A stretch of DNA of 64,000 nt, from the IMG/VR virus record IMGVR_UViG_3300005253_000063, positions 54,355-118,354 of that record; one strand, 5' to 3'. Made by a program: the position numbers and the translations under genes. The notes beneath the pieces were generated by a model. The model was given only the letters and a program-made list of their open reading frames with translations, made no database searches and had not been told where the DNA came from. Shown here piece by piece: positions 1 through 64,000 of the stretch (the first letter of the stretch is position 1; every line of letters begins with the position of its first letter). This DNA is from a virus.

Positions 1-895
1 CTCGTTTTGTGGCGCCGCCCGACTTACGCGCGCATGCCGTAGAGCAATTTTTCTGATTAGAATTCTGAGGTTGAAAATCAGTACGGCACCACGCACACAG
101 TCGCGACCCGATACTGCGCCTCAATGTAAATTTGCAGGAATTCGAGCAGCAGGGGATTGCAATTCTCCGCTTTGCCTGGGAAAGCGGCATGGAGAAGACT
201 TTTTCACAGACCGGGCATGTAAACGTAGGTCGTCGGCTACGTTTCTTCGCCGCGGTTGCGGCATTGCCGCATGCTTGCGAACACCGCAGCGTCTTGGAAT
301 GGATCGGCGTGAAGGTTGCGCCGCACTCGATGCAGGCTCGCTCCTTCGGCGCACGAGCCGCTCTATAGCAGGTCGCGGAACAGTGTTTGCGTTCCTTGCT
401 TTGCTGGTGTTCAAACTTTTCCCCGCAATGCGCGCAGACAGTCTTCGTTCGCTTACGTTTGTGAGCGTGCCTGTGACACGTAGCGCACAGCAGCTCAATA
501 TTGTCGATCGCGAACAGGAGAGTGATATCCTTGGTTGGCCAAGGATCAACACGATGGTGTCCTACAAGACCGTCGGCGTGACCACATCGCTCACAGGTTT
601 TGTCAACTTTCAAACGCCGTGCGAAGCCGATCCAACCATGCCGGTTGTACCAGGCCATACGAGTCCTAGCTGGCTCGTCACCGCGTCTGCTGATGCCAAA
701 ACATCCTTGAGAGCAAAACTTCCCGTACCCATCCGCTACCTGCCTTGCACTAGCCGTGAAGGCTTTGCCGCAGACGAGACATACCTTCTTGACTGTCTTC
801 CGCTTCGACTCGGCGTAGCAAGACCTCGAACAGAATTTTGCTGCTCGTTGGGAGCGCTTGAATGTCGATCCGCATTGTTTGCACACCGTTTCCAT
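1..895 (-). CDS. HNH endonuclease with an array of zinc-finger modules (partial, runs off left edge)
   Basis: An uninterrupted frame of 298 codons runs from an ATG at 895 off the window edge. It contains repeated CxxC...CSxxC modules: two before an HNH core (about residues 101-145: CERC, GHHRVDP, CATCHRHAH) and four after it, starting CAHC, CIEC, CPVC and CAWC. HNH domains cut or nick DNA; arrays of small treble-clef fingers usually add DNA contacts, so a freestanding homing endonuclease is likely. The ATG at 895 sits directly before the first finger. An in-frame ATG at 940 would add 15 residues and overlap the divergent gene. No clear ribosome site is seen. The 3' end is not in the window. 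Confidence 0.8.
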   Translation of the reverse strand, partial: METVCKQCGSTFKRSQRAAKFCSRSCYAESKRKTVKKVCLVCGKAFTASARQVADGYGKFCSQGCFGISRRGDEPARTRMAWYNRHGWIGFARRLKVDKTCERCGHADGLVGHHRVDPWPTKDITLLFAIDNIELLCATCHRHAHKRKRTKTVCAHCGEKFEHQQSKERKHCSATCYRAARAPKERACIECGATFTPIHSKTLRCSQACGNAATAAKKRSRRPTFTCPVCEKVFSMPLSQAKRRIAIPCCSNSCKFTLRRSIGSRLCAWCRTDFQPQNSNQKNCSTACARKSGGATKR

Positions 896-938
896 GACGG
901 ACAACGTGTAGCACGTTTTCGTCAAAAAGGCTAGCCAC

Positions 939-2096
939 ATGTCCGACCGTCTCGATTACTTTTTTAGGCAACTGCTGACCGAGCAAGAATTAGATTCTGG
1001 TTTCGATAAGACCGAGGCCGCTGAGCAGAAGCTGATGACCGATCAGCTCTTGACCGGCATTTTCATTGGCGGCGAAGTGGCCGAGCACTTCCCGACGCCT
1101 GATCTGACGGTTGACATCGCCGGCCCGTTGAACGCCTACGACCAGCTCGGCCGCCGCATCTTTTTCTCACCGCTTCAAGTCCTCGACATGTCCGTCGACG
1201 AGCTTGCGGTTTCGACCGCGGTCGACACGCCGGGCAACGAGAAGATCCTCACCATCTTCGTGGAGTTCGATCGGCTCCTCTCCGACCCACGTCTCGACGG
1301 CAACAATCTCACTGTTTTCTTTCAGCGTGTCGAGAGTTTCAAACTGAACGTGGTGCAATCGGCCGAGGCCGCGATCGGCCTGGCCGTTCCACCTGCGCCT
1401 CGCGCCGACCAGCTCATTCTGGCTGACGTTACGATCGTCAACGCGCAGGTAGCGATCCTCGATGCCGACATCGATGCCTCGCGCCGCGCCGACGTCTTCA
1501 AGCTGACTGGAGCACCGAACTCGATTACAGCAGGACGGGTCAAGCAAGTTCTGCAGGACATGCTCGACATCCTCAACGGCGGTATCGGCGGGGTAGACGT
1601 CATCGAGGGTGGCGATACCGTCATCGACTTCTCGACGCTCCAGAGTGCCATTCAGGACCTGGCGGAACAGAAGCACGTCGGCATCAACTACGTCTTCGGA
1701 CTCACTGACATCAATCCGCGGTTGACGGATTGGGTGTACAGCGACGCACTGTTCGGATGGCGCTCCACCGTCATCGGTGCGAAAGCCGACGGCTGGTGGA
1801 AGATGCAGGATAAGCACAAGATTTTGGAGGTCGATGCCTTTGTTAGTGATGGCGCCCCGGACAGCATCGTCAGTGCTCGGTTGAACGTCCTGAGCATGAC
1901 GACTCCGGTGGCGCTCATATCCAAGGACTTCCAAATATCGAACGGATCCGGTTTGCCGCAGATCATGAGCTTCACGTTCACCCCATTCACGCTCGGGGTG
2001 AACGAGATCCTCTTTATCGAGTTCGAAAACACGGATGCCGGAGTCCTCGCCCGTATCCTTCGGGGGGGCCGCGTCAAGGCTCGTCGCATCCTGTAG
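939..2096 (+). CDS. Hypothetical tail or virion-associated protein
   Basis: A 385-residue soluble protein with no membrane segment or recognised domain. It opens the plus-strand block that continues through tail-fibre-like and lysis genes, so a structural role (tail, baseplate or receptor binding) is inferred from position only. AAAAGG lies about 11 nt before the ATG. The C-terminal half is rich in beta-type sequence and ends with a basic tail (GGRVKARRIL). Confidence 0.5.
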   Translation: MSDRLDYFFRQLLTEQELDSGFDKTEAAEQKLMTDQLLTGIFIGGEVAEHFPTPDLTVDIAGPLNAYDQLGRRIFFSPLQVLDMSVDELAVSTAVDTPGNEKILTIFVEFDRLLSDPRLDGNNLTVFFQRVESFKLNVVQSAEAAIGLAVPPAPRADQLILADVTIVNAQVAILDADIDASRRADVFKLTGAPNSITAGRVKQVLQDMLDILNGGIGGVDVIEGGDTVIDFSTLQSAIQDLAEQKHVGINYVFGLTDINPRLTDWVYSDALFGWRSTVIGAKADGWWKMQDKHKILEVDAFVSDGAPDSIVSARLNVLSMTTPVALISKDFQISNGSGLPQIMSFTFTPFTLGVNEILFIEFENTDAGVLARILRGGRVKARRIL

Positions 2097-2099
2097 TTC

Positions 2100-2651
2100 A
2101 TGCCGACAACGAACAACGGACAGAAGCCTGACCCGCAGCCGCGCGCGGACACTGACAAGCTCGTCGGTGACGTGCTCGCGGCTGGACAGGACCTCAGCCT
2201 TGCGAACGGCAACGACCCCGAGACGGTGTTTCGCAAGACGCTCACGGCGTTCATCCAGGAGGCTCGCAACGGGGGCAACGGCAACGGCGGCCCGCCATCG
2301 AAGGGGCTTAGGCATCCGGTGACCGCTGCCCTCATCAAGTACGTGGTCACCGCGCTGTTCGCGCTCGGCGCTGCGTACGGTGGAATCAAGCTCGCGGTGA
2401 AGAGCAACTCCGACGACATCAAAGCGGTCGATACGAAGTTCGAGGTCCACGCAGATAAGTCTGCGCACCCTGGCGCGGCAACGAGGGTTGAGGTTAAGAA
2501 GGTCGAGGACAAGGTGCAGGCGCTTGACAAGAGCGTTGGCGAACTCGGCGTCCAGATTGATCAGCAGGAGTTACGGCAAAAGGAACGCCACGATGACATC
2601 AAGGGCGAACTGAAGTATCTTCGTCGACGGCGTAACCGGAGGGAGGACTAA
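2100..2651 (+). CDS. Small membrane protein with coiled coil
   Basis: 183 residues: a polar N-terminus with a Gly/Asn-rich linker (about 57-66), one hydrophobic segment (about 76-96) and a charged, coiled-coil-like C-terminal half ending in a very basic run (RRRRNRRED). The layout resembles small phage membrane proteins found near lysis genes, but no family is recognised. It starts 3 nt after the previous stop, so it is probably translationally coupled. Confidence 0.5.
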   Translation: MPTTNNGQKPDPQPRADTDKLVGDVLAAGQDLSLANGNDPETVFRKTLTAFIQEARNGGNGNGGPPSKGLRHPVTAALIKYVVTALFALGAAYGGIKLAVKSNSDDIKAVDTKFEVHADKSAHPGAATRVEVKKVEDKVQALDKSVGELGVQIDQQELRQKERHDDIKGELKYLRRRRNRRED

Positions 2652-2657
2652 GAGACG

Positions 2658-2945
2658 ATGGCACGATTCGAGAAAGTCGCGTTGGCGAACGGGGCGCCTG
2701 GCACTGCGTCAAACGTCGAGAAGCTTCGCGACAAGTTCGTCCAAGCCGAGGGAGGCTTCGGCGGTTCACTTGACGTTCAGGGTTCGGTTGACGGGACGAA
2801 CTTCCGGGTGGTGCTGGCCGCGGTCGCTGCGGGGAGCATCACCGCGCTACCAGAAACGTTGAAGGAAGTCCGTCTCGACACAACGAACGCGACCGGTGGG
2901 CCTGCCGAGGTCGTGCTTGGTGGGTTCAACGAGCGCGTCTCGTAG
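2658..2945 (+). CDS. Hypothetical small virion-associated protein
   Basis: 95 residues, beta-rich in appearance (repeated V/T/G segments), with no cysteine cluster or membrane segment. GGAGG lies about 13 nt upstream of the ATG. Its position between tail-like genes suggests a minor structural protein; the function is not recognisable from sequence. Confidence 0.45.
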   Translation: MARFEKVALANGAPGTASNVEKLRDKFVQAEGGFGGSLDVQGSVDGTNFRVVLAAVAAGSITALPETLKEVRLDTTNATGGPAEVVLGGFNERVS

Positions 2946-2965
2946 GCGCCGCAGGAGTGTAACGG

Positions 2966-3427
2966 ATGGCCAAGATCGCAGAGGGTTTGAAAGGCATCAA
3001 CTTGTGTGGGCCCGGCTGCGTGTGGGCCGGTTCGCGTACTGATACGCAAGCGACCTGGAACGAATGCACGGACGGCAGTTGGCTGCTCGGGCTCTGTTAC
3101 GCGCTCGCCGTCGATGCCGCGCTCATCGTCTCTGCCGCGCGAGCTTGTGCTGCGCTCGCGTTGCCGACGCTCGCGGAGCGGAGGGCGTCCCGCCTGCAGC
3201 TTGGCATCGACAAGATCGATTCGTGGGAAGGACAGCCGACCAGTTCTCAAGTGAAGCAGGCGATCGCCGTCGCGCTTGGGGCTGCCCGCCTCGGGCTTTT
3301 CCCGCCCAAGATAGACGCGCGCCTCCTTCAGCGATACGCGGTCGCCATCCGCGCAACGATTCCATGGTCGGCGGTGGATGCTCGGTTTGCCGAAGATAGG
3401 CAGGGCAACCTGACCCCGGTGGCTTGA
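2966..3427 (+). CDS. Hypothetical protein
   Basis: 153 residues. The N-terminal part has Cys and Trp residues (CGPGCVW, NECTDGSW), then an alanine-rich hydrophobic stretch (about 45-66) and an amphipathic C-terminal half. AGGAG precedes the ATG by about 10 nt. No family is recognised. It sits in the structural operon and ends 1 nt before the next start. Confidence 0.45.
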   Translation: MAKIAEGLKGINLCGPGCVWAGSRTDTQATWNECTDGSWLLGLCYALAVDAALIVSAARACAALALPTLAERRASRLQLGIDKIDSWEGQPTSSQVKQAIAVALGAARLGLFPPKIDARLLQRYAVAIRATIPWSAVDARFAEDRQGNLTPVA

Positions 3428-3428
3428 C

Positions 3429-4970
3429 ATGAAGCGCTTCGCACAGAGCGAACCCACTGCGAATCGGCGGCAGATCCTGTTTAAGCTCGTAGACGCGACC
3501 GACAATCACACGCCGGAACCGGGGCTCAACCTCGTGACGCTGCTGGGCGCGATGATCGTGTTGAAGAACGGTGTTGACGCAGGGGCCGCAGGCGTTGTCG
3601 ACGAGCTAGACGGCGGCTTCTACATCTACACTTTCACCGTCGGCGAATGCGACACGCTCGGCGTCTTGCGACTATTCATCGATACCGTCGGCGCTGCGAC
3701 CGCGATCAGGGTCTTAGATTTCGAAGTGCGCGAGGTGACGTTGATCTACGGCGACCTGTACCCCGAGGACGCCATCTTCGTCAACGTCGCCACTGGCAGC
3801 GCGGGTGCTCTACCTGGTGTCAACGGAACGCCCGCCAACCCGGTCAATAACCCGACCGACGCGCGAACGCTGGCAGACCTCTTCGGCCGACGGAAGTACA
3901 AGCTCGACGGTGACGATAGCCTCGACATCACGGTCGATCACAAGGGGTGGACATTTGAATCCGTCGGCTTGATGACGCCGATCTCTTTCCTGGCGACCGC
4001 AAACATCGACGGGTCCGTCATTCGTGGCGGGCAGGTGGGGGACCTCGGAGTGGCGCCCCTGCTTGGGGTCACCCTGGAAGACTGCATCATAACGAACACC
4101 TCGTTCTCCGACATCGTGATCGCCAAGCGGTGCATCGTCGTCGGTGTACTCACGTTCCGCGCCGTGAAATTCTCCCTCTTGGTGTTGTTGGATTGCGTGT
4201 TCGGCGATGCGGGGCTTGGTGCGCCAGGTATAGACGCGAACGACACCGGCGGAGCGGTATTGGCGAGCGGTCTCATGGGCGAGATGCTCCTGCGAAACGC
4301 ATCGACCGTCACGGATTATATCTTCTTCCTGAATGGCGGGAAGGTGCTGTTCGAGGCGACGGCGAGCGGCGGCACGGCGAGGGTCAGTGGCATCGGTACC
4401 TACGACAACCAGGGCGCAATCGCGATCGACGCGGAGGGTTTGGTCGATCAGGCGGACCCGTTCGTTCGTCATACGGTTACGAGCGGCGCGAGCGACGCAA
4501 GCAACGTTCCTGTCCCGTCGAACCTACCGGCTGGCACCTACAATGGTTACCGTTGCGTCGTCGAGAGCGTAGGCGGCGCGAAAATCGAAGAGAGGATCAT
4601 CAAGGCTCACACGCGACCGACGCCTGGGGACGACGTCGCGAACCTGGAACTGGAGACGCCGCTCTCGTTCGTGCCGGCACTCGGCGATCCCGTTTCAATT
4701 CGTCTTTCGCCGGATGAGTCGCTCTTGGAAAACGCGCTGCTCGACCAACGCGTGTACGTGGACGACGGCCTCGGTTCGTTGCAAGTCTCTGCACGACTTT
4801 CGAAGTTCCCCGATGCGGCGAGTGCGGCGGCGGCGGTCAAGGACACGTCCGCCGGGCCGGGCGTTCCCCACGCTGCCGCAATCAAGACGATCCGCGTCAC
4901 GTCCGACAAGGACTCCGCGGCTCCTGGTCAACCCAACGCGCACCGGCAGGTGAAGGAGGATCCGCCGTGA
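3429..4970 (+). CDS. Tail-spike or baseplate-like protein with beta-helix-type repeats
   Basis: 513 residues. The first about 110 residues look like a small beta domain of the kind at the N-terminus of upper-baseplate proteins. Residues about 170-290 alternate short hydrophobic strands with turns (for example LGVTLEDCIITNTSFSD) in the manner of a parallel beta-helix, the fold common in phage spikes and fibres. The C-terminus is Ala/Pro-rich and probably flexible. The stop overlaps the next GTG start. The assignment rests on this pattern and on context; the enzymatic activity of such spikes cannot be judged here. Confidence 0.5.
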   Translation: MKRFAQSEPTANRRQILFKLVDATDNHTPEPGLNLVTLLGAMIVLKNGVDAGAAGVVDELDGGFYIYTFTVGECDTLGVLRLFIDTVGAATAIRVLDFEVREVTLIYGDLYPEDAIFVNVATGSAGALPGVNGTPANPVNNPTDARTLADLFGRRKYKLDGDDSLDITVDHKGWTFESVGLMTPISFLATANIDGSVIRGGQVGDLGVAPLLGVTLEDCIITNTSFSDIVIAKRCIVVGVLTFRAVKFSLLVLLDCVFGDAGLGAPGIDANDTGGAVLASGLMGEMLLRNASTVTDYIFFLNGGKVLFEATASGGTARVSGIGTYDNQGAIAIDAEGLVDQADPFVRHTVTSGASDASNVPVPSNLPAGTYNGYRCVVESVGGAKIEERIIKAHTRPTPGDDVANLELETPLSFVPALGDPVSIRLSPDESLLENALLDQRVYVDDGLGSLQVSARLSKFPDAASAAAAVKDTSAGPGVPHAAAIKTIRVTSDKDSAAPGQPNAHRQVKEDPP

Positions 4971-5164
4971 GCGCACCTCTTGCGACTGGCGGTATGGAGT
5001 GCCCGTCGTCGGGCGCCGGGTTGGCGACCGAGGGCCTGGAGTGCCTTGGCGCTGGCGCGCAGCGCGGCCGGGTCAATCTTCGAGGCTCCATCCAACTCAT
5101 CTCGAACTTCCAAGGCACGCTCGTTGAGCGACAGCGTCTGCAAGGTAAGATCAAGATCGGCTGA
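4967..5164 (+). CDS. Hypothetical small protein, 65 residues
   Basis: Begins with GTG overlapping the upstream stop (GTGA), ends overlapping the next ATG (TGATG). It has two imperfect Gly/Leu/Cys repeats near the N-terminus (GGMECPSSGAG and LATEGLECLGAG). Tight coupling to both neighbours suggests it acts with the tail proteins; no function can be assigned. Confidence 0.45.
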   Translation: MSAPLATGGMECPSSGAGLATEGLECLGAGAQRGRVNLRGSIQLISNFQGTLVERQRLQGKIKIG

Positions 5165-5934
5165 TGGAGATCCCGCGACAGCCACTCCGCATGGTCCGAG
5201 GCGACACGGTTGTCATGCGGCTCACCGTAGTCGACGAGAAGGGGGAACTGCAGAATCTCACTGGCAGCACAATCCACTTCCGCATTAAGAAGTCGGTCGC
5301 GTCCTCGCGCATCGAGGTGCTCAAGTCCTCGGCGGACGCTAGCGAGATCGATCTTCTACCGCAATCCGGGGACACGTTCGCGCAGGCCGACATCTTCCTG
5401 GACCCGGCCGACACGGCTGGGCTCGACCCCGGCAAGCACTTCTACGACGTCTGGGTAGAAGACCTCCCCGGAGTCGCCGACGATAACGTGCTCATCCGAC
5501 CGTCACCGATCTTCATCGAGCGCGCGGTGACCGAACTCTCGATACCGGCGCCACCGCCGCCCGGACCGCCAGGGCCCTCCCTGATCGGTATCTACACGCG
5601 CGGCCACAAGGAGACGATCGCAGTTGGCTCCGCGACGACCGAGACCAGCCTGGGTATCGTCGCGTTCCCCGGCTCCGTGCTCGCTGTCTCCGCGCTGCTT
5701 GGCGAGGCGGTGACTGCGGGATCGGTCACGGTCAACGTGAAGGTTGCGGGGATAGTCGTTTTGTCGATCGTGCTCGACTTGACCAACCCGCTGAAGCTGA
5801 GCAGCCCACAGGCATTCGGGGTTGACACCTTCGCCGTCGACGATGAGATCGCAGTTGAGGTCATTACGGCTGGCTACGACAACGCCGGTTCGATACCATC
5901 CGGTCTCACGGTCAACGTCTACCTGGGAACCTAA
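5164..5934 (+). CDS. Baseplate/fibre-like protein with proline-glycine hinge
   Basis: 256 residues. Residues 1-115 resemble the N-terminal beta domain of phage upper-baseplate or fibre proteins (RGDTVVMRLTVVDEKG, then a FYDVWVED strand). A collagen-like hinge (PPPPGPPGP, about 130-138) joins this to a C-terminal beta domain of about 110 residues. Such hinges are common in trimeric fibres. The family assignment is by resemblance only. Confidence 0.5.
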   Translation: MEIPRQPLRMVRGDTVVMRLTVVDEKGELQNLTGSTIHFRIKKSVASSRIEVLKSSADASEIDLLPQSGDTFAQADIFLDPADTAGLDPGKHFYDVWVEDLPGVADDNVLIRPSPIFIERAVTELSIPAPPPPGPPGPSLIGIYTRGHKETIAVGSATTETSLGIVAFPGSVLAVSALLGEAVTAGSVTVNVKVAGIVVLSIVLDLTNPLKLSSPQAFGVDTFAVDDEIAVEVITAGYDNAGSIPSGLTVNVYLGT

Positions 5935-5946
5935 CAGGAGGAAGCC

Positions 5947-6498
5947 TTGCGAAAGATACTCACACCGATCACTCTGATCCTTGGCGGGCTACTGCTCGCC
6001 GTGGTCGCATACGCACAACCCGAGGCTCCGCCCGCCGAGACGCCAGACACTGTGACTCCCGCGTTGGCAGATGCCGCACCTGCTCAGCCCGAGGCGGAGG
6101 TACCGGACAAGCCCAAGGCCGAAGAGCCCAAGACCGAGCCCGGTTCGAACCCGGACCTGTTCGACAAAGGCAAGAAGGTCAAGGGTGCCGTCGACGATCT
6201 GCGAGGTGACAGCGACCTGGAGAGGAAGTTCTTGATCGCAGCGCTCATCGCCGCCCTCGCGAATCTATTGCTGTCCGGCATCAAGCGAGGGATGAAGCTC
6301 ACGAGCCGTGGCAAGAAATGGCTACCGCGTGTCGCTCTTGGCCTAGGTGTAGTCGTCGGAGTTGCTACCTACTTCATACCGGGACATTCGCTCGTCGAGG
6401 CGTTGATCTATGGCGGGGGTCCGCCTGGCGCGATCATCATCCAGGAGGTCTTTCCCTGGGTCATCGGTTCCAAGCCGGGGGGCAGCGGGGAAGCCTAG
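5947..6498 (+). CDS. Membrane protein, holin candidate
   Basis: TTG start with a strong AGGAGG site. The 183-residue product has an N-terminal signal-like segment (about 5-24, ending AYAQP), a Pro/Glu/Ala-rich spacer, then two hydrophobic helices (about 95-111 and 125-144). Position at the head of a lysis cluster (spanin-like pair, amidase) makes a holin or holin partner plausible. The periplasmic-type spacer is unusual for a classical holin, so a different membrane role remains possible. Confidence 0.45.
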   Translation: MRKILTPITLILGGLLLAVVAYAQPEAPPAETPDTVTPALADAAPAQPEAEVPDKPKAEEPKTEPGSNPDLFDKGKKVKGAVDDLRGDSDLERKFLIAALIAALANLLLSGIKRGMKLTSRGKKWLPRVALGLGVVVGVATYFIPGHSLVEALIYGGGPPGAIIIQEVFPWVIGSKPGGSGEA

Positions 6499-6918
6499 TT
6501 GCCTGAGTCGGCGCAGCCTTCCGCGCAGAACCTCCTCGAACGTATCGCGGGCGCAGTCGAGAAGCGGAAGTCGGAGAAGGGTGGGGGCGCGAAGTCGTGG
6601 TGGCATTGGCCGCTGCTGATCGTGCTCTTACTCTTTGGGCTCGCGGTAGTGGCGTGGTTCTCCAACCGACACCGCCGCGAGCTTGCGCGCCTGCGTCACG
6701 AGCAGTTCAAGCGAGAGAATGCTGAGGCGCAGGCGAAGACCGACGCCAAGGTCGCGGCATCGGATGCCGAACGCGAGAAGCGTCTGCTCGCGGTCACAGC
6801 TTCCGAAGAGCGGCTCAAGGAGATCGACGATGCAGTGGACACAGCGGAACAAGACTTCAGGAAGGACCTGGCTACGATCGATCGTATTCGCCTTAGTGAC
6901 CTTCCTCGCGGCGAGTAG
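6499..6918 (+). CDS. Probable inner-membrane spanin (Rz-like)
   Basis: TTG start directly after the upstream stop. 139 residues: a short cytoplasmic N-terminus, one transmembrane helix (about 35-53, WWHWPLLIVLLLFGLAVVAW) and a long charged coiled coil to the C-terminus, the architecture of i-spanins that help disrupt the outer membrane after lysis. Its 3' end is overlapped by the next gene in another frame, an arrangement typical of spanin pairs. No sequence-level match was tested. Confidence 0.55.
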   Translation: MPESAQPSAQNLLERIAGAVEKRKSEKGGGAKSWWHWPLLIVLLLFGLAVVAWFSNRHRRELARLRHEQFKRENAEAQAKTDAKVAASDAEREKRLLAVTASEERLKEIDDAVDTAEQDFRKDLATIDRIRLSDLPRGE

Positions 6919-7357
6919 CGTCGGCGCCGAACCGTACCGGCCGAAGATCGCTCCCGAGTGCAAGGTGTACCCGCTCGCCGATGGTCGCGAGGTCTGCGGC
7001 TACATCGTCAAGCAAGCCGACGGGACCGAGACGATGGATGAGTGGCAAGCGGTTCTCCGTGTTGACGCGGAGCTGGTCGTGCGGCGCAAGAGCGCGGAGC
7101 TTCAGGCCGAGCGCGAGGTCGAACTGCAAGGACAGATCGGCGACCTGCGCGGCGCGCTGGAGGCGTGCGGTACGGGCACCGCTGCGCTGAAGGATCGCAA
7201 TGCAGTGTTGACTACGCAGCTCATCGATCGCGACCGGCTCTATCAGAACGAACGCGTCAAGCCGCGGTTCAGTTTGGGCGGAGGCTGGGCTTGGGGTACG
7301 GCCGCAGTTCTGGCGGCTACGTTAGTGGGCTTCGTTGGCAAGGAGCTGATAGACTAG
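6830..7357 (+). CDS. Lysis-cassette membrane protein overlapping the spanin gene
   Basis: Start chosen at ATG 6830 because AAGGAG lies 6 nt upstream and the product then begins with a signal peptide (hydrophobic about 16-30, ending SVGAEPY). 175 residues, a coiled coil in the middle and a C-terminal hydrophobic segment (WAWGTAAVLAATLVGFVG). It begins inside the spanin gene in a different frame. There is no lipobox cysteine at the signal cleavage region, so it is not a standard outer-membrane spanin lipoprotein; a unimolecular-spanin-like or accessory role is inference. Confidence 0.5.
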   Translation: MQWTQRNKTSGRTWLRSIVFALVTFLAASSVGAEPYRPKIAPECKVYPLADGREVCGYIVKQADGTETMDEWQAVLRVDAELVVRRKSAELQAEREVELQGQIGDLRGALEACGTGTAALKDRNAVLTTQLIDRDRLYQNERVKPRFSLGGGWAWGTAAVLAATLVGFVGKELID

Positions 7358-7361
7358 GGTC

Positions 7362-8153
7362 ATGCCAGAAGCGGGGAGCCGGCTCACGAGCGTGAGCGCC
7401 GCGGCGCGCGAGGAAGGGCGTCACGAGACACCGGGCGAGTCGATCTACGCGAGTCGCTCGGTGAACATGTACGACAAGAACGACCGAACCAAGCCGGTCT
7501 TCGGACTCGTCGTACACACGACCGGGGGCGGCGCACCAAACGCAGCGAAGAAGGAACGCATCTCCGTTCTCGAATGGTGCGTGGCGCGGTACGAGCGCAC
7601 GTATGGGTGCCACTACGTCAACGGCTACGACGGTGTTGACGGAGACCTCATCCAGGTCGGCAACGAATATGAGAAGCCGCACACGGTCGGGATGAAGGAG
7701 CAGAACGCGTCGATTCGCGCGGGCACGTGGAAGACGGACATCAGCAAGAAGACGTTGAAGCATTGGCGTGCGCATTGGCCCACGCGCGCCAACCCGCTGA
7801 AGCTCTTCCCCGGCAGCTCGGCGAACAACGTCTACGTCGGCATGGAGTGTCCGCCCTGCGTCTGGTGGGACCGGAAGCTCAAGCGGACAGTCTCCTCGCC
7901 GAAGCCGATGCGCCCTGGGTTGCGCTTCACGGAGGCCCAGCACGACGCGGTCGTGCTCCTCTCGATCGACCTGGCAGAGCGCCACAACTGGCCCGACGGT
8001 TGGTGGCTCCTGCCGCGGCTCGTTGGTCACGAGGACCTCAGCCCGATCGTGCGAAGCACCAAGACCGGCGGCTGGGATCCTGGATTTTTGAGAGACCGCC
8101 CCTATTTCGACTGGGACTACGTGAAGGTCGAGATCGAAACCGTCGTCGGCTAG
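7362..8153 (+). CDS. Endolysin, N-acetylmuramoyl-L-alanine amidase (Amidase_2 type)
   Basis: 263 residues with the features of zinc amidases: a first zinc ligand in VVHTTGGG (about 50-57), a conserved Tyr/His core (YGCHYVNGYDG), and LVGHEDLSP...GGWDPG near the C-terminus carrying the second His and the Asp/Pro-Gly motif. These enzymes cut the amide bond between muramic acid and the stem peptide. No signal peptide, so export needs a holin; it lies directly after the holin and spanin candidates. It ends convergent with the minus-strand gene at 8150. Confidence 0.82.
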   Translation: MPEAGSRLTSVSAAAREEGRHETPGESIYASRSVNMYDKNDRTKPVFGLVVHTTGGGAPNAAKKERISVLEWCVARYERTYGCHYVNGYDGVDGDLIQVGNEYEKPHTVGMKEQNASIRAGTWKTDISKKTLKHWRAHWPTRANPLKLFPGSSANNVYVGMECPPCVWWDRKLKRTVSSPKPMRPGLRFTEAQHDAVVLLSIDLAERHNWPDGWWLLPRLVGHEDLSPIVRSTKTGGWDPGFLRDRPYFDWDYVKVEIETVVG

Positions 8154-8374
8154 TCCTCGGTCTCGTCATCGTCGTCGTCCTCCTCGACGGCTTCGGACGT
8201 GACGAGTTGCATCGCGCAGCGCGAGACGACGATTAGGAATTCATCGTCGATCGAAGCTGCGACCAGGCAGACGGGTGCGTGGAAGCACGTCTCGCAGAGG
8301 TGTTCCTCGCGGCGGATCGCTTTCACTTCGCCAGGCACGAGGTCCACTGGCCAGCCGCCGACCTTCTCGCTCAC
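8150..8374 (-). CDS. Small acidic protein with CxxC
   Basis: 74 residues from a GTG that overlaps the stop of ruvC (GTGA). It contains CETCFHAPVC, a possible metal site, and ends in a strongly acidic tail (EEDDDDDETED). The tail resembles those of DNA-mimic or single-strand-binding partners, but no family is recognised. Likely co-expressed with RuvC. Confidence 0.5.
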   Translation of the reverse strand: MSEKVGGWPVDLVPGEVKAIRREEHLCETCFHAPVCLVAASIDDEFLIVVSRCAMQLVTSEAVEEDDDDDETED

Positions 8375-8925
8375 AGCAGTTTTCTCACCAGGATGATGGT
8401 CTCGGATTCGAGACACGAGACGACCGCGGCGAGCCCGTCGAACGCGTGCTCTTGCTTGCACGCAGTCACGTGTTCGATCTTCCGCGACAGCAGCGCGCCG
8501 CCGTACGTCTCTTCCAACACCTGTCGGACCTCTTCCTTCGACGCGGTTTTCCTGCCAGTGACGCTCTTCTTGATCTCCTTCGGCGTTGCCTGCAAGATCG
8601 GCACGTCGTGTTCAAGGGCTATCGCTACGACGACGCCCCACGCCATCGCGAGCTTTGCTGCAGCGCTCGCGCCGCGCGGGAACGACATTGACTCGCAGCA
8701 GAGCACGGTGACCTTGTGGCGCACGAAGACGGCGCGGAGTGCCCTGACGATCTCACCGGCTCGGCGGACGTTGTCGTCCGCTTCGCGGATGCGACGCTTC
8801 CTCGTTGCCGGCGAAGTCCGTACGACGTCCATCTCTATGACGCGCTCGGAGTCCTCGCCGATTTCGACAACGGCGAAACCGAGACTCGCAAACCCGGGGT
8901 CGATCCCTAACGCTAGGCAAGGCAT
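8371..8925 (-). CDS. ruvC: RuvC-like Holliday-junction resolvase
   Basis: 184 residues with the RNase-H-fold resolvase motifs: first Asp in LGIDPGFASLGFAVVE (about residue 9), Glu in CCESMSFPRG (about 78), and the distal acidic motif EHAFDGLAAVV (about 160). Resolves or trims branched DNA made by recombination and replication. A strong AAGGGAGGAG site precedes the ATG. Works logically with the RecA, SSB and SbcC/D genes further right. Confidence 0.8.
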   Translation of the reverse strand: MPCLALGIDPGFASLGFAVVEIGEDSERVIEMDVVRTSPATRKRRIREADDNVRRAGEIVRALRAVFVRHKVTVLCCESMSFPRGASAAAKLAMAWGVVVAIALEHDVPILQATPKEIKKSVTGRKTASKEEVRQVLEETYGGALLSRKIEHVTACKQEHAFDGLAAVVSCLESETIILVRKLL

Positions 8926-8937
8926 CGTCTCCTCCCT

Positions 8938-9051
8938 TCACGTTTTCAGTATCACTTGGAAAACTACGAAGGCCGTCGCCAACACCATCGCGAGCAACAG
9001 CCACCTGTGTTTCGATTTCTTCCGCGCCACAAACCAGACGTGTCCGTTCAA
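8938..9051 (-). CDS. Candidate 37-residue membrane peptide
   Basis: A TTG-initiated frame coding a basic N-terminus (ARKKSKHRW) followed by one hydrophobic helix (LLLAMVLATAFVVFQVIL). It lies just upstream of ruvC in the same direction and fits the operon spacing. The start codon and ribosome site are weak, so its reality is uncertain. Confidence 0.35.
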   Translation of the reverse strand: MNGHVWFVARKKSKHRWLLLAMVLATAFVVFQVILKT

Positions 9052-9074
9052 ACCTGCGAGCGCGACCGACGAGA

Positions 9075-9335
9075 TTAGTTTGTGTTTGCGCGCGCCTCTA
9101 TCGTCAAGGCGCTTGCGCGATAGGATGTCCAGAACAGTTCGATCACTTCTTCGAGCTTCACGCCGGTAATTTCGCAGAGACGTCCTGCTGCAAGCGCGAG
9201 CGCGACGACCGAGTCCTCGGCCGACAGTGTTTCTTGGAGGGTCTCGAAGAGGGTCGCACACGATTGGATCACTCGTTCGGATTGCAGGTCGTCGACCACC
9301 CGCTGAGTAGACCACAAGTTCAACGGCCACTGCAT
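9075..9335 (-). CDS. Hypothetical helical protein, 86 residues
   Basis: ATG preceded by GAGAGG about 8 nt upstream. The product looks fully alpha-helical (repeated heptad-like VVDDLQSERVIQSCATLF, VVALALAAGRLCEI). It is part of the ruvC operon. Function not recognised. Confidence 0.5.
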   Translation of the reverse strand: MQWPLNLWSTQRVVDDLQSERVIQSCATLFETLQETLSAEDSVVALALAAGRLCEITGVKLEEVIELFWTSYRASALTIEARANTN

Positions 9336-9338
9336 ACT

Positions 9339-9451
9339 TCAACCTCTCTCGTCCTGCAGCGCGCACTTGGCTGCCTGTGCCTTGATCTCGCCCAACGCCT
9401 TCGCGTGCCGTCCGACGTAAGTCTGCCAGACGCGTTCGGCTGCGTTGACTA
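9339..9451 (-). other. Out-of-frame coding-like tail downstream of the 9449 gene
   Basis: A frame without a standard start reads VNAAERVWQTYVGRHAKALG and on to a stop at 9339. It would continue the helical C-terminus of the gene at 9449-9694 after a -1 shift near 9450-9458. Either a frameshift (natural or sequencing) split one gene, or this is spurious. Confidence 0.3.
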
Positions 9452-9694
9452 CACGACGGAGCCAACGAATCGCAGGGCTGAGGACTTCGCCTCGGCTCTG
9501 AGGTCGTTCCAGACCGCGGTCAGCGCGCTGTTCACGTTCTTGTTGTAGTCCGCAGCATCCATCATGACGTCGTCCCCCGACTTGCGCGCGAGCTGTGATT
9601 TTCGCAGCTCCGCAGCACTCATACGATCGAGACGCGCGTGGTGCTTGCAGCGTGGTCTGCAACCGCACGGGTTCATACGGGAAAGTAGGTGCAT
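9449..9694 (-). CDS. Hypothetical small protein with CGCxxxC
   Basis: 81 residues, first gene of the leftward ruvC cluster. The N-terminus holds Cys/His residues (NPCGCRPRCKHH) that could bind metal; the rest is helical. No Shine-Dalgarno is visible before either ATG, so a leaderless start near 9694 or a later ATG is possible. The next frame downstream looks like its continuation (see 9339-9451). Confidence 0.4.
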   Translation of the reverse strand: MHLLSRMNPCGCRPRCKHHARLDRMSAAELRKSQLARKSGDDVMMDAADYNKNVNSALTAVWNDLRAEAKSSALRFVGSVV

Positions 9695-9859
9695 ACAATC
9701 ATTGTGCTAACGCTGCTAATTATGCTATTTTCATCATGGACCCAGTGCACGTGCAACCAACGAACGAGAAAGCGACGCAATGACCGCAACGGTTCGGAAT
9801 TGCGCGACGAGTGCACAAGTCGTAGGTGCGGTTCGATCAGTGCCTGCCCCGTTCGGCGT
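9695..9859. promoter_or_regulatory. Divergent intergenic region, likely promoters in both directions
   Basis: AT-richer than the surroundings (CTAATTATGCTATTTTCATC at 9716-9735) between the leftward ruvC cluster and the rightward block. TTGTGC at 9703 with TATTTT downstream is a weak promoter-like pair on the plus strand. No convincing gene is seen here. Confidence 0.35.
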
Positions 9860-9933
9860 CCGAGCAGATCGGCTCGGGCGTCGACCGGAGCAATCACGCT
9901 CCCAAGCGACACCCTCTAAGGAGGCTGGTAACC
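9860..9933 (+). promoter_or_regulatory. Leader element: two hairpins and extended Shine-Dalgarno
   Basis: Two perfect hairpins in a row: CCGAGC/GCTCGG with a 6-nt loop (9860-9877) and GGAGC/GCTCC with loop AATCAC (9887-9902). GGAGGCTGG at 9920-9928 ends 5 nt before the ATG at 9934. One of five copies of this arrangement in the window. Confidence 0.6.
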
Positions 9934-10395
9934 ATGACGACAACCAACACTGATAGCGGCTCCAACGGCGAGTCCACCCCCACCACCCCCGCAGTCCGCA
10001 AGCTGGAGACGAAGCTGCTGCGCATCGCGGGGCGCATCACCGACTACGGGAAGAAGGTCGGGAAGGTCCCCGACAGCACGGGTGATGAACTGCGCGCGCA
10101 GTTCAAGACCGCGACCGTTGCGGTCAAGGAGATCGTCGCGACCCTCGCGGAGCTGCCCGACAACGTGCTCAGCCGGACCGGCGCGTCGGGCGAGAAGGTA
10201 CCGCTCGCGGCAGGCACGAAGGTCGAGATCCGCGAGAAGGCCCGCAAGGGCTACGAGGGCTTCATGGAGGACGTCGACCTTGTCGGGCTCACCGTCGTCG
10301 AGGTGCGCGGCAAGCGCGTTGCGTGCGACACGCCGAGCGGCATCCGCATCCTCGTACCGCGCGCCCACGTCGTGCTGGAGGAAGCGAGCGCGTAG
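9934..10395 (+). CDS. Hypothetical protein with KOW/SH3-like C-terminal domain
   Basis: 153 residues. The first about 25 residues are Thr/Ser/Asn-rich and probably disordered, a helical segment follows, and residues about 88-150 form a small beta domain (AGTKVEIREKARKG ... GLTVVEVRGKRVACDT) resembling KOW/SH3 barrels that bind nucleic acid or protein. Start fixed by the GGAGGCTGG site. First gene of the long plus-strand block. Confidence 0.45.
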   Translation: MTTTNTDSGSNGESTPTTPAVRKLETKLLRIAGRITDYGKKVGKVPDSTGDELRAQFKTATVAVKEIVATLAELPDNVLSRTGASGEKVPLAAGTKVEIREKARKGYEGFMEDVDLVGLTVVEVRGKRVACDTPSGIRILVPRAHVVLEEASA

Positions 10396-10412
10396 CGTCG
10401 TTCGACTGCACA

Positions 10413-10448
10413 GGGAGCGCGGGCTTAACCCCCCGGGTCCGCGTTCCC
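10413..10448 (+). terminator. Terminator-like hairpin
   Basis: A 10-bp stem with one G-T pair (GGGAGCGCGG at 10413-10422, CCGCGTTCCC at 10439-10448) between the gene ending at 10395 and the start at 10481. There is no T run, so it may be a processing or attenuation hairpin rather than an intrinsic terminator. Confidence 0.4.
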
Positions 10449-10480
10449 GCTGGAGTCAAACGATCAACAGGAGGCTGGCA

Positions 10481-11028
10481 ATGATCACACTCGAAAAAAC
10501 GGTAGGAGAATCTATTTCCGCGGTGCCGAATACGCGGCTCGCGGACAGCTCAAGGCTGGTGGGGCGAAGTGGGACCCCGCCGAACGCTGCTGGTGGATGG
10601 GCAGCGGCAAGGCAAGCGAAGCAGAGCGCATCGCTGCCGCGATCGGCAACTCGCGTACCGAGCATGATGGCGTCGATGGGATCGACACGTCCGACCGTGT
10701 GGTGCGGGGGCGGGCAACATACGCCGGCAAGACTTACTACGTACTCGCCGAGGGGATATCTCAGCGCACGGGCAAACCGTACGCGAAGCTCGCGTTCCGC
10801 GACGGGTCCCGAGTTTTCTGGGCGAAGAACGTGGCGGACGTCGAGGTCGTCAAGCGGTACAACGAACCGACTTCGATCGATGCGCTCCGCGCCTACGCCA
10901 ATCGCCGTCGCGCCGAGGATGCCGGCGAAGTCGAGTGTGCGCTCTGCACACGCTACTGCACTTGCGGCACCGATCGGTTCTGCACCCACCACCACGACGG
11001 GTGCGACCGGTGCGGGATGGAGTGCTGA
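10481..11028 (+). CDS. DUF5710-like protein with C-terminal zinc cluster; apparent -1 frameshift
   Basis: The ATG at 10481 has a perfect GGAGGCTGG site, but its frame is only right for the first six codons. After a run of six A at 10493-10500 the real coding frame is -1: RRIYFRGAEYAARG, then LKAGGAKWDPAERCWW, the typical DUF5710-like pattern (GA-K/R-WD-x-W). A second domain follows, then a Cys/His-rich end (CALCTRYCTC, CTHHHDGCDRC). Reading seven A restores one frame from the ATG. Either ribosomes slip here, or one A is missing. The uninterrupted 3' part alone would start at ATG 10597. Confidence 0.6.
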
Positions 11029-11029
11029 C

Positions 11030-11254
11030 ATGAACGAGTACATCGAACGGTTGAGGAAATGCGCGGCGCTCTGCCGGAAGTGGGGCGACCTCGTGCACCT
11101 GTACGGGAGCGGGGATCTGTCGATCGACGAGGTCGAGGCGTTGGTCCCGTTGGCGCTATCATATAGTAGGGCGCTCATCGTCCTGCGCGCGCAGCTTGAA
11201 GCACCGGGCGGCTTCGATATCGCGCCGCTCCTGCCCACGGGTGTCGCGCAGTGA
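11030..11254 (+). CDS. Hypothetical helical protein, 74 residues
   Basis: Starts 1 nt after the previous stop and ends overlapping the next GTG. Helical, with CAALCRKW near the N-terminus and an acidic middle (LSIDEVEALVPLAL). No family recognised; tightly coupled in the operon. Confidence 0.45.
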   Translation: MNEYIERLRKCAALCRKWGDLVHLYGSGDLSIDEVEALVPLALSYSRALIVLRAQLEAPGGFDIAPLLPTGVAQ

Positions 11255-11586
11255 CCAAGGTGCGCCTCGCAACGGTCAAGGAGACAGGGGAGCGCTACCT
11301 GGTCATGCGGCTGCACTTGCCACGCGACCCGGCCGACCCCGCGAAGGTCTACTGTTGGGGCGAAGTCGCCAAGACGAAGGGTCGGCGCACAACGCATGGT
11401 CCGGCCCGGCTTTTCCTCCGTGACGAGGTCGAGGTGGTCGAGGTCGAGAAGACCGACGAACTCATGCACCGGCTCTGGATGCAGTACATCCGCAAGCTGC
11501 GCGCGGAGGGCCATGACATTGAGGTACATCAGACTCGCGCGGGCAATTGGCACGCGACCGATCGCACGGGGAGAGCTGCACTGTGA
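11251..11586 (+). CDS. Hypothetical protein, 111 residues
   Basis: GTG start overlapping the upstream stop. The first 60 residues look like a small beta domain (VRLATVKETGERYLVMRL, VYCWGEVAKTKG), the second part is helical and basic. Function not recognised. Confidence 0.45.
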   Translation: MTKVRLATVKETGERYLVMRLHLPRDPADPAKVYCWGEVAKTKGRRTTHGPARLFLRDEVEVVEVEKTDELMHRLWMQYIRKLRAEGHDIEVHQTRAGNWHATDRTGRAAL

Positions 11587-11849
11587 CGCGAGCGTGGACG
11601 AAGGACTGTGATTGGGCGTACCGATGGGAAGTCGAAAGGCTCTTCCGCGAGCGTACTCCGCCAGCCCAGGGAGATATCTATTCGATCGACTCCGCGGGCC
11701 GGGTCACAAGATCGGAAATGCGTGCGTTCTCGCAGAGGGTGTTGCTACGCGACCCGCCCGAGACAGATGCTCGTTGGGTCGCGTGCCATGCGAAGTGGTA
11801 TCAGAAGATGTCTCTTCGGGTGCGGCGCGAGATGGGGGAGATCACGTAG
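11583..11849 (+). CDS. Hypothetical protein, 88 residues
   Basis: GTG start overlapping the upstream stop (GTGA). Charged, with several Trp and Arg residues (KDCDWAYRWEVERLF). No domain recognised. Last gene before the leader of the MoxR operon. Confidence 0.4.
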   Translation: MTRAWTKDCDWAYRWEVERLFRERTPPAQGDIYSIDSAGRVTRSEMRAFSQRVLLRDPPETDARWVACHAKWYQKMSLRVRREMGEIT

Positions 11850-11896
11850 GGCGTCTCGCCAGGAGCCGTCGGCTGCTATGGTCGGCGACTCCGCGC

Positions 11897-11933
11897 GAGC
11901 AATCCTGCTCTAACCAAACGGAGGCTGGCACCA
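11897..11933 (+). promoter_or_regulatory. Leader element: hairpin and extended Shine-Dalgarno
   Basis: Hairpin GAGCA-ATCC-TGCTC (11897-11910) followed by TAACCAAAC and GGAGGCTGG (11920-11928), ending 5 nt before the ATG at 11934. The hairpin sequence is identical to the copy at 20537-20550. Confidence 0.65.
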
Positions 11934-13169
11934 ATGAACACACGAATTCTCAGAGCGACTCTCTTCACCCCGGGCCTGTACGGGCGTTGGGGAATCCCGC
12001 TCAACCTCGAAGGCAAACCCGGTACGGCAAAGACGGCGACGTGGCAAGCGCTGTCGCACGAGTCGGGTCTGCACCTCGAAACGGTCATCGCGTCGATCCG
12101 CGAGCCGAGCGACTTTCTCGGCCTGCCGATTCCCATCCGTGACAACGCGGAGCGGCTCCAGGTCATCAACTGGATGCGATCGAAGATGCCGAACGTCAAG
12201 GTGGTCGACGTGAAGCCGAACGAGATCGCGTTCGCCATCACGGACTACGCTCCGCCCGCGTGGGCGATTCGCGCAACGATCGCGAGGCACGCGCTGGTCT
12301 TCTTCGACGAGTTCAACACGGCGCCCCCCGCGGTCCAGGCCGCGCTGCTCCGCGTCATCCTCGAAGGCATGGTCGGGGAGCGCGAGCTGCCGAAGACCGT
12401 ACGCTTCGCGATGGCGATGAACTCGACCGAGGACGCGGCCGGCGGTTGGGACATCGCACCGCCCCTCGCCAACCGTGTCGGCCACGCAGTCTGGGAGTCG
12501 CCCGACCCCGAGGTCTGGTGCGACTGGCGCATTGGCGGCGGCGGGACCAATGGCAAGTTCGGCGATGCCGCGGCCGAGGAGGCACGCGTCATGGAGGCAT
12601 GGGATATTCCATTCGCGCAGGCGTGCGGACTCGTCGCCGCGTTCATTCGCACCCGACCGGAGCTGCTGATGAAGATGCCCTCAGAGGGGGACCCGCAAGC
12701 GAGCAAGGCATGGCCCTCGCCGCGCACCTGGGACTTCCTCACGTGCGCTCTCGCCGGTTCGATGGTGCACAACCTCGCGGAGGAAGACCGCGACGAGTGG
12801 ATCTCCTGCTACGTCGGGACCGAGCCGGCGGGCGAGCTGATCACGTTCCTCGCGAACGCGGACCTGCCCAACCCGGCCGACCTGCTCGACGGCAAGGTCA
12901 AGTGGACCCACGACCCGAACCGGCTCGACCGGACCGCGGCCGTGCTCTCGGCGTGCGCAGCGTACGTCACTTCGAAGAGCACGGAGAAGCGCGAGAAGCG
13001 CGCCGCGGCGCTCTGGAAGCTGATGGCTCCGATCGTCGAAGACGCAGCCGACGTTACGGTTCCTGCGGGCCGCACGCTCTGCCGGGCGCGCCTCGCGCTG
13101 GGCAAAGAAGCGAAGCCTGTCCTCGTGAAGCTCCAGCCGGTTTTGAAAGCAGCTGGCATCCAGCCGTAG
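11934..13169 (+). CDS. MoxR-type AAA+ ATPase
   Basis: 411 residues. Walker A GKPGTAKT at about 28-35, Walker B LVFFDEFN at about 121-128, sensor-like AMAMNSTED at about 160, and an arginine region near LANRVGHAVW. MoxR-type ATPases act as chaperone-like remodelers and pair with VWA-domain proteins; here a VWA protein lies two genes downstream (13974). Preceded by a dedicated leader. Substrate unknown. Confidence 0.75.
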   Translation: MNTRILRATLFTPGLYGRWGIPLNLEGKPGTAKTATWQALSHESGLHLETVIASIREPSDFLGLPIPIRDNAERLQVINWMRSKMPNVKVVDVKPNEIAFAITDYAPPAWAIRATIARHALVFFDEFNTAPPAVQAALLRVILEGMVGERELPKTVRFAMAMNSTEDAAGGWDIAPPLANRVGHAVWESPDPEVWCDWRIGGGGTNGKFGDAAAEEARVMEAWDIPFAQACGLVAAFIRTRPELLMKMPSEGDPQASKAWPSPRTWDFLTCALAGSMVHNLAEEDRDEWISCYVGTEPAGELITFLANADLPNPADLLDGKVKWTHDPNRLDRTAAVLSACAAYVTSKSTEKREKRAAALWKLMAPIVEDAADVTVPAGRTLCRARLALGKEAKPVLVKLQPVLKAAGIQP

Positions 13170-13180
13170 GGAGCCGACCG

Positions 13181-13981
13181 ATGCGGAAGGAGACGAAAGT
13201 CAAACTCGGCGGACGTCGGATACCCTCGCAGTTTGTAACTGCGAGGGCGCCGTGCGCGTGCGGTCGAGGTGGCGCGCACCCCGTATCGATCACACTGGCG
13301 CAGGACGACTGTCTGCTCTCGATTGACTGCGGGTGCGACCTGAAGATGGGCGATGCGGTCGACCGCCTTGGTGGGGACTCTTGCGCGATCCTCGCGTTGG
13401 AACTTTGGAAGGGTGTGATCGGTCGCAAAGCTTCCTACCCGGACAAGGGCGACGCCTTCGCGTTGCTCAACCAAGCGTGGCTCAACGGGAAGCGGTACGC
13501 GGAAGCGGCAGCCAGGAAGCACAAGAACTCGGACACGGACGAGTCGTTGTACCCGGGCTGGTCAGCCGAGGGCTGGACGCTCGAACGTCGTATGGCGTTG
13601 ATGGACCGGGGCGGCAGCGCCGCCGCCGGCTTCCCGGTAAAGTTCGTCATCGATCCCAGCGGGCTGACCACGATGTTCATCGAGGGGGCCCATCCGAGCG
13701 TTGCGACGAAGGGGAAGGGCGGGCGCTGGACGTACGACGAGATGAAGATCGCGGATCTCGCCAAGCGCTCCGATCCCTTCATCGTTGATCCGAGCACACG
13801 ACGACATAGCTACTCGAAGCACTACAACATATGCTGCTCCGCTTGTGCCCTAAATCTTAGGGACAAGAAGGGCAGCGCCCACGTTCGACTCGTCTCGCAT
13901 CAGCAGGCGGTCATCGCCGGCGTACGACGCGCGCTCGCGGTCGTCATGTCGCGACGCGACAAAGGAGGCAATCATGCCTAG
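13181..13981 (+). CDS. Hypothetical protein between MoxR and VWA genes
   Basis: 266 residues from ATG 13181 (GGGAG upstream). N-terminal CACGRGGAHP and CGCDLKMGD, plus ICCSACALNL near the end, suggest one or two metal sites. The middle is mixed alpha/beta. It overlaps the VWA gene start by 8 nt and probably serves the same module. No family recognised. Confidence 0.5.
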   Translation: MRKETKVKLGGRRIPSQFVTARAPCACGRGGAHPVSITLAQDDCLLSIDCGCDLKMGDAVDRLGGDSCAILALELWKGVIGRKASYPDKGDAFALLNQAWLNGKRYAEAAARKHKNSDTDESLYPGWSAEGWTLERRMALMDRGGSAAAGFPVKFVIDPSGLTTMFIEGAHPSVATKGKGGRWTYDEMKIADLAKRSDPFIVDPSTRRHSYSKHYNICCSACALNLRDKKGSAHVRLVSHQQAVIAGVRRALAVVMSRRDKGGNHA

Positions 13982-15602
13982 AGTGAATCGTAAGTCTGGC
14001 GGCGGTATGGATCTCAGTCCGAAGCTGAAGTTCGCCGCCGCGCGGCTGCTCATCCGCGAGAAGGTCCCGTACATACGAAGCGCTCTGCTTGGGATGGTCG
14101 TAGTCTGGGTGCCGGGTCTCGGCACGATGGGTGTGACGTACGACGGCATCCTCATGGTGGACGAGGCGTTCGTTGCCGAGTGCACGATCGAGGAAGTCGC
14201 GGGCGTGCTCTACCACGAGGTCTGGCACGTCCTGCGCGAGCACAACGTTCGCTGCGAAGCGATGGGCTGTGTGCATCCGTTCGAGCACAAGCTCTCGAAC
14301 CTCGCTGGCGACGCAGAGATCAATGACGACATCATGGATCACCCGTTCCCCTTGCCCACGCTCATCGATCCGATGACGGGGCAGGCGGGCGGACCGATCT
14401 TGCCCAAGAACTTTGGCGCAGAGAACGGCCGACTGATGGAGGAATACTACCGACTGCTGCGAAAGCAATGCCAGCCTCAGCAGCAGCCGGGCACCGGCGA
14501 CGGTTCACACGAGAAAGGTTCGGGCGAGTCTGGTCAGGCGGGGGTCGATTCTCCGTCTCCGGGTTCTGATAAGTCCGTGGCCAGTGATGACACGTCGTCT
14601 GGTGGGTCCAACGATGACCCTGGTGCGGGTCAGGGCTCACCCGCTGGGGCGGCGTCGGGTTCCGATGGTCAGCCTGGGGTCGATTCCCAGGCGTCGGGAT
14701 CCGGCGCCGACTCCCCGGCGTCATCGGGCGAAGGCGAATCGAAGGGCGAGGGTGGCAGCGGCAACGCCAAAGGGAAGCTGCCCGAACGTCAAGCCGGTTG
14801 GGGCGCGTGCGGCAGTGCCGCGGGTAACCCCTTGCCGATCGAGGATGAGATCCGCAAGAGGGTCAAGGGCCGCACGAGAGCGGAGCTGAAGCGCATGAAG
14901 CGCGAAGTCGCTGAGGCGGTTCGCAACGAGGCATCGAGGTCGCGTGGCACAGTGCCGGGCGGTCTGCTCCGCTGGGCGGAGAAGTCGCTCAAGCCCGCGG
15001 TGGTTCCCTGGCAGCGCGAGCTGGCAACGGTCTGCCGTGCGGCCATCGCGTATCGACCCGGAGCGGTTGACTACAAGTATGATCGACCCTCGCGCCGACA
15101 GGCGGGGCTCGGCTTCAACTCGGGCGACCCGATCCTGCCGTGCATGAGACAGCCCGTACCGAACGTGCTCATCGCGGTGGACACGTCGGGGTCGATGGGA
15201 ACGAATGAGCTGACCGATGGGCTTCGCGAGTCGAACGGGATTCTCAAAGCGGTCGGCGTGCATGCGACCTTCATGGCGTGCGATGCGGCGGTCCACTCGA
15301 TGCAGAAGGTCCGCTCGTGGCGCGACATCCTGCCGCTGCTCAAGGGTGGCGGCGGGACGTCGTTCAAGCCGGTCTTCGAAGCGCTCAGGAAAGTGCGACC
15401 GAAGCCGGACGTGCTCGTGTTCGTGACCGACGGCATGGGAGACTGCCCCGAGCAACCACCGATCGGAACCAAGGTCGTGTGGTTGCTCGTTGGTTCGCAC
15501 CGCACGAAGCCGAGCATGGGTTCGTATGGAGGCAAGCCCGTCACCTGGGGCAAGTGTATCTACCTCGGTGGCGATCCGAACGCGGAGAAGGAGGCAGCGT
15601 AG
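13974..15602 (+). CDS. VWA-domain protein with N-terminal metallopeptidase-like domain (DUF2201 type)
   Basis: 542 residues. N-terminal domain with HEVWHVLREH (residues 81-90), a zinc-peptidase-like HExxH...H site as in the metallopeptidase domain that precedes VWA in this family. A long Gly/Ser/Asp-rich linker spans about 155-265. The C-terminal VWA domain carries the MIDAS motif DTSGSMG (about residue 403) and FVTDGMGD. Known MoxR/VWA pairs assemble or activate client proteins; the client here is unknown. Start chosen where AGGAGG precedes ATG. Confidence 0.75.
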   Translation: MPRVNRKSGGGMDLSPKLKFAAARLLIREKVPYIRSALLGMVVVWVPGLGTMGVTYDGILMVDEAFVAECTIEEVAGVLYHEVWHVLREHNVRCEAMGCVHPFEHKLSNLAGDAEINDDIMDHPFPLPTLIDPMTGQAGGPILPKNFGAENGRLMEEYYRLLRKQCQPQQQPGTGDGSHEKGSGESGQAGVDSPSPGSDKSVASDDTSSGGSNDDPGAGQGSPAGAASGSDGQPGVDSQASGSGADSPASSGEGESKGEGGSGNAKGKLPERQAGWGACGSAAGNPLPIEDEIRKRVKGRTRAELKRMKREVAEAVRNEASRSRGTVPGGLLRWAEKSLKPAVVPWQRELATVCRAAIAYRPGAVDYKYDRPSRRQAGLGFNSGDPILPCMRQPVPNVLIAVDTSGSMGTNELTDGLRESNGILKAVGVHATFMACDAAVHSMQKVRSWRDILPLLKGGGGTSFKPVFEALRKVRPKPDVLVFVTDGMGDCPEQPPIGTKVVWLLVGSHRTKPSMGSYGGKPVTWGKCIYLGGDPNAEKEAA

Positions 15603-15878
15603 ATGACGAACCCACACCATCAGCGTTACCTGCGAAGAGACTGGATCGAAAGTCTCAACTTCTACTGGACTACGATGGATCTCACCGGCGTCCTTCTTGG
15701 CTGTGCCGAGCTACTCGAACTAGCCAAAAAGGTAGCCATCGAATCCAGCGGCAGCGTGGTTGTCGGCGAGACTCGTCGTTACGGAATGGACAAGTGGCGA
15801 GTGAACGACGTGCAAGCGTGGCACGACCGCGTGCGTGAGGCCGACGCGCGAGCACGGCTTGGGGAGGTAGCGACGTGA
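15603..15878 (+). CDS. Small protein ending in the DAxxRLG tail
   Basis: 91 residues, starting right after the VWA stop. The C-terminus is WHDRVREADARARLGEVAT, a clear example of the shared tail motif. The upstream part is helical with no recognised domain. The tail codons also supply GGGGAGG, the ribosome site for the next gene. Confidence 0.5.
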   Translation: MTNPHHQRYLRRDWIESLNFYWTTMDLTGVLLGCAELLELAKKVAIESSGSVVVGETRRYGMDKWRVNDVQAWHDRVREADARARLGEVAT

Positions 15879-16153
15879 TGCGACAGCACGCGCGGCTCTT
15901 GGCTACGGGCAGGGGTGAGTGGATGACCGAGACGGTGTTCATTGCTGCATGCCGTGTTCTAGTCGACGGATGGCACCTCGACCGTCGTCTCGTCATGGAC
16001 GCCGCCCACGCTGCCGAGTGCGACGGCACGCTCTCCCGCATCGCGACCAGCATCGAGTTCAACGAACCCTACTGGATCGTCAACGAACTCGACCGGTGGC
16101 TCGACACGCTCCGCGTGCTCGATGCCGCACGACGACTTGGGAGGGCGGCGTGA
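15875..16153 (+). CDS. Small protein with DAxxRLG tail, paralog of the next gene
   Basis: 92 residues, ATGA overlap with the gene before. Contains MTETVFIAACRVLV, nearly repeated in the next gene (MTEHVFVAACRELV), so the two are tandem paralogs. Ends in WLDTLRVLDAARRLGRAA. Function unknown. Confidence 0.5.
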   Translation: MMRQHARLLATGRGEWMTETVFIAACRVLVDGWHLDRRLVMDAAHAAECDGTLSRIATSIEFNEPYWIVNELDRWLDTLRVLDAARRLGRAA

Positions 16154-16476
16154 CGCGAAATCCCCACTTGGCCGAGTGTCTGTACGCGGGCGAGTACATG
16201 ACCGAGCACGTGTTCGTCGCCGCGTGCCGCGAGCTGGTTGGCGAAGTGCTCGACCACCGCAGCATCACGCGCGCTGCCTCAGCGAACCGCGTGATGTTTG
16301 AGGGCCACCCCGAGAACGTCGAGACGGTCGACTGGCGCTCTGCCCGGTGGCGTGTGCGAACGGAAGCATGGGACGCGTGGGCCGACGTATTGCGCGCACT
16401 CGATGCTGAGCAGCGCCTCGGCGAACAACCGAGGGACGCCTTTCATGGGCTCCGGTGGGATCCAGAACAAGCTTAG
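16150..16476 (+). CDS. Small protein with DAxxRLG motif, paralog of the previous gene
   Basis: 109 residues from a GTG overlapping the previous stop. Shares EYMTEHVFVAACRELV with its neighbour; the motif WADVLRALDAEQRLGEQ is followed by an extra 14 residues, so it is not strictly terminal here. Function unknown. Confidence 0.5.
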   Translation: MTRNPHLAECLYAGEYMTEHVFVAACRELVGEVLDHRSITRAASANRVMFEGHPENVETVDWRSARWRVRTEAWDAWADVLRALDAEQRLGEQPRDAFHGLRWDPEQA

Positions 16477-16486
16477 CTGCACAGAG

Positions 16487-16506
16487 CGCACGGCTTCGGC
16501 CGTGCG
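16487..16506 (+). terminator. Strong UUCG tetraloop hairpin
   Basis: Perfect 8-bp stem CGCACGGC / GCCGTGCG closed by TTCG, 10 nt after the stop at 16476 and before the next leader. Looks like the end of the MoxR-to-16476 operon, though no T tract follows. Confidence 0.5.
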
Positions 16507-16512
16507 TTCGAT

Positions 16513-16558
16513 GGAGCATTGCTCCGCGACAACCAAACAGAAACAGGAGGCTGGAACA
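16513..16558 (+). promoter_or_regulatory. Leader element: hairpin and extended Shine-Dalgarno
   Basis: GGAGC-ATT-GCTCC (16513-16525), then AACCAAACAGAAACA and GGAGGCTGG (16546-16554), ending 4 nt before ATG 16559. Matches the copies at 9887, 11897, 20536 and 26891. Confidence 0.65.
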
Positions 16559-17434
16559 ATGACGCAACAAGCACAGGCGCAAGGCACTCAACAAGTGCAG
16601 GGCATAGTCGCGGTTACCGAGAGCATGGAAACGGCTGGCTGTATAGTCTGGTGGCGGCTCAGCGGTTCGACCGACGGCTACGCGCTGCGACAGGCGTGGG
16701 AAGACGCGGGACTCCCCGAGGATCTCGTTCCCGAGCTGCCCTCGGCCGAGAAGGCGCTACGCCGCGCGGTCATCGAGCAGCGCGAACGCAGGCGCTTGGT
16801 CCGCCCGCTTGAAGGCACGAAGGGCTGGGCCGTCGTGGACGAAGCGGCGAGCGGCGACGATCTCGATTACTCGGTCAGACTCAAAGTGACCCTCAACAAG
16901 ATCGGCCACGTGAGCATCGAGCCGGAGGGTGCGGTTGGTTCCGACGAGATCAAGGCGGCGTACCAACGCCACCTCGCGCAGTTGGCGCAGACCGACATCA
17001 GCACGTGGCTGGTTCGTCTCGCCGCGCGTGTTCGCGCGGTCGCGCTTCGCGACACAGGCGGCGTATACTTCATCCCCCGCGAACAGGTTGCGCAGTGGCG
17101 ACGGATGGCCGGCGCGCTCGGCGCAGCGAGCGCGAGTCGCGTCTTCGAGGTTCCCGCGCTCAAGAGCGACGAGGCGATCGAAGCCGTGCTCGACGCCGTG
17201 GCGCGCGAGGCCGAGACTGCTGCCGAGGTGATGGAGGAGGAGCTGGCGAAGGAGAATCTCGGGGAGCGCGCGTTGCGTACGCGGACCGAGCGCTGCGGCG
17301 CGATCGAAGAGAAGCTCTCGACGTACGAGAAGCTCCTGGGCACAAGCCTCGACGCACTCCACGACCGGCTCGAAGTTCTGCAAGCCGGTCTCGCAACCGC
17401 GGCCCTCGCAGCGATGGCAGGGGACGACGACTGA
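16559..17434 (+). CDS. Phage protein of DUF6744-like type
   Basis: 291 residues. The N-terminal part (ETAGCIVWWRLSGSTDG, then WEDAGLPEDLVPELPSAEKALRRAV) resembles a family of phage and archaeal proteins of unknown function that I associate with DUF6744; this link is from memory. The C-terminal half is a long coiled coil ending DDD. Start fixed by the repeated leader. Its stop overlaps the next ATG. Confidence 0.5.
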   Translation: MTQQAQAQGTQQVQGIVAVTESMETAGCIVWWRLSGSTDGYALRQAWEDAGLPEDLVPELPSAEKALRRAVIEQRERRRLVRPLEGTKGWAVVDEAASGDDLDYSVRLKVTLNKIGHVSIEPEGAVGSDEIKAAYQRHLAQLAQTDISTWLVRLAARVRAVALRDTGGVYFIPREQVAQWRRMAGALGAASASRVFEVPALKSDEAIEAVLDAVAREAETAAEVMEEELAKENLGERALRTRTERCGAIEEKLSTYEKLLGTSLDALHDRLEVLQAGLATAALAAMAGDDD

Positions 17435-17643
17435 TGGCGCAGTTCCGCCGGACGATCGAGAACGTGTCGATGCTGCTCACTACGTTCAAGCGACGTCCGA
17501 ACGTCATCCGCGTTCAGAGCCGGTTCTGGGATCGCGAATTCGTTCGGGTAGACGAAGGCGTCTGGGAAGCTAGACCCTGGACGCCAGCCCTTCCGTTGGC
17601 TTTGGAACTTGAAGAACTTTACCAAGCGGGGGCATCGGCGTGA
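17434..17643 (+). CDS. Hypothetical small protein, 69 residues
   Basis: ATG in a TGATG overlap with the upstream stop. Basic N-terminal half, with VIRVQSRFWDREFVRV beta-like core. No domain recognised. Confidence 0.4.
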   Translation: MAQFRRTIENVSMLLTTFKRRPNVIRVQSRFWDREFVRVDEGVWEARPWTPALPLALELEELYQAGASA

Positions 17644-18029
17644 GCGGCACCGAACGTGTGTGGCGCGTGTCGCGCGAATCGGAGTGCATCTCCGTGACCA
17701 CCCACGTGCGCAACGCGGGGTTCGGGAAACCGTCGACCTGCGCGGCTTCGCTCTTGGGTGAGTGCTGGTTCCTGAACCGCGTTGTCGTCCACAGGGACGA
17801 TCGCGGTGCGGGCATTGGGAAAGAGTTGATGCGTCGTCTTCAACAAGCGCTCGGCGAGCGTTGGACCCTTGAGCGCTATCGCTCCGAGACTCACAAGTTG
17901 ATCGTCACACCGGGAGGTTACGGCTCGGACCCCGCCGACCTGGAAAAGTTCTACCAGGCGTGCGGCTTCACGACAACGAGCCCGCTCCCTGAGCTGCTGA
18001 TGGAATGGAAGATGCGCGATGCCAAGTGA
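17640..18029 (+). CDS. GNAT-family acetyltransferase
   Basis: 129 residues, GTG start overlapping the previous stop. The acetyl-CoA binding motif is clear: LNRVVVHRDDRGAGIGKELM (R-x-x-G-x-G), followed by a C-terminal FYQACGF typical of the fold. Size matches a minimal GNAT. It transfers acetyl from acetyl-CoA to an unknown amine, protein or small molecule. Confidence 0.7.
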   Translation: MSGTERVWRVSRESECISVTTHVRNAGFGKPSTCAASLLGECWFLNRVVVHRDDRGAGIGKELMRRLQQALGERWTLERYRSETHKLIVTPGGYGSDPADLEKFYQACGFTTTSPLPELLMEWKMRDAK

Positions 18030-18462
18030 CACGAACCGACGCCTCAACATCTTCGAACGACGCGGGTGGTGCCCTGTTCGCTACGCGCATCACCCGAAGC
18101 CGATCAAGGACGCGCTGCGTAAGCTCGGCCTCCGACCACAGATAAAGCAGTGCTTCGCCAACAGCCAGCGCTTCTTCATGGGCGCGACGTGGCTCGACCT
18201 CGAATACTACGAGGGCTACATCACCACCATCATCCCGATGCCGCACGGCTGGCTTCTGTGGGAGGAGCAGCTCATCGACCTGACCCTGGACTACGGGCCG
18301 GACGAGATTGAGTATCACGGGAGCACTGTGTACACGCGGGACGAGGTACGGAAGAACATGGTTCGCACGATGCAGTGGTGCGTGATGGACGATCGCGTGT
18401 TGCACTCGCATCACCCGCGCAGCGATGAAATCGAAGCGATGCGCGCGGAGGGATCACGATGA
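18019..18462 (+). CDS. Hypothetical protein with papain/transglutaminase-like Cys-His-Asp pattern
   Basis: 147 residues. Order and spacing KQCFANSQ ... YYEGYI ... PMPHGWLLW ... LIDLTLD resemble small thiol-fold proteins in which Cys, His and Asp form a triad. This is pattern resemblance, not a firm family match. Overlaps the GNAT gene by 11 nt and the next gene by 4 nt. Confidence 0.45.
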   Translation: MPSDTNRRLNIFERRGWCPVRYAHHPKPIKDALRKLGLRPQIKQCFANSQRFFMGATWLDLEYYEGYITTIIPMPHGWLLWEEQLIDLTLDYGPDEIEYHGSTVYTRDEVRKNMVRTMQWCVMDDRVLHSHHPRSDEIEAMRAEGSR

Positions 18463-18992
18463 CCGTAACAGAGCAGACGATCCGCGCGCAGCTCCAGCAG
18501 ATCCTCGACGACTGGTACGAAGACTTCCTTGCCAAGGGAGGGGCACGCATCCGCAAGCTGCTCGACAAACAGACCGAGCAGATCGTGCTGGGTCTGCTCG
18601 GCTTCCGCGCGGAGTACAACGGCAAGTGGCAGCTCGACGTCACGAACGGTCGGAGTCACAACAGCTTCGTTGGCAAGTACCTCCACGAGAACGCCAAACG
18701 CGCGGTCGGTAAGTGGTTGGAGAAGTACCTGCACGAACCCATCGCAGTTGTGCCGAACGAGGAAGCGCTGGCGAGTGCGCGGAAGGAGTACGAGCGCACC
18801 TTCCGACGCGCCCTACTTGAAGGTGCTCAAACCAAGGCGCAAGAACATGCGACGAAGGCGCTTGAAGCCGTGGTGGGTACATCGCTACGAGAGCTTGGCC
18901 AACTCCTTGCGCCTGCGGGCGCACGAGCGCAGGACGCTCGCGACCGTCTCGTTGACGGTGACGAATGCGTAGTGGACGAGGAGGACGACTGA
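18459..18992 (+). CDS. Hypothetical protein with acidic tail and DARDRL motif
   Basis: 177 residues, helical. Near the C-terminus AQDARDRLVDGDE resembles the shared tail motif, followed by an acidic end (EEDD). Contains FRAEYNGKWQLDV and NSFVGKYLHENAKRAV in the middle. Function unknown. Confidence 0.45.
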   Translation: MTVTEQTIRAQLQQILDDWYEDFLAKGGARIRKLLDKQTEQIVLGLLGFRAEYNGKWQLDVTNGRSHNSFVGKYLHENAKRAVGKWLEKYLHEPIAVVPNEEALASARKEYERTFRRALLEGAQTKAQEHATKALEAVVGTSLRELGQLLAPAGARAQDARDRLVDGDECVVDEEDD

Positions 18993-19339
18993 TGCGCGTG
19001 CTCGTCTGCGGTGACCGACATTGGACCGACCGGGGCGCCATCCTCAATCGGCTCAGGGAGCTACCGCCCGGTGCCATAATCATCCACGGTGCTGCGAAGG
19101 GAGCCGACACGATCGCAGGCGAAGTAGCGAAGTCACTCGGCTTCGCAATCGAGGCGTACCTGGCGGACTGGGCGCAGTACGGTCGCGCCGCAGGACCGAT
19201 TCGCAACGCGAAGATGCTCCAGGAAGGCAAGCCCGATCTGGTCATCGCGTACCACGCGGACATCGAGGCGAGTAAGGGTACGAAGAGCATGGTGCGGCTC
19301 GCACGCGCTGCAGGCATACCCGTCGAGGTGTTGCCGTGA
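18992..19339 (+). CDS. SLOG-family (DUF2493/YspA-type) nucleotide-binding protein
   Basis: 115 residues in a TGATG overlap. RVLVCGDRHWTD at the N-terminus, IIHGAAKGADTIAGEVA in the middle and AGPIRNAKMLQEGKPDLVIAY (split motif) are characteristic of the YspA/DUF2493 branch of the SLOG superfamily, Rossmann-like proteins that bind nucleotides or their derivatives. Ligand unknown. Confidence 0.75.
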   Translation: MRVLVCGDRHWTDRGAILNRLRELPPGAIIIHGAAKGADTIAGEVAKSLGFAIEAYLADWAQYGRAAGPIRNAKMLQEGKPDLVIAYHADIEASKGTKSMVRLARAAGIPVEVLP

Positions 19340-19590
19340 GACGCGTGAACCTCGCGACACGAGAAGAATTGGTCGCGCGCATTCGCCTCGGCGAACGCAT
19401 TGGCGGCTTCTATTGGGTACAGGAAGGCACTGGCGCGCTACACGCTCGACTAGTGGATGGATCGCGGGTGCACGTTCACGCAGATGCGCACTTGATTCTA
19501 CTGGGTCGCCTCGCGCCGGGTGATGTATGCGATGTCTGTTTGGAGATCGTAACGCGAGCCGCACGAAAGGAAGGTCGTGTCGAAGCGTAG
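19336..19590 (+). CDS. Hypothetical small protein, 84 residues
   Basis: GTG start overlapping the SLOG stop. Helical N-terminus, small beta core (ALHARLVDGSRVHVHADA), CDVC near the end. Function not recognised. Confidence 0.4.
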   Translation: MRRVNLATREELVARIRLGERIGGFYWVQEGTGALHARLVDGSRVHVHADAHLILLGRLAPGDVCDVCLEIVTRAARKEGRVEA

Positions 19591-20359
19591 GAACAAACAG
19601 CCGCGCCGCACACCGCGCGATGCGCCATGGACTCCGTTCTATCAGTGCGACCACTACACGGACGGAGCCGGCAACAAGACGGCGCTGCCCACGGGCGCGG
19701 TCTATCTGCGCAACAACCACTACCAGGTCGACCTCCGCGTCATGGAGTCGAAGGAACCCTTCGGTCGAGTCGTGTGGCTCTCGATCAAGCGTAACGACCG
19801 TAAGACGATACACGACTGGCGCGACCTGCAGCGCATTAAGACGGAAGTCCTCGGTGCGGAGATCGAGGCGATCGAGTTGTATCCCGCGGAGTCACGACAC
19901 GTGGACACGTCGAACCAGTATTGCCTCTGGTGCTTCATGGACGGCTACCGCTTTCCGTATGGCTACCAGGAGCGTTTGCTCATGGACAAGGATCGCGGTG
20001 ACGGTCCGCCCGAGCTGAGCTTGTCGCAGCAACGACCGTGGCGCTACCACGAGCGACCGGATGACGTCCTCTCGATGGGCGAAGTGATGAGGCAGTACGT
20101 GAAGGACAAGGACTTCGGCGCCCGCGTGGACGGGCTGCCCGCAACAACCAAGGAGGCTGGAGATGGCAAAGGTGCAGTCGAAGAAGTGCAACGAGTGCGA
20201 GGTTCGAAAACCCGTGGGCTCGTTCGACAAACACAAGAACGCGAAGGACGGCTACCGGGCGACGTGCAAGAAGTGCCGCGGCGGAATGAAGGCAAAGGCC
20301 AAGCCGAAGCGCAAGATGTCGCAAGGGCAGAAGGTCACGCTCGCGAACAAGATGACTAA
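19577..20359 (+). CDS. Hypothetical protein with conserved DUF7694-like core; C-terminus overlaps next gene
   Basis: 260 residues from a GTG. The core VVWLSIKRNDRKTIHDW ... LQRIKTEVLG ... ELYPAESRHVDTSNQY resembles a phage protein family that I associate with DUF7694. Beyond about residue 193 the frame lies over the zinc-finger gene at 20163 and has low-complexity composition, so the last 65 residues are probably an accidental read-through of the overlapping gene. Confidence 0.5.
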   Translation: MSKRRNKQPRRTPRDAPWTPFYQCDHYTDGAGNKTALPTGAVYLRNNHYQVDLRVMESKEPFGRVVWLSIKRNDRKTIHDWRDLQRIKTEVLGAEIEAIELYPAESRHVDTSNQYCLWCFMDGYRFPYGYQERLLMDKDRGDGPPELSLSQQRPWRYHERPDDVLSMGEVMRQYVKDKDFGARVDGLPATTKEAGDGKGAVEEVQRVRGSKTRGLVRQTQEREGRLPGDVQEVPRRNEGKGQAEAQDVARAEGHAREQDD

Positions 20360-20495
20360 CGGAAGCGGTGACGAGCACCCGCTCGCGAGTTCGTTGCGCA
20401 AGCTCTACCGCAAGGGCGTGCGCCGGGTCGAGTTCGACGATAAGGGAGTCGCCAAGCTCGAACTCATCTCGACCGAAGTCGTGCGCGGACTGTAG
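20163..20495 (+). CDS. Small basic zinc-finger protein
   Basis: 110 residues with perfect GGAGGCTGG 2 nt before the ATG. The finger is CNECEVRKPVGSF ... YRATCKKC, as seen in small phage DNA-binding and endonuclease-VII-like proteins; no HNH catalytic core is present. Lys-rich linker follows, then a beta hairpin (VRRVEFDDKGVAKLELIS). DNA or RNA binding is likely. Confidence 0.5.
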   Translation: MAKVQSKKCNECEVRKPVGSFDKHKNAKDGYRATCKKCRGGMKAKAKPKRKMSQGQKVTLANKMTNGSGDEHPLASSLRKLYRKGVRRVEFDDKGVAKLELISTEVVRGL

Positions 20496-20535
20496 GACGG
20501 CTGCGCAGGTCGGCTCGATCGTCGGGCCAACCGCC

Positions 20536-20570
20536 GGAGCAATCCTGCTCATCTGGGAAGGAGGCTGGAG
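20536..20570 (+). promoter_or_regulatory. Leader element: hairpin and extended Shine-Dalgarno
   Basis: GAGCA-ATCC-TGCTC (20537-20550), identical to the copy at 11897, followed by GGAGGCTGG (20560-20568), ending 2 nt before ATG 20571. Confidence 0.65.
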
Positions 20571-20963
20571 ATGTCACAACTCCAAGACGTACGCCTGCGC
20601 GGAGTCGCCACTGATGACTTCCGTCGCAGCGAGAAGACGATGTTCGATCGTTGGCGGAAGAAGAACCGCAGCATCAAGTTCGGTCCGAACGATGCGGTGA
20701 TGTTCGTGTCGGGCACGGGTAACCAGATCGTGTTCGTGTTTCGCCCGGTGACGATCGACAACTCGGAGCACAAGGGTAGCGACGAGTACGAGGTCACGCC
20801 CTCGCGAAGGTTGCGGCTCGATGGCGGCACCTGGCACCCGTGGATGATTCAGAAGTACGCGGAGCAGCTTGGGCTGCACGCCGACGGCATCAAGCCGTTT
20901 GAGGCGCACTTCAACGAGTGGCAGGAGCGCAAGCGTCGCCGCCGCAGGAGACGACGGGGGTGA
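20571..20963 (+). CDS. Hypothetical protein with poly-arginine end
   Basis: 130 residues. Central beta part (VMFVSGTGNQIVFVFRP), then a helical segment and a terminal run of ten Arg/Lys residues that should bind nucleic acid. Start set by the repeated leader. No family recognised. Confidence 0.45.
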   Translation: MSQLQDVRLRGVATDDFRRSEKTMFDRWRKKNRSIKFGPNDAVMFVSGTGNQIVFVFRPVTIDNSEHKGSDEYEVTPSRRLRLDGGTWHPWMIQKYAEQLGLHADGIKPFEAHFNEWQERKRRRRRRRRG

Positions 20964-21276
20964 CACGATCCCTCTCATCGCGACCCTGCCCGCGTCATCC
21001 GCGAGCAGCTCCCCTAGAACTGGGTCCGCACACGCGGAGTCCCGTTTCAGGGGGTCCCGCCCAGCGCGACTACAGGGGTTCCAGGGGGACCCCACGAGGG
21101 CGGGCTGTGCTGGGTCCCAGCGTGGGGTCCCCTGTGAGACGCAATGATGCGGCCCTCGTGCGGGCAACCCGCTGTGTCGCAGTACAGAGCGTCGACGGAG
21201 CCGTTAGACCCCGCCGCGGATCCGGGGGGCCTGTGGATCCGCATTGTAAGTGCGCTTACATTTCACAGGGGGCCGC
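20964..21276. other. Structured non-coding region with several inverted repeats
   Basis: About 310 nt without a gene. It holds a 13-bp inverted repeat with one bulge (21083-21096 and 21121-21133) enclosing the palindrome CTGGGTCCCAG (21110-21120); GCGGATCC/GGATCCGC (21216-21223, 21235-21242); and TGTAAG-TGCG-CTTACA (21245-21260) just before the next gene. Could be terminator, operator and structured leader in one, or a small RNA. No promoter is obvious. Confidence 0.5.
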
Positions 21277-21624
21277 GTGAGCCGGCGCAAACGAGGCGAG
21301 GAACCCACGCTCGCGGAGGTCTTCGCAGGGGCCTTTCGCGACATAGGCACGCGTGGCTACGAGCCCGACTGGTCCGAGCGCGCGACGTCGGAGCAGATCG
21401 CGAAGCTTGACGACAAGCGCAGGGGCGTCACCGCGGAACAGGATGCAGTGCGTCGACTCGCGGGTCGATGCGAAGCGTGCGGCCACGCCGAGGTCGACCA
21501 CGTCGAGGTGTGGACTGTCGACATGCGAGTTGAACAACTCGCGCTCGGCCTCGACCGCTCCTCGGGTAGCGCGTTCATCTGCTCCGTGGGCAACTGCCGT
21601 TGTACGGAGTCGGTGAAAGAATGA
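21277..21624 (+). CDS. Hypothetical protein with Cys/His cluster
   Basis: 115 residues from GTG 21277, which has AGGGGG upstream; an in-frame GTG at 21250 lies inside a hairpin and is less likely. CEACGHAEVDH and CSVGNCRC near the C-terminus suggest one zinc site. The stop overlaps the next ATG. Function unknown. Confidence 0.45.
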   Translation: MSRRKRGEEPTLAEVFAGAFRDIGTRGYEPDWSERATSEQIAKLDDKRRGVTAEQDAVRRLAGRCEACGHAEVDHVEVWTVDMRVEQLALGLDRSSGSAFICSVGNCRCTESVKE

Positions 21625-21893
21625 AGCTCTACGAGACCGAAGTCCGCATCCTGGTCTACTCGATCGCGGAGTCGGAAGAAGAGGCGCGCAGGCGTGCGCT
21701 GGAGTTCGCCGATATTGAACTAATGAAGGGGCGCGGCGACGCGTTCATGACCACGCCGATCAGCGAGGTCGATGAGATCGTACTGCCGTGGCCGGACGAG
21801 CGTCCGTACGGCAGCAACAAGAGTTTGACCTGCGCCCAATGGGTGCGGAGGCTGGAGAGACCCGATGCCAAAGAAGACACTGAAGCAGGCTGA
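21621..21893 (+). CDS. Hypothetical protein, 90 residues
   Basis: ATGA overlap with the upstream stop. Begins with a strand-helix unit (YETEVRILVYSIAESEEEARRR) common in small ferredoxin-like folds. No specific family. Ends overlapping the next gene, whose ribosome site lies inside it. Confidence 0.45.
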   Translation: MKLYETEVRILVYSIAESEEEARRRALEFADIELMKGRGDAFMTTPISEVDEIVLPWPDERPYGSNKSLTCAQWVRRLERPDAKEDTEAG

Positions 21894-22329
21894 GCGCGAG
21901 CTAGCGAAAGCGCTCGGCCGTCTGGATGAGTACCAAGGGATCGTCGGGCGACGCAACGCGCGCAAGGCGGTCGCGAAAGCGCTGCGCTCAGTTCGCAACG
22001 TGGTCGATCGCGACTTCGCTCCGATCCGCGGTAGGGCCAAGAAGCGTCTGTCGGGTAAGCCTGCTGACGTGCAGCGCCGCTTCCATCGCCGGATGGAGGA
22101 GCTTGACTACGACCCCGTGCCTTCGGACGCAGCCTTGATGGGGATGCTCGTGAAGGCAAAGGTTCCCATGAAGGTCGAGCCGGGAACTAGCGGTATGGAA
22201 ATTTGGATCCCGCATTGGGTTCTTATGATCCCGCACCACGCGCGCACCGTGTCCCGGCTGCGCAAGCTCGCGAAGTCGCCGAACGACCGCAGAGTCTGGC
22301 TTGCGCGCAAAGCGTTGGAGAAGGAGTAA
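21865..22329 (+). CDS. Hypothetical basic protein, 154 residues
   Basis: Starts with ATG 9 nt after a GGAGGCTGG copy (21847-21855). Highly basic, helical (QAERELAKALGRLDEYQG, ARKAVAKALRSVRNVVDRD). Possibly nucleic-acid binding. Function not recognised. Confidence 0.4.
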   Translation: MPKKTLKQAERELAKALGRLDEYQGIVGRRNARKAVAKALRSVRNVVDRDFAPIRGRAKKRLSGKPADVQRRFHRRMEELDYDPVPSDAALMGMLVKAKVPMKVEPGTSGMEIWIPHWVLMIPHHARTVSRLRKLAKSPNDRRVWLARKALEKE

Positions 22330-22332
22330 GCC

Positions 22333-22905
22333 GTGGCAGACCCGGACGACCTTGACGAGTTCGACGACATCGCGCGGGTGGCTGCGCGCGTTGCGCGGAA
22401 GTACAAACGCACCTATTGGTGGAGCGAGGAGGAGGACCTGCGTCAGGAGGCGTGGGCCGCACTGCTCAAGGCAGTCCACCATTGGGATCCGCGCGTGGGT
22501 GCTCCCCTCGAAGCGTATCTTTGGCGCGCTGCGAACTACGCGCTGCGACCGTTCGTGTGGAAGAACGCCTCGATCGCAAGCGCGTCCTATCGACAGCTCG
22601 CCGAGCTGTTCAAGCACCACCGCGCGCAGCTCAACGAATCGATCGTGGACCCCGCGCCGTCGGCAGACGAGGTCATCGAGGAGGCGCGTTGGCGGCGCGC
22701 GATCCGCAAGGAGCTTGCGCGCATCTTCGCGAGCGACAAAGATGGTAGTCTCGCGGAGGCCGTGCTCATGGCGGGGTACAAACCGTTGCAGGTTGCTCAC
22801 GTCTTGGATGTCCCGGTACAACGTGTCTACAGCGCGAGCGCACAGATACGCCGACGCATCGAATCCGACTACACCCTCTTCAAGCTCTGGAGGAACAACA
22901 CGTGA
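22333..22905 (+). CDS. RNA polymerase sigma-factor-like protein
   Basis: 190 residues, GTG start. Residues about 30-75 match sigma region 2 in character: SEEEDLRQEAWAALLKAV, then WDPRVGAPLEAYLWRAANY. The C-terminal 60 residues could be a region-4 helix-turn-helix (LQVAHVLDVPVQRVYSASAQ). Such a factor could direct host RNA polymerase to phage promoters. Short and divergent, so DNA-binding without promoter activity cannot be excluded. Confidence 0.6.
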   Translation: MADPDDLDEFDDIARVAARVARKYKRTYWWSEEEDLRQEAWAALLKAVHHWDPRVGAPLEAYLWRAANYALRPFVWKNASIASASYRQLAELFKHHRAQLNESIVDPAPSADEVIEEARWRRAIRKELARIFASDKDGSLAEAVLMAGYKPLQVAHVLDVPVQRVYSASAQIRRRIESDYTLFKLWRNNT

Positions 22906-23549
22906 AGATTGCACTGGGACCAGAGACGCACGTCGTCGACGTTCGCTTGGACACGATCGATGAAGCGCCCGACAACCCCAACGTCATGGAGCCCGAGATG
23001 TACGTGCGGCTCGTCGAAGCGATCCGTCGGTTCGGGTTCCTGCAGCCGGTTCTCTTGAAAGAGACGGAGAACGATCGCTTCGAGATCGTGGACGGACATC
23101 ACCGCATCCGCGCAGCGCGCGAGCTGGAGTACGAGTTCGTTTCCGCGGTCGTGGTCGACCAGGAGGATGACGCACACGCACTGGCCGAGGTGCTGCGGGT
23201 CGGGATGAACAAGCTGCGCGGCGAGCTGGACCTCTCCGGGGTCGGGCGCATCCTGGCTGACCTGGAGAAGAACGGTTGGGCAATGGACGACCTCGTGCTC
23301 AGCGGTTTCAACGAGAGCGAGATCAACGACCTGATCGACACGGTGACGCGCGACCCGGGTGAGGACCTCTCCGGTATGGGAGGCGCTCCGCCACCCGACC
23401 TCGACCCGCCGCCACCGCGTCCCTTCCTCATCGAGATCCTGTTCTCGTCACGCGAGGAGTACCAGCAAGCCCGGAAAGGTCTGCGCCGCGCGGCGGGCAA
23501 GGGCAACGAACTGTCTGTGGGATTGCTGCGATTGCTGGGCGAACAGTGA
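22902..23549 (+). CDS. ParB/sulfiredoxin-fold protein (ParB-like nuclease domain)
   Basis: 215 residues, GTG start overlapping the sigma-like stop. Core FGFLQPVLLKETENDRFEIV, DGHHRIRAARELEY corresponds to the ParB N-terminal domain with its G-H-x-R box. A second helical part (WAMDDLVLSGFNESEINDLI) is shared with the related protein at 34204. Phage versions are variously nucleases, ATP/CTPases or regulators; the role here is not clear. Confidence 0.65.
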   Translation: MKIALGPETHVVDVRLDTIDEAPDNPNVMEPEMYVRLVEAIRRFGFLQPVLLKETENDRFEIVDGHHRIRAARELEYEFVSAVVVDQEDDAHALAEVLRVGMNKLRGELDLSGVGRILADLEKNGWAMDDLVLSGFNESEINDLIDTVTRDPGEDLSGMGGAPPPDLDPPPPRPFLIEILFSSREEYQQARKGLRRAAGKGNELSVGLLRLLGEQ

Positions 23550-23597
23550 TAGCGCACAACTAGCGAAACAAGCATACTCAGCGGAGAGGAGACAGTA

Positions 23598-23843
23598 ATG
23601 ACTCGACGCTCGAAGCAAGCAGAGTTTCTACGAACGAAAGGCTACGTCCGCGCGACCAAGGCCGCGCAACTCGTCCGAGTATCACCGTCCGCCATCTACC
23701 GGATGCTGGAGCAGGAGACGCTCGACGGCACGAAGATCGGGGGCCGGTGGTACGTCACGCTCAAGTCGCTCATCGAATACTGTGGCTCGGCTGCGAAGGA
23801 GTTCGGTCTGCTGGAGCTGCAGCGGAAGGCGCGGGCCCGGTAG
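23598..23843 (+). CDS. Excisionase/MerR-like helix-turn-helix protein
   Basis: 81 residues, GGAGAGGAGA upstream of ATG. GYVRATKAAQLVRVSPSAIY followed by a wing (KIGGRWYVTLKSL) is the winged HTH of the Xis/MerR-like helix_turn_helix_17 type. No integrase is in the window, so a regulatory role is more likely than excision. Confidence 0.65.
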   Translation: MTRRSKQAEFLRTKGYVRATKAAQLVRVSPSAIYRMLEQETLDGTKIGGRWYVTLKSLIEYCGSAAKEFGLLELQRKARAR

Positions 23844-24187
23844 TGTCCAAGGTGCTCGGCACAACCCGGGACGGTAGGGCGCGGTTTCACGCGAGCGGGT
23901 GGGACGTTCAGCGTGTCACGGTGCGACATGGCGTGCTCGTATGCAACCAATGCGGGCACGAACACGAGTGCGACGATGAGCTGTGCTTCTTCTTTCATCC
24001 GCAGCGGGGACAAGGACCGTGGGTCTGCCCAGGCGAATGCTACGTCGAGCAGGTTGAGAGTGCCGCACGCTATCGTCTCGCGACCGAGTCGTTTCGCCGA
24101 CTCGGGGGTGCCGGGAGATTCCCGGACGAGGACGAGGTCGAAGACGATCCCTTACACACCGGCATCTTCACCAAGGTTGGTGCCTAG
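23843..24187 (+). CDS. Hypothetical zinc-binding protein
   Basis: 114 residues, GTG start overlapping the stop of the HTH gene. CNQCGHEHECDDELC and WVCPGECY could form one or two metal sites. Placed between a regulator and a helicase. Function not recognised. Confidence 0.45.
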   Translation: MSKVLGTTRDGRARFHASGWDVQRVTVRHGVLVCNQCGHEHECDDELCFFFHPQRGQGPWVCPGECYVEQVESAARYRLATESFRRLGGAGRFPDEDEVEDDPLHTGIFTKVGA

Positions 24188-25575
24188 TGTGGCTGGAAGC
24201 TAATAACTTGCACGCGCGGGTCGTGCGCGCAACGCGAGAAGACCGGCGTTGGTTGCACGGCTACCTCTCGTTCGAAGATACGAGCGCGCACTACCGCAAG
24301 GGTGGGGGTGGCGGACGGACGTCGCTTTACAACCTCATCGCTGACTCGTTCCCCGCGGGACTCATCTCGCTCGTCATCCGCGGTGCAAAGGCCGAGGGCA
24401 TGCAGGTGCAGATCATTGACAAGCGTACGTGCCCCGCGCCACGCGATCCCAACGCGGACCTGGCCTGGCTACGCGACTACCAGGAGGACGCAGTCGAAGC
24501 TAGCGCTCGCAGGACGCGTGGCATTCTCTGGATGCCGACCGGCTCGGGCAAAGGGGAAATAGTGCTCGGCCTTGTGCGCGCGATGCCCTGCAACTGGCTG
24601 TTCGTGGTCCACCGCTCCGGGTTGATGTATGACATCGCGGACCGATACGAAAAACGGAACTCACTCGAAGCAGCTGGCCGCATCGGCGATGGGAAGTGGG
24701 AGTCTGCGGACCCGAGCGGCGCGAGCGGAGCCTCTCTCACGTGTGCGACGTTTCAGACTTTGAGTAAGGCATACGGCACCCCGCAGTTCGCACAGCTCGC
24801 GAACTCTGCCCAGGGCCTCATCGTTGACGAAGCGCACTGTTTGCCAGCCGCGTCGTTTTGGCGCGTCGCGATGCAGATGCGGAACGCGTACTACCGGATC
24901 GCGATGAGCGGCACACCGCTCGCGCGCGGTGACAGGAAGAGCCTGTACACGGTCGCCGCAATGGGCTCGGTCATCTATCGCATCAAGCCGGACGTGTTGA
25001 TCGCTGCAGGCGTGCTCGCGAAGCCGCGCATCAAGTTGGTGCCCTGCTTCCAAACGAGCGACCGGCCCACGTGGCAGGGCGTGTACGGCGAGTGCATCGT
25101 ACGATCGAAGCGCCGCAACCGGCTTGTTACCGAAGCCGCGAAGCGTGCGAAGGCGCCGATGCTCATCTTCGTCAAGGAGATCAAGCACGGCAAGCTGCTC
25201 CGCACGATGCTCGAAGACGCGAACATCCAGACCGACTTCGTCTGGGGTTCGGACTCGCAGCGGTCCCGCGAGCGTTCGGTCGAACGACTGGAGCGCGGCG
25301 ACATCGATGCGATCGTTTGCTCGGTCGTCTTCCAGGAGGGCATCGACATCCCTTCGCTGGAGTCGGTCGTTGTTGCCAGCGGTGGGCAGAGTGTCATCGC
25401 TACGCTGCAACGCATCGGTCGCGGGATGCGAACCGACCAAGGACGTAAGACGACGTTTGAAGTATGGGACCTCGACGACCGTGGGCAGAAGTGGTTGGAG
25501 AAGCACAGCCGCGCTCGGTCTCGCGCGTACCGTTCGGAAGGCTACGAAGTCGTAGTCGAATCGGTGGCCGCGTGA
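24187..25575 (+). CDS. SF2 DNA/RNA helicase, UvsW-like
   Basis: 462 residues, GTG start overlapping the upstream stop. Walker A PTGSGKG (about 117), VDEAH box (about 214), motif III MSGTP, and the C-terminal helicase motifs GIDIPSLESVVVASGGQS and QRIGRGMRT. An N-terminal extension of about 85 residues precedes the helicase core, as in UvsW. UvsW-type enzymes reverse replication forks and branch-migrate recombination intermediates, fitting the RecA/UvsY/SbcCD set here. Confidence 0.75.
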   Translation: MWLEANNLHARVVRATREDRRWLHGYLSFEDTSAHYRKGGGGGRTSLYNLIADSFPAGLISLVIRGAKAEGMQVQIIDKRTCPAPRDPNADLAWLRDYQEDAVEASARRTRGILWMPTGSGKGEIVLGLVRAMPCNWLFVVHRSGLMYDIADRYEKRNSLEAAGRIGDGKWESADPSGASGASLTCATFQTLSKAYGTPQFAQLANSAQGLIVDEAHCLPAASFWRVAMQMRNAYYRIAMSGTPLARGDRKSLYTVAAMGSVIYRIKPDVLIAAGVLAKPRIKLVPCFQTSDRPTWQGVYGECIVRSKRRNRLVTEAAKRAKAPMLIFVKEIKHGKLLRTMLEDANIQTDFVWGSDSQRSRERSVERLERGDIDAIVCSVVFQEGIDIPSLESVVVASGGQSVIATLQRIGRGMRTDQGRKTTFEVWDLDDRGQKWLEKHSRARSRAYRSEGYEVVVESVAA

Positions 25576-25820
25576 TCGAAGTTCCCGCGCGCATCGTCTG
25601 CGACACCGAGGGTTGTGACGCGAGCGAGGACATCGTTCTTCGCAGCAAGGCCGGATCGAATTACCTCGCGGTTCGGAAGGGAATCTGGGACGAGGGGATG
25701 ACGTTGCCACCCGAGTGGGCGGCTATCTGGTCGAAGAGCGAGAACTGCGAGTACATCCAATGCCCGACGTGTGCGAAGACGTATGACGCGCGCAAGCGTT
25801 TGGAAAAGACAACGGCATAG
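25572..25820 (+). CDS. Small zinc-binding protein
   Basis: 82 residues, GTG start overlapping the helicase stop. VCDTEGCDASED and IQCPTCAKTYDARKRLEK give two CxxC-type pairs. Last gene before the terminator at 25824. Function unknown. Confidence 0.5.
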   Translation: MIEVPARIVCDTEGCDASEDIVLRSKAGSNYLAVRKGIWDEGMTLPPEWAAIWSKSENCEYIQCPTCAKTYDARKRLEKTTA

Positions 25821-25823
25821 CAA

Positions 25824-25849
25824 AAGGGCCCCGGTTCCCCGGAGCCCTT
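25824..25849. terminator. Bidirectional terminator-like hairpin between convergent operons
   Basis: AAGGGCCCCGG (25824-25834), loop TTCC, CCGGAGCCCTT (25839-25849): an 11-bp stem with one mismatch, flanked by A-run on the left and TT on the right, between genes converging from 25820 and 25870. Confidence 0.7.
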
Positions 25850-25869
25850 CCGCACGAGCGCGGCGGTCG

Positions 25870-26217
25870 CTACTTCGCCTGCTGGTCGAGTGCTGCCCGC
25901 ACCCAATCGCTCAAGGTCATGCCTGCAGCCTTGGCCGCTGCGTGCCATTGTGCGAGCTGGTGCTTGTAGCAGTTCACAAGCATCTGCGCATCGCGTGGTG
26001 TGGACTTCTTGCGGAGTCGCAGCGGCAGCTCGATGTCGTTCTTCTCGAACCAGTTCTTCGCTGTTGTCTTGCCGATGCGCTTGAAGTCGTCGTCCTGGTG
26101 CACGATCCAGCGGCGACCCGCCGTGAGGTACATCGTCGAGCCGGTGGCCCGCCACTTGGTTGCGCGGACTGGGTTGAACCGTCCGCCGCCTTTGATATGG
26201 ACTTGGATGCTCGCCAT
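25870..26217 (-). CDS. Hypothetical protein, possible ribbon-helix-helix end
   Basis: 115 residues, GGGAGG upstream of ATG. N-terminal beta segment (MASIQVHIKGGGRF) and a C-terminal stretch MTLSDWVRAALDQQAK that resembles a ribbon-helix-helix second helix. Last gene of the minus block starting at 29076. Low-confidence function. Confidence 0.45.
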   Translation of the reverse strand: MASIQVHIKGGGRFNPVRATKWRATGSTMYLTAGRRWIVHQDDDFKRIGKTTAKNWFEKNDIELPLRLRKKSTPRDAQMLVNCYKHQLAQWHAAAKAAGMTLSDWVRAALDQQAK

Positions 26218-26230
26218 CGGCTTTACCTCC

Positions 26231-26476
26231 CTACGCACAGACGCGCTGTTGACTATGGATGCCATTGTAGATTGTGATCGAGCCATAGACTTTGCCGTGA
26301 TGCGACACGTTGTAGAGCATCTCATCGCGGGCCTTGCGCACGATCCAGCCGCGGCCGTACTTTGTGCGGACGTGTTGCTTCGCGAATGCGAGCGCCTCGC
26401 GAGCGGAGTTGAAGCCATGCTCCGTGTAGAGCCCATCACTATCGCCGAACATGCAAAACTGTACTCGGTGTTTCAT
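26231..26476 (-). CDS. Hypothetical protein, 81 residues
   Basis: Mixed alpha/beta with many aromatic residues (YNVSHHGKVYGSITIYNG). Found between small genes of the AAA+/VWA block. No domain recognised. Confidence 0.4.
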   Translation of the reverse strand: MKHRVQFCMFGDSDGLYTEHGFNSAREALAFAKQHVRTKYGRGWIVRKARDEMLYNVSHHGKVYGSITIYNGIHSQQRVCA

Positions 26477-26488
26477 GGTCCGTCTCCC

Positions 26489-26869
26489 TTACGCGAACGC
26501 GCGGTGGTTATGGTTGTGGTTGTCCTCGACCGCTTCGTGTACGCGGGACCCGAGCCCCGAACGATCGACCCAGCGTGCAGACGTGCGCTCGACCAGCTCC
26601 CGTACGAACGACTTGGGCGTGTAACCGTGTTTGCTGATCGCGCTGCGCACGTCCTTGTCGGCCTGCCGCGACACCACGCCGTGGCACTCGCGCGGTGCGT
26701 ACCACGCGTCCACGTCGTCGTGCGCTTCGACCTCTCCAAACATGATGCCGAGAATGTCGCTCGCGCAACGGCTGAGCTTGAAGCTCGGGTGGTGCGCTAA
26801 TCGAAGGACGTACTGCGTGGGCAGGTCCGCCGTGAGCGCGAGGAATGCGATGAAGTTGTGTGTCGTCAT
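26489..26869 (-). CDS. Hypothetical protein preceded by the repeated leader
   Basis: 126 residues from ATG 26869, fixed by GGAGGCTGG (26874-26882). N-terminal helix (NFIAFLALTADLPTQYVLRL), acidic middle, histidine-rich end (HNHNHNH). No family recognised. Confidence 0.45.
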   Translation of the reverse strand: MTTHNFIAFLALTADLPTQYVLRLAHHPSFKLSRCASDILGIMFGEVEAHDDVDAWYAPRECHGVVSRQADKDVRSAISKHGYTPKSFVRELVERTSARWVDRSGLGSRVHEAVEDNHNHNHRAFA

Positions 26870-26906
26870 TGTGCCAGCCTCCTGTTGGTTGGAGCAGAAG
26901 CGCTCC
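26870..26906 (-). promoter_or_regulatory. Leader element: hairpin and extended Shine-Dalgarno
   Basis: In the minus direction: GGAGC/GCTCC hairpin (26891-26906), AACCAACA, then GGAGGCTGG (26874-26882), ending 4 nt before the ATG at 26869. Fifth copy of the leader, on the opposite strand to the others. Confidence 0.65.
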
Positions 26907-26949
26907 TTCACACGCACCCCGTGACCGCGATGCGTGCTGAGGAACATCC

Positions 26950-27189
26950 CTACTGACCCGTCCCGACACGTGCGTCTTCGAGTGCGTCTTCGATGGCTGC
27001 GTGCGCGTCCATCACGATATCGATGTACAGCTCTTCTGCCTCGTCCAGCCCGCCGTCGATCAACGCGACCGACGCCTTGTGCCAATCGGCCGACAGGTCG
27101 TGGTACATGCGAACGTTAACGCGGCGAACCTTGCGGAGCGCATCGCGTGCCTGCTGCTTCGTACTGAGAACGTCTTGTCGTATCGTCAT
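26950..27189 (-). CDS. Hypothetical helical protein, 79 residues
   Basis: ATG 27189 preceded by GAAAGG. Amphipathic helices, acidic C-terminal half (DEAEELYIDIVMDAHAAIED). Function unknown; part of the second AAA+/VWA operon. Confidence 0.4.
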   Translation of the reverse strand: MTIRQDVLSTKQQARDALRKVRRVNVRMYHDLSADWHKASVALIDGGLDEAEELYIDIVMDAHAAIEDALEDARVGTGQ

Positions 27190-27193
27190 GGTC

Positions 27194-28018
27194 CTAGTTT
27201 CCTTTCGTGTTGAGGACGCGGTCCAGTTCGCTTGCGACCCACTTGACGGGGTCGCTGCGGAGCACGGAGTCCGACAGGTGACCGCGACCGAAGACGATGT
27301 CGTTCGGTCCTGCGCCGAGGATCTCGCGTGCGACCGTGTTGCCCTGGTAGCTCTCGCCCCAAGCGATGCAACCAGCCTTCGGTGCCTTCGCAACGTCGTG
27401 GGTGATGCGGAATGCGAAGTCCCGCATGAACGCGGAGTGCCCAATGACTGCGCCCGCGAGTGCCCAGTTGACAGGCTTCAGTCCGAGAGGGACCTTCACG
27501 AGTACGTCCTGCCGCCTGATCCTGAAGTACGTGAACGCGATGACTTCGACCGGACGCTGCTTTGACAGGCAATGCGCGAACGCGAGCAACGCGAGTCCGC
27601 GTTTCTCTACATCCTTCGCATCGACGCCACCGCTGCAGCCGATGTCAACATACACGCGGACCGGAGCCTTCGCGTCAACGACCTTGACCTTGCGCGAGAA
27701 CGGCTTCTGCGAACCCGCGAGGTACGCGGAGACCCGAACGCGCCCACCCGCGACCACGTTGCGTTTGCGACGGCGGGGGTTCTCAACCTTCACCGTGCGG
27801 CTAACCTTCTCTGCAAATTCGCGTGCCCGCTTCACCTGATTCAACGCGCCGCGCTCCAGCATGTCCTGGCACTCCGCAGCGGTCGCTCCGACAAACTCGC
27901 TGTCCTCGTTAATCGTGATGCGGGTGCGCAGGTCGCGCGATACACCAGCCAGCTTCGTTGCGGGGATCTTTACGACCTTCAGCTGTTTGATCGTGGGGTG
28001 CTTGTCGATGCGGTACAT
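27194..28018 (-). CDS. VWA-like protein paired with AAA+ ATPase
   Basis: 274 residues, ATGA overlap with the stop of the ATPase. VRVYVDIGCSGGVDAKD (about residue 134) looks like a modified MIDAS loop (D-x-G-x-S), with FAHCLSKQRPVEVIAF and the basic motif PRRRKRN upstream. This is the CobT-like partner expected for a CobS/MoxR ATPase. Client unknown. Confidence 0.6.
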   Translation of the reverse strand: MYRIDKHPTIKQLKVVKIPATKLAGVSRDLRTRITINEDSEFVGATAAECQDMLERGALNQVKRAREFAEKVSRTVKVENPRRRKRNVVAGGRVRVSAYLAGSQKPFSRKVKVVDAKAPVRVYVDIGCSGGVDAKDVEKRGLALLAFAHCLSKQRPVEVIAFTYFRIRRQDVLVKVPLGLKPVNWALAGAVIGHSAFMRDFAFRITHDVAKAPKAGCIAWGESYQGNTVAREILGAGPNDIVFGRGHLSDSVLRSDPVKWVASELDRVLNTKGN

Positions 28019-29076
28019 CAGTTGACTCCTTCGAGCGCGTGATTCTGGTCGAAGTCTGAGAAACACGACAGCCCGACATCGTATGCAGCCTCGCGCACCG
28101 GAACTCCGCACGACACTGCGCGACAGAGCGCGTAGGTTCGTCGCGGACCCCAGGTCGTCTCGACACCGTAGCGTTCCAGGTTCTTCCGAATCTTCCAGCT
28201 CGCCTTGACGGACTGCTCGCTGCCCGGAGTTTTCGCAAGAGCAATCGCGCGCTCGGTCGGCTCGTGCAGACCCCAGTGATACTTAATTTCGAACCGGTCG
28301 ATCAGCGCGCCGTCCTGAGCCTGCCGCGCGCTGTACTGCATGGTCGCGCCTTCGCCCGTGGTGTTCGCAGTTGCGATTACGATCTTGTCGTCCGCAATTT
28401 CGACTTGCCCCATCGGGAAGACCGCCACGCCGTTCGCTAGTACCGCATTCATTGAGACCAGCGCGCCCGGGTCGTTGCCGTCAATCTCGTCCATGAGGAG
28501 CACGGCTTTGCCTTCGTAGGTGGCCCATCGGTACAGCTCGGTCTCGTGGTACACGCCGTTCGCGTCAAACGACCCGAACAGTTCGTACTTGTCATCGACC
28601 GGAGTGAGGATGAACAGCTTCCATCCGAGGTCCGCGCAAATCATCTTGACCGCTGTGGTCTTGCCGAGTCCCGCGTCACCCGTGATCCAGATGCGCGTCA
28701 CGCCGCCTTCGATGTACTGATGGAGGCGCTGGAACTTCGGATGCTCGATGCGACCGTTGTTCTCGATCGCTTCCTCGGCCTCGAACTCGATCGAGTCCTC
28801 GCCTTCGGCATCGACCATGGAGGGAACCTCATCCGCGGAGATCGCCGAGAACAGGAACGGGCGCTTGTTGACCGCGCCCTTCACCAGCTCCGCTTGCATC
28901 AGCGCGCGGAGCGCCTTGTGCACACGCCCCCGGCTCACACCAATTGCGATCGAGATGTCGGGAACGATGCTCGCGCTGCCCCGGCCCTGCAGGTGTGTGA
29001 GGACCGTCATCTCGACCGTGCTGAAGTGGGGGGAGTACGTGCCGTCTGCGTTCTGTCGGATGTTCTCGATGTACAT
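28018..29076 (-). CDS. AAA+ ATPase (CobS/MoxR-like) with N-terminal winged helix
   Basis: 352 residues from ATG 29076, preceded by AAAGGCTGG. Residues 1-65 form a winged-helix-like DNA-binding domain (ISIAIGVSRGRVHKALRALM). The AAA+ core has Walker A GDAGLGKTT (about 133), Walker B VLLMDEID (about 185) and sensor ATANTTGEG. Paired with the VWA-like gene directly downstream, forming a second ATPase/VWA module in the window. The winged helix is an unusual addition. Confidence 0.7.
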   Translation of the reverse strand: MYIENIRQNADGTYSPHFSTVEMTVLTHLQGRGSASIVPDISIAIGVSRGRVHKALRALMQAELVKGAVNKRPFLFSAISADEVPSMVDAEGEDSIEFEAEEAIENNGRIEHPKFQRLHQYIEGGVTRIWITGDAGLGKTTAVKMICADLGWKLFILTPVDDKYELFGSFDANGVYHETELYRWATYEGKAVLLMDEIDGNDPGALVSMNAVLANGVAVFPMGQVEIADDKIVIATANTTGEGATMQYSARQAQDGALIDRFEIKYHWGLHEPTERAIALAKTPGSEQSVKASWKIRKNLERYGVETTWGPRRTYALCRAVSCGVPVREAAYDVGLSCFSDFDQNHALEGVN

Positions 29077-29106
29077 GCTGCCAGCCTTTCGTTGAGTTTG
29101 TGGGTT

Positions 29107-29150
29107 CTTTCCCATACCTATATAGTGCCCTAGCTATATATCGTCTGCAA
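29107..29150 (-). promoter_or_regulatory. AT-rich promoter/operator of the AAA+/VWA operon
   Basis: Local AT-rich stretch with the inverted repeat TATATAG (29119-29125) and CTATATA (29134-29140) 30-65 nt upstream of the ATG at 29076. TTGCAG and TATATA in the minus direction are promoter-like. The symmetry suggests a dimeric repressor site. Confidence 0.5.
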
Positions 29151-29298
29151 TACCCTATTTTCCCTGGCAACTCCGGCGGTTACAACACGCCCATACGCGC
29201 GGGACGCGTGTGAGCGGGCGTACGAGGGGTCTGCTGGGGCCGTGTCGCGGGGTCCCGACGGGGTGCGGAATGCGCGCGAGCGCGCCCAAGTCACAGAC
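29151..29298. other. Intergenic region between divergent operons
   Basis: About 150 nt without a supported gene; GC-rich with short repeats such as GGGGTCC also found at 21040-21130. Probably upstream of the small plus-strand genes at 29299. No clear promoter. Confidence 0.3.
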
Positions 29299-29373
29299 AT
29301 GGCAACGAAGGTGGAGATAGTCGAACGGTGGCGTGCAGCCGATGCGAAGCGGCGCCTCGGAGACGTTGCGTGA
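29299..29373 (+). CDS. 24-residue micro-protein made almost entirely of the DAxxRLG motif
   Basis: ATG 29299 to TGA 29373. The product is MATKVEIVERW followed by RAADAKRRLGDVA, i.e. the shared tail motif as a free peptide. The stop overlaps the next GTG (GTGA), and the motif codons hold GGAGA, a ribosome site for it. No other frame explains this stretch. Short length lowers certainty. Confidence 0.5.
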   Translation: MATKVEIVERWRAADAKRRLGDVA

Positions 29374-29642
29374 GCGACGAGCCCCTGCGGTCGCGTCTCG
29401 CACTCGGACAGTACGTCGCTTTACATGAGATACACGACTGGCTCGTGAAGGAAGGGTTCGACTTGGCGACAATGGGTGAGCTGTTGAATCGGTTGAGAGA
29501 ACGCGGGATCGTAGAGGCTCATACCTACCCTGGTCTCACTCACTACCCGGACTGGCGCTTGGCCGTGCCTATCGCCTTTGCGATCCACCATGCGACCATC
29601 GTCGACGCGGAGCTACGACTCGAACATTGGAGCGGCGAATGA
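29370..29642 (+). CDS. Small winged-helix-like protein with DAELRLE end
   Basis: 90 residues, GTG start overlapping the micro-ORF. Helical with an HTH-like middle (LHEIHDWLVKEGFDLATMGE). The C-terminus TIVDAELRLEHWSGE resembles the shared tail. Ends overlapping the next ATG. Confidence 0.45.
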   Translation: MSDEPLRSRLALGQYVALHEIHDWLVKEGFDLATMGELLNRLRERGIVEAHTYPGLTHYPDWRLAVPIAFAIHHATIVDAELRLEHWSGE

Positions 29643-29878
29643 TCAAAGGCTTCAGACTCGTCCGGCACTTCGATCCGGACTTCACGCCATGCGGTTGCGT
29701 GACGCATCTGTTCTACACGGTAGACTGCGGCGAGGTCTACGAGAAGCGCTTGACGGTGCGCGTTCACAGCAACGTGTACCTCTGCATCTTCGCGCGCGTC
29801 TGCGCGGCGTGCGGCGCTGCTTGGTCTTCCGAAGCCGAGATGTTCCGATCCGAGGTGGAGCAGAGACTCGTCAACTAG
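29639..29878 (+). CDS. Hypothetical cysteine-containing protein
   Basis: 79 residues, ATGA overlap. Cys in CGCVTH, VDCGEV, YLCIFARVCAACGAAW suggests a zinc site. Convergent with the minus-strand gene ending at 29875 (4-nt overlap). Function unknown. Confidence 0.4.
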   Translation: MIKGFRLVRHFDPDFTPCGCVTHLFYTVDCGEVYEKRLTVRVHSNVYLCIFARVCAACGAAWSSEAEMFRSEVEQRLVN

Positions 29879-30144
29879 AGATCGAGGCCCACGTCGGCGA
29901 CGTACTCTTTGACGTAGTTGTGAATCACGGGGTCGTCAGTGCTGAAGAGGACACACTCGGCGAACTCGTGGTAGCTCGCGACCAGTTTCGCGTACGCCTT
30001 CTGCAGTTCGTCATACGACCACTCCGCGCGTCCCTCTAGTCCGCACGTGCACGGTCCCTTGTAACGCGGACTGCCGGCCCGCCAGTATCGTCCCTCGCAT
30101 CCGTCCGCATGGCGGTGCTCCTCCTGCTGTTGCGACTCGCTCAT
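29875..30144 (-). CDS. Hypothetical protein, 89 residues
   Basis: ATG overlapping the stop of the upstream small gene (ATGA). N-terminus MSESQQQEE is nearly identical to the start of that gene (MSEPQQQE). CEGRYWRAGSP and CTCGLEG may bind metal. Function unknown. Confidence 0.45.
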   Translation of the reverse strand: MSESQQQEEHRHADGCEGRYWRAGSPRYKGPCTCGLEGRAEWSYDELQKAYAKLVASYHEFAECVLFSTDDPVIHNYVKEYVADVGLDL

Positions 30145-30290
30145 CGCTTCGCCACCCTGATGGCCCACAGACAGAAGGCGCGGAGCCCGTTCGTAACGGA
30201 CATGCAGCCGCCCTTCGTGATCGGTTTGAACTCAGCCCGACCGGGGTTGTATCTGTCGTACTCTAGCTCCTGCTGTTGCGGCTCGCTCAT
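30141..30290 (-). CDS. Small protein, 49 residues
   Basis: ATG 30290 to TGA 30141, with ATGA overlaps at both ends. Begins MSEPQQQELEYD, then GGCMSVTNGLRAFCLWAI. The shared N-terminus with the next gene points to a local duplication. Confidence 0.5.
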   Translation of the reverse strand: MSEPQQQELEYDRYNPGRAEFKPITKGGCMSVTNGLRAFCLWAIRVAKR

Positions 30291-30382
30291 TGCTTCCCGC
30301 GTCGACGCATCTGCCATCGCACGATGCGGCGGAGCCCGCCGTTGACCAGCTTGAGTCCGACCTTCGCAACTGTCTTGAGCAT
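30287..30382 (-). CDS. Candidate small basic protein, 31 residues
   Basis: ATG 30382 to TGA 30287, overlapping the next ATG. Highly basic (VRWQMRRRGKQ). Kept because it fits the chain of overlaps; length alone would not support it. Confidence 0.4.
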   Translation of the reverse strand: MLKTVAKVGLKLVNGGLRRIVRWQMRRRGKQ

Positions 30383-30407
30383 CGAGTCAGCCGGACCTGG
30401 CAAACAA

Positions 30408-31163
30408 TCACGACTCTTCAAGACAGTGCTTCCGGCGCACGGCCTTCCGGTCGGCATCGGTCACGCGGAGCATGACATGATCGGATGGGCCCTTCGAGGC
30501 ATCGGGTCTACACGGGCTCATCTTCCGACCAACGTCGTGGGCCAACCCAATGACATGGCATAGCTCGTGTGACCAGACCCAGAGGTCGACGTCGATCGTC
30601 GAGGGCGCGGGATAGTAGATGCGCCACTCCTGTTTGGTTGGCGCGTAGCAGGTGCACGCGGCGTGGCGTCTTGGGTTACACTGCCACGCGCAATTCGTTC
30701 CTGCTGGCGGTGCATCGAAGTCGACGAGCACGTCCGCGTCCTCTTCGCTGCTGAGCACGAACAGTTCGCACCCGACCTGGTCGACCCACAGATCGACCGC
30801 GGCTTTTAGCGAACGTCCGCCGACGCCGTCCACGCCAGCGACGCGAAGCGGTACGTGCGGCCAGTCGAGTGGGTCCGGCTCGAAGGTCGGTTCGACACGG
30901 CGCTCGCAAGCGAAGAGAGTGAGCAGAACGAACGCGAAGATCCCATAGCCACCGAGCGGACGCATCAGCGATTCCCAGTTCACCTTTGTGCGGTATGGGG
31001 CGAGGCGCCGCTCCAGCATTGCGCGGAACTTGGGACACTCCGCGATCTCCTTGGCGATCTCGTTGATGTTATCGGGGACCTCCAGGTTCGCGAACGCTCC
31101 CGGGCCAGGAGCTGCCGGGGTCGTCCACAGCGGTGAATCTGCGCGAGTCTTCTCGATGGTCAT
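30408..31163 (-). CDS. Membrane-anchored metzincin-like zinc metalloprotease
   Basis: 251 residues. SHELCHVIGLAHD fits the extended zinc motif HExxHxxGxxHD of metzincins. One hydrophobic segment (about 73-88, GIFAFVLLTLF, followed by ACERR) anchors it or acts as a lipoprotein-like signal; if translation starts at the internal ATG near 30965 this becomes a lipobox. The protease part would lie outside the cytoplasm. Cys pairs (CAWQC, CTC) suggest disulfides. Role could be virion entry, release or host-surface cleavage; not decided by sequence. Confidence 0.6.
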   Translation of the reverse strand: MTIEKTRADSPLWTTPAAPGPGAFANLEVPDNINEIAKEIAECPKFRAMLERRLAPYRTKVNWESLMRPLGGYGIFAFVLLTLFACERRVEPTFEPDPLDWPHVPLRVAGVDGVGGRSLKAAVDLWVDQVGCELFVLSSEEDADVLVDFDAPPAGTNCAWQCNPRRHAACTCYAPTKQEWRIYYPAPSTIDVDLWVWSHELCHVIGLAHDVGRKMSPCRPDASKGPSDHVMLRVTDADRKAVRRKHCLEES

Positions 31164-31193
31164 TATTGTCGCCTCCTCCCCGGAGCCTACCAC

Positions 31194-31781
31194 CTACGAC
31201 ACCGAGCGCGCGAAGTTGTTGGCCGCTTGTCGCGCCTCGTCCATGGTCTTGATGGTCTTACGCCCGTGTTCGAGGAACGGTGTCTTGTCCGTTGCGCCGG
31301 GGAACGTTTCCTCGAAGAGCTTGTTGCCGATGGCGAAGCCGACGATCGCACGGTGGCTCCAGCCGTACCACTTCTCTTCTTCGAGACAGTAGCCAACCGA
31401 GCAGACGTTGTGACTCGGGGACGCCTTCTCCGGGGCGATGCCTTTTCGTTTGCAGAGGAAGGCCGCGTCACGCGGGTTGCCGATGTAGTCGCCGCTCGGC
31501 GTGTACGCTGAGCGCATGTCGAGCGGGATGCCACAGGTGACAATGATCTCCGTGCGGATCTCGTAGCCCCACTTCTTCCACCGGTGAACATGGACCGTCT
31601 CCCGTTCCGCGACGAGCCACTGCGCACCGCAGCGTGCGCATTGGAGCCCGACCTGGAAACCGTTACCCTTCGCAAGCGGTACGATAATCGTGCACGCCTT
31701 AAACCGTTCCGGGCACGCGGGGCACCGCAACGCTTCATGGACCTCGTGGCGTTTCCTACGCCTCTTCCTTGGTCGTGTCAT
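31194..31781 (-). CDS. Hypothetical zinc-ribbon protein
   Basis: 195 residues, GAGGAGG 6 nt before ATG 31781. Basic N-terminus (RPRKRRRKRHE), zinc ribbon CPACPERF ... CARCGAQW, then a conserved-looking block KWYGWSHRAIVGFAIG. Possibly nucleic-acid binding. No family recognised. Confidence 0.5.
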   Translation of the reverse strand: MTRPRKRRRKRHEVHEALRCPACPERFKACTIIVPLAKGNGFQVGLQCARCGAQWLVAERETVHVHRWKKWGYEIRTEIIVTCGIPLDMRSAYTPSGDYIGNPRDAAFLCKRKGIAPEKASPSHNVCSVGYCLEEEKWYGWSHRAIVGFAIGNKLFEETFPGATDKTPFLEHGRKTIKTMDEARQAANNFARSVS

Positions 31782-32004
31782 GTAAACCTCCTCTGCGTGG
31801 TGGCGACATTCTGGAGTACGCCTCCGCCGCTTCTTCACACGTGGTAGAGCAGAACCTGTACCGCTTGAGACGCGCGCGCACCTCGACGGGAAGCAACTTG
31901 GGTAGCGACTCGCGGACCAAGGTGAAGTGCGTCCGCGAGACCCCGATCGAATCTTCGCCCAGCTGCGCGTCGCAGTAGTCGCACCGTTGATTCTCCTGAG
32001 TCAA
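31756..32004 (-). CDS. Small protein with CxxC...CxxxC
   Basis: 82 residues from a TTG overlapping the upstream stop (TTGA); an ATG at 32040 is the alternative. CDYCDAQLG and RFCSTTCEE form a treble-clef-like pair. Overlaps the next gene by 26 nt. Confidence 0.45.
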   Translation of the reverse strand: MTQENQRCDYCDAQLGEDSIGVSRTHFTLVRESLPKLLPVEVRARLKRYRFCSTTCEEAAEAYSRMSPPRRGGLHDTTKEEA

Positions 32005-32258
32005 TTCGGCTGTACGAGCGTGGGCGCGTTGTCCCTCCACACACCGTCACCGCGGATCGTCGCGCAGCCCATCGGCTTGTCCTCATAGAGATCGAAACAG
32101 TCACCGCAGACGCAGACCCACTCGGAGGCATCCGCGGTCCCGTCCTTACGACGGAACTTGACGGGTGATTCGTTACGGAATGCGTGCCAGCACTCGGCGT
32201 CAAGGTGTCCGCAGTGCAGGACTATCGTTCCGTCGATCGGGTGGTGCGTTGTAGACAT
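32001..32258 (-). CDS. Small zinc-binding protein, 85 residues
   Basis: HCGHLDAECWHAF and CVCGDCFDLYE suggest a zinc knuckle. Function not recognised. Overlaps neighbours on both sides. Confidence 0.45.
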   Translation of the reverse strand: MSTTHHPIDGTIVLHCGHLDAECWHAFRNESPVKFRRKDGTADASEWVCVCGDCFDLYEDKPMGCATIRGDGVWRDNAPTLVQPN

Positions 32259-32475
32259 CAGGTTCGCGCATGGAAGTAGTCAGCAAGGTGCGCGCGCGAT
32301 CGATTGACTTGACTGAGCAGTACGACAGACTCTCCGCGCGCACGAGTGCCGAGTCGGTCGCGCACTTGTTCTCCAGGGTCGCCTGGTCGAGGGCGCGGTC
32401 GAGTTCGTTCATGGCCTCGGTGAGTTCGAGCTTCACCGAGAGGATTGCGGTTCGTAGATCGGTGCTCATGGTCAT
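32200..32475 (-). CDS. Hypothetical helical protein, 91 residues
   Basis: ATG 32475 (or 32469). Helical first half (LRTAILSVKLELTEAMNELDRAL). Its last 58 nt overlap the next gene, more than usual for this genome, so the 3' end or the call itself is uncertain. Confidence 0.35.
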   Translation of the reverse strand: MTMSTDLRTAILSVKLELTEAMNELDRALDQATLENKCATDSALVRAESLSYCSVKSIDRARTLLTTSMREPDVYNAPPDRRNDSPALRTP

Positions 32476-32549
32476 CGCGCTCGTGCCTGTACCACACACG
32501 GGCTTCCTTCCTCTACCTTTGACTTGTGCGAGGTGTGCATTTTTCGTAG

Positions 32550-33116
32550 CTACATCTCATCGCCCCACGCAGTCCAGAGCGAAGAGAACTTGCGGCGCGC
32601 GAACAACTCCAAGTAGGGACCGCTGACCAGCTTCTCGATCAGCCCGAAGCACTCGCATGGCTTTCGACTGTGCTCGTTTCCTCGTGGCGCGTGGATGACG
32701 CCCGGGATGTCGCGCCGCAGCACCTTCGCCTTCCCGCGGCGACAGAGCACGAGTTGCTCGGTACAGACGCGCGTGTAGTGTCCGCCACCGATGCGCGGCT
32801 TCTTGCGGTCATTCGTTACCTTGACCCACGGGATGAGCTGCTTCGGTTCGAAACCCCATGCGCGAGCAACGCGGGTTGCGGTACCGTCGAGGACGAGCGC
32901 GTTCGGGGACCAGAGAAACAGAAACGAGTCGGCAAGGGCAACGTGCTTCACCGCCCAGCCCATCGCGCAGAGGTCTGCGACCGTCAACACTTGGTACTTC
33001 GACTGGTCTGCCAACTCTTGCCCCTCGTAGTCGGGCGAGAAGCGAGAGCCGCGGTCACGGAACGGCCATGGCGGATCCGCGAGAACCGCGCCAAACTCTT
33101 CAGGGGATGCGAGCAT
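32550..33116 (-). CDS. MT-A70-family DNA N6-adenine methyltransferase
   Basis: 188 residues. ADPPWPF at residues 13-19 is the DPPW catalytic motif; FLFLWSPNALV, the PWVKVTNDRKKP block and the terminal WGDEM fit the MT-A70 fold. Methylates adenine in DNA, most likely to protect phage DNA from restriction. Its start overlaps the 3' end of queE by 17 nt, so it belongs to the 7-deazaguanine operon. Confidence 0.75.
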   Translation of the reverse strand: MLASPEEFGAVLADPPWPFRDRGSRFSPDYEGQELADQSKYQVLTVADLCAMGWAVKHVALADSFLFLWSPNALVLDGTATRVARAWGFEPKQLIPWVKVTNDRKKPRIGGGHYTRVCTEQLVLCRRGKAKVLRRDIPGVIHAPRGNEHSRKPCECFGLIEKLVSGPYLELFARRKFSSLWTAWGDEM

Positions 33117-33819
33117 ACTTGTGGACTTGTAGGCTCAAGCGCCATTCGGGATGGTTCGCAACAAAGTTGAGACACCGATTGAGGTTTCGTTCGTAGAGAT
33201 CGCGACCGCCGGTCCGCACCTTTGAGGCGAGGTAACTCGCGTTGACCTCGTCCGTGTAGATCGGGTCCTGCGGCTGGATGTAGAGCGCGCCCCACTCGCC
33301 GCTCTCCTGGAGGTCGACGAGCCGACCGTCCGTCCAACCCTTCTCGAAGTCCACGTGCCCCGGCAGCACAACCTTCAGCTCGTCCGCACGCATCCGCTCG
33401 ATCGTCGAGCCGAGCTTCGGCGAAACGCAGACGTGGTCCATGAGGTCGAGAGCGCGGTTGTCCAGCGTACCATTCGTTTCGATCGCGACGTTCCAACCGT
33501 GCCTCTGCAGCTCGTCAACGAGCGCGTGGTCGACCTGGAGCAGCGGCTCGCCGCCCGAGAGCACGCACCACTTTGCAGACGGCAGACGCTCCCCCCAGAG
33601 CCGATCGAGTTCGAGGCGAACGTCCTCGGCGGAGACCTCCTTGCCCTTGACGAAGTCGGTGTCACACCAGAGCGCGCAAGCGCCCTTCCCCTTCTCGCGG
33701 TCCTCGGGTCGTCCGTTCCACAGGTTGCAGCCTGCGAAGCGAACGAAGACCGACAGGGAACCGGCGCGCGATCCCTCGCCCTGCAACGTTGAGAAAATCT
33801 CGCGCACCCTGTAGCTCAC
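33100..33819 (-). CDS. queE: 7-carboxy-7-deazaguanine synthase (radical SAM)
   Basis: 239 residues from a GTG in a GTGA overlap with queD. FSTLQGEGSRAG and the cluster-binding cysteines FAGCNLWNG ... CALWCDTDF are characteristic of QueE; WCVLSGGEPLLQ is the radical-SAM glycine motif. It turns 6-carboxytetrahydropterin into 7-carboxy-7-deazaguanine. Normal length, all key Cys present. Confidence 0.88.
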   Translation of the reverse strand: MSYRVREIFSTLQGEGSRAGSLSVFVRFAGCNLWNGRPEDREKGKGACALWCDTDFVKGKEVSAEDVRLELDRLWGERLPSAKWCVLSGGEPLLQVDHALVDELQRHGWNVAIETNGTLDNRALDLMDHVCVSPKLGSTIERMRADELKVVLPGHVDFEKGWTDGRLVDLQESGEWGALYIQPQDPIYTDEVNASYLASKVRTGGRDLYERNLNRCLNFVANHPEWRLSLQVHKYARIP

Positions 33820-34232
33820 GACGTCACCTCCGCCCAACAGTTCGGTGTCTCCCAGACGCGAACCTTCACGAGATCGATGCCGACCTGGCGCATGAGGTCG
33901 AGCGCCTGCTTGAAGAAGTAGGCCGCGATGTTCTCCGCGGTCGGAGCCCAGGGCAGAACGTAGTGCTTCAGCTCATGCGTCTGAAGGAACTCTCGAAGTG
34001 GATCGTCGGCGGTGAGGATGAAGCCGTGGTCCCAATGCTCATCGAGCCAGCCACCGAGGATACGCTTGACCTCGCCGAAGTCGATGATCCGGCCGACCTC
34101 GTCGAGCTGCTCTGCGGAGACGGTCACGTCGAACACGAAGCGGTGGCCGTGCACGTGTCGACACTTGCCCGTGTGTTTGAGCAGGCGATGCCCCGCATCG
34201 ATCTCAAGCCGGCGTGTGATCTGTATCGCCAT
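33816..34232 (-). CDS. queD: 6-carboxytetrahydropterin synthase
   Basis: 138 residues. Zinc and catalytic residues are visible: AGHRLLKHTGKCRHVHGH (His ligands and the Cys), HWDHGF and PTAENIAAYF. Converts dihydroneopterin triphosphate, the product of FolE, into 6-carboxytetrahydropterin. Its start overlaps the parB-like gene by 29 nt. Confidence 0.88.
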   Translation of the reverse strand: MAIQITRRLEIDAGHRLLKHTGKCRHVHGHRFVFDVTVSAEQLDEVGRIIDFGEVKRILGGWLDEHWDHGFILTADDPLREFLQTHELKHYVLPWAPTAENIAAYFFKQALDLMRQVGIDLVKVRVWETPNCWAEVTS

Positions 34233-34911
34233 CGTCGGTCTCCTCTGCCTGCCGCGCCTCCACGGTCTCCGCTGCAACGCGCAGCGCTTTGAGCAACGCA
34301 GCCGACCGCTTCTTGAACTCGTCGGCGCCGAACCGCAACAGGATGGCTTCGACCTCGTCGGCCGCTTCCTCGGGCAGGCGGTAGGTCAGGACGCGTTCGC
34401 CCGATGATATCTTCTCGAAGGGCTCGACTTCCCCGAGGTCCGGCTGGATGGAGAGGTCGAGTAGATCATTGATCTCCGCGAAGTCGAAACCCGCGACCGA
34501 CACTTCGAGGTCTTCGTCCGCGATGTTCAGGTCAACACCGTCGAGGATCTCTTGGACGACGATGGGTAACTTTTCGTAGTCCCAAGAACCCTGCACCTTA
34601 TTGAGAGTCAGGTTCAGGATCTTCACTTCGCGATCGTCGAGGCCGTCGACGTAGACCACAGGGACGCCGCCGGGCAACACGTTCTCTCCGTGCTCCGCGA
34701 CCAGTGCGTCGTACGCTGCGAGGCGCTGGTGGCCACCAATGACGAGGCCGTCCTCCTTGCGGACGACGACCGGCTGGACAAACCCGTAGGTCACGAGCGA
34801 CTCGCACAGCTCCGACAACATCTTCTTGCTGATGGTGCGCGGGTTGTAGTCCGCGAGGTGCAGGTCCGCGCGGGAGACCGAGTCGGTATCGAACGTTCTG
34901 ATCTGCGTCAT
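34204..34911 (-). CDS. ParB/sulfiredoxin-fold protein in the DNA-modification operon
   Basis: 235 residues, ATGA overlap with dpdA. ParB core: LADYNPRTISKKML, YGFVQPVVVRKEDGLVIG, GHQRLAAYDAL. Shares the downstream segment (AGFDFAEINDLLDL) with the ParB-like protein at 22902. Similar genes are frequent beside phage deazapurine genes, so a role in modification or its control is likely, mechanism unknown. Confidence 0.65.
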   Translation of the reverse strand: MTQIRTFDTDSVSRADLHLADYNPRTISKKMLSELCESLVTYGFVQPVVVRKEDGLVIGGHQRLAAYDALVAEHGENVLPGGVPVVYVDGLDDREVKILNLTLNKVQGSWDYEKLPIVVQEILDGVDLNIADEDLEVSVAGFDFAEINDLLDLSIQPDLGEVEPFEKISSGERVLTYRLPEEAADEVEAILLRFGADEFKKRSAALLKALRVAAETVEARQAEETDDGDTDHTPA

Positions 34912-35756
34912 GCGATAGCCTTCGCCTTCTGTTCGCGCTTCGTCAACCACTCTTCAAGTAGCAGCCAACTCTTGATCGACAGCGCTGCGATCTGGACACG
35001 GGTCGCCTTGCGGTACAAGAGCTGCTTGGGCTGCACGCCGTAGACCTCTTGCAGCAGCTCACGGTTTTCAATGAGAGGTTGCAGCTCCGTCATCTTGAAC
35101 GAGACGGTCGTGCCGCGACGCGGGTCGAAGAGGGGGATGTTCCCGAAGCGCAATGGCCGTGCCCATGACGACGAGTCGACGGAGTACCACGGGTACGCCT
35201 TGAGCAGGGGGAAGTCGGTGATGCCGAAGCCGTGGATTTTGGTCCCGTGCTCCTGGGCAATCTTGAAGACGCGATCGAAGTGCCACTGTTTCGAGCGACG
35301 CTTCCTGCTAGCACCCTCGCCCAGCACCGAGCCCGTACCACCACAACAGACGAGGTCGAATCGCTCGCACAGACCTTCGAGCACCGACTCGTCCTCGCCC
35401 ATATGGTAGACCGGCAGAGGTGCGAGCCCTTCCGACTCAAGGTACCGCTGGTTCTGATCCGTCAACTTGCTGCTCTGGATGTTGTCGAGGTTCGCGTAGA
35501 TCGCGACCTTGCTACGCCACCGCTTCAAGAAGTTGATGTAATCGCCGATCGCGATGCTCGTACCCGATGTCCACGCGGAGTACGCACCCGAGTCGACGAA
35601 GATGTCGCACCCGTGCCTCGCGTAATACTCGACACCCGCGTAGTTCGGTGACTTGGACTTGTGGAACGACCGGTAGAAGTAGAAGTAGCTGATCAGGATG
35701 CGCGGCGGGCAGGGAATGGGCTTCACGTACGGGCTCATCACCAGATAGATTTTCAC
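34908..35756 (-). CDS. dpdA: DpdA-like DNA 7-deazaguanine transglycosylase
   Basis: 282 residues, GTG start overlapping the queC stop. FVDSGAYSAWTSG (Asp at about 55) and FGITDFPLLKAYPWYSVDSSSW are typical of phage TGT-like proteins that insert preQ0-type bases into DNA in place of guanine. Shorter than bacterial tRNA-guanine transglycosylase and without its terminal zinc site, as in DpdA. A tRNA target is less likely given the operon. Confidence 0.75.
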   Translation of the reverse strand: MKIYLVMSPYVKPIPCPPRILISYFYFYRSFHKSKSPNYAGVEYYARHGCDIFVDSGAYSAWTSGTSIAIGDYINFLKRWRSKVAIYANLDNIQSSKLTDQNQRYLESEGLAPLPVYHMGEDESVLEGLCERFDLVCCGGTGSVLGEGASRKRRSKQWHFDRVFKIAQEHGTKIHGFGITDFPLLKAYPWYSVDSSSWARPLRFGNIPLFDPRRGTTVSFKMTELQPLIENRELLQEVYGVQPKQLLYRKATRVQIAALSIKSWLLLEEWLTKREQKAKAIA

Positions 35757-36406
35757 CACCAACCCTCGAATCGCGTGAGCTGACCCATGCCTTCCAACGT
35801 CTTGCGCATGTCGAGGCAGTGAAAGCACTTCTGACACGGGCGCTCGCCCGCCTCGTAACAGTTCCAGAGCTTGATGAGCGCGATGCCCTCGTCGATCAAC
35901 GCTTCGAGGACCTGGGCTTTCGTCAGCGGTTGGCCGTCGAGAATGAGCGACTGCTCGTACCTGATCTCGTGCCCCGCCTCAGCCGCGAGAGAAACGAGCG
36001 CACCCATCCCTTCGTAGAACTCCGTGGTACAATCGTACCAGCAGTAGGGATCGTCGGGCCGGTACTCCGTGGTCTTGCTACCGACCACAACCACGTTCGC
36101 TCCGTGGGCCTGGGCGAAGTTTGCCGAGAGGGTACCGAGCACGAGGTTGCGAACGGGGATGTATGGGCTGTCGCTCTGGTCAGGGAGCGCCTGACTGAGC
36201 GTGCATTTCAAGCGGGTCAGTCCGCGCCACGACGGGTAGCGCGTGAACCACTCCGCGAGGTACTCCGCACTCGCACGCTCCTGCTCGGCGTAGACCTGTC
36301 CGTAGTTCGTGAAGACGCCGAACACGGAATCGTACTTCCGAAGGGCGAGCAGCGTGGACAACGCGCTGTCGTACCCACCCGACAATTCGCAGACGGCCGT
36401 TGTCAT
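35753..36406 (-). CDS. queC: 7-cyano-7-deazaguanine (preQ0) synthase
   Basis: 217 residues. PP-loop ATP motif LSGGYDSAL (residues 8-16), PVRNLVLGTLSANFA, and zinc cysteines ERPCQKCFHCLDM near the C-terminus. Converts 7-carboxy-7-deazaguanine to preQ0 with ATP and ammonia. Overlaps the aminotransferase stop (ATGA). No glutamine amidotransferase extension is fused. Confidence 0.85.
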   Translation of the reverse strand: MTTAVCELSGGYDSALSTLLALRKYDSVFGVFTNYGQVYAEQERASAEYLAEWFTRYPSWRGLTRLKCTLSQALPDQSDSPYIPVRNLVLGTLSANFAQAHGANVVVVGSKTTEYRPDDPYCWYDCTTEFYEGMGALVSLAAEAGHEIRYEQSLILDGQPLTKAQVLEALIDEGIALIKLWNCYEAGERPCQKCFHCLDMRKTLEGMGQLTRFEGWW

Positions 36407-37272
36407 CGTTGCAGCTCCCTCCGCAGCTCGTCGTAGTCATCGTCCTCTCCCGACCAGAGGAAGACCTGCCAACAGTTCTTGCCGGGGTACAATCCGAACC
36501 TCTGCACAACTTCGGCGCGCACGACATCCGCAATCGTGAACACGGGTCCTTTCCCTATGTTGTGCTCCGGCGGAACGACCTCAGCGAGCAGCGACCTGCG
36601 ACGGTCGATCTGTGCCACAAGTACGTCGCGATCGAACTCGCTCAGCGTGGTCAGCAGGTCGTACAAGAGGGGGATTGCCGGAGTGTGTGGCGGCTGACCG
36701 AGAGCCTGGTACGCACGATAGCGTGCGAGGTTGAGATAGGAGTACGCCTCGGACTCCTTGAGCAAGTGCTGCCACGCGCGCTCGGCAACGACTACGATGC
36801 CGATGACCGGGAGGGCACCAAGCTGCTTGCTGCTCACGGTCGTCCAGATATCCCACGACGGATCGGGTAGGTAGTACGGGAACGCGGAGACCATGTCCAC
36901 GAAGGTGAACTGTGCACTCGGCGGCCCCGACATCTTCAGCGACGCGCTGGTCTCGTAGCCGACCCAAGCGTGGCGACCTGCGACCCGGTCGTCGAGGTTG
37001 TCGTGGGCGCGCAGGTACCGCTGAAGCCGAGAGCCGAACTCGTACTGCACGCCACTCACGTACAGCGGCACGGTGAGGCTTGCCGCGACCGCCTCGTTCG
37101 CAAGCGACCCACTCCCGGTCAGGAACAGTACCGAAGAGGATGGACGTACATTGAACTTCTCGCGGAACGTCTCTTCAAGCGAGTACAGCAACCCCGCGTA
37201 CTCCGGCGACCGGTGGTGGAACGATTGAGCGGACCCCGAGTGAGACCGCGCGTTTGGTCCAAGGTTCGTCAT
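36403..37272 (-). CDS. PLP-dependent aminotransferase, class V-like
   Basis: 289 residues from ATG 37272 (ATGA overlap with folE). [41 protein letters not shown] (PLP-binding Asp) and [11 protein letters not shown] with the likely Schiff-base Lys follow the order of alanine-glyoxylate/phosphonate-type class V enzymes. Shorter than usual (about 350), with the middle reduced. Set between folE and queC, so it may tailor the deazaguanine base or supply a substrate; that is inference. Confidence 0.6.
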
Positions 37273-38840
37273 AGGCTCGCGAGTCGCAGGAACTCCTGCC
37301 GCACCATGGGGTCGTCCTTGAAGACGCCGCCCAAAGCAGTTGTCGTCATTGTCGAACGATGCTTCCCGACGCCGCGCGCTGCCATACAGAGATGCTGCGC
37401 GGAGACGGTGACGCCCCACCCCTTCGGTTCGAGGTGGACGTGCAGCGCATCGGCAATCTGTTTGGTCATTCGCTCCTGGATCTGGAGCCGACGTGCGTAG
37501 CATTCAACGAGTCGAGCGAGCTTCGAGATACCGACGACACGCTCGCCGGGCAAGTAGACCACCGTCGCGGTCCCGTGGAACGGCAGCAGGTGGTGTTCAC
37601 AGTTGTGCGCCAAGTGACCTGCGATGAGGAATGTTGGGTGGGGCTCGCAAACAAAACTATAAACGGTGTACGGTTTTTGTGGCTCGGGCAGACACCGTAC
37701 TGCCCGAACATCTACCCAACGACTCTCGACCAAGTCCGTGCGGTGACACTCCTGCTCAAAGCCGTGTCGGCCGTACCACCCGCGTTGCCACCATCGATCG
37801 CTAATGTACAGTTGGGAAGCGCCCTTTTGTGCGGTGAATCTTGCTTCGATTACCTTCGCAAATTCTGCAAGGAAGTCAGCATTGCCGCTAACGACGAGCG
37901 AGCCAGGCTGATCCTTCCGTGGGAAACCATCTCCGTCGATGTAGCCGTCGATGAAACCTTGCATCGTGCCGAACGATGACAACACGACGCGGGGAAAGTT
38001 TTGACGCATATGATGGGCATCACCGCCGAGCCACAACCTGAATAGGTCAGCAAGGTAGCTCGACACAACCCTCACCCGGAAGCCTGGAGTATCACGACCA
38101 GTGAAACCCGAGGGTCGAGACACTGCTTCGACTTCGGCCTCAATGCCAAACGCCTGCTCCAAGGTTGTTGCGTACTTCGATGCAAAGTTCTCGTCGTTCA
38201 CTACAAGCGAAAGACTACGTTCCCCGACAGAGCCATCCGAACACGTTGCTCCAATCGTGTACCCCAAAGCGTAACCGACCTCGGGTGGATAGCGACGCCT
38301 GCAAAGGCTTCGGGGTGGCGTCCACTCAATCTTTCGTCCTGCTAGATCCTTAGCCTCGCACCACCCATCAGGAGTCGCGAGCGGGTGGTCTGGCGTGACA
38401 CGAAAACTACTAGCTTCAGTTTCGACCTCGACAATCTCGCGTGTCTTGCGCGATGTAACTGATGCGACCTTCGTTTCAACGCACCTGCCTTCCCGAAGGG
38501 TCCAAAACCTATCACCAACTTCAACCTGTGAGGCGCGCTTGGCGCCACCTACGACATTGATTAGTTGCCGTGATGGAACACACAGTGAGTAGAAGTCGAT
38601 CTCCTGCAACGCGATCATCTCGTCGTAACCCTCGGAGGAGAAGTCGCGTCCGAGAATCTTCTTCGGGTCCTGCTTGTACCCGGCGAGCAGCTCTTCATAA
38701 GCCCGAGCGACGCGCTCGGGCGTTCTTTGCAGGCCCTCGCGTTTCGGGTCTTCGCCGACTGCTACGAGCAGCCGGTGGACCGACGCGGCGGCTGCTTCCC
38801 GGTCGACCATGCGAGTGACACTAGCACAGGTAGCAGACAT
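37269..38840 (-). CDS. folE: GTP cyclohydrolase I interrupted by an intein
   Basis: 523 residues: N-extein 1-86, intein 87-413, C-extein 414-523, giving a 196-residue FolE after splicing. The extein junction restores the zinc motif [24 protein letters not shown] gives the other Cys. FolE turns GTP into dihydroneopterin triphosphate, first step to preQ0. The first of the tightly coupled modification genes. ATG 38840 is preferred over ATG 38810; neither has a strong ribosome site. Confidence 0.85.
37602..38582 (-). mobile_element. Intein with LAGLIDADG endonuclease domain in folE
   Basis: 327 residues starting Cys (CVPSRQL) and ending GHLAHN before Cys+1. Splicing blocks A, B (TPDHPLAT), F and G ([19 protein letters not shown]) are intact. 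LAGLIDADG-like segments [14 protein letters not shown] and [11 protein letters not shown] indicate a possibly active homing endonuclease. Confidence 0.85.
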
Positions 38841-38852
38841 AAGGAATCTAAC

Positions 38853-40460
38853 TCAGAGCTGGATCCGAGTCGCTCCAGCGAGTCGATCGGCGAGGTCTTC
38901 GTTGTGAGAGATGACCACGACGGCGCGGGCACTGGCGAGTTCATCGAGTGCTTCGACGACCGCGCCGACACCTGCCGTATCGAGTGAGTCCAGAACTTCG
39001 TCAAAAAACAGCGTGCCCCGCTTCTGACCGTGGGCCGCGCCCGCGATCTCCGCGAGGGCGAACAGGAGCGCGACGTCGATCCGCCGACGCTCCCCACCCG
39101 ACGCGCCTTGGTATCCGTACCCGCCGCCGGCTCCTGTGACCTCAAGACTGATCGAGTCCCGAACGCCACCCGACTTCTTCTCACCGTAAGGCTTGAGCGA
39201 GAGTTGGAGTCCCGAGCCCGCGATGCGAGCCAGCCATCCGTTCGCGACCGCTTCGATTCCCGACAGCGCCTCGCCGAGCACGTGCGACCGGACGCCTTTC
39301 AGACCGAGGACACGCTCGCACGCCTCCAGCTCTGCGGCCTCCGCTGCGAAGGTAGCAGCGGTCACGGTCGCTGCGTTCAGCGCCTCCTCGGCTTCGGTCA
39401 GCGTGGTCTCCGCTTTCCTCAACCCGCGCTCCGCGCTCGCACGGTTCGCGCTCTTTGTCTTCGCGACCGCGAGCGACCTGGAGAGTTCCTCACGCCGACC
39501 GCGGGTCGTTTCAAGTTCGCCGCGCAGCTCGTCGAGGTTCTCGCGCATCGTGACGAGCTTGTCTTCGACTGCCGCTCGCGACTCTGTGGCGTTCTCACGT
39601 AGCACCGTGACCTTCCCGCGCACCGTCACGCGGTCTTGGTCGGTGACGGGACGCAGGCACGTCGGACACTCCGCCCCGAGCTTCGCAAACGCGCGCTCGT
39701 AGACCGATGCCTGCGCGTCTGCTTCGTCGCCAACGCGCTCGCACTCCGCGAGGTGTTTGTTGCAAGCCCTGATCTCTTCGGTGCACTTGATGCCCGCCTT
39801 GCGCAGACGCGCGATCTTCGATTCGAGTTCGGTAGCATTGACGACCTCCGCGACATCCGCGAGGGTCTCCCGTGCCTGCAGCACAGCTTGCTCGATCTGG
39901 TATCGACGCTCTTCGAGGACGGCAAGCTCCCGCTGCTTCGCGTCGGACCCCTTGGTCGCGGTACGAAAGTCGGTGCGGCAGTAGCCCAGCGCTTCGTCGA
40001 ACTGTTCGAGGCCGAGGATCGATTCGAGGAGACGCTTGCGTTCGCCGTCCGTCGCGAGCGTGAAGTGTGCGACGTCCTGCGACGAGAAGACCTGAGTCCG
40101 TTGCCAGACCTTGAACGCGCCAACGATCGGGTCGAGCGCCTCCTGCGCCTTGGTCATCGTGTCAAACTTCTCGTGGAATTCGCCGTCGGGCAACGAGAAC
40201 GCGAGCTGCGTCTTCCTGCCCTTACGTGTGCGCAACACCTCCACGATGTCCGTCGCGACGCTGACCTCGCCCGCCTCGTCACGCCATGGCAACGTACCGC
40301 GCAGCGTCTTACCCCAGAGGCAGGTGGCGACGGCCTCGATGAGAGACGACTTCCCTGAGCCGTTCGGACCGGTCACAAGGACAACGCCCGCAGACGGGAG
40401 CGTGAACGTCCGGTCGTCGTGGACCATGAAGTTCTTGAGTCGGATCTCTCTAACGTCCAA
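38853..40460 (-). CDS. SbcC/Rad50-like recombination ATPase (gp46 type)
   Basis: 535 residues, TTG start. Walker A GPNGSGKSS (31-39), coiled coils flanking a zinc hook CPTC (265-268), ABC signature ASGGERRRIDVAL, Walker B LFFDEVLDSLD and VISHN His. Partners the SbcD/Mre11-like nuclease upstream to process DNA ends. The two genes were probably overlapping before the TnpB insertion between them. Confidence 0.82.
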   Translation of the reverse strand: MDVREIRLKNFMVHDDRTFTLPSAGVVLVTGPNGSGKSSLIEAVATCLWGKTLRGTLPWRDEAGEVSVATDIVEVLRTRKGRKTQLAFSLPDGEFHEKFDTMTKAQEALDPIVGAFKVWQRTQVFSSQDVAHFTLATDGERKRLLESILGLEQFDEALGYCRTDFRTATKGSDAKQRELAVLEERRYQIEQAVLQARETLADVAEVVNATELESKIARLRKAGIKCTEEIRACNKHLAECERVGDEADAQASVYERAFAKLGAECPTCLRPVTDQDRVTVRGKVTVLRENATESRAAVEDKLVTMRENLDELRGELETTRGRREELSRSLAVAKTKSANRASAERGLRKAETTLTEAEEALNAATVTAATFAAEAAELEACERVLGLKGVRSHVLGEALSGIEAVANGWLARIAGSGLQLSLKPYGEKKSGGVRDSISLEVTGAGGGYGYQGASGGERRRIDVALLFALAEIAGAAHGQKRGTLFFDEVLDSLDTAGVGAVVEALDELASARAVVVISHNEDLADRLAGATRIQL

Positions 40461-40461
40461 G

Positions 40462-41707
40462 GTATAACCTGTGCAATGTCCTATGTAACGCCAGAACCAT
40501 TTGAGGCGTGAACCGATCGTGTGGTCCTGACTCGAACTTCGCGGGTCGCAGAGGTCCCCTTACTTCGGAGCGCCTCTCGCCGCACGGCCCTACCGGCCGC
40601 TAGGATGTTGAGCGCCGCGTTCTCATCACGGTCCACCACAAGTCCGCACGGACAACGATGGACGCGAACGGCGAGGCTCTTGCGGACCTCATCGCCACAC
40701 GCGCTACAAGTTTGCGATGTCCCGGCAGGGTTCACTTCCACGACCACGCGCGCAGCTTCTTCCGCTTTCGTACGTAACCATCCGAGGAAACTTCCCCAAC
40801 CAACATCATAGACAGATTTCGACAGCCTCGATCGGGCGAGACCTTTGATGTTCAGAGCTTCGACACAGATCAGATCATTCGTAGCAACGAGTGCGCGAGC
40901 TACTTGGATATGGTGCTCGCGGCGCGTATTGCAAAGTTGACCGTGACGTCGCGCGAGTCGCTGCGCGGCCTTCCGACGGTTGCGACCACCCCGCCTTTTC
41001 TTTGATACCCGGCGCTGCGCTCGGCTTACCGCGTTCTCCGCTCGACGTAGAACACGCGGGTTCTCGAACACTTCGCCATCGCTCGTGACCGCAAACGACC
41101 TGAGTCCAAGATCAACACCAACCTCGTGACCAGCGGGTGCTAGCGGTTTCGTTGGAACGTCAACGCACTGAATCGAGGCATACCAGCGTCCGTTGTCGAG
41201 CGTGAGCCGCATCGTCTTTGGCGCACCTTCCATTGGGCGATGAATATCGATCTTGACTTTTCCGAGCATCGGAATAGCGAGCCGACGCCGATCAGTGTCG
41301 AGCGGATTACGTTTCCTAAGATCGTCGATGCTGATCGTGTTGAACCGATGCGCACCCTTGAAACGTGGGAAGCCAGGCTTTTCCCCAACCTTCACGCGAT
41401 TGAAGAAGGCACCAAAGGCACCGTTAAGACGCCGCAGCGCACCGCGCAATACTACGACAGGTACCCGACGAAACTCGGGACGCGCGTCTCGGACCTCCGC
41501 AAGCGCGCGCGATTGGTCGTACATCGAGACAGATACCCCACACTTCTTCCAGGCGTCTCGACGCTCCTGGAGCGCGGCATTGTAGAGTTCGCGCGTCATC
41601 GCAAGCCACGCCATGAGAGCGCGGGCCTGCCTCCGCGTCGGCTTGAGCCGGTAGCGGTACGATCGGTTCACGGCAGATATCATAGCGTAAATTCAATCGG
41701 TATTCAA
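40462..41707 (-). mobile_element. IS605-type TnpB element (IS1341-like, no TnpA)
   Basis: A tnpB gene bounded by 9-bp direct repeats AGGTTATAC (minus strand; at 41708-41716 outside the left end and 40462-40470 at the right end). ACGCC/GGCGT hairpin at 40488-40509 near the right end may be part of the guide-RNA scaffold. No transposase gene is present, so movement needs TnpA in trans. Insertion sits between the SbcD-like and SbcC-like genes. Confidence 0.6.
40481..41683 (-). CDS. tnpB: TnpB RNA-guided nuclease
   Basis: 400 residues. RuvC-like active site in three parts: GVDLGLRSFAVTSDG, VEALNIKGLARSR, and VDRDENAALNIL; zinc ribbon CSACGDE ... HRCPCG between the second and third. All three acidic residues are present, so the nuclease is probably active. 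TnpB uses an RNA from the element's right end to cut DNA and maintain the element. The N-terminal basic part and WED-like region look complete. Confidence 0.82.
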   Translation of the reverse strand: MISAVNRSYRYRLKPTRRQARALMAWLAMTRELYNAALQERRDAWKKCGVSVSMYDQSRALAEVRDARPEFRRVPVVVLRGALRRLNGAFGAFFNRVKVGEKPGFPRFKGAHRFNTISIDDLRKRNPLDTDRRRLAIPMLGKVKIDIHRPMEGAPKTMRLTLDNGRWYASIQCVDVPTKPLAPAGHEVGVDLGLRSFAVTSDGEVFENPRVLRRAENAVSRAQRRVSKKRRGGRNRRKAAQRLARRHGQLCNTRREHHIQVARALVATNDLICVEALNIKGLARSRLSKSVYDVGWGSFLGWLRTKAEEAARVVVEVNPAGTSQTCSACGDEVRKSLAVRVHRCPCGLVVDRDENAALNILAAGRAVRREALRSKGTSATREVRVRTTRSVHASNGSGVT

Positions 41708-42817
41708 GTATAACCTACACCGTTGGAGTACACGGTCGCGCTCGACACCTTCATCGAGCGGCATCTCTCCGACGAAACCCGTGAGCGCGTCGAGCAGTGT
41801 CTCAGCACTGCGCGCAACGGTCGCCGCGGTTCGTGCCGCAGCTTCGGCCTCGCTCGTGTCGGGCAGCACCGTGAAGCCTGCGAACAACACGCCCTCGGGA
41901 TCGGCAGCGCGGAAGTGTCCGGCCTGATTGCCCACCTTGTCCGCCGGCACCTTCGCTCGCGCATAGATCCGACACCCCGCTTCTGCCGCATCACGATAGG
42001 TCTGAAGATTCCACGGCTGACCTGGTGGCGGGACGTCGATGAATCGCGGACCCGGAACCTCGACGTGCTTGGTCTCCAACGTGTCGGTGTCCCAGACGAC
42101 GATGCCGTGACCCGCCAAGCCAAGGTCACCGAACCCTGTCGGCGCGAGCGCTCCGCACTGAACGATGCGCGGCTTCGACCATTTCTTATGCCAGTGCCAG
42201 TTACCCGCGAACACCGCGTCGATCTCGAACCGCCGCATCAAGTCACGGAGCAACGAGAGAGGGATGCAATCGTTCGAGCCTTTCGCCCAATGCGGCATCG
42301 CGTCGTCTTCGTAAAGGCCGAGGTGAAGGACGAGCGCGCGACGAGAGGAGGCTGGTCTTCCCGTACGCACCCGACCCTTCACCTCGGCAACATCTTCTTC
42401 GATCCAGTCTTCCGCGGGCCCCGGTCGGAACGGTACCGCAAAGATGTCGACGTTGTGCTCGTCGTATCCGACTAGGGCTGGTCGGTCGATGACGCGGACC
42501 GCGCTCGCGGTCAAGGGACCGCACGCATTGTCGCCAACGTCGTAGGATTGTTGGTCGTGGTTCCCGACGATCACGTAGGACCGCATCTGCGAGAGAGCGT
42601 GTTGCACACGAACGATCATCTGCGGCGACGGCTTCGTCGAGTCGAACAGATCACCGGCCACGTAGAACGCCTCGCAGCCGAGACGTTTCGCGCGGTCCAC
42701 TGCGCGGTCGAGCGCATCGCATACGGCGCGGCAGCGCGCGTTCAGTCCGACTTCCATCGCGCCACCGAACTTGTGGAAATTTCCAATATGAACATCACTG
42801 CAAAAAGCGATGCGCAT
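41693..42817 (-). CDS. SbcD/Mre11-like nuclease (gp47 type), 3' end altered by TnpB element
   Basis: 374 residues from ATG 42817. Metallophosphoesterase motifs: SDVHIG, GDLFD, GNHD, LHLGLYEDD and GNWHWH. Partner of the SbcC-like ATPase. The final codons (YLNTD) lie inside the element; joining the sequence across the repeats would end YLGR overlapping the ATPase start. Only the last residues are changed, so function is likely kept. Confidence 0.8.
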   Translation of the reverse strand: MRIAFCSDVHIGNFHKFGGAMEVGLNARCRAVCDALDRAVDRAKRLGCEAFYVAGDLFDSTKPSPQMIVRVQHALSQMRSYVIVGNHDQQSYDVGDNACGPLTASAVRVIDRPALVGYDEHNVDIFAVPFRPGPAEDWIEEDVAEVKGRVRTGRPASSRRALVLHLGLYEDDAMPHWAKGSNDCIPLSLLRDLMRRFEIDAVFAGNWHWHKKWSKPRIVQCGALAPTGFGDLGLAGHGIVVWDTDTLETKHVEVPGPRFIDVPPPGQPWNLQTYRDAAEAGCRIYARAKVPADKVGNQAGHFRAADPEGVLFAGFTVLPDTSEAEAAARTAATVARSAETLLDALTGFVGEMPLDEGVERDRVLQRCRLYLNTD

Positions 42818-43074
42818 CAGGTGAGCCTCCAACCCTTCGGCAGCAGCCAGATGTAACGTTGCCACCAACCCGTCATCGGAACGATCGGGCCGATGACATT
42901 CCAGCTCCCATGCCGCCAGCGCCCATCGACGCCTGGCAGGGAGAAACCTCCAGTCGTCACTGACTCACAGGTGCGCTGAAGCCGAACGAACAACCACTGG
43001 ACCAACAAGAAGTTGAGCCAACCGAACCAGGTATGCGGTCCACGATCTCTCAACACTCGCAACAGCGCACTCAC
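42817..43074 (-). CDS. Hypothetical protein, Trp-rich
   Basis: 85 residues in a TGATG overlap with the nuclease start. Hydrophobic N-terminal part (WFGWLNFLLVQWLFV) and Trp-rich C-terminus (GWWQRYIWLLPKGW). Possibly membrane associated. No family recognised. Confidence 0.4.
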   Translation of the reverse strand: MSALLRVLRDRGPHTWFGWLNFLLVQWLFVRLQRTCESVTTGGFSLPGVDGRWRHGSWNVIGPIVPMTGWWQRYIWLLPKGWRLT

Positions 43075-43595
43075 GGGTCCACCGTCCGCGTTGTTGCGAG
43101 GTGCCGATCCCTGTCAGCGCGTATGTTGTCGCATGCTTGGCACTCGCCCCGACGATGGAGCCGCGGACGGTACCGTGGTGACCTAGCCGGCGGTTGGCCC
43201 GGCGGCGGTCGAGGGATCGGACTCACGTTGGACACGCCGCGTCCTGACAGCGTGTGCGCTTCGGGGAGCTGCCTACAGGAGACGCAGCGCGACCGACTCA
43301 TCCGGCGATAGGCGATCCAGTACCAGCCGGCGAGCCCGAACGCCTCCAGCATGCTCAGCGTGGGGATTACCCAGGTCACGACGGTGAACATCGCAGCGAT
43401 GATCGACGCAAGTATCCCGAACAGCCGTAGCAGAAACAGCGGCTTGCTGCGCGCGTTCAGCCAGCACTCATCGTACCAGCCGATCTCCGTCGCCTTCGTC
43501 TCCGGCTCCTTGCGGTGGCCATGGTCGACGTTGCGATCCCGACAGGTCTTGTCTTCGCAGACCGGATGCACCACGACGCCGTAGACGGTCCTCAT
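43071..43595 (-). CDS. Membrane protein with Cys-rich ends
   Basis: 174 residues, GGGGTGA upstream. Two hydrophobic segments (about 53-72 and 77-95) between a Cys/His-containing N-terminus (VCEDKTCRDRN) and a basic, Pro/Arg-rich C-terminus with CxxC pairs. Function unknown. Confidence 0.45.
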   Translation of the reverse strand: MRTVYGVVVHPVCEDKTCRDRNVDHGHRKEPETKATEIGWYDECWLNARSKPLFLLRLFGILASIIAAMFTVVTWVIPTLSMLEAFGLAGWYWIAYRRMSRSRCVSCRQLPEAHTLSGRGVSNVSPIPRPPPGQPPARSPRYRPRLHRRGECQACDNIRADRDRHLATTRTVDP

Positions 43596-43762
43596 TGGTC
43601 ACCCCGCGTTGTAGTCATAGTGTGGAGCCGCCTATCGGTCTCGCACCGACATTCCGGGCTAGCTGTCCTGGTCGAGAGAGTCCCGGGTCCCTGGCGGATT
43701 CTACCGCCTTCGCCATCCCCATTGTCTGAGGTGCTGCGGCTCCACGAACTCTTACAAGTCAT
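43592..43762 (-). CDS. Candidate small protein, 56 residues
   Basis: ATG 43762 to TGA 43592, the stop overlapping the next ATG. Ser/Thr/Gly-rich, low complexity, CRCETDRRLH near the end. The sequence around its stop and around its start is an imperfect duplicate (CGCGGGGTGA), so it may come from a local duplication. Confidence 0.4.
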   Translation of the reverse strand: MTCKSSWSRSTSDNGDGEGGRIRQGPGTLSTRTASPECRCETDRRLHTMTTTRGDQ

Positions 43763-43765
43763 CGA

Positions 43766-44002
43766 TCACCCCGCGTCGTAGCCTCGAACATAGGTACCGC
43801 ACTCCCTGCAGTAGACATCGCCATCCCTACTAATCTGGCTGAAGTTCCGAACCTCGTGCGCCACGCCGGGCGGAGAGCCACACTTCGGACAGTGGACGTG
43901 GGGTCCGAAGCCTCTGATGTAGTCGTTGCACTCGTCGCACCAGTCCATGGACACCAGGCGGCGTCGCGCATCCTGCGCAAGTTCATCCTTCGGGTCGTTC
44001 AT
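43766..44002 (-). CDS. Small zinc-finger protein with N-terminal QDARRRL motif
   Basis: 78 residues from ATG 44002. CDECNDYI, HCPKCGSP and YCRECGTY make two zinc-ribbon-like sites. ELAQDARRRLVSMDW near the N-terminus resembles the shared tail motif, here in another position. Confidence 0.5.
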   Translation of the reverse strand: MNDPKDELAQDARRRLVSMDWCDECNDYIRGFGPHVHCPKCGSPPGVAHEVRNFSQISRDGDVYCRECGTYVRGYDAG

Positions 44003-44222
44003 CATTCTTCGGGCACTGATGCTTCCTCGCACCCTTACACTGATCGCAGACGAGTTGCCCGCATCCTTCGCACTTGTTTGCATAATCGCCGAACTTGAAG
44101 GTCTTGCCACAGTCACCGCAGACCGGGAGACGTTCTAGCTTCGGTTGATACTTGAGCGCGCCGCGCAGTTCTTCGCGCTCGCGATTCCGTTTCAGCTTTG
44201 GTCGATCGCGATTCCGTCTCAC
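43983..44222 (-). CDS. Small basic zinc-ribbon protein
   Basis: 79 residues from GTG 44222 (GAGGG upstream); an ATG at 44297 in the same frame is the alternative. CGDCGKTF, CEGCGQLVCDQC make a double zinc site. Overlaps the next gene by 20 nt. Confidence 0.45.
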   Translation of the reverse strand: MRRNRDRPKLKRNREREELRGALKYQPKLERLPVCGDCGKTFKFGDYANKCEGCGQLVCDQCKGARKHQCPKNDERPEG

Positions 44223-44321
44223 GTGTCGCCCTCGTCGAGCTTGTACGCCATAGCCATCCCTATCGCAGTAACCAATCCACGGCCAGGTCCTCAACACACG
44301 TTGTCGTTGAATCGTTCAGCG

Positions 44322-44723
44322 TTAGATAAGCGGAACAATAATCACCTCTTCAAATCCGTTGTGCTTTAGTTCTCGTGCGACCGGGTACGAGAGATCTCCA
44401 CAGCCCCTCCATCGCCCAGGGTCACTCCTCTTCTTCTTGACGACCCAACTGCCTTCGTGGACGGCGCCGTAGGGACCGTGGTCCAAAATAACCGTGGTCA
44501 CGGCTAGCCGCGTTCGTATGTTTATAACAACCACACGTGTTCCACACTTCAGTGTCCGATGGGCAATACCATGATCGTCCACCCGAACGCGCCGCATCGG
44601 CCGCAGGCACGGCGATTTGCCGCCGCGGTGCTTATCTGACACACCGCCAAAATTGCTCGCAATACAACGCTCCGGTTCGGTGCCACTAAGTACACTTAGG
44701 AACGCCAAAATCCAACTAAGCAT
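44322..44723 (-). CDS. Secreted RlpA-like double-psi beta-barrel protein
   Basis: 133 residues, ATG 44723 overlapping the HNH stop. N-terminal signal segment (MLSWILAFLSVLSG), then ASNFGGVSDKHRGGK, IAHRTLKCGTRVVV and ILDHGPYGA, the pattern of RlpA/expansin-like barrels. Such domains bind or cut peptidoglycan glycans. Paralog of the protein at 45242. Confidence 0.6.
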   Translation of the reverse strand: MLSWILAFLSVLSGTEPERCIASNFGGVSDKHRGGKSPCLRPMRRVRVDDHGIAHRTLKCGTRVVVINIRTRLAVTTVILDHGPYGAVHEGSWVVKKKRSDPGRWRGCGDLSYPVARELKHNGFEEVIIVPLI

Positions 44724-45192
44724 CGACCTTGATCCCTGCCCGCCGACGACGCTGCGATTCACGTGCGATGCGTCGTCTGCATTCACGACACTCTCTTCGT
44801 CCAACCTTGTAAACAACGAGATTGTCGCCAGCGTAAGGATGTCCTTTGGGACAATGCGTTTTGGCCAACTGGCGCGCAGCAGTGAGTCGCGGACTATTTC
44901 CTCGTATCGTGTTTTCGCGCGGCGTCACGGGTTCGAGATGCCACGGACTCACGCAGTGTCGGGCGCACGACGCGTGGCGTGGTCCCTGATTCATTCGATA
45001 ATGATCGAGGTGGTGGTTCTCTGGGATCTGACCACGGTACAATTCGTACGCTACGCGTTGGGCGCGTCGATTCTGTCCATGCAACCAGAAGAGACTGTAA
45101 CCCTCGGCGTCAAATGTTCCGTTCCAAAACCAACATCCACTCGTCAGGTCTACAATAAACTTCGACTTGAAACGCTCGACCCAATCCATCAA
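44716..45192 (-). CDS. HNH homing endonuclease (HNH_3 type)
   Basis: 158 residues. HHLDHYRMNQGPRHASC, CVSPWHLEPVTPRENT is a classic HNH core with zinc-binding Cys; a C-terminal CPKGHPYAGDN ... RRECRECRRR is the usual small finger. Starts in a TGATG overlap with the broken upstream gene. Lies between two paralogous barrel genes, like a freestanding homing gene. Confidence 0.75.
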   Translation of the reverse strand: MMDWVERFKSKFIVDLTSGCWFWNGTFDAEGYSLFWLHGQNRRAQRVAYELYRGQIPENHHLDHYRMNQGPRHASCARHCVSPWHLEPVTPRENTIRGNSPRLTAARQLAKTHCPKGHPYAGDNLVVYKVGRRECRECRRRIARESQRRRRAGIKVDA

Positions 45193-45487
45193 ACACCCCT
45201 ATCGAATAGCGAGCCCTGCGACTTCGGCCCCAGTTCGGCGATCATGCGACATCCTCGACAACCTGCGCGACCGTGAACAACCCGGTCCGCGTGTGCACAA
45301 GCACGACCATCGAGCCGAGCTTGAGACTGCGATGGGCGATGCCAACGTCGCGATCGTTGACAGGACGTTTCAAGTAGAGCGCGTCGCCGCCGGCCCACTT
45401 GTCGCCCGGCGTTCCGAAGAACGTTGAGTTGCAGGTCTCGGGCGGACCGAGAAAGAACGCGAAGAGAACAGCTATGAGATCCGACAT
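45189..45487 (-). CDS. RlpA-like double-psi beta-barrel protein, apparently frameshifted
   Basis: From ATG 45487 a signal segment (LIAVLFAFFLG) leads into STFFGTPGDKWAGG and IAHRSLKLGSMVVLV, parallel to the 44322 protein. The frame stops at 45242 (VVEDVA), just before the GP motif; another frame continues with AELGPKSQGSLFDRG and ends at 45189, exactly overlapping the HNH start. One frameshift therefore appears to split the gene. If real, the product is truncated at 81 residues. Confidence 0.5.
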
Positions 45488-45502
45488 GCACCGGAGACTA
45501 AC

Positions 45503-47551
45503 CTACTCGTCGTCATCCTCGTCTGCGAACCCCAAATCCGCTGCAAGGTCGCGGGCCTTCCCGCGATCCCATCCGATCTCCTTGAGGCGCGTTCGCGCAG
45601 CCTCGGCATCGCGCGACTTCTTCGCAACGAGCTTCCAGTCCTTCGCGAGGTTCAGCGTGGACCAGTCGTTGTCAAATCCCTCGTCGTACATCAGGCGAAG
45701 CCGCGCCTTACGGAACGGAGTCGCGAAGCGGTTCTTCTTGCCGAAGACCAGGAGGTCCTTGCCGACGTGCTCGTCCCTCTTCTTGACCGCCTTGCCACCC
45801 ATGAGCTGCAGCCGGATCGATGCGTGGAACTTGAGAGCGTTCCCGCCCGGCGTGGTCGTGTCGTCGCCGAACACGACGCCGCGCTTGTGTCGCGTCTGGT
45901 TGACGATGAGTAGAATCGCGCAGGCGCGTGCCGCCTTCTGCGTGAGGATGCGCAGCGACCGGGACATGAGCAGCGCGCGGTTGTCCTGCGCGGCTTTGTT
46001 CATGACGCCCTGGTCGATCTCCAACTTCGTAGGCGTCGCGGCGAGCGAGTCCCAGGCGATGAGGTACGGACCCTCCTTTGGCTTCACCGTGTCGAGGGTC
46101 AGCTCCAACTGCTGCAACGCCTGCTCCATGTAGTCGGGCTGGAACAACCCGAGCTGTTCGGGGTCGACGCCGAACGTCACCGCGCGTTCCTCGGTGAACC
46201 CGTTCTCGGTCTCCGAGAGGATCGTAGTCGCGCCCGCGCGCTGCGCCGCCGCAAGCATCGCGAGGCATAGGCTGGAGTTGTGCGTGACGATGAAGTCGTC
46301 GGTCACGTACAGGCCATCAGGACGCGCTACCCTGATACAGACACAACCTGTCTCGCGACTCTTCTCGACTTTAGCGATCGAGCGGTAGGCCGGTTGTTCT
46401 CGTTCGCGCCAGCGAGCGAGGTGCTTGCTTGATGAAACAGGTACGACACCGTTCCCGAACCGGATGAGCAGTATGTAGGCGGGGCGACCTTTCTTCTTGC
46501 GTCCCTTGTGTCGGTATGTTGGTATCTTCGTTCTCACACGAACGATCCCGCCGAGCGACCGCGCAACGAACGCTACATCATCCGCGAGCCGTTCGGAAGC
46601 GGTGCGGTATTCGAGGAGCGTGCCGCATTTGTTCACGTGACCGTCGGTGTCGGCGAGGCCCCTCAAGAGTTCGAGTCTGTCGTCAACACTAGCGAACTGA
46701 TACATACGGGGAATGAACTTTTCCCACGAGCGTGCGCCGCGGAGACCTAGCTCCGCGATGGCGTCCGATAAAGCAGTGGGCGTATGGTACTTCCATTCGC
46801 GTCGCACGATCCGTACACCACAACCGTCCAACAGGGGATGCGCACAGTCGCCATCCGGCAACAATGAAACCGCGCGACGTAATACATCGTCTTCGGGGTT
46901 ATGGAGATGAACTGAGCGTTTGGTCAACCCGCCGTCGCCAAGCAGAGTCCCTAGCAAATAGGGATGCACAGGCAATGAACCCAAACCCGAGAACTCGACC
47001 GGGGCTAGCTCCGGCAAGTGGTGCTTGTATGCTTGCCACTGCCCGTGGTTCTCGAATAGCCCACTGTCGATTATCTCACCAAGCGATCGTACGCGACCAC
47101 CCGTCCCTCGTGAAACGTCGTTCGAGCCCGAGGTAAGCCAGAGGTGTTCGAGACACGACTCGGTCGAAGTGCCGTCGGTCAACGTCACGCGATAGACATC
47201 CTTGCGACCTTGGGGGTAAACACCCGTGACCTTCGTGGATGCCCCATTCCGCCCAATTACCACGTCGCCAACATGGAGTGTCCCGATCGGCTTGAAGCCG
47301 GTTGGGGTCAAGACTTCCGCATCAACTGGCTGCGCTTTCCCAACTCCTTCCTCGGAGAACAACTCGACGACGCGGCCGACGGGGAGCCCGCCGCAGTTGC
47401 CAACGTAGTTATCGAACACCTCGATGCCCGTGGGGATCGATTGAACGACCTCGCCGCGGAAGCCGTCCGACAACCGAATCGCGCTCGACTTGCCGAACTC
47501 CTTCCGAACGGCGGTGAGGATCTTCCCCAACGCGTTCGCTTGTTTGCTCAT
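45503..47551 (-). CDS. recA: RecA/UvsX-like recombinase interrupted by a class 3-like intein
   Basis: 682 residues: N-extein 1-72, intein 73-425, C-extein 426-682, giving 329 residues after splicing. The intein splits the P-loop (SEEGVGK / SSLCL). The C-extein keeps YLIAWDSLAA (Walker B), VNQTRHKRG and TTPGGNALKFHAS. Acidic C-terminus (DEDDDE). Catalyses strand exchange with the SSB and UvsY-like proteins to its left in the operon. Confidence 0.85.
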   Translation of the reverse strand: MSKQANALGKILTAVRKEFGKSSAIRLSDGFRGEVVQSIPTGIEVFDNYVGNCGGLPVGRVVELFSEEGVGKAQPVDAEVLTPTGFKPIGTLHVGDVVIGRNGASTKVTGVYPQGRKDVYRVTLTDGTSTESCLEHLWLTSGSNDVSRGTGGRVRSLGEIIDSGLFENHGQWQAYKHHLPELAPVEFSGLGSLPVHPYLLGTLLGDGGLTKRSVHLHNPEDDVLRRAVSLLPDGDCAHPLLDGCGVRIVRREWKYHTPTALSDAIAELGLRGARSWEKFIPRMYQFASVDDRLELLRGLADTDGHVNKCGTLLEYRTASERLADDVAFVARSLGGIVRVRTKIPTYRHKGRKKKGRPAYILLIRFGNGVVPVSSSKHLARWREREQPAYRSIAKVEKSRETGCVCIRVARPDGLYVTDDFIVTHNSSLCLAMLAAAQRAGATTILSETENGFTEERAVTFGVDPEQLGLFQPDYMEQALQQLELTLDTVKPKEGPYLIAWDSLAATPTKLEIDQGVMNKAAQDNRALLMSRSLRILTQKAARACAILLIVNQTRHKRGVVFGDDTTTPGGNALKFHASIRLQLMGGKAVKKRDEHVGKDLLVFGKKNRFATPFRKARLRLMYDEGFDNDWSTLNLAKDWKLVAKKSRDAEAARTRLKEIGWDRGKARDLAADLGFADEDDDE
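46277..47335 (-). mobile_element. Class 3-like intein with LAGLIDADG domain in recA
   Basis: 353 residues beginning Ala (AQPVDAEVLTPTG), not Cys, and ending FIVTHN before Ser+1. The W-C-T signature of class 3 inteins is visible: EHLWLT, CVCIRVA, VTHN. Endonuclease motifs LLGTLLGDGGL and LLRGLADTDGH are present. Confidence 0.75.
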
Positions 47552-47620
47552 ACCGCTCCCTGGTGAACCGAGCGGCGGTCGGTCAACACCAACTCAAGAA
47601 ACGACCGCCGCTCGATCTCG

Positions 47621-48385
47621 CTACCACTTGATATTGTCTTCGCCCTCGGCGGGCTCGGACTCAACGTCGATGAAGTCGTCGCTGGTCGCACCCTCGGGTT
47701 CCGGTGCTGAGGACGACTCTTCCGAAGCGGGCGCGCCGATCATCTCGCGGATCTCCGCGTCGGTGTGCTGCTTGGAATATCGGTCGAGGTCGTGCTGCTG
47801 CTCGACCCACTCCAGGTTCCCGAGCGGAGAGGACTTGCGCGCGGGGATGACTGTGTACTTCGTGTCGTTCTTGCTCGTGCCCACGCGATCGATCACGATA
47901 TCGAACCCCTCGTCCGGGTGCGTATAGTTGCCGCCGATGTCTTCGTTCTTGCGAATCTTGACGAGCGGCTCGTGGATCGTCTTGCCCATCTCCAAGATGA
48001 TGGGACCCTTCTCCTGGTTGCTTCGGTCGATGACGTTGGCGTAGACGCGGCGCTTCGGGAACAGCTCGTAGCCGCGTTCCTTGTCCGCCGAGTTGCCGCT
48101 GCGGTACAGCTCGTTCGCCTTCGCGCAAACGATGCAGTGGCCCGACGGCTTGAGGTAGCGCGGGCACGCGAACTTCACCGGCGATGGCATACCAGGCAGC
48201 TTGAGGAAGTGCTGCTGCACAATCTTGAACGGGCTCGTCTTTCCGACGGGCGGTGGCAGGAAGCGTACGACGTTGCGTCCGACCGAGAGCTTCAGGTAGT
48301 CGACGCTACTGCTCTCGTCGATCTGCTTCTGCTCTTCCTCGGCCGACTCGACCGTGTACTCCCCGTACTTTTGTAGGTTGCTCAT
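47621..48385 (-). CDS. Single-stranded DNA-binding protein (gp32-like)
   Basis: 254 residues. Central zinc-binding segment KFACPRYLKPSGHCIVCAKA, preceded by an OB-like core (GRNVVRFLPPP), and a long acidic C-terminal tail (about 215-254, ending EGEDNIKW). These match gp32-type phage SSBs, whose tails recruit replication partners. Coupled with RecA and the UvsY-like gene. Confidence 0.75.
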   Translation of the reverse strand: MSNLQKYGEYTVESAEEEQKQIDESSSVDYLKLSVGRNVVRFLPPPVGKTSPFKIVQQHFLKLPGMPSPVKFACPRYLKPSGHCIVCAKANELYRSGNSADKERGYELFPKRRVYANVIDRSNQEKGPIILEMGKTIHEPLVKIRKNEDIGGNYTHPDEGFDIVIDRVGTSKNDTKYTVIPARKSSPLGNLEWVEQQHDLDRYSKQHTDAEIREMIGAPASEESSSAPEPEGATSDDFIDVESEPAEGEDNIKW

Positions 48386-48423
48386 TGTGTTTCTCCTTGC
48401 TGTGTAACTGCGTTTCTTCGTTC

Positions 48424-48900
48424 CTACTCCTGAGTGCGGCCAGCCCGATAGTCGCTGTGCTGTTCGCGCACGGCGGGGTCGCCGCTCATCTCAGCGCGCA
48501 ACTTCGCGCCGAGCGATTGAAGCATATCCTTCTTCGTGATCATAGCTTCGCAGACACCGCGCAGCCGAACCCTCTCAGCCTCGGCTGTCACGAGTTTCGT
48601 CCGCGCTTCGTAGTAGCGATCGTCGCTCTCGACCGACGCCTTGATCATGGCCTCGGTCGGCTTCCGTTCCAACGTCAGCAGGATCTCCCTGTGCTCCAGG
48701 TAGAGCTGCGCTCCCATCCTGTCACAGTCGAGCTTCTCGATCAGGAAGCTCCGATTCGCTTCGGCGAATCGCGCGTTCCAATACGCCAGCTCCGCAGGTG
48801 TGCGCTTGAACGCGTCATCGAGTAGCAGCTCGTCGATGGTGATGCACTGCATCAGGTACTCATCGATAGAGACGTCGTTCGGGAAGAGGGGTTCGCTCAT
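48424..48900 (-). CDS. UvsY-like recombination mediator (tentative)
   Basis: 158 residues, all helical. Size, helical repeat pattern and position between SSB and polymerase match UvsY, which loads UvsX on SSB-coated DNA, but specific residues are not conclusive. DELLLDDAFKRTPAELAYWNA and a central Glu/Lys coiled coil are the main features. Confidence 0.5.
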   Translation of the reverse strand: MSEPLFPNDVSIDEYLMQCITIDELLLDDAFKRTPAELAYWNARFAEANRSFLIEKLDCDRMGAQLYLEHREILLTLERKPTEAMIKASVESDDRYYEARTKLVTAEAERVRLRGVCEAMITKKDMLQSLGAKLRAEMSGDPAVREQHSDYRAGRTQE

Positions 48901-48928
48901 CGGGTTCCTCGCTGGTGTGTCGGCACGG

Positions 48929-49225
48929 TTATGACTTGTGCGCTTCGTCTGGAATTCTCAACGGGTCGTACTCAGTCGTATGGTCTTCCGGGGACCACGT
49001 TGCTGTCGTGCCATTGGCAAAGAGAAGGCCGACTCGCTCGCGCGAACGCTTCGACTTCGACAACCGCCGCGCGGCATCGTACGCGAGTCTACAGTTGTCG
49101 CTACAGCAAAGTCCCGCTCCGGTTGCCACGACTTGCGGAGCGCGCCAGCGCAAGCCGCAGATCGGGCACGGTCGCTTCTGCCGACGACGCGTCGGCTTAC
49201 GCGAATGTTGGGAGCGGTTTCTCAA
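48929..49225 (-). CDS. Small zinc-finger protein with AYDAARRL motif
   Basis: 98 residues from TTG 49225 (GGAGAAG upstream), overlapping the polymerase 3' end. Basic N-terminus (KPTRRRQKRP), treble clef CPICGLRW ... CCSDNCRLAYD, then AYDAARRLSKSK, close to the shared motif. Function unknown. Confidence 0.45.
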   Translation of the reverse strand: MRNRSQHSRKPTRRRQKRPCPICGLRWRAPQVVATGAGLCCSDNCRLAYDAARRLSKSKRSRERVGLLFANGTTATWSPEDHTTEYDPLRIPDEAHKS

Positions 49226-52200
49226 TGTCCCACTTCTCCAAGCTGCCCCACGACCGGCCGACCTCGGTGTCGACAATGATCGGAACGCCTGGCAAGTCCC
49301 ACGATTCCATAATGCCTTTGACTTGCTTCGCGGTTTCCACGATCACGTCCTCGCGCACTTCGAGCACGAGTTGATCGTGGATGGGGATGACGACCTTCGC
49401 GGGTACGCAGTCTGCCTCGATCCAGTTGACGACTTCGATGAGCGACGCCGTGTTGAACTCGTTGGCAGTGCCCTGGACTGGAGAGTTATACGCGCCGTTC
49501 TCTGCGGTGTTGCGTTCCCTCCCATCAACGCTCGCGATCTTGTGGAGCGGTCGACGGCGCGCGCGCTCACCTTGCCACCACGTCCAACAGACGCCCGTGG
49601 TTCGCGCCTCAAGGATGCGCGCACGAATGTACGCGGACATGTCGCTGAAGTTTCCGAGGATGGCTGCGCGCACCGCACGTGCTTCATCAATCGAGATTCC
49701 CAGGTCGCGCGCGATCCGCTCGTCGCCCATCCCGTAGATGAGGGCAAAGTTGAAGCTCTGCCCGGTGATGACCGGTACCCCACCGTCACGGACCAAGACA
49801 AACGATGAAGGCACGGAGAGGCACGCGACTTCGCCCGTGTACGGCACTTCCGTGGTTTCGAGGTTGCCTCCCCGGGTCCTGTGATGGTCCTTGATCGAGA
49901 GCCGCCAGCACGGACCGTTCCTGGCACGCCTCGTCTTCCGACCAACCGTCGCCGCGATGGCCTGCAAGACGTCGACGCTTTGTACGTCGTAGCTAAAGTA
50001 CAACCTCATGCGCCAGTCCGTGCGGTCGTGCCCGTCCCAGTACGGAGCCTCATCGAGCACTGCAAGACGCAACTCCGGCACCAGCAACAACCACGACCAG
50101 GGGAAGGACTTGTCGTCAAGGAGAGCCCTGACCTTACAAGTCAGGCCCGGGAGGAGCCCGATGTCATGACGACGTCCCGCGACACGATGCGTGAACTCCC
50201 CCGGCTTCAGCATCCCGATGAGTCTGTCAACCTTGCGCTGCTTCGTGAAACCGAACCTGACGCGGTTACCGGAATAGGAACCGTCCGCTTGCACCGCGAC
50301 CGCGAGACGCAGTAGGCGCTCGTCGACTTCTTCGGTACCATCAAGGAGGCCGGCGTTCGCCCAGTAGTATGTCTTATGTAGATCGGCGGGTCGCACGACG
50401 CTGTACGCCCCTCCGCGCGACATAGTCAGCATCCGGTGGTCGGGCGTGACCCGCAGGTCGATGCCCTCGTTCCGTAGGTGCACCAAGTGATCGAACTCAT
50501 TCTTCTTCGTGAAAACCTCTAACGGCGTGACCCATGATAACCTCACCGTGCCGTCGGGATTCGGCGCGGCCTCGGCCACCTCTTCTCCCGTGACCAACTC
50601 GGGGATCCGCACCCACCCCCGCCTGGTCAGGACTTCGGTGTCGGGATGGAAGCACTTTGCGATGCGGCGTTCGCGGTCCGTGACGTCCTCGGGATCGATA
50701 TGCCAAAGCATCGGAGCGATATGGCGCGCCGTGCGCAGGTGGTAGTCATCACCCGAGCGGAAAATCTCGCGCATCTTCTCGTCGCCCGACAGGGACGCGA
50801 GTACGCGTAGTTCGATTTGTGAGAAATCGCATGAGAGTAGGAGGTGGTCCGGCGGCGCGATGAAGCAGTCGCGGATCATCTTCCCGTCGGCTTCCTTGTC
50901 TGTCGGAATGTTCTGTAGGTTCGGGTCGCTCATCGAGAGCCGCCCGGACCGCGCGCCGTCCGGCTTCACGTCGCCATGGATGCGTCCGTCTCCGCGTATC
51001 GCATCGTAGAGGCCGTCAGCGTACGTGCCCTTCAGCTTCCCGTACTTTCGCCACGCGAGGACATCGTCAACGACTGGGTGGCTACCGCGGATCGCTTCGA
51101 GCGCTTCCTTGTCGGTCGAGGCGTTGCCTGTCTTCGTTAGCTTCGAGACCGGGAGCCCGAGCTTCGTGTACAAGAACTCACCGAGCTGCTTGGGCGAGTT
51201 CGGATTGAAGTTCCCGTATGCAGCGAGACGTTGTCGGGATTCTTCAACCTTCGCGCCGAAGTGCGTCTGCACGTGACGGATCGCATCCGCGTCCATCGCG
51301 ATGCCCCAATTCTCCACGCGTTCGAGCGCAGAGATGCAGGGGCGCACGATCTTGTTCCAGATGCGCGGTAGACCCGGTTCCTCTACCGCCAGCTCCGCCT
51401 CGAATTTCTCGGAGAGGCGCGCGGTCGAAACAGCGTCGAGGGCGACGTAGCGTACCAGCGTCGCCCACGGCAGGAACGAATACTGGTAGCGCTTTGGGTC
51501 ACCCCCAAGCCTGATCGCCGCGTCGATCGCGGGGGGCATCCCATCGAGAAGCGTTGGACCTTCGTGCGCGGGACCATCCTTGAGCGCTTTGTTGACGGCG
51601 CGCATTCCCTTCGCGAGCGCCGCGGTGACCTCGTCCTTCGAGCCACCCATGCCGACCAGCTCTTGCATCACGTATAGCTTCGCGTCGGCTTCGGGGTCCA
51701 TGAGCTTTCGCCAGAGTCGCGTGTCGCCATGTATATTGTTGACGACAGTTCCGAGCGCGCACCGCGTCGACAGCATGTCGTACTTCACGTACTGCCCGAC
51801 CTTCGCAACCGTGGGATCCGCGAGCAGGCGTTGGAGCACAGCAAGCGTGGCCGGATTCTCCAAGCTCACGTGGTCCCAAACCCAGGGACGGTTCGAACCG
51901 TACGCGCACAGACCGACGACGAGCGCTGTGAACTCGCCATCGAACTGGCGGCCTGCGGTCTCGTAGTCGAACGAGATCCACTTCGCAGCGCGCAGCTCGG
52001 CATTGGCGAGCATAGCGTCCGCCTCGGTCTCCACGACGCACACCTCTTCATCCCACGGTGGCAGCGCGGGCTCGTCACAGGTCAAGGCCCATTCGAGATC
52101 GGCCTCGAACTCTTGACGGACGAAACGGTTGCGTAGCGCCGCCGACGGATGCGGTACGAGGAAGACGGGCACGGGTTGCGCGCCGTCGTTCCAGAGCCAC

Positions 52201-52658
52201 GCGTAGCCGCGGCGCACCGACATGATCTTGGTCTTGCGACCGAGCAGCGAGTGCGCGGCTTTGCCACCAAGAGCGATGACGCGCTTCGGCTGCACCTCCT
52301 CGATCGTCTGCGCGAGGTAACCCCGACACGCCTTGATGCTGGCGACCGAGGGCGGCTCACGTCCGGGGTAACAACGTACACCGTTGTCGAACGCGACCGG
52401 CCCGTCCCACGACTTCGCGACGAGGCCGCGCAAGTAGTTCCCCACCCTGCCAACGAACGGCCGCTTAGAGATGTCCTCGTTCTTCCCCGGCGCCTCACCG
52501 ATGAGCAGCGCGCCACCGGGCTCACCGTCGGCGTTGAGACAGACGTTGCGCGCGGAGTTGTACAGGTCGCATAGTTCGCAGTTCGGGTTGACGTCGAGAG
52601 GCTCCTCCCTCTCGATCGCCAACCGTCGGTCCGGGCCGTATAGAGAGACGAGCTTCAT
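49197..52658 (-). CDS. polA: UDG-exonuclease-DNA polymerase I fusion, interrupted by an intein
   Basis: 1153 residues from ATG 52658 (ATGA overlap). Residues about 20-200: family-4-type uracil-DNA glycosylase (GEAPGKNEDISKRPFVG, GGKAAH, PHPSAALRN). About 225-420: DnaQ-like 3'-5' exonuclease (ISFDYETAG, YVALDAVST). Then a family A polymerase with SCDFSQIELRVLA (motif A), RRIAK-SFNFALIYGMG (motif B, split by the intein) and IPIHDQLVLEVRE (motif C). Intein = residues 669-967, so about 854 remain. Replicative enzyme of this phage; the glycosylase part may remove or recognise uracil. Confidence 0.85.
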   Translation of the reverse strand: MKLVSLYGPDRRLAIEREEPLDVNPNCELCDLYNSARNVCLNADGEPGGALLIGEAPGKNEDISKRPFVGRVGNYLRGLVAKSWDGPVAFDNGVRCYPGREPPSVASIKACRGYLAQTIEEVQPKRVIALGGKAAHSLLGRKTKIMSVRRGYAWLWNDGAQPVPVFLVPHPSAALRNRFVRQEFEADLEWALTCDEPALPPWDEEVCVVETEADAMLANAELRAAKWISFDYETAGRQFDGEFTALVVGLCAYGSNRPWVWDHVSLENPATLAVLQRLLADPTVAKVGQYVKYDMLSTRCALGTVVNNIHGDTRLWRKLMDPEADAKLYVMQELVGMGGSKDEVTAALAKGMRAVNKALKDGPAHEGPTLLDGMPPAIDAAIRLGGDPKRYQYSFLPWATLVRYVALDAVSTARLSEKFEAELAVEEPGLPRIWNKIVRPCISALERVENWGIAMDADAIRHVQTHFGAKVEESRQRLAAYGNFNPNSPKQLGEFLYTKLGLPVSKLTKTGNASTDKEALEAIRGSHPVVDDVLAWRKYGKLKGTYADGLYDAIRGDGRIHGDVKPDGARSGRLSMSDPNLQNIPTDKEADGKMIRDCFIAPPDHLLLSCDFSQIELRVLASLSGDEKMREIFRSGDDYHLRTARHIAPMLWHIDPEDVTDRERRIAKCFHPDTEVLTRRGWVRIPELVTGEEVAEAAPNPDGTVRLSWVTPLEVFTKKNEFDHLVHLRNEGIDLRVTPDHRMLTMSRGGAYSVVRPADLHKTYYWANAGLLDGTEEVDERLLRLAVAVQADGSYSGNRVRFGFTKQRKVDRLIGMLKPGEFTHRVAGRRHDIGLLPGLTCKVRALLDDKSFPWSWLLLVPELRLAVLDEAPYWDGHDRTDWRMRLYFSYDVQSVDVLQAIAATVGRKTRRARNGPCWRLSIKDHHRTRGGNLETTEVPYTGEVACLSVPSSFVLVRDGGVPVITGQSFNFALIYGMGDERIARDLGISIDEARAVRAAILGNFSDMSAYIRARILEARTTGVCWTWWQGERARRRPLHKIASVDGRERNTAENGAYNSPVQGTANEFNTASLIEVVNWIEADCVPAKVVIPIHDQLVLEVREDVIVETAKQVKGIMESWDLPGVPIIVDTEVGRSWGSLEKWDIEKPLPTFA
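49758..50654 (-). mobile_element. Intein in polymerase motif B, degenerate endonuclease
   Basis: 299 residues starting Cys (CFHPDTEVLTRRGW), block B TPDHRMLT, ending PVITGQ before Ser+1 instead of the usual His-Asn. The endonuclease part is divergent (RLAVAVQADGSYSG; no clean second motif), suggesting it is inactive. Confidence 0.8.
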
Positions 52659-53287
52659 CCGGCCGCGCCGGCATCGAGGACTTCGTAGACGCGCTTGATG
52701 CGCTCGTCGAAGTCGGACGGCGTGATCCGTTCGAGCGCAGGCACGTGCGCGCGGAACTCCTGGCACTTCGCGAGGACCTGTTCCGACGTCTTGAATCCGT
52801 TCTCGACCAGGACGTTGACGATATGGAGGATGCGCTTGTGCCCCTGCAGTTGTGCGATGAGCGCGTCCTGCTCGCTGTTGTCGCCGTTGCCCTTGCCGTT
52901 CGTCGGCGCGGGTTCCGGCTGCGCACCCGAGGGCGTGCTCTCGGATTGCACCTTGGCTTCCGGCGGAGTCGTGGGCAACGGATCGTTCTCGGTCGCGGGT
53001 TCGTCCGCAACGACCAGCTCTGGTTCGGCGGGCTCGGGCGGCGCTTCGACAACCGAGCGCGCAGACGTCGGAGCCGGCGTGGGCGCAGGCGGCGGTGCAA
53101 CGGTCGTGGACTTCGGAGCTTCGACCATGTCACCCGTCGCTGTGCGGAGAACGTCCATCGCCTCATCGATCGTGAGTCCTTTGATGATGAGGTCACCGTG
53201 TCCTCCAGCGGAGGCATACCGAATCTCCCGCGACTTCCCTCCGATAACACAGTCCGCTACTAACGCTTTCACTGTCATTCCCCTCAT
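52655..53287 (-). CDS. Hypothetical Pro-rich replication-region protein
   Basis: 210 residues, GGGAAGG upstream of ATG. Small N-terminal domain (TVKALVADCVIGGKSREIRY), a long Pro/Ala/Glu/Thr-rich linker (about 60-140), and a helical C-terminal domain. Placed between primase and polymerase, so a replication accessory (SSB-like or helicase-related) is possible. Not recognised by sequence. Confidence 0.45.
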   Translation of the reverse strand: MRGMTVKALVADCVIGGKSREIRYASAGGHGDLIIKGLTIDEAMDVLRTATGDMVEAPKSTTVAPPPAPTPAPTSARSVVEAPPEPAEPELVVADEPATENDPLPTTPPEAKVQSESTPSGAQPEPAPTNGKGNGDNSEQDALIAQLQGHKRILHIVNVLVENGFKTSEQVLAKCQEFRAHVPALERITPSDFDERIKRVYEVLDAGAAG

Positions 53288-53308
53288 GAGCCTTCCCTTC
53301 TCGTTGGT

Positions 53309-54157
53309 TTAGTTCAAGCAAGCGCGGGCTTCGCTCCGCAACCAGCTCGGATCTACATCGTTCGGGTCCAAGCATGGCGGGAGCCGTACGTTCCCTGCTC
53401 GCGTACCCGCGAATCGAAGTTGCTGTGCGAGGGCCCAGCCCTCTTCCCACGCGTCACCGTCGAGCGCCATGACGACTGGTCGACGCGCCGACGCGAGCGC
53501 GACCATTTGTAGCTGCGTAGGTTTGCCCAGACACGCAACCGCGTCCGGCCAATACGGCAGTGCATCGAAGACGCCCTCGACAACGAGGATGGGATCGTCG
53601 GACTCCTTCAGGATTGCCGCGTGGTTGAACAGAATCGTCCGCTTCATTCCTTTCGGGTACAGGTAGGGCTGCTCACACTTCACCCACGCGCGGCTGACCC
53701 AGCCAACCCACGCATCGCCGTCGACCGATGCTACGGGAACTACGATGCGGTCACTGTAGAACCCACTCGGGCAGAAGCCAATGCCGACCTCGGCGATCGT
53801 TGTCCGTGTCACGCTACGCCGCGCAAGGTACTGGTGTGCTGGCCGGGCGATGAGCGCGCTCGCGGCTGGCTCTTCCGCGAGGGGTAGGAAGCTCCCGGGC
53901 GGTTCGATGACAGCGTCCGGCTCATCGGTCTCCTTCGGCTCGCGCCAGTGCGTGTCGGGGACTTCGCGCAGCCGGCCGACGATGCCGCATCTGAAACAGT
54001 GAAAAACGCCGTTCGCGGCGCGCACGCCGAACGCTCCGTGCTTGTCGGCGGTACCGACACGGTCCTCACAGAACGGACACTCGCCCCGCCACCAGCCGGA
54101 TGTCCCGAGCCGTGCTTCGCTGAGTGCGGTCAGAACCAGTTTGTCTTCTTCGGTCAT
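53309..54157 (-). CDS. DnaG-type primase
   Basis: 282 residues. Zinc finger CPFCEDRVG ... FHCFRCG at the N-terminus; TOPRIM catalytic part IVVEGVFDALPYW then VVMALDGDAWEEG. Makes RNA primers for DnaB-driven synthesis. Shorter than cellular DnaG; no separate helicase-binding domain. Overlaps the small gene upstream. Confidence 0.8.
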   Translation of the reverse strand: MTEEDKLVLTALSEARLGTSGWWRGECPFCEDRVGTADKHGAFGVRAANGVFHCFRCGIVGRLREVPDTHWREPKETDEPDAVIEPPGSFLPLAEEPAASALIARPAHQYLARRSVTRTTIAEVGIGFCPSGFYSDRIVVPVASVDGDAWVGWVSRAWVKCEQPYLYPKGMKRTILFNHAAILKESDDPILVVEGVFDALPYWPDAVACLGKPTQLQMVALASARRPVVMALDGDAWEEGWALAQQLRFAGTRAGNVRLPPCLDPNDVDPSWLRSEARACLN

Positions 54158-54411
54158 TCGGCGTGTGTTGCTTCGAGTCGATGGCGCGCATCACCGGCGA
54201 GCATGTCTTCGTGCTTCAGTCTCGCGATGAACTCGCGACCGTACTTCGTGATCGGTAGAATCCAACCCGCGTCCGCGCGCTTGAGGAAACCGACGATACG
54301 CCCCTCGGCAACCCAGCGCTCGATCTCCCATGTCTCGCACTGCCACGCGACCGCAGCGTCTTCGATGCCACCCCACTTCATGTCATTGTACTTCGGAGGG
54401 ACGTACGTCAT
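54154..54411 (-). CDS. Small protein with GDARHRLE tail
   Basis: 85 residues. N-terminal helix-turn-helix-like part (VAWQCETWEIERWVAEGRIVG) and C-terminus DMLAGDARHRLEATHAE, one of the shared-tail proteins, but sitting in the replication operon between DnaB and primase. Confidence 0.5.
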   Translation of the reverse strand: MTYVPPKYNDMKWGGIEDAAVAWQCETWEIERWVAEGRIVGFLKRADAGWILPITKYGREFIARLKHEDMLAGDARHRLEATHAE

Positions 54412-54423
54412 GGGTGCTCCTGG

Positions 54424-56751
54424 TCAGTAGCCCGTCGTGCGCTGAACCGGTGAGATTCGACCGCGTTCGAACTCAGTGGGCAGCGGTCCCACGATCACAC
54501 GGGACCGCCCGGTCCTGTGCTTCGCGATGTAGTATTCGAGAAGGTCCGTGTCTTCACCCTTGACGTTCAGGGTAATGACTAGGTCGGCAATGCGGACTTT
54601 GTGCATCGAGTCGGCAACATGGTTGAGATCAGTTCGCTTCGACCCCTTCTGCTGTCGCGATGCTTGTGATGCGGTCCAGTTGAAGCAATTGCGATCGACC
54701 CCGAGCTGGCGCAGCTCCTCGTAAACAACGCGCATCGCTTGGTACTCTGACTTCTCTGTCGGTGCGCTCAGGCGGTCCGCGTAGTCGACGATGAGGACGT
54801 CGATGCCGCTACCGATTGTGTCCTCGCAACGCGTCACCCACTCACCTAGGTCGGCGACGGTCGTCGTGTGGGGGGTGAACTCCTGGACGTACCCGATGCC
54901 GAGCCGTGTCTCTAGCTCCGCGATACGCGACTTCGCTTGTTCCATCGAGCCATCGAGGATCGCGTTGATGGGTAGCCCGGTCAGGTTCGCTTTGAAACGC
55001 GCGAGCACTTCCGCCTCGGGCAGCTCTAGCGTCGCGTAGAGGACGCTCATCCCTTCAAGCAGCGCGTTGGCCGCGATATGCGAGAGCATCATCGAGTTGT
55101 GTGTAACCGTGAAGTCGTCGAGCAGGTAGCGGCTGTCTCTGTCGAGCGAGAAGCCGTAGTAGTCTCCCTCCCCCACGGGTTCGACGACGAAACCAGTCAC
55201 GTGGTGATCTTTTTTCTGTCGGCGCTCGGACGGTCGCTTGCGTTCTAACCGGAGCGGTAGCAGGTCCAAACCATCTCCCCAGATCCCCACACGGTAGTAA
55301 GTACCGACCGCGCCGGTGTTCGTACAACACTTCTCTACTTCCGCAATGGATGCCGCAAAGCCCAAACTACGAGAGACGAAGGCGACGTCACCCGCGAGCT
55401 GACGCGACTTCGAGGTGAACTCCATACCCGACTTATTGGTGTTGCCGTCTGTGTCTAACAGCCCGGCGAGCAGAGCAGCCCGTGCTGCGACGGATCCCAC
55501 CTTGTAAATCTGTGGAATGAACTTCGTACCACTCTTCGTTCCCCACAGTCCCAATCCACGAACGATCTCCCGCACAGGATTCTTCCGCCCGCGCTGGCCG
55601 ACCAGCTCGTACGAGGGTGCGCGATCGTGTTCGTAGACCTTGAGACGCAGGTCGAAACGCCGACACTCGAACTCGACCATGTCGCGAATTTCAGAATCGG
55701 CCGAGGTGATACGGAGGTCGTTCTGAAGCGAACCGTCGCCGAGAAGGACTCCGAGGAAATAGGGGTCAAGTGGTAGACGAACCCTACTCACTCCTTCGAA
55801 TTCCTCAACACCAATATGGAAGAGTTTGAAGAGGTGCTTACGTTGTCGTGACCAAGCGGACCAATTGCGCAACGATACGTCGACAACCTCACCCGCGTAC
55901 CGACCCGACCCCGTGAGGGTCAGCACGTGGTCGGCGTTGACGCGCCAGGGGGTGCCGCCACGCAGCGGGACGACGTCGAACAGTTCACCGTGGCCTCGGT
56001 TCGTTCGTAGAACGTTTCGCACCTTCCCATCGGGACCTATCAAACGGTCCCCTACGCACACGTCCTCGACCTTCCTGATCGTACCATCGGACATCAGGAT
56101 GCCCTGGCCTTTAGCGTGACATTTTCCGTCACCTGCCGCGCCGACGACGACGCCCAAAGCGGCACGCGCATGTCCACCACTCAGCATCGCGTCCAGCTCG
56201 GGTACGCCCGTCGGCAGCCGCTTGATATGCCGCAGCCGTTCGATCTCCCCGAAGGAAGCTGTACCAATGCGGATGCCCTCCGACGTGTCGACGATGCCGA
56301 CGCGCTGCGCCTTCGCGAGCGTCTCGACGACGCGGTCGAAGTCCCCGCGCTTCTGGTACTCGTTGATCGCGAGCGTTACCACGTCGGCTTGCGCGCGACG
56401 TTTGAGCAACGGGGCAACCTCATCCGCGGTCTCGTCCGTCGGTGGCAGGCCGACGTCGTCCGCGTCGTCGAGCAGACCGCCGACGGCGCGGAGCTGTTCG
56501 ATCGTGACCTTGCCCTCCTCCATCCAACGGCGGAGCCGTTGAATAACAAGCACGCTAGAGCTAGGCCCGCGCCCGAGGTCGCGTCCGATCGCCTGCGCTG
56601 CTTCGAGCGCGAGCTTCGCGATCGGGTTCATGATCATCTTCGGGTCGAGCGCGCGGCCGATGCGTCCGAAGAAACGCGGCCGGCTGCAGCTGAGCGCAAT
56701 GACTGCACGCTCGAACGCCGGGTCGAACCCGTAGGTCTCCTGACCTGCCAC
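54424..56751 (-). CDS. dnaB: DnaB-type replicative helicase interrupted by an intein
   Basis: 775 residues, GTG start: N-extein 1-210, intein 211-552, C-extein 553-775, giving 433 after splicing. The P-loop GAAGDGK/SMMLSH is split. ELPEAEVLARF, LIVDYADRLS (Walker B) and SQASRQQKGSKRTDLNHVAD fit DnaB. Unwinds DNA with the primase downstream. Confidence 0.85.
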   Translation of the reverse strand: MAGQETYGFDPAFERAVIALSCSRPRFFGRIGRALDPKMIMNPIAKLALEAAQAIGRDLGRGPSSSVLVIQRLRRWMEEGKVTIEQLRAVGGLLDDADDVGLPPTDETADEVAPLLKRRAQADVVTLAINEYQKRGDFDRVVETLAKAQRVGIVDTSEGIRIGTASFGEIERLRHIKRLPTGVPELDAMLSGGHARAALGVVVGAAGDGKCHAKGQGILMSDGTIRKVEDVCVGDRLIGPDGKVRNVLRTNRGHGELFDVVPLRGGTPWRVNADHVLTLTGSGRYAGEVVDVSLRNWSAWSRQRKHLFKLFHIGVEEFEGVSRVRLPLDPYFLGVLLGDGSLQNDLRITSADSEIRDMVEFECRRFDLRLKVYEHDRAPSYELVGQRGRKNPVREIVRGLGLWGTKSGTKFIPQIYKVGSVAARAALLAGLLDTDGNTNKSGMEFTSKSRQLAGDVAFVSRSLGFAASIAEVEKCCTNTGAVGTYYRVGIWGDGLDLLPLRLERKRPSERRQKKDHHVTGFVVEPVGEGDYYGFSLDRDSRYLLDDFTVTHNSMMLSHIAANALLEGMSVLYATLELPEAEVLARFKANLTGLPINAILDGSMEQAKSRIAELETRLGIGYVQEFTPHTTTVADLGEWVTRCEDTIGSGIDVLIVDYADRLSAPTEKSEYQAMRVVYEELRQLGVDRNCFNWTASQASRQQKGSKRTDLNHVADSMHKVRIADLVITLNVKGEDTDLLEYYIAKHRTGRSRVIVGPLPTEFERGRISPVQRTTGY
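55096..56121 (-). mobile_element. Intein with LAGLIDADG domain in dnaB
   Basis: 342 residues from Cys (CHAKGQGILMSDGT) to TVTHN before Ser+1. Block B VNADHVLTL; endonuclease motifs FLGVLLGDGSL and LLAGLLDTDGN. Class 1 type, in contrast to the recA intein. Confidence 0.85.
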
Positions 56752-56763
56752 GGGATCAGCGCC

Positions 56764-58188
56764 TCAGCCCCACAGGTATTGCCCCGACGTCGCCCGGTGC
56801 CGCAGCGACGTCTGTATATCTTCGGCCTCGCGCAACGAAGTTTCGACCATACGCTCATACGTGTCACCGGGGAAGAACCTCTCGACGACTCCCGACACGT
56901 CTTCGGCGGCGGTCACGCGTAGCTCCCAGCGCATCTGTGCGTACCGTATGAGTAACGCTCGATGCGTTTCACCAAGGACTGCCCGACCGCCCATACCCGA
57001 ACCCGCACCGTCACTGCGGAACCAGCCGCGGTTCTTGTGTACGCGACCTTCGGCGAAGACCCACGTCACCGGCGGGGGCTTCTTCTTGTCGCTCCTGGTG
57101 TAGTCGCACCAGACGTCGAACGAGAACGACGCCCAAGCCGCCGGAGGGATCTCGTGTTCGATGAGCGCGCGAGCCGCCGCGACCAGTCGAGCGTAGTGTT
57201 TCGACCGTGTGATGTCACCACGTGTGAATACCCAGCACCGCTTCCCCGTGAGCGCCTCGGCCGCTCCCCGGTACGCCTGCGCCAATCGATCAGCCCACTC
57301 GACCTCCATCGCATTGGGGTCGAGCTGCGGCGGACCCGGTGTCATCGCAGGCATGATCAGGTCTGAGCTGGGGTACGTCGGAACACTCCGCGACGGCGGG
57401 GACCCGCGCCCATCGGAACCGTCGCCGTTTGATGGCTCCGTCGTAGATGGTTGAGGGCCCGCAGGTCTTTCGCTTGACATCGTATCGAGAGAGGGTGTGG
57501 TTGAAAGAATTTCAGACCGCGGCGTTTCGCCGCCATTCTTTTCCGAAGGAAAAGAATTCGACCTGTGGGCCCCGATAATAGGATCTATTTTATTATCCCC
57601 CCCGTTTGAATTCGGGGTCCCTATGTCCCCCGTTTTGAATTCGGATCGGGTCCGGCAACTACGCGAAATCCTGGGTTGCTCGGGGCCCGGTTTGGTGCGC
57701 GGGCGGCCCGCCCCGGGGCGGGCCCCGCCTCGTGTTGGTAGTGACTTGATCCCACGCCAGACCTCGCCGGGAAAGGTGGGGGTCCAACCGAGCCTCCGAC
57801 CGACCGACCAGCAGCCGTGGACGACTCGTTGCATTACCGGCTTGGCGGCGGCGCATGTTTTGAACCAACGCACGTTCCTCACGACACCGGCGCGTTTGAG
57901 CCGTTGGAACGCCTTCTCGATCTGCTTCAGCGTCTGGCGCTCGAAGCCGACCCAGTTCCCCTCGCGGTTCAATACGTGGAACTCGACGAGGGTTGGGTAC
58001 GTGACGTGGGTCCAGCCCTCGCGGTCTCGGCAGTGTAGGAGCTTCAGCCACAGAAGGAACGCTCCGTGGCCGAGGAACTTCCTACACTCCTCGGTCGACA
58101 TCTTGACGGTCCCCGCGATCTCGGGTGCTATTCGCGGTGCGCGGCGTTGTCGTGGGTAACGCTTCCGTCGCTTCTGTGGGAGCGTCAT
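56764..58188 (-). CDS. Replication initiator/helicase-loader-like protein
   Basis: 474 residues, ATGA overlap with the gene before. N-terminal winged-helix-like domain (HGAFLLWLKLLHCRDREG, about 40-120), a disordered Ser/Pro/Thr-rich middle that contains the origin-like DNA, and a helical C-terminal domain (YLWG end). This layout, with dnaB directly downstream, is like lambda O: N-terminus binds origin DNA inside the gene, C-terminus brings the helicase. Family not confirmed. Confidence 0.55.
   Translation of the reverse strand: MTLPQKRRKRYPRQRRAPRIAPEIAGTVKMSTEECRKFLGHGAFLLWLKLLHCRDREGWTHVTYPTLVEFHVLNREGNWVGFERQTLKQIEKAFQRLKRAGVVRNVRWFKTCAAAKPVMQRVVHGCWSVGRRLGWTPTFPGEVWRGIKSLPTRGGARPGAGRPRTKPGPEQPRISRSCRTRSEFKTGDIGTPNSNGGDNKIDPIIGAHRSNSFPSEKNGGETPRSEILSTTPSLDTMSSERPAGPQPSTTEPSNGDGSDGRGSPPSRSVPTYPSSDLIMPAMTPGPPQLDPNAMEVEWADRLAQAYRGAAEALTGKRCWVFTRGDITRSKHYARLVAAARALIEHEIPPAAWASFSFDVWCDYTRSDKKKPPPVTWVFAEGRVHKNRGWFRSDGAGSGMGGRAVLGETHRALLIRYAQMRWELRVTAAEDVSGVVERFFPGDTYERMVETSLREAEDIQTSLRHRATSGQYLWG
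57519..57724. other. Candidate replication origin inside the initiator gene
   Basis: A dense cluster: GCGGCG-TTT-CGCCGC (57519-57533); ATTCTTTTCC-GAA-GGAAAAGAAT (57535-57557); GATAATA...TATTATC (57574-57597, AT-rich); direct repeats CCCCCGTTTGAATTCGG (57599-57615) and CCCCCGTTTTGAATTCGG (57627-57644) with a third GAATTCG at 57554; and a 20-bp palindrome GGCCCGCCCCGGGGCGGGCC (57705-57724). AT-rich segment plus iterons inside an initiator gene is typical of phage origins. Confidence 0.55.
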
Positions 58189-58640
58189 GACTTGTCCCCT
58201 CCCTCGTTGCGGAGCACGCATCGTATTCTCGCGCGCTCGTCGGGCGGCAAGTGTGCAATGGCTTCTTCGTCGCGGGCTTCTTCAGCCTTGACCGAGTGGT
58301 CCCACGCGCACGGCGGGCGTTCGCCCACTGTGCCGAATCGATCCGGCAGCCACTCATCGTGGTACCGCTTCAGGAGCACGATTCTGCCGTCCTCCATGAG
58401 GGCCTCGCCCTCTTCGAGGCGGATCACCTCGGCCAGCGCGTCTAGGAGGGTCCGACCTTCGAGATTGAAGCGTTCGGCTAGGAGGCGCCGGAACATGCAG
58501 GCGTCGAAGAGGTAGCGGCCAGCGGCCCACTCCTGGTGCTTGAGGTCAGCCTCTAGCTGTTCGACACGTTTGCGCAGGCGCGTGACCGCGCCCTTGCACG
58601 CTGCCAGGTTCTTGTAGTCTGGTCCGTGCTTTGTCGACAA
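58185..58640 (-). CDS. Hypothetical coiled-coil protein upstream of the initiator
   Basis: 151 residues from TTG 58640 (GGAGGG 6 nt before). N-terminal coiled coil (LRKRVEQLEADLKHQ), then a conserved-looking part (LLAERFNLEGRTLLDALAEVIRL) and an acidic C-terminus. First gene of the replication operon after the structured leader. Function unknown. Confidence 0.45.
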   Translation of the reverse strand: MSTKHGPDYKNLAACKGAVTRLRKRVEQLEADLKHQEWAAGRYLFDACMFRRLLAERFNLEGRTLLDALAEVIRLEEGEALMEDGRIVLLKRYHDEWLPDRFGTVGERPPCAWDHSVKAEEARDEEAIAHLPPDERARIRCVLRNEGGDKS

Positions 58641-58840
58641 GAATCCCTCCGTCTCTCTGGGGGTGCGTTCTGTAGGCCGTGCTCGCGATCCGACGGAAAA
58701 GAAGAGAAACCAAGACCTCGAACAACCAGCACGCACCCCCATAGAGCCGGAGGGGCTCTTCTTTGACCGTCTAACTTTGCGGGGAGGGCCTACCTCGCCG
58801 CAAGTCCTTTGCGACTGTACCTCGATCGGTACCCGTATTG
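58641..58840 (-). promoter_or_regulatory. Promoter and structured leader of the replication operon
   Basis: Minus strand: TTGACA (58839-58844) with a weak TACAGT 19 nt downstream; GTACC/GGTAC inverted repeat (58817-58832) overlapping the promoter as a possible operator. Downstream, TGGGGGTGCGT (58658-58668) pairs with ACGCACCCCCA (58731-58741) to make a long stem ending directly before the ribosome site; AGAGCC/GGCTCT is a further short hairpin. No gene is supported here. Confidence 0.5.
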
Positions 58841-59125
58841 TCAATAGACTTGTGCGTCTGCTCCTATTTCGGCGAGCTGTGAACAACTTTCTTCCCACGC
58901 TTCGAGGCCGCTGAGCCGGCGCTGCGCATCGAGCGCGCGGGTTGCATCATCGAAGTCGGGTACGAGGATTTCCCACTCGCCTTTCCAGGTCGGGCGGGAC
59001 TCCTTCCCGAGTATGCCCGCGGCGATAAGCTCTCGGATTGAAACCCAGATGTCGAGTTTATGTAGCTTGGCCCACACTTCCTCGGTGGTCAGGTCTGTTG
59101 CAAGTTTTTTCATACGCTTGGGCAT
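58841..59125 (-). CDS. Small HTH-like protein with DAQRRLSG motif
   Basis: 94 residues from ATG 59125. Helical, with IWVSIRELIAAGILGKESRP resembling an HTH followed by a small wing. Near the C-terminus FDDATRALDAQRRLSGLEAW, the shared motif followed by a further helix. The -35 of the replication promoter overlaps its stop. Confidence 0.5.
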   Translation of the reverse strand: MPKRMKKLATDLTTEEVWAKLHKLDIWVSIRELIAAGILGKESRPTWKGEWEILVPDFDDATRALDAQRRLSGLEAWEESCSQLAEIGADAQVY

Positions 59126-59174
59126 CGGTTTTGTAGTGCGCTTTACGACGCGTCGAGCGTTCGGTTCGTAGCGT

Positions 59175-59453
59175 TCAACCGGCTCCGCTGAGGCGCATGA
59201 TTGCGTCGGCCTCTGTCTCGGTGACGAGTTCGAGGTACCCGCCTTCCCAGTCGCGGTAGGCGTCGAGCAAGTTACTGCTCCAGATCGACACCGCGACCGC
59301 GAGCGTGTTTCGGAGTAGGTACTCGTTGCAGCCGTCGCAGTGGAGCATCTCATCGCGCACGAGCCCGAACGCGAATTTGATTTGCTCATGGCGGCCGGGT
59401 CGCGTCTCGGCCCACTTGCGCCAACAGCGTTGGCAGTTGATCTCGCGCTTCAT
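59175..59453 (-). CDS. Small zinc-binding protein with EADAIMRLSG tail
   Basis: 92 residues, ATGA overlap with the gene before. CQRCWRKWAET and MLHCDGCNEYLL form a possible zinc site; C-terminus TETEADAIMRLSGAG fits the shared tail. Function unknown. Confidence 0.5.
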   Translation of the reverse strand: MKREINCQRCWRKWAETRPGRHEQIKFAFGLVRDEMLHCDGCNEYLLRNTLAVAVSIWSSNLLDAYRDWEGGYLELVTETEADAIMRLSGAG

Positions 59454-59707
59454 ACGTTCGCTAGCCGGAGCCGTGCGTCGGTCGCGAGCAGTGTCTCTTC
59501 CCACGCTTCGAGGTCGAGGACTCGCCACGTGCTCGCGTCTGCGCGGTCGACAATGCCCACCGCGTACGCTGCGTGTAGCAGATTGTTGAAGGACGCCGTG
59601 TCGATGCGAACGCACCCGAGTCGTTCGAACGCGTCGGCGTGTAGCACCGCGAACGCGTTCCACGCGCTGAGCGGGCGGTGCCGAATCGTCTCGCCGTCAT
59701 GGGTCAT
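59450..59707 (-). CDS. Small protein with ATDARLRLANV tail
   Basis: 85 residues. Helical; C-terminus LEAWEETLLATDARLRLANV is a strong example of the tail with Trp 8 residues before the Asp. Function unknown. Stop overlaps the next ATG. Confidence 0.5.
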   Translation of the reverse strand: MTHDGETIRHRPLSAWNAFAVLHADAFERLGCVRIDTASFNNLLHAAYAVGIVDRADASTWRVLDLEAWEETLLATDARLRLANV

Positions 59708-59824
59708 GGCTCGCGTTGCGTTCTTGGTTGTCGCACTGTGGGCGGCTCGCGTTACTTCTTTGGGCGTCGTGAATCGTGCGGCTACCCCGCGCGGGGACTG
59801 CCCGAGAAGAAGCTCTGCGGCGAA
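59708..59824. other. 117-nt gap
   Basis: No frame on either strand looks coding here and no repeat or hairpin stands out; likely a spacer between small operons. Confidence 0.3.
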
Positions 59825-60154
59825 CTATCCTCGCCCGTGGCCATTGGCCATTGGCATCTTCTCAGTCGCTTCCGTCGTGAGGCGCCGTTGTGCGTCTTCG
59901 AGTTTCGCGCGTCGTCTTGCGTACGGGCTCAGGCCCAACGCGACTGCGTGCATCCAGAAGACGCATGGCCAGAAGACGACAGCGGCAACGTAGCCATGCC
60001 ACTGGAATTGCTTCTGGTCGATGTCATCTTTCCAGCTGCGCTCGCGCGCTTCCGCTCTCTCCCTTGCGACTCGAATGCCGTGCCGAGTTGAGTGAACCAT
60101 CGCCGACACTGCAATGCCGATGCCGTAGATCCAGCCGTACCATTCCAGTTCCAT
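59825..60154 (-). CDS. Small membrane protein with EDAQRRL motif
   Basis: 109 residues, GAAGGAGGAGA before ATG 60154. Two hydrophobic stretches (about 5-20 and 54-73), then KLEDAQRRLTTEA near the C-terminus. Function unknown. Confidence 0.5.
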   Translation of the reverse strand: MELEWYGWIYGIGIAVSAMVHSTRHGIRVARERAEARERSWKDDIDQKQFQWHGYVAAVVFWPCVFWMHAVALGLSPYARRRAKLEDAQRRLTTEATEKMPMANGHGRG

Positions 60155-60168
60155 CGTCTCCTCCTTCC

Positions 60169-60423
60169 CTACGATTTGGGCGGTGCGGCTAGTTTTCGCA
60201 ACGCGATGGCGAGTAGGCACGAGCGGCAGATGCGCACGTCCCAGTTCCAGTACGTGATCTCGTTGAAGCTGAAGCCGCACAGCGAACGGTGTTGGTAGAA
60301 CTCCAGCATCTGTGTCGTGCAGGCGACCACGTGGAGCGTGCCGGAGTGCGCGAGCTTCCAGCCTTCGAGTGCGCCGCTGAGCCGCCAGCGCGCCTCGACC
60401 GCTTGTGCGTCTGCTTCGATCAC
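60169..60423 (-). CDS. Small protein with N-terminal EARWRLSG motif
   Basis: 84 residues, GTG start overlapping the previous stop. The motif (EADAQAVEARWRLSGALEGW) is at the N-terminus here. The C-terminal half has Cys and Trp residues (NWDVRICRSCLLAIAL). Function unknown. Confidence 0.45.
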   Translation of the reverse strand: MIEADAQAVEARWRLSGALEGWKLAHSGTLHVVACTTQMLEFYQHRSLCGFSFNEITYWNWDVRICRSCLLAIALRKLAAPPKS

Positions 60424-60806
60424 TGTTCCTCACCAAGCCGTTGTCGTGCGTCCGCTGCCTGGAGCGACTCGCGTGCTTCCATCATCGCGGGGGCGAAGCC
60501 TATCAGACGCACCCGCGCATCGGCAGCCTTGAGTGTCTCGATCATCTCGTTCCAACCACCGACGAGGATGGGGTAGCGTGCAGCGTCATGTCGGACGAGG
60601 CCGAGCGCGTCGAGCATCAGCTTGACCGCGAACTCGGGGTCGATGTAAAGGTTTGTATCCTGTTCGATACCCATCTCGGTCGCGATGATTCCTAGCACCC
60701 GGGACCACGTGGATGTCGGACGTCGTAGCTTTTTAGTGAATGCTCGCACGTACTCCTTTGCTCTGTACTCCTCCCGCTGACGGAGCTTACTCACCCGCTG
60801 CCTCAT
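60420..60806 (-). CDS. Small protein with two copies of the DAxxRL motif
   Basis: 128 residues. Two motif copies close together: ETLKAADARVRLIG and ESLQAADARQRLGEEQ, the second at the C-terminus. N-terminal basic helix and WSRVLGIIATEMGIEQD. Overlaps the NrdR-like gene upstream by 20 nt. Confidence 0.5.
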   Translation of the reverse strand: MRQRVSKLRQREEYRAKEYVRAFTKKLRRPTSTWSRVLGIIATEMGIEQDTNLYIDPEFAVKLMLDALGLVRHDAARYPILVGGWNEMIETLKAADARVRLIGFAPAMMEARESLQAADARQRLGEEQ

Positions 60807-61068
60807 CTAGGATTCCGCTTGGCAGCCCATGCGAGACCTCGGCCCACAGTGTCCGCGGCTTGACGAGCGTGAAGTGGGACATCACCAGCTTGCAATCTCG
60901 GCCTCGCTTGAGAGTGATCGCACAGTCCACGCCGACCTCGACTTCATACGTCGTGAACCGATGGCGGCAATTCATACACGTCCGTCGGCGCCGGACCGCG
61001 AGCCCATGCTGATTCTCGGTTCGTGAATCCACGACCCGCGTCTCGCTGAAGCAGCGCGGACATTCCAT
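60787..61068 (-). CDS. NrdR-like zinc-ribbon protein
   Basis: 93 residues, GAGGAGG before ATG 61068. MECPRCFSETRVVDSRT ... RRRRTCMNCRHRFTTYE is the zinc ribbon of NrdR, the repressor of ribonucleotide reductase genes; the ATP-cone that follows in NrdR is absent. May be a stand-alone DNA- or RNA-binding ribbon. Confidence 0.6.
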   Translation of the reverse strand: MECPRCFSETRVVDSRTENQHGLAVRRRRTCMNCRHRFTTYEVEVGVDCAITLKRGRDCKLVMSHFTLVKPRTLWAEVSHGLPSGILDEAAGE

Positions 61069-61082
61069 TGGAGCCTCCTCAG

Positions 61083-61547
61083 TTACAGTAGTTGCGTGCG
61101 TTCGCGGTACTCGCGCTCGATGCGATACGCCTGTCGCTCGAACCAGATGTTCTTGTAGGCGACGACGGCGCCTTGCCCGCGCACGAGGTTGATCATGAAG
61201 CTCAGTCCATAGAGTAGTGGGTACAGTACGCCGCCGAGGACCATGCACTGCGCGACATGCACGCGCTCGTGGTGGCGTAGCGACTCGCGGTCCCGTTGGT
61301 GCTCGTCGCGGTAGAAGATAATGATGCCGTGCGTCTGCGCGCCCGTGCGGAAGTCCTCCGGGTCGTCGATGTCTCCGTCGCCCGTGCGGTCGAAGCCCTC
61401 GGGGATCACGTGCCAGCACACGACCACGTCGAGCGCGCCGTCCGACCAGCGGATCGACTTGGGGAAGTAGACCGTGAGCAAGCACAGCACGCCGAACAGC
61501 GTGTGCGGCAACGACCAGATCCAACCGAGTGCCTTGAGGATGATCAT
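61083..61547 (-). CDS. Membrane protein with HExxH-like motif
   Basis: 154 residues. N-terminal hydrophobic segment (about 5-27), then FYRDEHQRDRESLRHHERVHVAQC and a second hydrophobic segment (GGVLYPLLYGLSFMINL). HERVH resembles membrane-bound zinc peptidases but the third ligand is not clear. Function uncertain. Confidence 0.45.
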   Translation of the reverse strand: MIILKALGWIWSLPHTLFGVLCLLTVYFPKSIRWSDGALDVVVCWHVIPEGFDRTGDGDIDDPEDFRTGAQTHGIIIFYRDEHQRDRESLRHHERVHVAQCMVLGGVLYPLLYGLSFMINLVRGQGAVVAYKNIWFERQAYRIEREYRERTQLL

Positions 61548-61556
61548 GGCGACAGC

Positions 61557-61760
61557 TTACCCCAATCGATCCCGTGCATCGGCTGCCCGCAGTTCGTCTA
61601 TGATCGTGCTGCGCGATCTACCGACGAGGTGTGGGAGGTCGTGTTCGTCCCACCATAGAGAGCCGCTGTTCCACAGGTAGCTGTACGTGCGTTCCCAACT
61701 GATGCCCGCTTCCCTTGCCACCTGTTCTACCAGCGCACGTGCTCGGATCCCTTTGCTCAC
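61557..61760 (-). CDS. Small HTH-like protein with AADARDRLG tail
   Basis: 67 residues, GTG in a GTGA overlap. VEQVAREAGISWERTYSYLW is HTH-like; ends IIDELRAADARDRLG, the shared tail at the extreme C-terminus. Confidence 0.55.
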   Translation of the reverse strand: MSKGIRARALVEQVAREAGISWERTYSYLWNSGSLWWDEHDLPHLVGRSRSTIIDELRAADARDRLG

Positions 61761-62149
61761 TTCGGTTCGCCGAGCCGCTCGCGCGCATCCTCCGCCGTGC
61801 GCTTCTCGTGGCACTCGCGTGCGAACTTTGCGAGTGCGGCGACATCACGAAGCACCGGGTAGTAAAGCGTCTCGTTTCCGAACTGCACACCGATTCGAAG
61901 GGTGAGACCGTTCCTGCTGAACACGTTCGGAGCGCACCAGTATGTTTCGAGTCCGTGCTTGCGTGCGTCCTCGTTGATCAACTCGTTGAGCATCTGCCAC
62001 GTGACGGGATAGCCGCCGGCGATGCGTTCGTGCCAGTCGTTGGGACCGGGCGGCAAGGTAGGCAGGCTGGCCGTGCGACGTAGTCGGCGCTCCTCTTTGT
62101 ACTGAGCCTGCTCCGCCATCTTGTAGCCATCGGAGATGCCGTCACTCAC
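61757..62149 (-). CDS. Small protein with EDARERLG tail
   Basis: 130 residues from a GTG overlapping the TSCPD gene end. Mixed alpha/beta, WCAPNVFSRNGLTLRIGVQF; ends EKRTAEDARERLGEPK. Function unknown. Confidence 0.5.
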   Translation of the reverse strand: MSDGISDGYKMAEQAQYKEERRLRRTASLPTLPPGPNDWHERIAGGYPVTWQMLNELINEDARKHGLETYWCAPNVFSRNGLTLRIGVQFGNETLYYPVLRDVAALAKFARECHEKRTAEDARERLGEPK

Positions 62150-62630
62150 CGGACTCCTCCGGGTCGTCAGCCGGTGCTTCCAGTTGCTTCGGCTCGTCGG
62201 GCTCTTCCGGTTTGTTGGTTTGTAGGAAGCGGTGGTCCAGGAAACGTGCGACGTAGTCGAGCGGGCTGACACAGTAGTGGATGTCGCCCGGAGCGTTCTG
62301 AACCCTGCCGGCAGGTTGGAACCGCGCGCCGCGGAACTTCTCTATGATCTTCGAGAGAGGCGTTCCGCTCTGCAATAACATGCTCGCCGCGATTGACCAC
62401 GCATCGCAGAACCCGCTGACCCCGCTACCCTGTCGGTCGAGCTTGAGGAACACCTCGCCGATGCGGCCGTCTTCGAACCAGTTGGCGGTGAGGTAGCCCT
62501 TCACGGTTCCGACCAGCTCAACGAAGCCGTGACCACACTTCGGGCAGACATGCGACCGAGACTCGGTCGACAGGATCTTGAAAGCGTGTGTGATGCCTTG
62601 CCGTTCGGACGGCATGTATTCTCTCGTCAC
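62142..62630 (-). CDS. TSCPD-domain protein
   Basis: 162 residues, GTG start. VCPKCGHGFVELVGTVKG, then IGEVFLKLDRQGSGVSGFCDAW, SGTPLSKIIEKFRGARFQP fit the TSCPD domain found at the C-terminus of B12-dependent ribonucleotide reductase and as single proteins. No reductase is in the window; a link to the NrdR-like ribbon nearby is possible. Confidence 0.6.
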   Translation of the reverse strand: MTREYMPSERQGITHAFKILSTESRSHVCPKCGHGFVELVGTVKGYLTANWFEDGRIGEVFLKLDRQGSGVSGFCDAWSIAASMLLQSGTPLSKIIEKFRGARFQPAGRVQNAPGDIHYCVSPLDYVARFLDHRFLQTNKPEEPDEPKQLEAPADDPEESGE

Positions 62631-62669
62631 TCATTCACCTCCGAGTCGTCACTCATTCACCTCCGAGTC
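62626..62669. repeat. Tandem 22-bp repeat
   Basis: GTCACTCATTCACCTCCGAG plus TC, twice in tandem (62626-62647, 62648-62669). On the minus strand it covers the end of the gene at 62653 and duplicates its ribosome-binding sequence GGAGGTGAATG in front of the TSCPD gene. Confidence 0.8.
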
Positions 62670-62883
62670 GTCGCTCCGCGTCGAGCGCGCGGGCTTGATC
62701 CATCAACTCCGCCCATCCGTATGGCAGCACGAGGATACCGTTCGCGAGTCGGCCAAGGACGCCTGCCGTGATGAGCCGTTCCTTGTACCAGACCCACCAA
62801 TAACCGGGGCCGACGTTCACCTCGCACAGAACGTACGCCGAGACGAGTGAGTCGTTGAACATGGTGCCACGCGGGTACTTCAC
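62653..62883 (-). CDS. Small protein with LDAERRLGG tail
   Basis: 76 residues, GTG start overlapping the previous stop. Helical with GPGYWWVWYKERLITAGVL; C-terminus WAELMDQARALDAERRLGGE. The tail codons give the ribosome site for the next gene. Confidence 0.55.
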   Translation of the reverse strand: MKYPRGTMFNDSLVSAYVLCEVNVGPGYWWVWYKERLITAGVLGRLANGILVLPYGWAELMDQARALDAERRLGGE

Positions 62884-63173
62884 TTCCTCACTTGACTTGG
62901 TCGCGGTTGTTGGATTTCGTGCGGGAACAGCTCGCGTTCGTTGCTACTGAGGCGGCGGATCGCATCGTCGATTAGCAGCTCGCGTCGCTTGCGGATTTTC
63001 AACAGCGCAACCACGACGAGTGCGCCAGCCCACGTAACCATGAGTCCGTTCCACAACATCGCACCGTCGTCTTCGAAGTGTCCGATGGTGAAGGTCACGA
63101 GGCAATACGCCCACAACACGACCTGCGTCCATTGATTGTTTAGCGCATCCCGGATCCGACATAGCCACTTCAT
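62880..63173 (-). CDS. Membrane protein with DDAIRRLSS motif
   Basis: 97 residues, ATGA overlap. Two membrane segments (about 18-33 and 42-58), then KRRELLIDDAIRRLSSNERE and a Gln/Pro-rich end. The motif is internal. Function unknown. Confidence 0.5.
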   Translation of the reverse strand: MKWLCRIRDALNNQWTQVVLWAYCLVTFTIGHFEDDGAMLWNGLMVTWAGALVVVALLKIRKRRELLIDDAIRRLSSNERELFPHEIQQPRPSQVRK

Positions 63174-63442
63174 GCAGGCCACAGATTCTTCGCCGCCTTG
63201 GTCGCCGCGACGAGCCCGCCCAGGCGGTACGCCGCGCGCACGGCTGTGTCAGTGACAGGGACAAGGTCGTCTTCAGCGTCGTGTTCGCCGCAGAACGGTT
63301 TGTGTTTCCCGCCGCGCGGGAACACGTGCACCTCGTCGGGAAAGAGGATCCGTCGGCAGTGCGGGCACCAACACAGATGCAGCTCCGGGTCCGGGTGAAG
63401 GAATCGGTAATCGCCTGGGTGGTTCCACAGGTCGTCGGTCAC
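63170..63442 (-). CDS. Zinc-ribbon protein
   Basis: 90 residues, GTG start overlapping the previous stop. LCWCPHCRRILFPDE and PFCGEHD make a zinc site; ends YRLGGLVAATKAA with only a weak RLG resemblance. Function unknown. Confidence 0.5.
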   Translation of the reverse strand: MTDDLWNHPGDYRFLHPDPELHLCWCPHCRRILFPDEVHVFPRGGKHKPFCGEHDAEDDLVPVTDTAVRAAYRLGGLVAATKAAKNLWPA

Positions 63443-63708
63443 TTCACGCGCTCCAGTCGCTCTCGCGCGTCGACCGCCTGCAGTCGACGCTTGAACTCAT
63501 CGAGGGACACGCTCAACCGGTAGCCCTCGAACTCTTCACCTTCGACGTCGTATAGCTGCGTCTCGATCGCGTCGTGGCAGTCGTCGTCCGTGCCGACCGC
63601 GATCGTGACTACCTTGAAGGAGATCCCGGTCGCGTTCGCGAGCCGTTTGAAAAGCTCGCCCCACTTCAACCAATCGGTGTCGTGCCAGTTGTCGCCGAGC
63701 CTGGTCAT
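63439..63708 (-). CDS. Small protein with VDARERLERVK tail
   Basis: 89 residues, ATG overlapping the stop of the next-edge gene. Compact alpha/beta (FKVVTIAVGTDDDCHD), ends FKRRLQAVDARERLERVK. Function unknown. Confidence 0.5.
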   Translation of the reverse strand: MTRLGDNWHDTDWLKWGELFKRLANATGISFKVVTIAVGTDDDCHDAIETQLYDVEGEEFEGYRLSVSLDEFKRRLQAVDARERLERVK

Positions 63709-64000
63709 CCGTCGAGCCTCAGCTCCGCGTCCCACGCCTTGCCGCACGTGATGCTGCAGAAGTAGCGCAAGCCGCACAGCGTCTCGAACGAGGTAAACGC
63801 TTCGTAGTTGACCTCCTCGTCGCACTCCGGGCAGAGATAGTATTTGTTGCGCGCCCAGCGGTTCAAGCATTGCTTTGAGCAGAACGCGATCGGTTGTGTA
63901 GGGTGACCTTGGATCGGCAAGACGAACCAGTGGGGCTCGTCCGGGATCAATTCGGCACAGTATTCGCACCACTCAACGGATTCTATGCGGGTGCGCGTGC
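63705..64000 (-). CDS. Two-finger zinc protein with WDAELRLDG end (5' partial)
   Basis: The frame is open from the right edge. CEYCAELIPDE ... FCSKQC and LCPECDEEVN ... FCSITC give two treble-clef-like fingers; ends GKAWDAELRLDG, the shared tail. A TTG at 63950 would give 81 residues but would cut the first finger, so the gene starts outside the window. Confidence 0.55.
   Translation of the reverse strand, partial: TRTRIESVEWCEYCAELIPDEPHWFVLPIQGHPTQPIAFCSKQCLNRWARNKYYLCPECDEEVNYEAFTSFETLCGLRYFCSITCGKAWDAELRLDG

Follow-up and report, generated by a model that had tools for sequence, protein, structure and literature searches.

A repeated leader with two strand-sharing helices upstream of non-structural genes in six divergent uncultivated phages

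Repeated leaders at the starts of phage genes have been noted since 2011, in the form of the SAS and ESAS repeats, and their function is unproven (PMC3203893; PMC11373665). In cluster K mycobacteriophages these repeats precede the start codons of non-structural genes; SAS is a fixed 13-bp sequence, GGGATAGGAGCCC, located 3-9 bp before the starts, and ESAS consists of sequence-conserved inverted repeats that hold SigA-like -35/-10 promoters (PMC3203893; PMC11373665). Their authors found little support for RNA pairing (PMC3203893; PMC11373665). SAS/ESAS are the closest analogue of the leader reported here, which also lies just before non-structural start codons in gaps over 50 bp. A search for GGGATAGGAGCCC with up to 3 mismatches gave 17 matches against 14.3 expected, none of them at the leaders, and no Rfam 15 family scored above its gathering cut-off at the leaders.

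The DNA analysed (the window) is a stretch of 64,000 bases, positions 54355-118354 of a 118,354-base record of an uncultivated virus (G000). The ends of the record repeat one another over 121 bases, which makes a complete, circularly closed genome probable. The preliminary description of this DNA had paired a small GAGC/GCTC hairpin with an extended ribosome site, GGAGGCTGG, at 9887, 11897, 16513 and 20536 on the plus strand and at 26891-26906 on the minus strand. All five coordinates hold, and the two GAGCAATCCTGCTC hairpins are indeed identical. The small hairpin is real, but it is only half of the element and shares one of its strands with a larger helix that had been missed.

Folding of the leader revealed this second, longer hairpin (P1) upstream of the small one (P2). 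At the base of P1, 5' GCUGCACA pairs with GAUGGAGC 3', usually with a G.G mismatch, in the layout 5' GCU-G-CA-CA (stem) GA-UG-G-AGC 3', which contains the one-by-one G.G mismatch and usually a two-by-two internal loop. P1 is variable in sequence and conserved in pairing, with about 19-22 levels including the internal loop. P2, of consensus GGAGC-RNUYMN-GCUCC, is located just upstream of the Shine-Dalgarno (SD) site and is frequently followed by CCAA. The 3' strand of P1, GGAGC, coincides exactly with the 5' strand of P2; therefore, the two helices are mutually exclusive. This exclusion is not universal: P2 is absent from the leader of the gene at 10481 and apparently from that of the ATPase orthologue in the related phage G005, where a degenerate leader with P1 only was recognised by eye, and in copy G005_82624 P1 and P2 lie on separate strands. 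The leader copies of the window, with the genes and ribosome sites that bear on them, are the following (scores in bits from covariance-model searches).

9846-9936, plus strand: leader copy 1 (50.8 bits); P1 at 9846-9891, shared GGAGC at 9887-9891, hexaloop AATCAC, P2 3' arm GCTCC at 9898-9902, SD at 9920-9928, ATG at 9934 (153-aa gene)
10405-10483, plus strand: leader copy 2 (46.3 bits), P1 only (10405-10456), without a P2 partner; base ACUGCACA / GCUGGAGU (compensated ACU/AGU), SD at 10470-10478, ATG at 10481
11854-11936, plus strand: leader copy 3 (48.6 bits); P1 of 4 bp, a mismatch, 7-8 bp and base GC/GC, P2 GAGC (11897) AATCCT GCTC, SD at 11920-11928, ATG at 11934
11934-13169, plus strand: MoxR-like AAA ATPase gene
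16476-16561, plus strand: leader copy 4; canonical base GCUGCACA / GAUGGAGC, UUCG-capped P1, P2 GGAGC at 16513-16517 with a 3-nt loop, SD at 16546-16554, ATG at 16559
16559-17434, plus strand: DUF6744 protein gene (PF20529)
20152-20160, plus strand: GGAGGCTGG before 20163, the start of a gene for a zinc-finger-like protein, without P1 or P2 and outside the element according to the covariance-model search
20500-20573, plus strand: leader copy 5 (57.8 bits); base GCUGCGCA / GCCGGAGC, P2 GGAGC (20536) AATCCT GCTC, SD at 20560-20568, ATG at 20571 (130-aa gene)
21847-21855, plus strand: GGAGGCTGG before 21865, inside the upstream ORF, without P1 or P2 and outside the element
22333-22905: sigma-70 region 2 protein (phage sigma factor)
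26867-26945, minus strand: leader copy 6 (44.3 bits); base GUUCCUCA / GAAGGAGC, P2 at 26906-26891, SD at 26882-26874, ATG at 26869 (126-aa gene)

Run over all 118,354 bases of the record, the genome-wide check that had been proposed, a covariance model returned these six copies and no more, all in the window; of two weaker rows, one matched copy 1 in antisense and the other scored at chance level. The six leaders sit in a rightward non-structural operon (about 9.9-25.8 kb) and at the start of a facing leftward operon. This region encodes the MoxR-like ATPase, a VWA/metallopeptidase-like protein, the DUF6744 protein, the sigma-70 region 2 protein, a ParB-domain protein and a helicase, and the terminase gene is located elsewhere in the record. 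From this gene content we infer that the genes behind the leaders are early genes.

The extended ribosome site occurs 10 times in the window against 0.57 expected (at least 10 in 0 of 100 shuffles). Eight of these copies lie 2-9 nt upstream of an ATG, the other two (7280 and 42347) do not, and GGAGGCTG followed by other endings stands ahead of further genes elsewhere in the record. GGAGGCTGG had been described as standing alone before 10481, 20163 and 21865; it is present at all three, but the gene at 10481 also has P1. The reported AAAGGCTGG ahead of 29076 was found as well, and 20163, 21865 and 29076 have no structured leader. Because the relatives use AAAGGAGA, CAAGGAG and others as ribosome sites, GGAGGCTGG lies outside the conserved element. 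It is the preferred ribosome site of G000 itself, with or without the leader.

Syntenic relatives were obtained via terminase homologues. Their early regions share the gene order ATPase, VWA protein, DUF6744, sigma-like, ParB, helicase, and the leader recurs several times in each of two relatives, G003 and G005. A covariance model built from six copies gave 15 copies in three phages; a DUF6744 protein search added G067 and G084, and a second covariance model added G018, the E-values coming from short calibrations. The final set comprises 22 copies in six divergent phages: G000 (6; with G001, a near-identical fragment recovered in IMG/VR pattern scans), G003 (4), G005 (5), G067 (5), G084 (1; with fragment G085) and G018 (1). 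The leader stands at orthologous positions before the DUF6744 gene in G000, G003, G005 and G067 and before the ATPase gene in G000, G003 and G067. About 100 records bearing terminase, DUF6744 or ATPase genes were searched with the models, and convincing copies were found only in the six phages and the fragments G001 and G085. With about 90 other related records lacking the leader, its distribution is patchy. The IMG/VR pattern scans returned mostly chance matches beyond the known phages and G001, a scan of a genome collection with DUF6744 found no prophage or host, and the phage records of the GenBank collection held no relative of this DUF6744 protein detectable by tblastn. In G009, another relative, the orthologous genes carry promoter-like repeats together with an inverted repeat; these genes therefore look like regulated points that are handled differently across phages.

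Conservation of the stems in relatives had been named as a check, and both stems covary. In the 22 copies, 95.0% of P1 cells were paired against 66.7% in shuffled alignments, and P1 covariation was 0.748 against 0.248±0.025 (at most 0.114 in registers slid by 1-3), the alignments being fitted to the P1 of the model so that P1 counts lean that way. The P1 base alone gave 0.543 against 0.211±0.033; its innermost pair is seen as A-U, G-C, C-G and U-A, and its mismatch is G.G in 15 copies and C.G in 7. P2, which lies outside the model, was nearly invariant in the first 15 copies from three phages and did not covary there (0.070 against 0.064), and P2 alone was rejected as the element. Only the relatives settled the matter: in the 22-copy set P2 covariation reached 0.256 against 0.108±0.024 (0 of 500 shuffles), with double changes in four of the five pairs and the variants GGAGU/ACUCC, GGUGC/GCACC, GGGAC/GUCCC and CGUGC/GCACG. 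The first base of the P2 loop is a purine in all 20 gap-free rows and the third is U in 18 of them, the copy before 16559, with its 3-nt loop, being misplaced in this alignment of loop positions. At the shared column 84, three of four changed bases (A to U twice, A to G once) are compensated in both the P1 and the P2 partner. Both pairings are kept in 76 of 88 cells, against a mean of 65.3 (maximum 72 in 5000) when the shared bases were shuffled, although copies of the same genome may share ancestry and the cells are therefore not independent events. Across six divergent, uncultivated phages, comparison of the aligned sequences thus shows by stem covariation that the leader works as a folded RNA whose two helices compete.

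The position of the leader bears on the suggestion that it might be an early-promoter mark. In 16 of the 22 copies the first base lies -1 to +13 nt from an upstream stop codon (15 within -1 to +9), whereas the remaining six are not adjacent to an upstream stop. P1 shares its first base with the end of the stop codon in two G003 copies and in the copy before 16559, where the upstream stop is TAG. Between the conserved blocks lie 18-40 nt, the number varying with P1 length. A scan of 9500-29400 found one sigma-70-like promoter against 2.7 expected, at or below chance, and with P1 free in sequence the leaders are not sequence-conserved repeats holding SigA-like -35/-10 elements of the ESAS kind. 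Because most copies start at an upstream stop and the block spacing varies, the leader is not a promoter mark, and we rejected that reading. What stands of the initial options is a common leader, with which a role at the RNA level fits, be it as a binding site for a protein, as a site of processing or as a stabiliser. Other candidates were also dropped: an intrinsic terminator, as there is no T-tract, and CsrA-like GGA sites and T4 RegB-like GGAG cleavage, since the shared strand also reads GGUGC or GGGAC in some copies.

Two conserved helices with a strand in common are what is expected of a two-state cis-regulatory RNA, and a conformational switch is the simplest reading of them. We therefore consider it slightly better than an even chance that the leader is a two-state mRNA switch controlling early genes post-transcriptionally. 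In fold A, which would form first during transcription, the P1 base is closed; in fold B, GGAGC would leave P1 and form P2 next to the SD site. Anything covering the 5' strand of the P1 base could open it and free GGAGC for P2, for example an RNA-binding protein of phage or host origin, or a ribosome that ends translation at a stop codon adjoining the element. In copies with such a stop codon the ribosome suggests itself as the trigger; a protein is at least as likely, because six copies are not beside an upstream stop. P2 formation would then set the translation or stability of the downstream gene, and several copies per genome would make a small RNA regulon. In a nearest-neighbour model, P2 formation raised the predicted accessibility of the SD site in 13 of 14 copies (mean 0.58 against 0.44). 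The predicted energy difference between the folds ranged widely, from -6.7 to +7.8 kcal/mol, and thus not every copy is balanced between them. Pairing of GCUCC, the 3' arm of P2, with the SD site is present in G003 and G005 and lost in G067, G018 and some window copies, and P2 arms that read GCACC or GCACG lack it; arm-SD complementarity of 4 nt exists in only part of the copies, and conserved SD occlusion was rejected. Because this pairing is lost, what determines the output may be P2 as such, a bound protein or the stability of the RNA.

The strongest rival, unlikely yet serious, is an RNase III-type processing site as in T7 early mRNA. P1 would be cut between genes, its remnants would protect the 3' end of the upstream mRNA, and the freed GGAGC would fold into P2 as a protective 5' hairpin beside the SD site. 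The leader does present a long irregular hairpin between early genes, directly after a stop codon, with free sequence, kept pairing and a length suiting a double-strand-specific enzyme, and processing would account for the P1-only copies and for the lost SD occlusion. However, RNase III requires no conserved base sequence, whereas here conservation extends to GCUGCACA/GAUGGAGC, the G.G mismatch and the RNUYMN loop. We give clearly less weight to a constitutive leader whose hairpins merely insulate or stabilise the mRNA and keep a strong SD site open. The long, stable P1, the nearness of P2 to the SD site and the strong SD sites agree with it, but a plain stabiliser needs neither mutually exclusive covarying helices nor triple compensation at shared bases.

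Least probable, and very much so, is a promoter or operator acting at the DNA level, similar to the cluster K ESAS, that the phage sigma factor might read. That factor is encoded by the phage, and the G009 repeats offer a parallel; variable spacing between the conserved blocks, paired but free P1 sequence and sigma-70 matches no better than chance argue against such an element, as do the three P2 sequences within the one genome of G067, which a single DNA-binding protein would not read. Returning to the two-state switch, its fullest form would be a phage RNA regulon: a switch placed before several early genes, its 5' strand adjoining the stop codon of the gene before, opened by a terminating ribosome or a phage protein so that P2 can form, working without pairing-based SD occlusion, and maintained through triple compensation even though the phages have little DNA identity in common. 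We propose this combination only tentatively, as possible rather than probable. Because five other, very different phages carry the two-way element too, its presence points to a built-in RNA switch for these genes. A vague leader thereby becomes a testable RNA switch with defined strands, suggesting that some phages coordinate early genes after transcription, beyond promoters alone.

Among known systems, the T7 genome has several RNase III signals in its early mRNA, irregular hairpins of about 20 bp that lie between early genes, and the leader shares all these features. It differs in adding P2, which shares a strand with P1 and lies next to the SD site, and in that cleavage is putative here; we know of no strand-sharing second hairpin adjoining the SD site in T7. 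Translational riboswitches and attenuators likewise have mutually exclusive helices just upstream of the SD site; unlike them, the leader has no Rfam match, does not conserve SD occlusion and occurs in many copies on unrelated genes of one phage. In phage Mu, com-mom translational control concerns a single gene. As there, a protein could open an RNA structure beside the ribosome site, but several genes are involved here and the partner protein is hypothetical. The SAS/ESAS system resembles the leader in being repeated before non-structural gene starts and in combining an extended ribosome site with an inverted repeat upstream, whereas the leader has no promoter, a stem of free sequence with its pairing kept, and overlapping helices. 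Judged on these comparisons, the leader is a previously undescribed RNA element in which a middle strand can pair with either neighbour.

The 118,354-base virus record (G000) carries a direct terminal repeat of 121 bases at its ends, one of which is the window end at 64000; the genome, about 118,233 bp long, is therefore probably circularised and complete in this record. The window also holds the following features.

22333-22905, phage-encoded sigma-70 region 2 protein, kept in relatives
25822-25850, GC-rich inverted repeat between two facing operons
29100-29150, upstream of leftward gene 29076, an inverted repeat rich in A and T (ctatatag..ctatatat)
40481-41671 (-), transposase gene (phrog_506) within the leftward gene block

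The GC-rich repeat is likely a two-way terminator, and the AT-rich repeat is a candidate promoter/operator of the leftward operon. The GTP cyclohydrolase I and RecA-like genes at 37269-38810 and 45503-47551 (-) are each split by about 300 residues that match LAGLIDADG homing endonuclease; these inserts are probable inteins.

In the region 10481-11028, the ATG at 10481, which follows the P1-only copy of the two-helix RNA leader (copy 2), is out of frame with the protein-like ORF 10597-11028 (KWDPAERCWW..., with a cysteine-rich tail). This resembles the effect of a single-base frameshift close to the A-run (around 10497-10503), which may be genuine or an artefact of assembly.

Repeated leaders were also found in other phages. 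The relative G009 (L122-L127) has one of a different type at orthologous genes, near 35226, 36500 and 38553, consisting of TTGTCT-16-TAnnnT and the inverted repeat TTGGCCAGTnTGGTAnnnTTGGCC, which together look like a promoter plus operator. In phage record G013 (L111-L116), another repeated leader, GGGAAACC.GCGGGTTTCCTATAAA.GGTGGTGGAGGCTGA, occurs in two copies (60598 and 63094) ahead of start codons, with the same ribosome site, GGAGGCTG, as in the G000 phage. Finally, three phages encoding DUF6744 (L186, L187 and L190) share the ribosome-site string AAAGGAAAAACGCCAATG or a near variant, possibly another start-associated repeat.

Follow-up and report, generated by a model that had tools for sequence, protein, structure and literature searches.

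A recurrent C-terminal tail on many small, mostly unrelated proteins of a tailed phage and several of its relatives

Why should some twenty small phage proteins with different bodies end in nearly the same way? Phage accessory proteins of no known function are among the largest unexplained gene sets, and the window analysed here, a stretch of 64,000 nucleotides (positions 54,355-118,354 of record IMGVR_UViG_3300005253_000063, 118,354 bp), contains small genes for which a preliminary description had proposed a common binding or targeting tail. The record is probably complete, with its ends joining, because its first 100 bases were found again at window position 63880. It contains the HK97-type capsid, portal and minor tail protein genes of a tailed phage that has no close cultured relatives, its capsid protein sharing no more than about 40% identity with the capsid proteins of Vibrio and Stenotrophomonas phages. 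When genomes were scanned with the AAA alignment, the matches were mainly actinobacterial proteins, which do not establish the host. The remainder of the record, outside the window, is designated L002-L004.

Of the 125 small proteins of the window's phage, 23 have the pattern [DE][AS]xxRL among their last 24 residues, against 0.62 after composition-matched shuffling and against 10 of 454 internal windows (C-terminal excess, Fisher P 1e-9). None of 39 large proteins has it at the C-terminus. The proposed C-terminal enrichment was confirmed. When C-terminal motifs were searched de novo, with no prior pattern, the top one was DxxxRL (24 vs 1.3 expected), with a score of 47 against null maxima of 8.8 for shuffles and 10.5 for internal segments. 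DAxxRL was located at most about 30 residues from the C-terminus in 19 ORFs of the window, in agreement with the twenty or so first noticed, and in 8 of L002, while an HMM built from 23 tails gave 28 matches in the 118-kb record. About one small protein in four of this uncultured phage has the ending. Among about 1,025 non-gene ORFs, four had the motif by chance and a fifth match corresponded to a real gene (61557). Most of the sites listed in the preliminary description held up; those at 43766 and 48929 have no motif, the one at 60169 reads LLAIALRKLAA, with no Asp, and the copies at 25572 and in L002 were absent from that list.

Other positions of the tail also recurred (n=27): A at -2 in 20 tails, D/E at -6 in 15, L at -4 in 11, R at -3 in 9 and G after RL in 10, giving a consensus of roughly [D/E]-x-L-x-A-x-D-A-x-x-R-L-G, followed by 1-23 residues of no fixed sequence downstream of RL. 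The aromatic residue said to lie 8 positions before the Asp was indeed frequent (9/27 vs 2.0 expected), without being a general feature. Identity among the 27 tails at invariant codons was 0.93 at positions 1 and 2 and 0.38 at position 3, the latter close to the 0.34 of their variable codons, and codon use did not depart significantly from that of the genome (chi-square p 0.05 to 0.35). The third positions differ almost as much as unrelated codons do, and selection is therefore on the protein, as had been claimed from the sequence alone. The motif is real, selected as protein and modular.

Table 1. Tail-bearing genes of the window, the small-gene run and genes considered as candidate partners
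Positions	Strand	Product	Tail or remark
11934..13169	+	MoxR-like AAA ATPase	candidate hub component
13974..15602	+	DUF2201 metallopeptidase/vWA protein	candidate hub component
15603..15878	+	91-aa protein	...AWHDRVREADARARLGEVAT, motif from 15843
15878..16153	+	91-aa protein, body possibly winged-helix-like (low-confidence model)	...WLDTLRVLDAARRLGRAA, motif from 16121
16150..16476	+	108-aa paralogue of 15878, third of trio	LRALDAEQRLGE, 17 residues from end
16559..17434	+	DUF6744 protein	candidate hub component
18459..18992	+	177-aa protein	AQDARDRL, about 18 residues from end; weaker case
22333..22905	+	Sigma70 region-2 protein	other candidate partner
23598..23843	+	HTH_17 protein	other candidate partner
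25572..25820	+	82-aa Cys-rich protein	CPTCAKTYDARKRLEKTTA
29242..29373	+	43-aa protein	VERWRAADAKRRLGDVA
29370..29642	+	90-aa protein	HHATIVDAELRLEHWSGE
54154..54411	-	85-aa protein	MLAGDARHRLEATHAE
58841..59125	-	94-aa protein	TRALDAQRRLSG, about 24 residues from end
58841..64000	-	small-gene run	on across record ends into L002 125-6124
59175..59453	-	92-aa Cys-rich protein	TETEADAIMRLSGAG
59450..59707	-	85-aa protein	LEAWEETLLATDARLRLANV
59825..60154	-	109-aa protein, predicted membrane segment	KLEDAQRRL, likely cytosolic side
60420..60794	-	124-aa protein	two copies, KAADARVRL and QAADARQRLGEEQ
61557..61814	-	85-aa protein	end LRAADARDRLG
61757..62149	-	130-aa protein	KRTAEDARERLGEPK
62653..62883	-	76-aa protein	MDQARALDAERRLGGE
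62880..63173	-	97-aa predicted membrane protein	LLIDDAIRRLSSN
63439..63708	-	89-aa protein	FKRRLQAVDARERLERVK
63705..63950	-	81-aa zinc-finger-like protein	CSITCGKAWDAELRLDG

The tail genes were concentrated in the run of small genes that crosses the record ends (Table 1), where the strict motif was found in 18 of 36 small minus-strand genes vs 9 of 92 among the other small genes; the run also includes small genes without the tail. The trio 15603, 15878 and 16150 sits between the vWA and DUF6744 genes, and the tail genes outside run and trio are single.

The tail is not private to the window's phage. Gene calls were made by a simple script and not by a standard caller. Among 30 related contigs the tail was frequent in the distant relatives G084 (15/99 small proteins, P 1e-7) and G061 (10/105, P 5e-4), with a few copies each in G102, G001, G029, G049, G074 and G088; G001 is the closest syntenic relative, yet it has only 4 copies. 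No tails were found in G063, G076, G078, G079, G086 and others of the related contigs scanned. G077, with 6 matches, was set aside, three of these being one paralogous family. A DNA-pattern scan of IMG/VR for tails gave 62 matches, mostly not at C-termini, of which G049 and G029 were useful. Pooling eight relatives showed that columns outside the search pattern recur there too: A at -2, L at -4, D/E at -6, and a G that comes one or two residues behind RL.

As to persistence, the motif was present wherever homologues exist and was kept in diverged orthologues. G084 16420 and G088 13852, with 32-40% identity to G061 49209, retain it together with the latter (ESVDRLQG / EATRRLQG / DAVKRLGG), and so do G084 15606 and G049 80885. 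In the pair G061 68045 (DDAARRLRG) and G086 56352 (EETSLALKG) the Arg is lost in G086, a phage without RL tails. The more distant G065 showed an ending of its own, AxxxLxxS, in 20 small proteins vs 1.9 expected (score 29 vs 10.6), about a third of these proteins being one paralogous family.

The bodies that carry the tail were largely unrelated, as had been stated. With the tails removed, comparison of 29 tail proteins gave one clear paralogous pair (15878/16150) and, at sensitive settings, marginal similarities between a few pairs, such as 15603/59450 and 1147/2493. No family of Pfam or PHROG matched more than one member among 68 tail proteins, and no homologues of two orphan bodies were found in IMG/VR. 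Zinc-finger-like bodies with the tail directly after CxxC were seen in 25572, 63705, L002 1380 and L002 17047, and two carriers, 59825 and 62880, are predicted membrane proteins whose tails should face the cytoplasm according to the positive-inside rule; in further bodies no domain could be recognised.

Structure prediction gave, for G061 49209 (three sequences, pLDDT 73), a beta-rich domain of about residues 1-110, mostly at pLDDT 80-90, followed, after a linker of low confidence, by a separate helix at 124-150 that bears the tail at pLDDT of about 50-65. In the poor model of 15878 (pLDDT 52) there are helices and two short strands, and the tail falls in the last helix. These models weakly favour a helical appendage. 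A fold search with both models matched no solved structure, the G061 49209 body resembling several uncharacterised viral proteins, and the tail itself had one match among solved structures, at chance level (E 1.3). In the window's phage, the conserved positions were not significantly clustered on a single face of the helix (permutation 0.15 and 0.18) and the amphipathic moment of the tails was not raised.

Our preferred inference, for which belief and doubt are about equal, is that the tail is a modular C-terminal helix docking to one common cytosolic partner. Small accessory proteins with otherwise mostly unrelated bodies carry the tail in the window's phage and several relatives; the helix would bind one cytosolic hub, encoded by the phage or by the host, and binding would gather a fast-changing set of small proteins at one place or machine. 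Because a different ending is used in the more distant G065, tail and partner probably co-evolve. The C-terminal placement, the restriction to small proteins, the selection on amino acids, the unrelated bodies and the persistence in orthologues speak for docking. Against it stand the weak structure models, the helix-face and amphipathic results, the low copy number in G001, the tail-less genes of the run and the share of one paralogous family in the G065 ending.

The main rival to docking, possible and somewhat improbable in our judgement, is that the carriers form one superfamily of small, rapidly diverging proteins and that the tail is their C-terminal structural helix, kept by descent and for folding or self-dimerisation, with no common partner. 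The marginal body similarities, the final helix of the low-confidence 15878 model and the position of many tails, by eye, after a beta-strand and helix or a CxxC knuckle are consistent with it. However, most bodies lack similarity even at sensitive settings and are of several kinds (zinc-finger-like, membrane, beta-rich), the same D-A-R-L would not be needed for folding across proteins of different fold, and the best model, that of G061 49209, places the helix outside the body.

The tail might instead be a signal for stability or degradation that a host protease or adaptor recognises, a degradation tag being among the functions first suggested; the carriers are small, probably early, and have the motif close to their C-terminus, as would suit this. 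We consider it quite unlikely, because 1-23 variable residues follow RL, leaving no defined residues at the very C-terminus, and because two carriers are membrane proteins; to our knowledge, C-degrons need a defined C-terminal end, and 60420 has two copies of the motif. Slightly less probable still is that the tail marks small proteins for entry into the capsid and later injection, as does the T4 capsid targeting sequence (CTS), a short terminal peptide common to small internal proteins (PMC9026906); the window's phage does encode an S78-type protease, but the tail is at the opposite terminus, two of its carriers are membrane proteins and the tail genes adjoin replication genes, away from the head genes. 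That a DNA or RNA element, such as the ribosome site of the next gene or a recombination site, constrains the coding sequence is hardly credible in view of the third positions and codon use given above, although GGxGA can come after RL and several tails overlap with the start codon of the following gene.

Returning to docking, the genes shared by tail-bearing and tail-less phages were compared, and no partner was found that would complete the binding or targeting reading. The proteins at 11934, 13974, 16559, 22333 and 23598, together with replication genes, were common to all 7 of 7 tail-bearing phages. The MoxR-vWA-DUF6744 set was rejected as a sufficient predictor of tails, as it also occurs in the tail-less G063, G076, G078 and G079. 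Co-occurrence singles out no partner, because the ATPase, vWA and DUF6744 genes occur also in tail-less phages and because most genomes were found by means of these same genes. The sigma-like and HTH_17 proteins were the most restricted to tail-bearing phages, a restriction that may reflect only a clade. The tail HMM had no match at record positions 66288-71788, which include the AAA, vWA and DUF6744 genes, except in the inserted trio, and no paper naming DUF6744 was found in the library searched. The MoxR-vWA-DUF6744 module is one candidate partner among several. A broader possibility, which we regard as speculative and rather unlikely, is a phage-wide docking code in which each phage of the group would label many small accessory proteins, a changing set, with its own tail form. 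A phage hub that evolves along with the tail, perhaps the MoxR-vWA-DUF6744 machine, would read this label, and new accessory genes would enter the infection programme once they gain the tail.

A common tail would sort many accessory proteins by one property and serve as bait for the partner, and it would let a sequence search find new carriers even where the body lacks homologues. Should every phage have a tail form of its own, the receptor might be traced by comparing these forms with conserved phage proteins.

No description of the motif was found in the library searched, in line with the preliminary description, which knew of none. The tail resembles known shared terminal tags in kind, and by the features tested it fits none of them. 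The C-terminal tail of SSB is likewise a terminal peptide that acts as an interaction hub; there one protein binds many, whereas here many proteins may bind one. An SSB-type tail, as was first suggested, is unlikely because SSB tails are acidic and extend to the final residue of the protein. The T4 CTS, like the present tail, is a short terminal peptide on several small phage proteins, and it leads them to one destination, as the tail may do; but it is N-terminal, within the first 10 residues and inside a cleaved propeptide (PMC9026906), whereas the window's tails are C-terminal and have far more carriers, some of them membrane proteins. Encapsulation peptides of microcompartments are short terminal helices on unrelated cargo that meet one partner surface (PMC11157265), much as is proposed here for the phage tail; they bind the shell proteins of metabolic organelles and their sequence is unlike that of the phage tail, and no shell proteins were recognised among those phage proteins that were scanned against Pfam. 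The effector-associated domains (EADs) of MoxR-vWA ternary systems are small adaptor elements common to different effectors (PMC7159879). They differ from the tail in that no copy of the latter is on the MoxR, vWA or DUF6744 protein of the window's phage, and in that they are folded domains, belong to conflict systems of cells and are presumed to work through homotypic contact, whereas the phage tail is a peptide of ~13 residues.

The conserved halves of the FolE-like, RecA, DNA polymerase, DnaB-like helicase and portal genes were separated by long inserts, and a LAGLIDADG domain was found within the portal gene. These inserts look intein-like and seem to split the genes; the alignments with G001, the closest syntenic relative, were also split. 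The XkdF-type head protease formed the C-terminal part of a product whose gene also holds a methyltransferase domain.

Many uncultured phages carry the MoxR ATPase - DUF2201 vWA - DUF6744 module. DUF6744 was present in 16 of the genomes compared for gene presence, and no papers naming it were found in the literature searched.

The EGxxWxRGW...ALxAxxAL proteins of three other genomes (G065, G075 and G086) constituted a further paralogous family with a C-terminal ending of its own. In G002, another genome compared, six small proteins ended with a zinc-ribbon-like TCxxC knuckle and, after it, a short segment resembling a helix; this kind of ending is possibly related to that of the window's phage proteins in which the tail comes after a CxxC. 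An NrdR-like zinc ribbon protein in the tail-gene run itself lacked the tail.

An IS605/TnpB-like gene and a gene cluster were judged from sequence; the latter, made up of QueC-, QueD-, QueE- and FolE-like genes, suggests a possible 7-deazaguanine DNA modification.

Coordinates of the features (L003, part of the rest of the same record; other L numbers, stretches of the genomes named)
Feature	Location	Remark
MoxR ATPase - DUF2201 vWA - DUF6744 module	window 11934-17434	conserved
QueC-, QueD-, QueE-, FolE-like cluster	window 33100-38840	putative
Apparently split genes	window 37269-38840, 45503-47551, 49197-52766, 54424-56751; L003 1219-4119	intein-like inserts
IS605/TnpB-like gene	window 40481-41683	putative; flanked by SbcC-like and SbcD-like genes
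NrdR-like zinc ribbon protein	window 60787-61068	within tail-gene run
1463-aa gene	L003 6009-10400	XkdF-type head protease, D12 adenine methyltransferase domain
EGxxWxRGW...ALxAxxAL family	G065 (L117-L123), G075 (L239-L243), G086 (L228-L233)	
TCxxC-ending proteins	G002 27474-32362 (L130)
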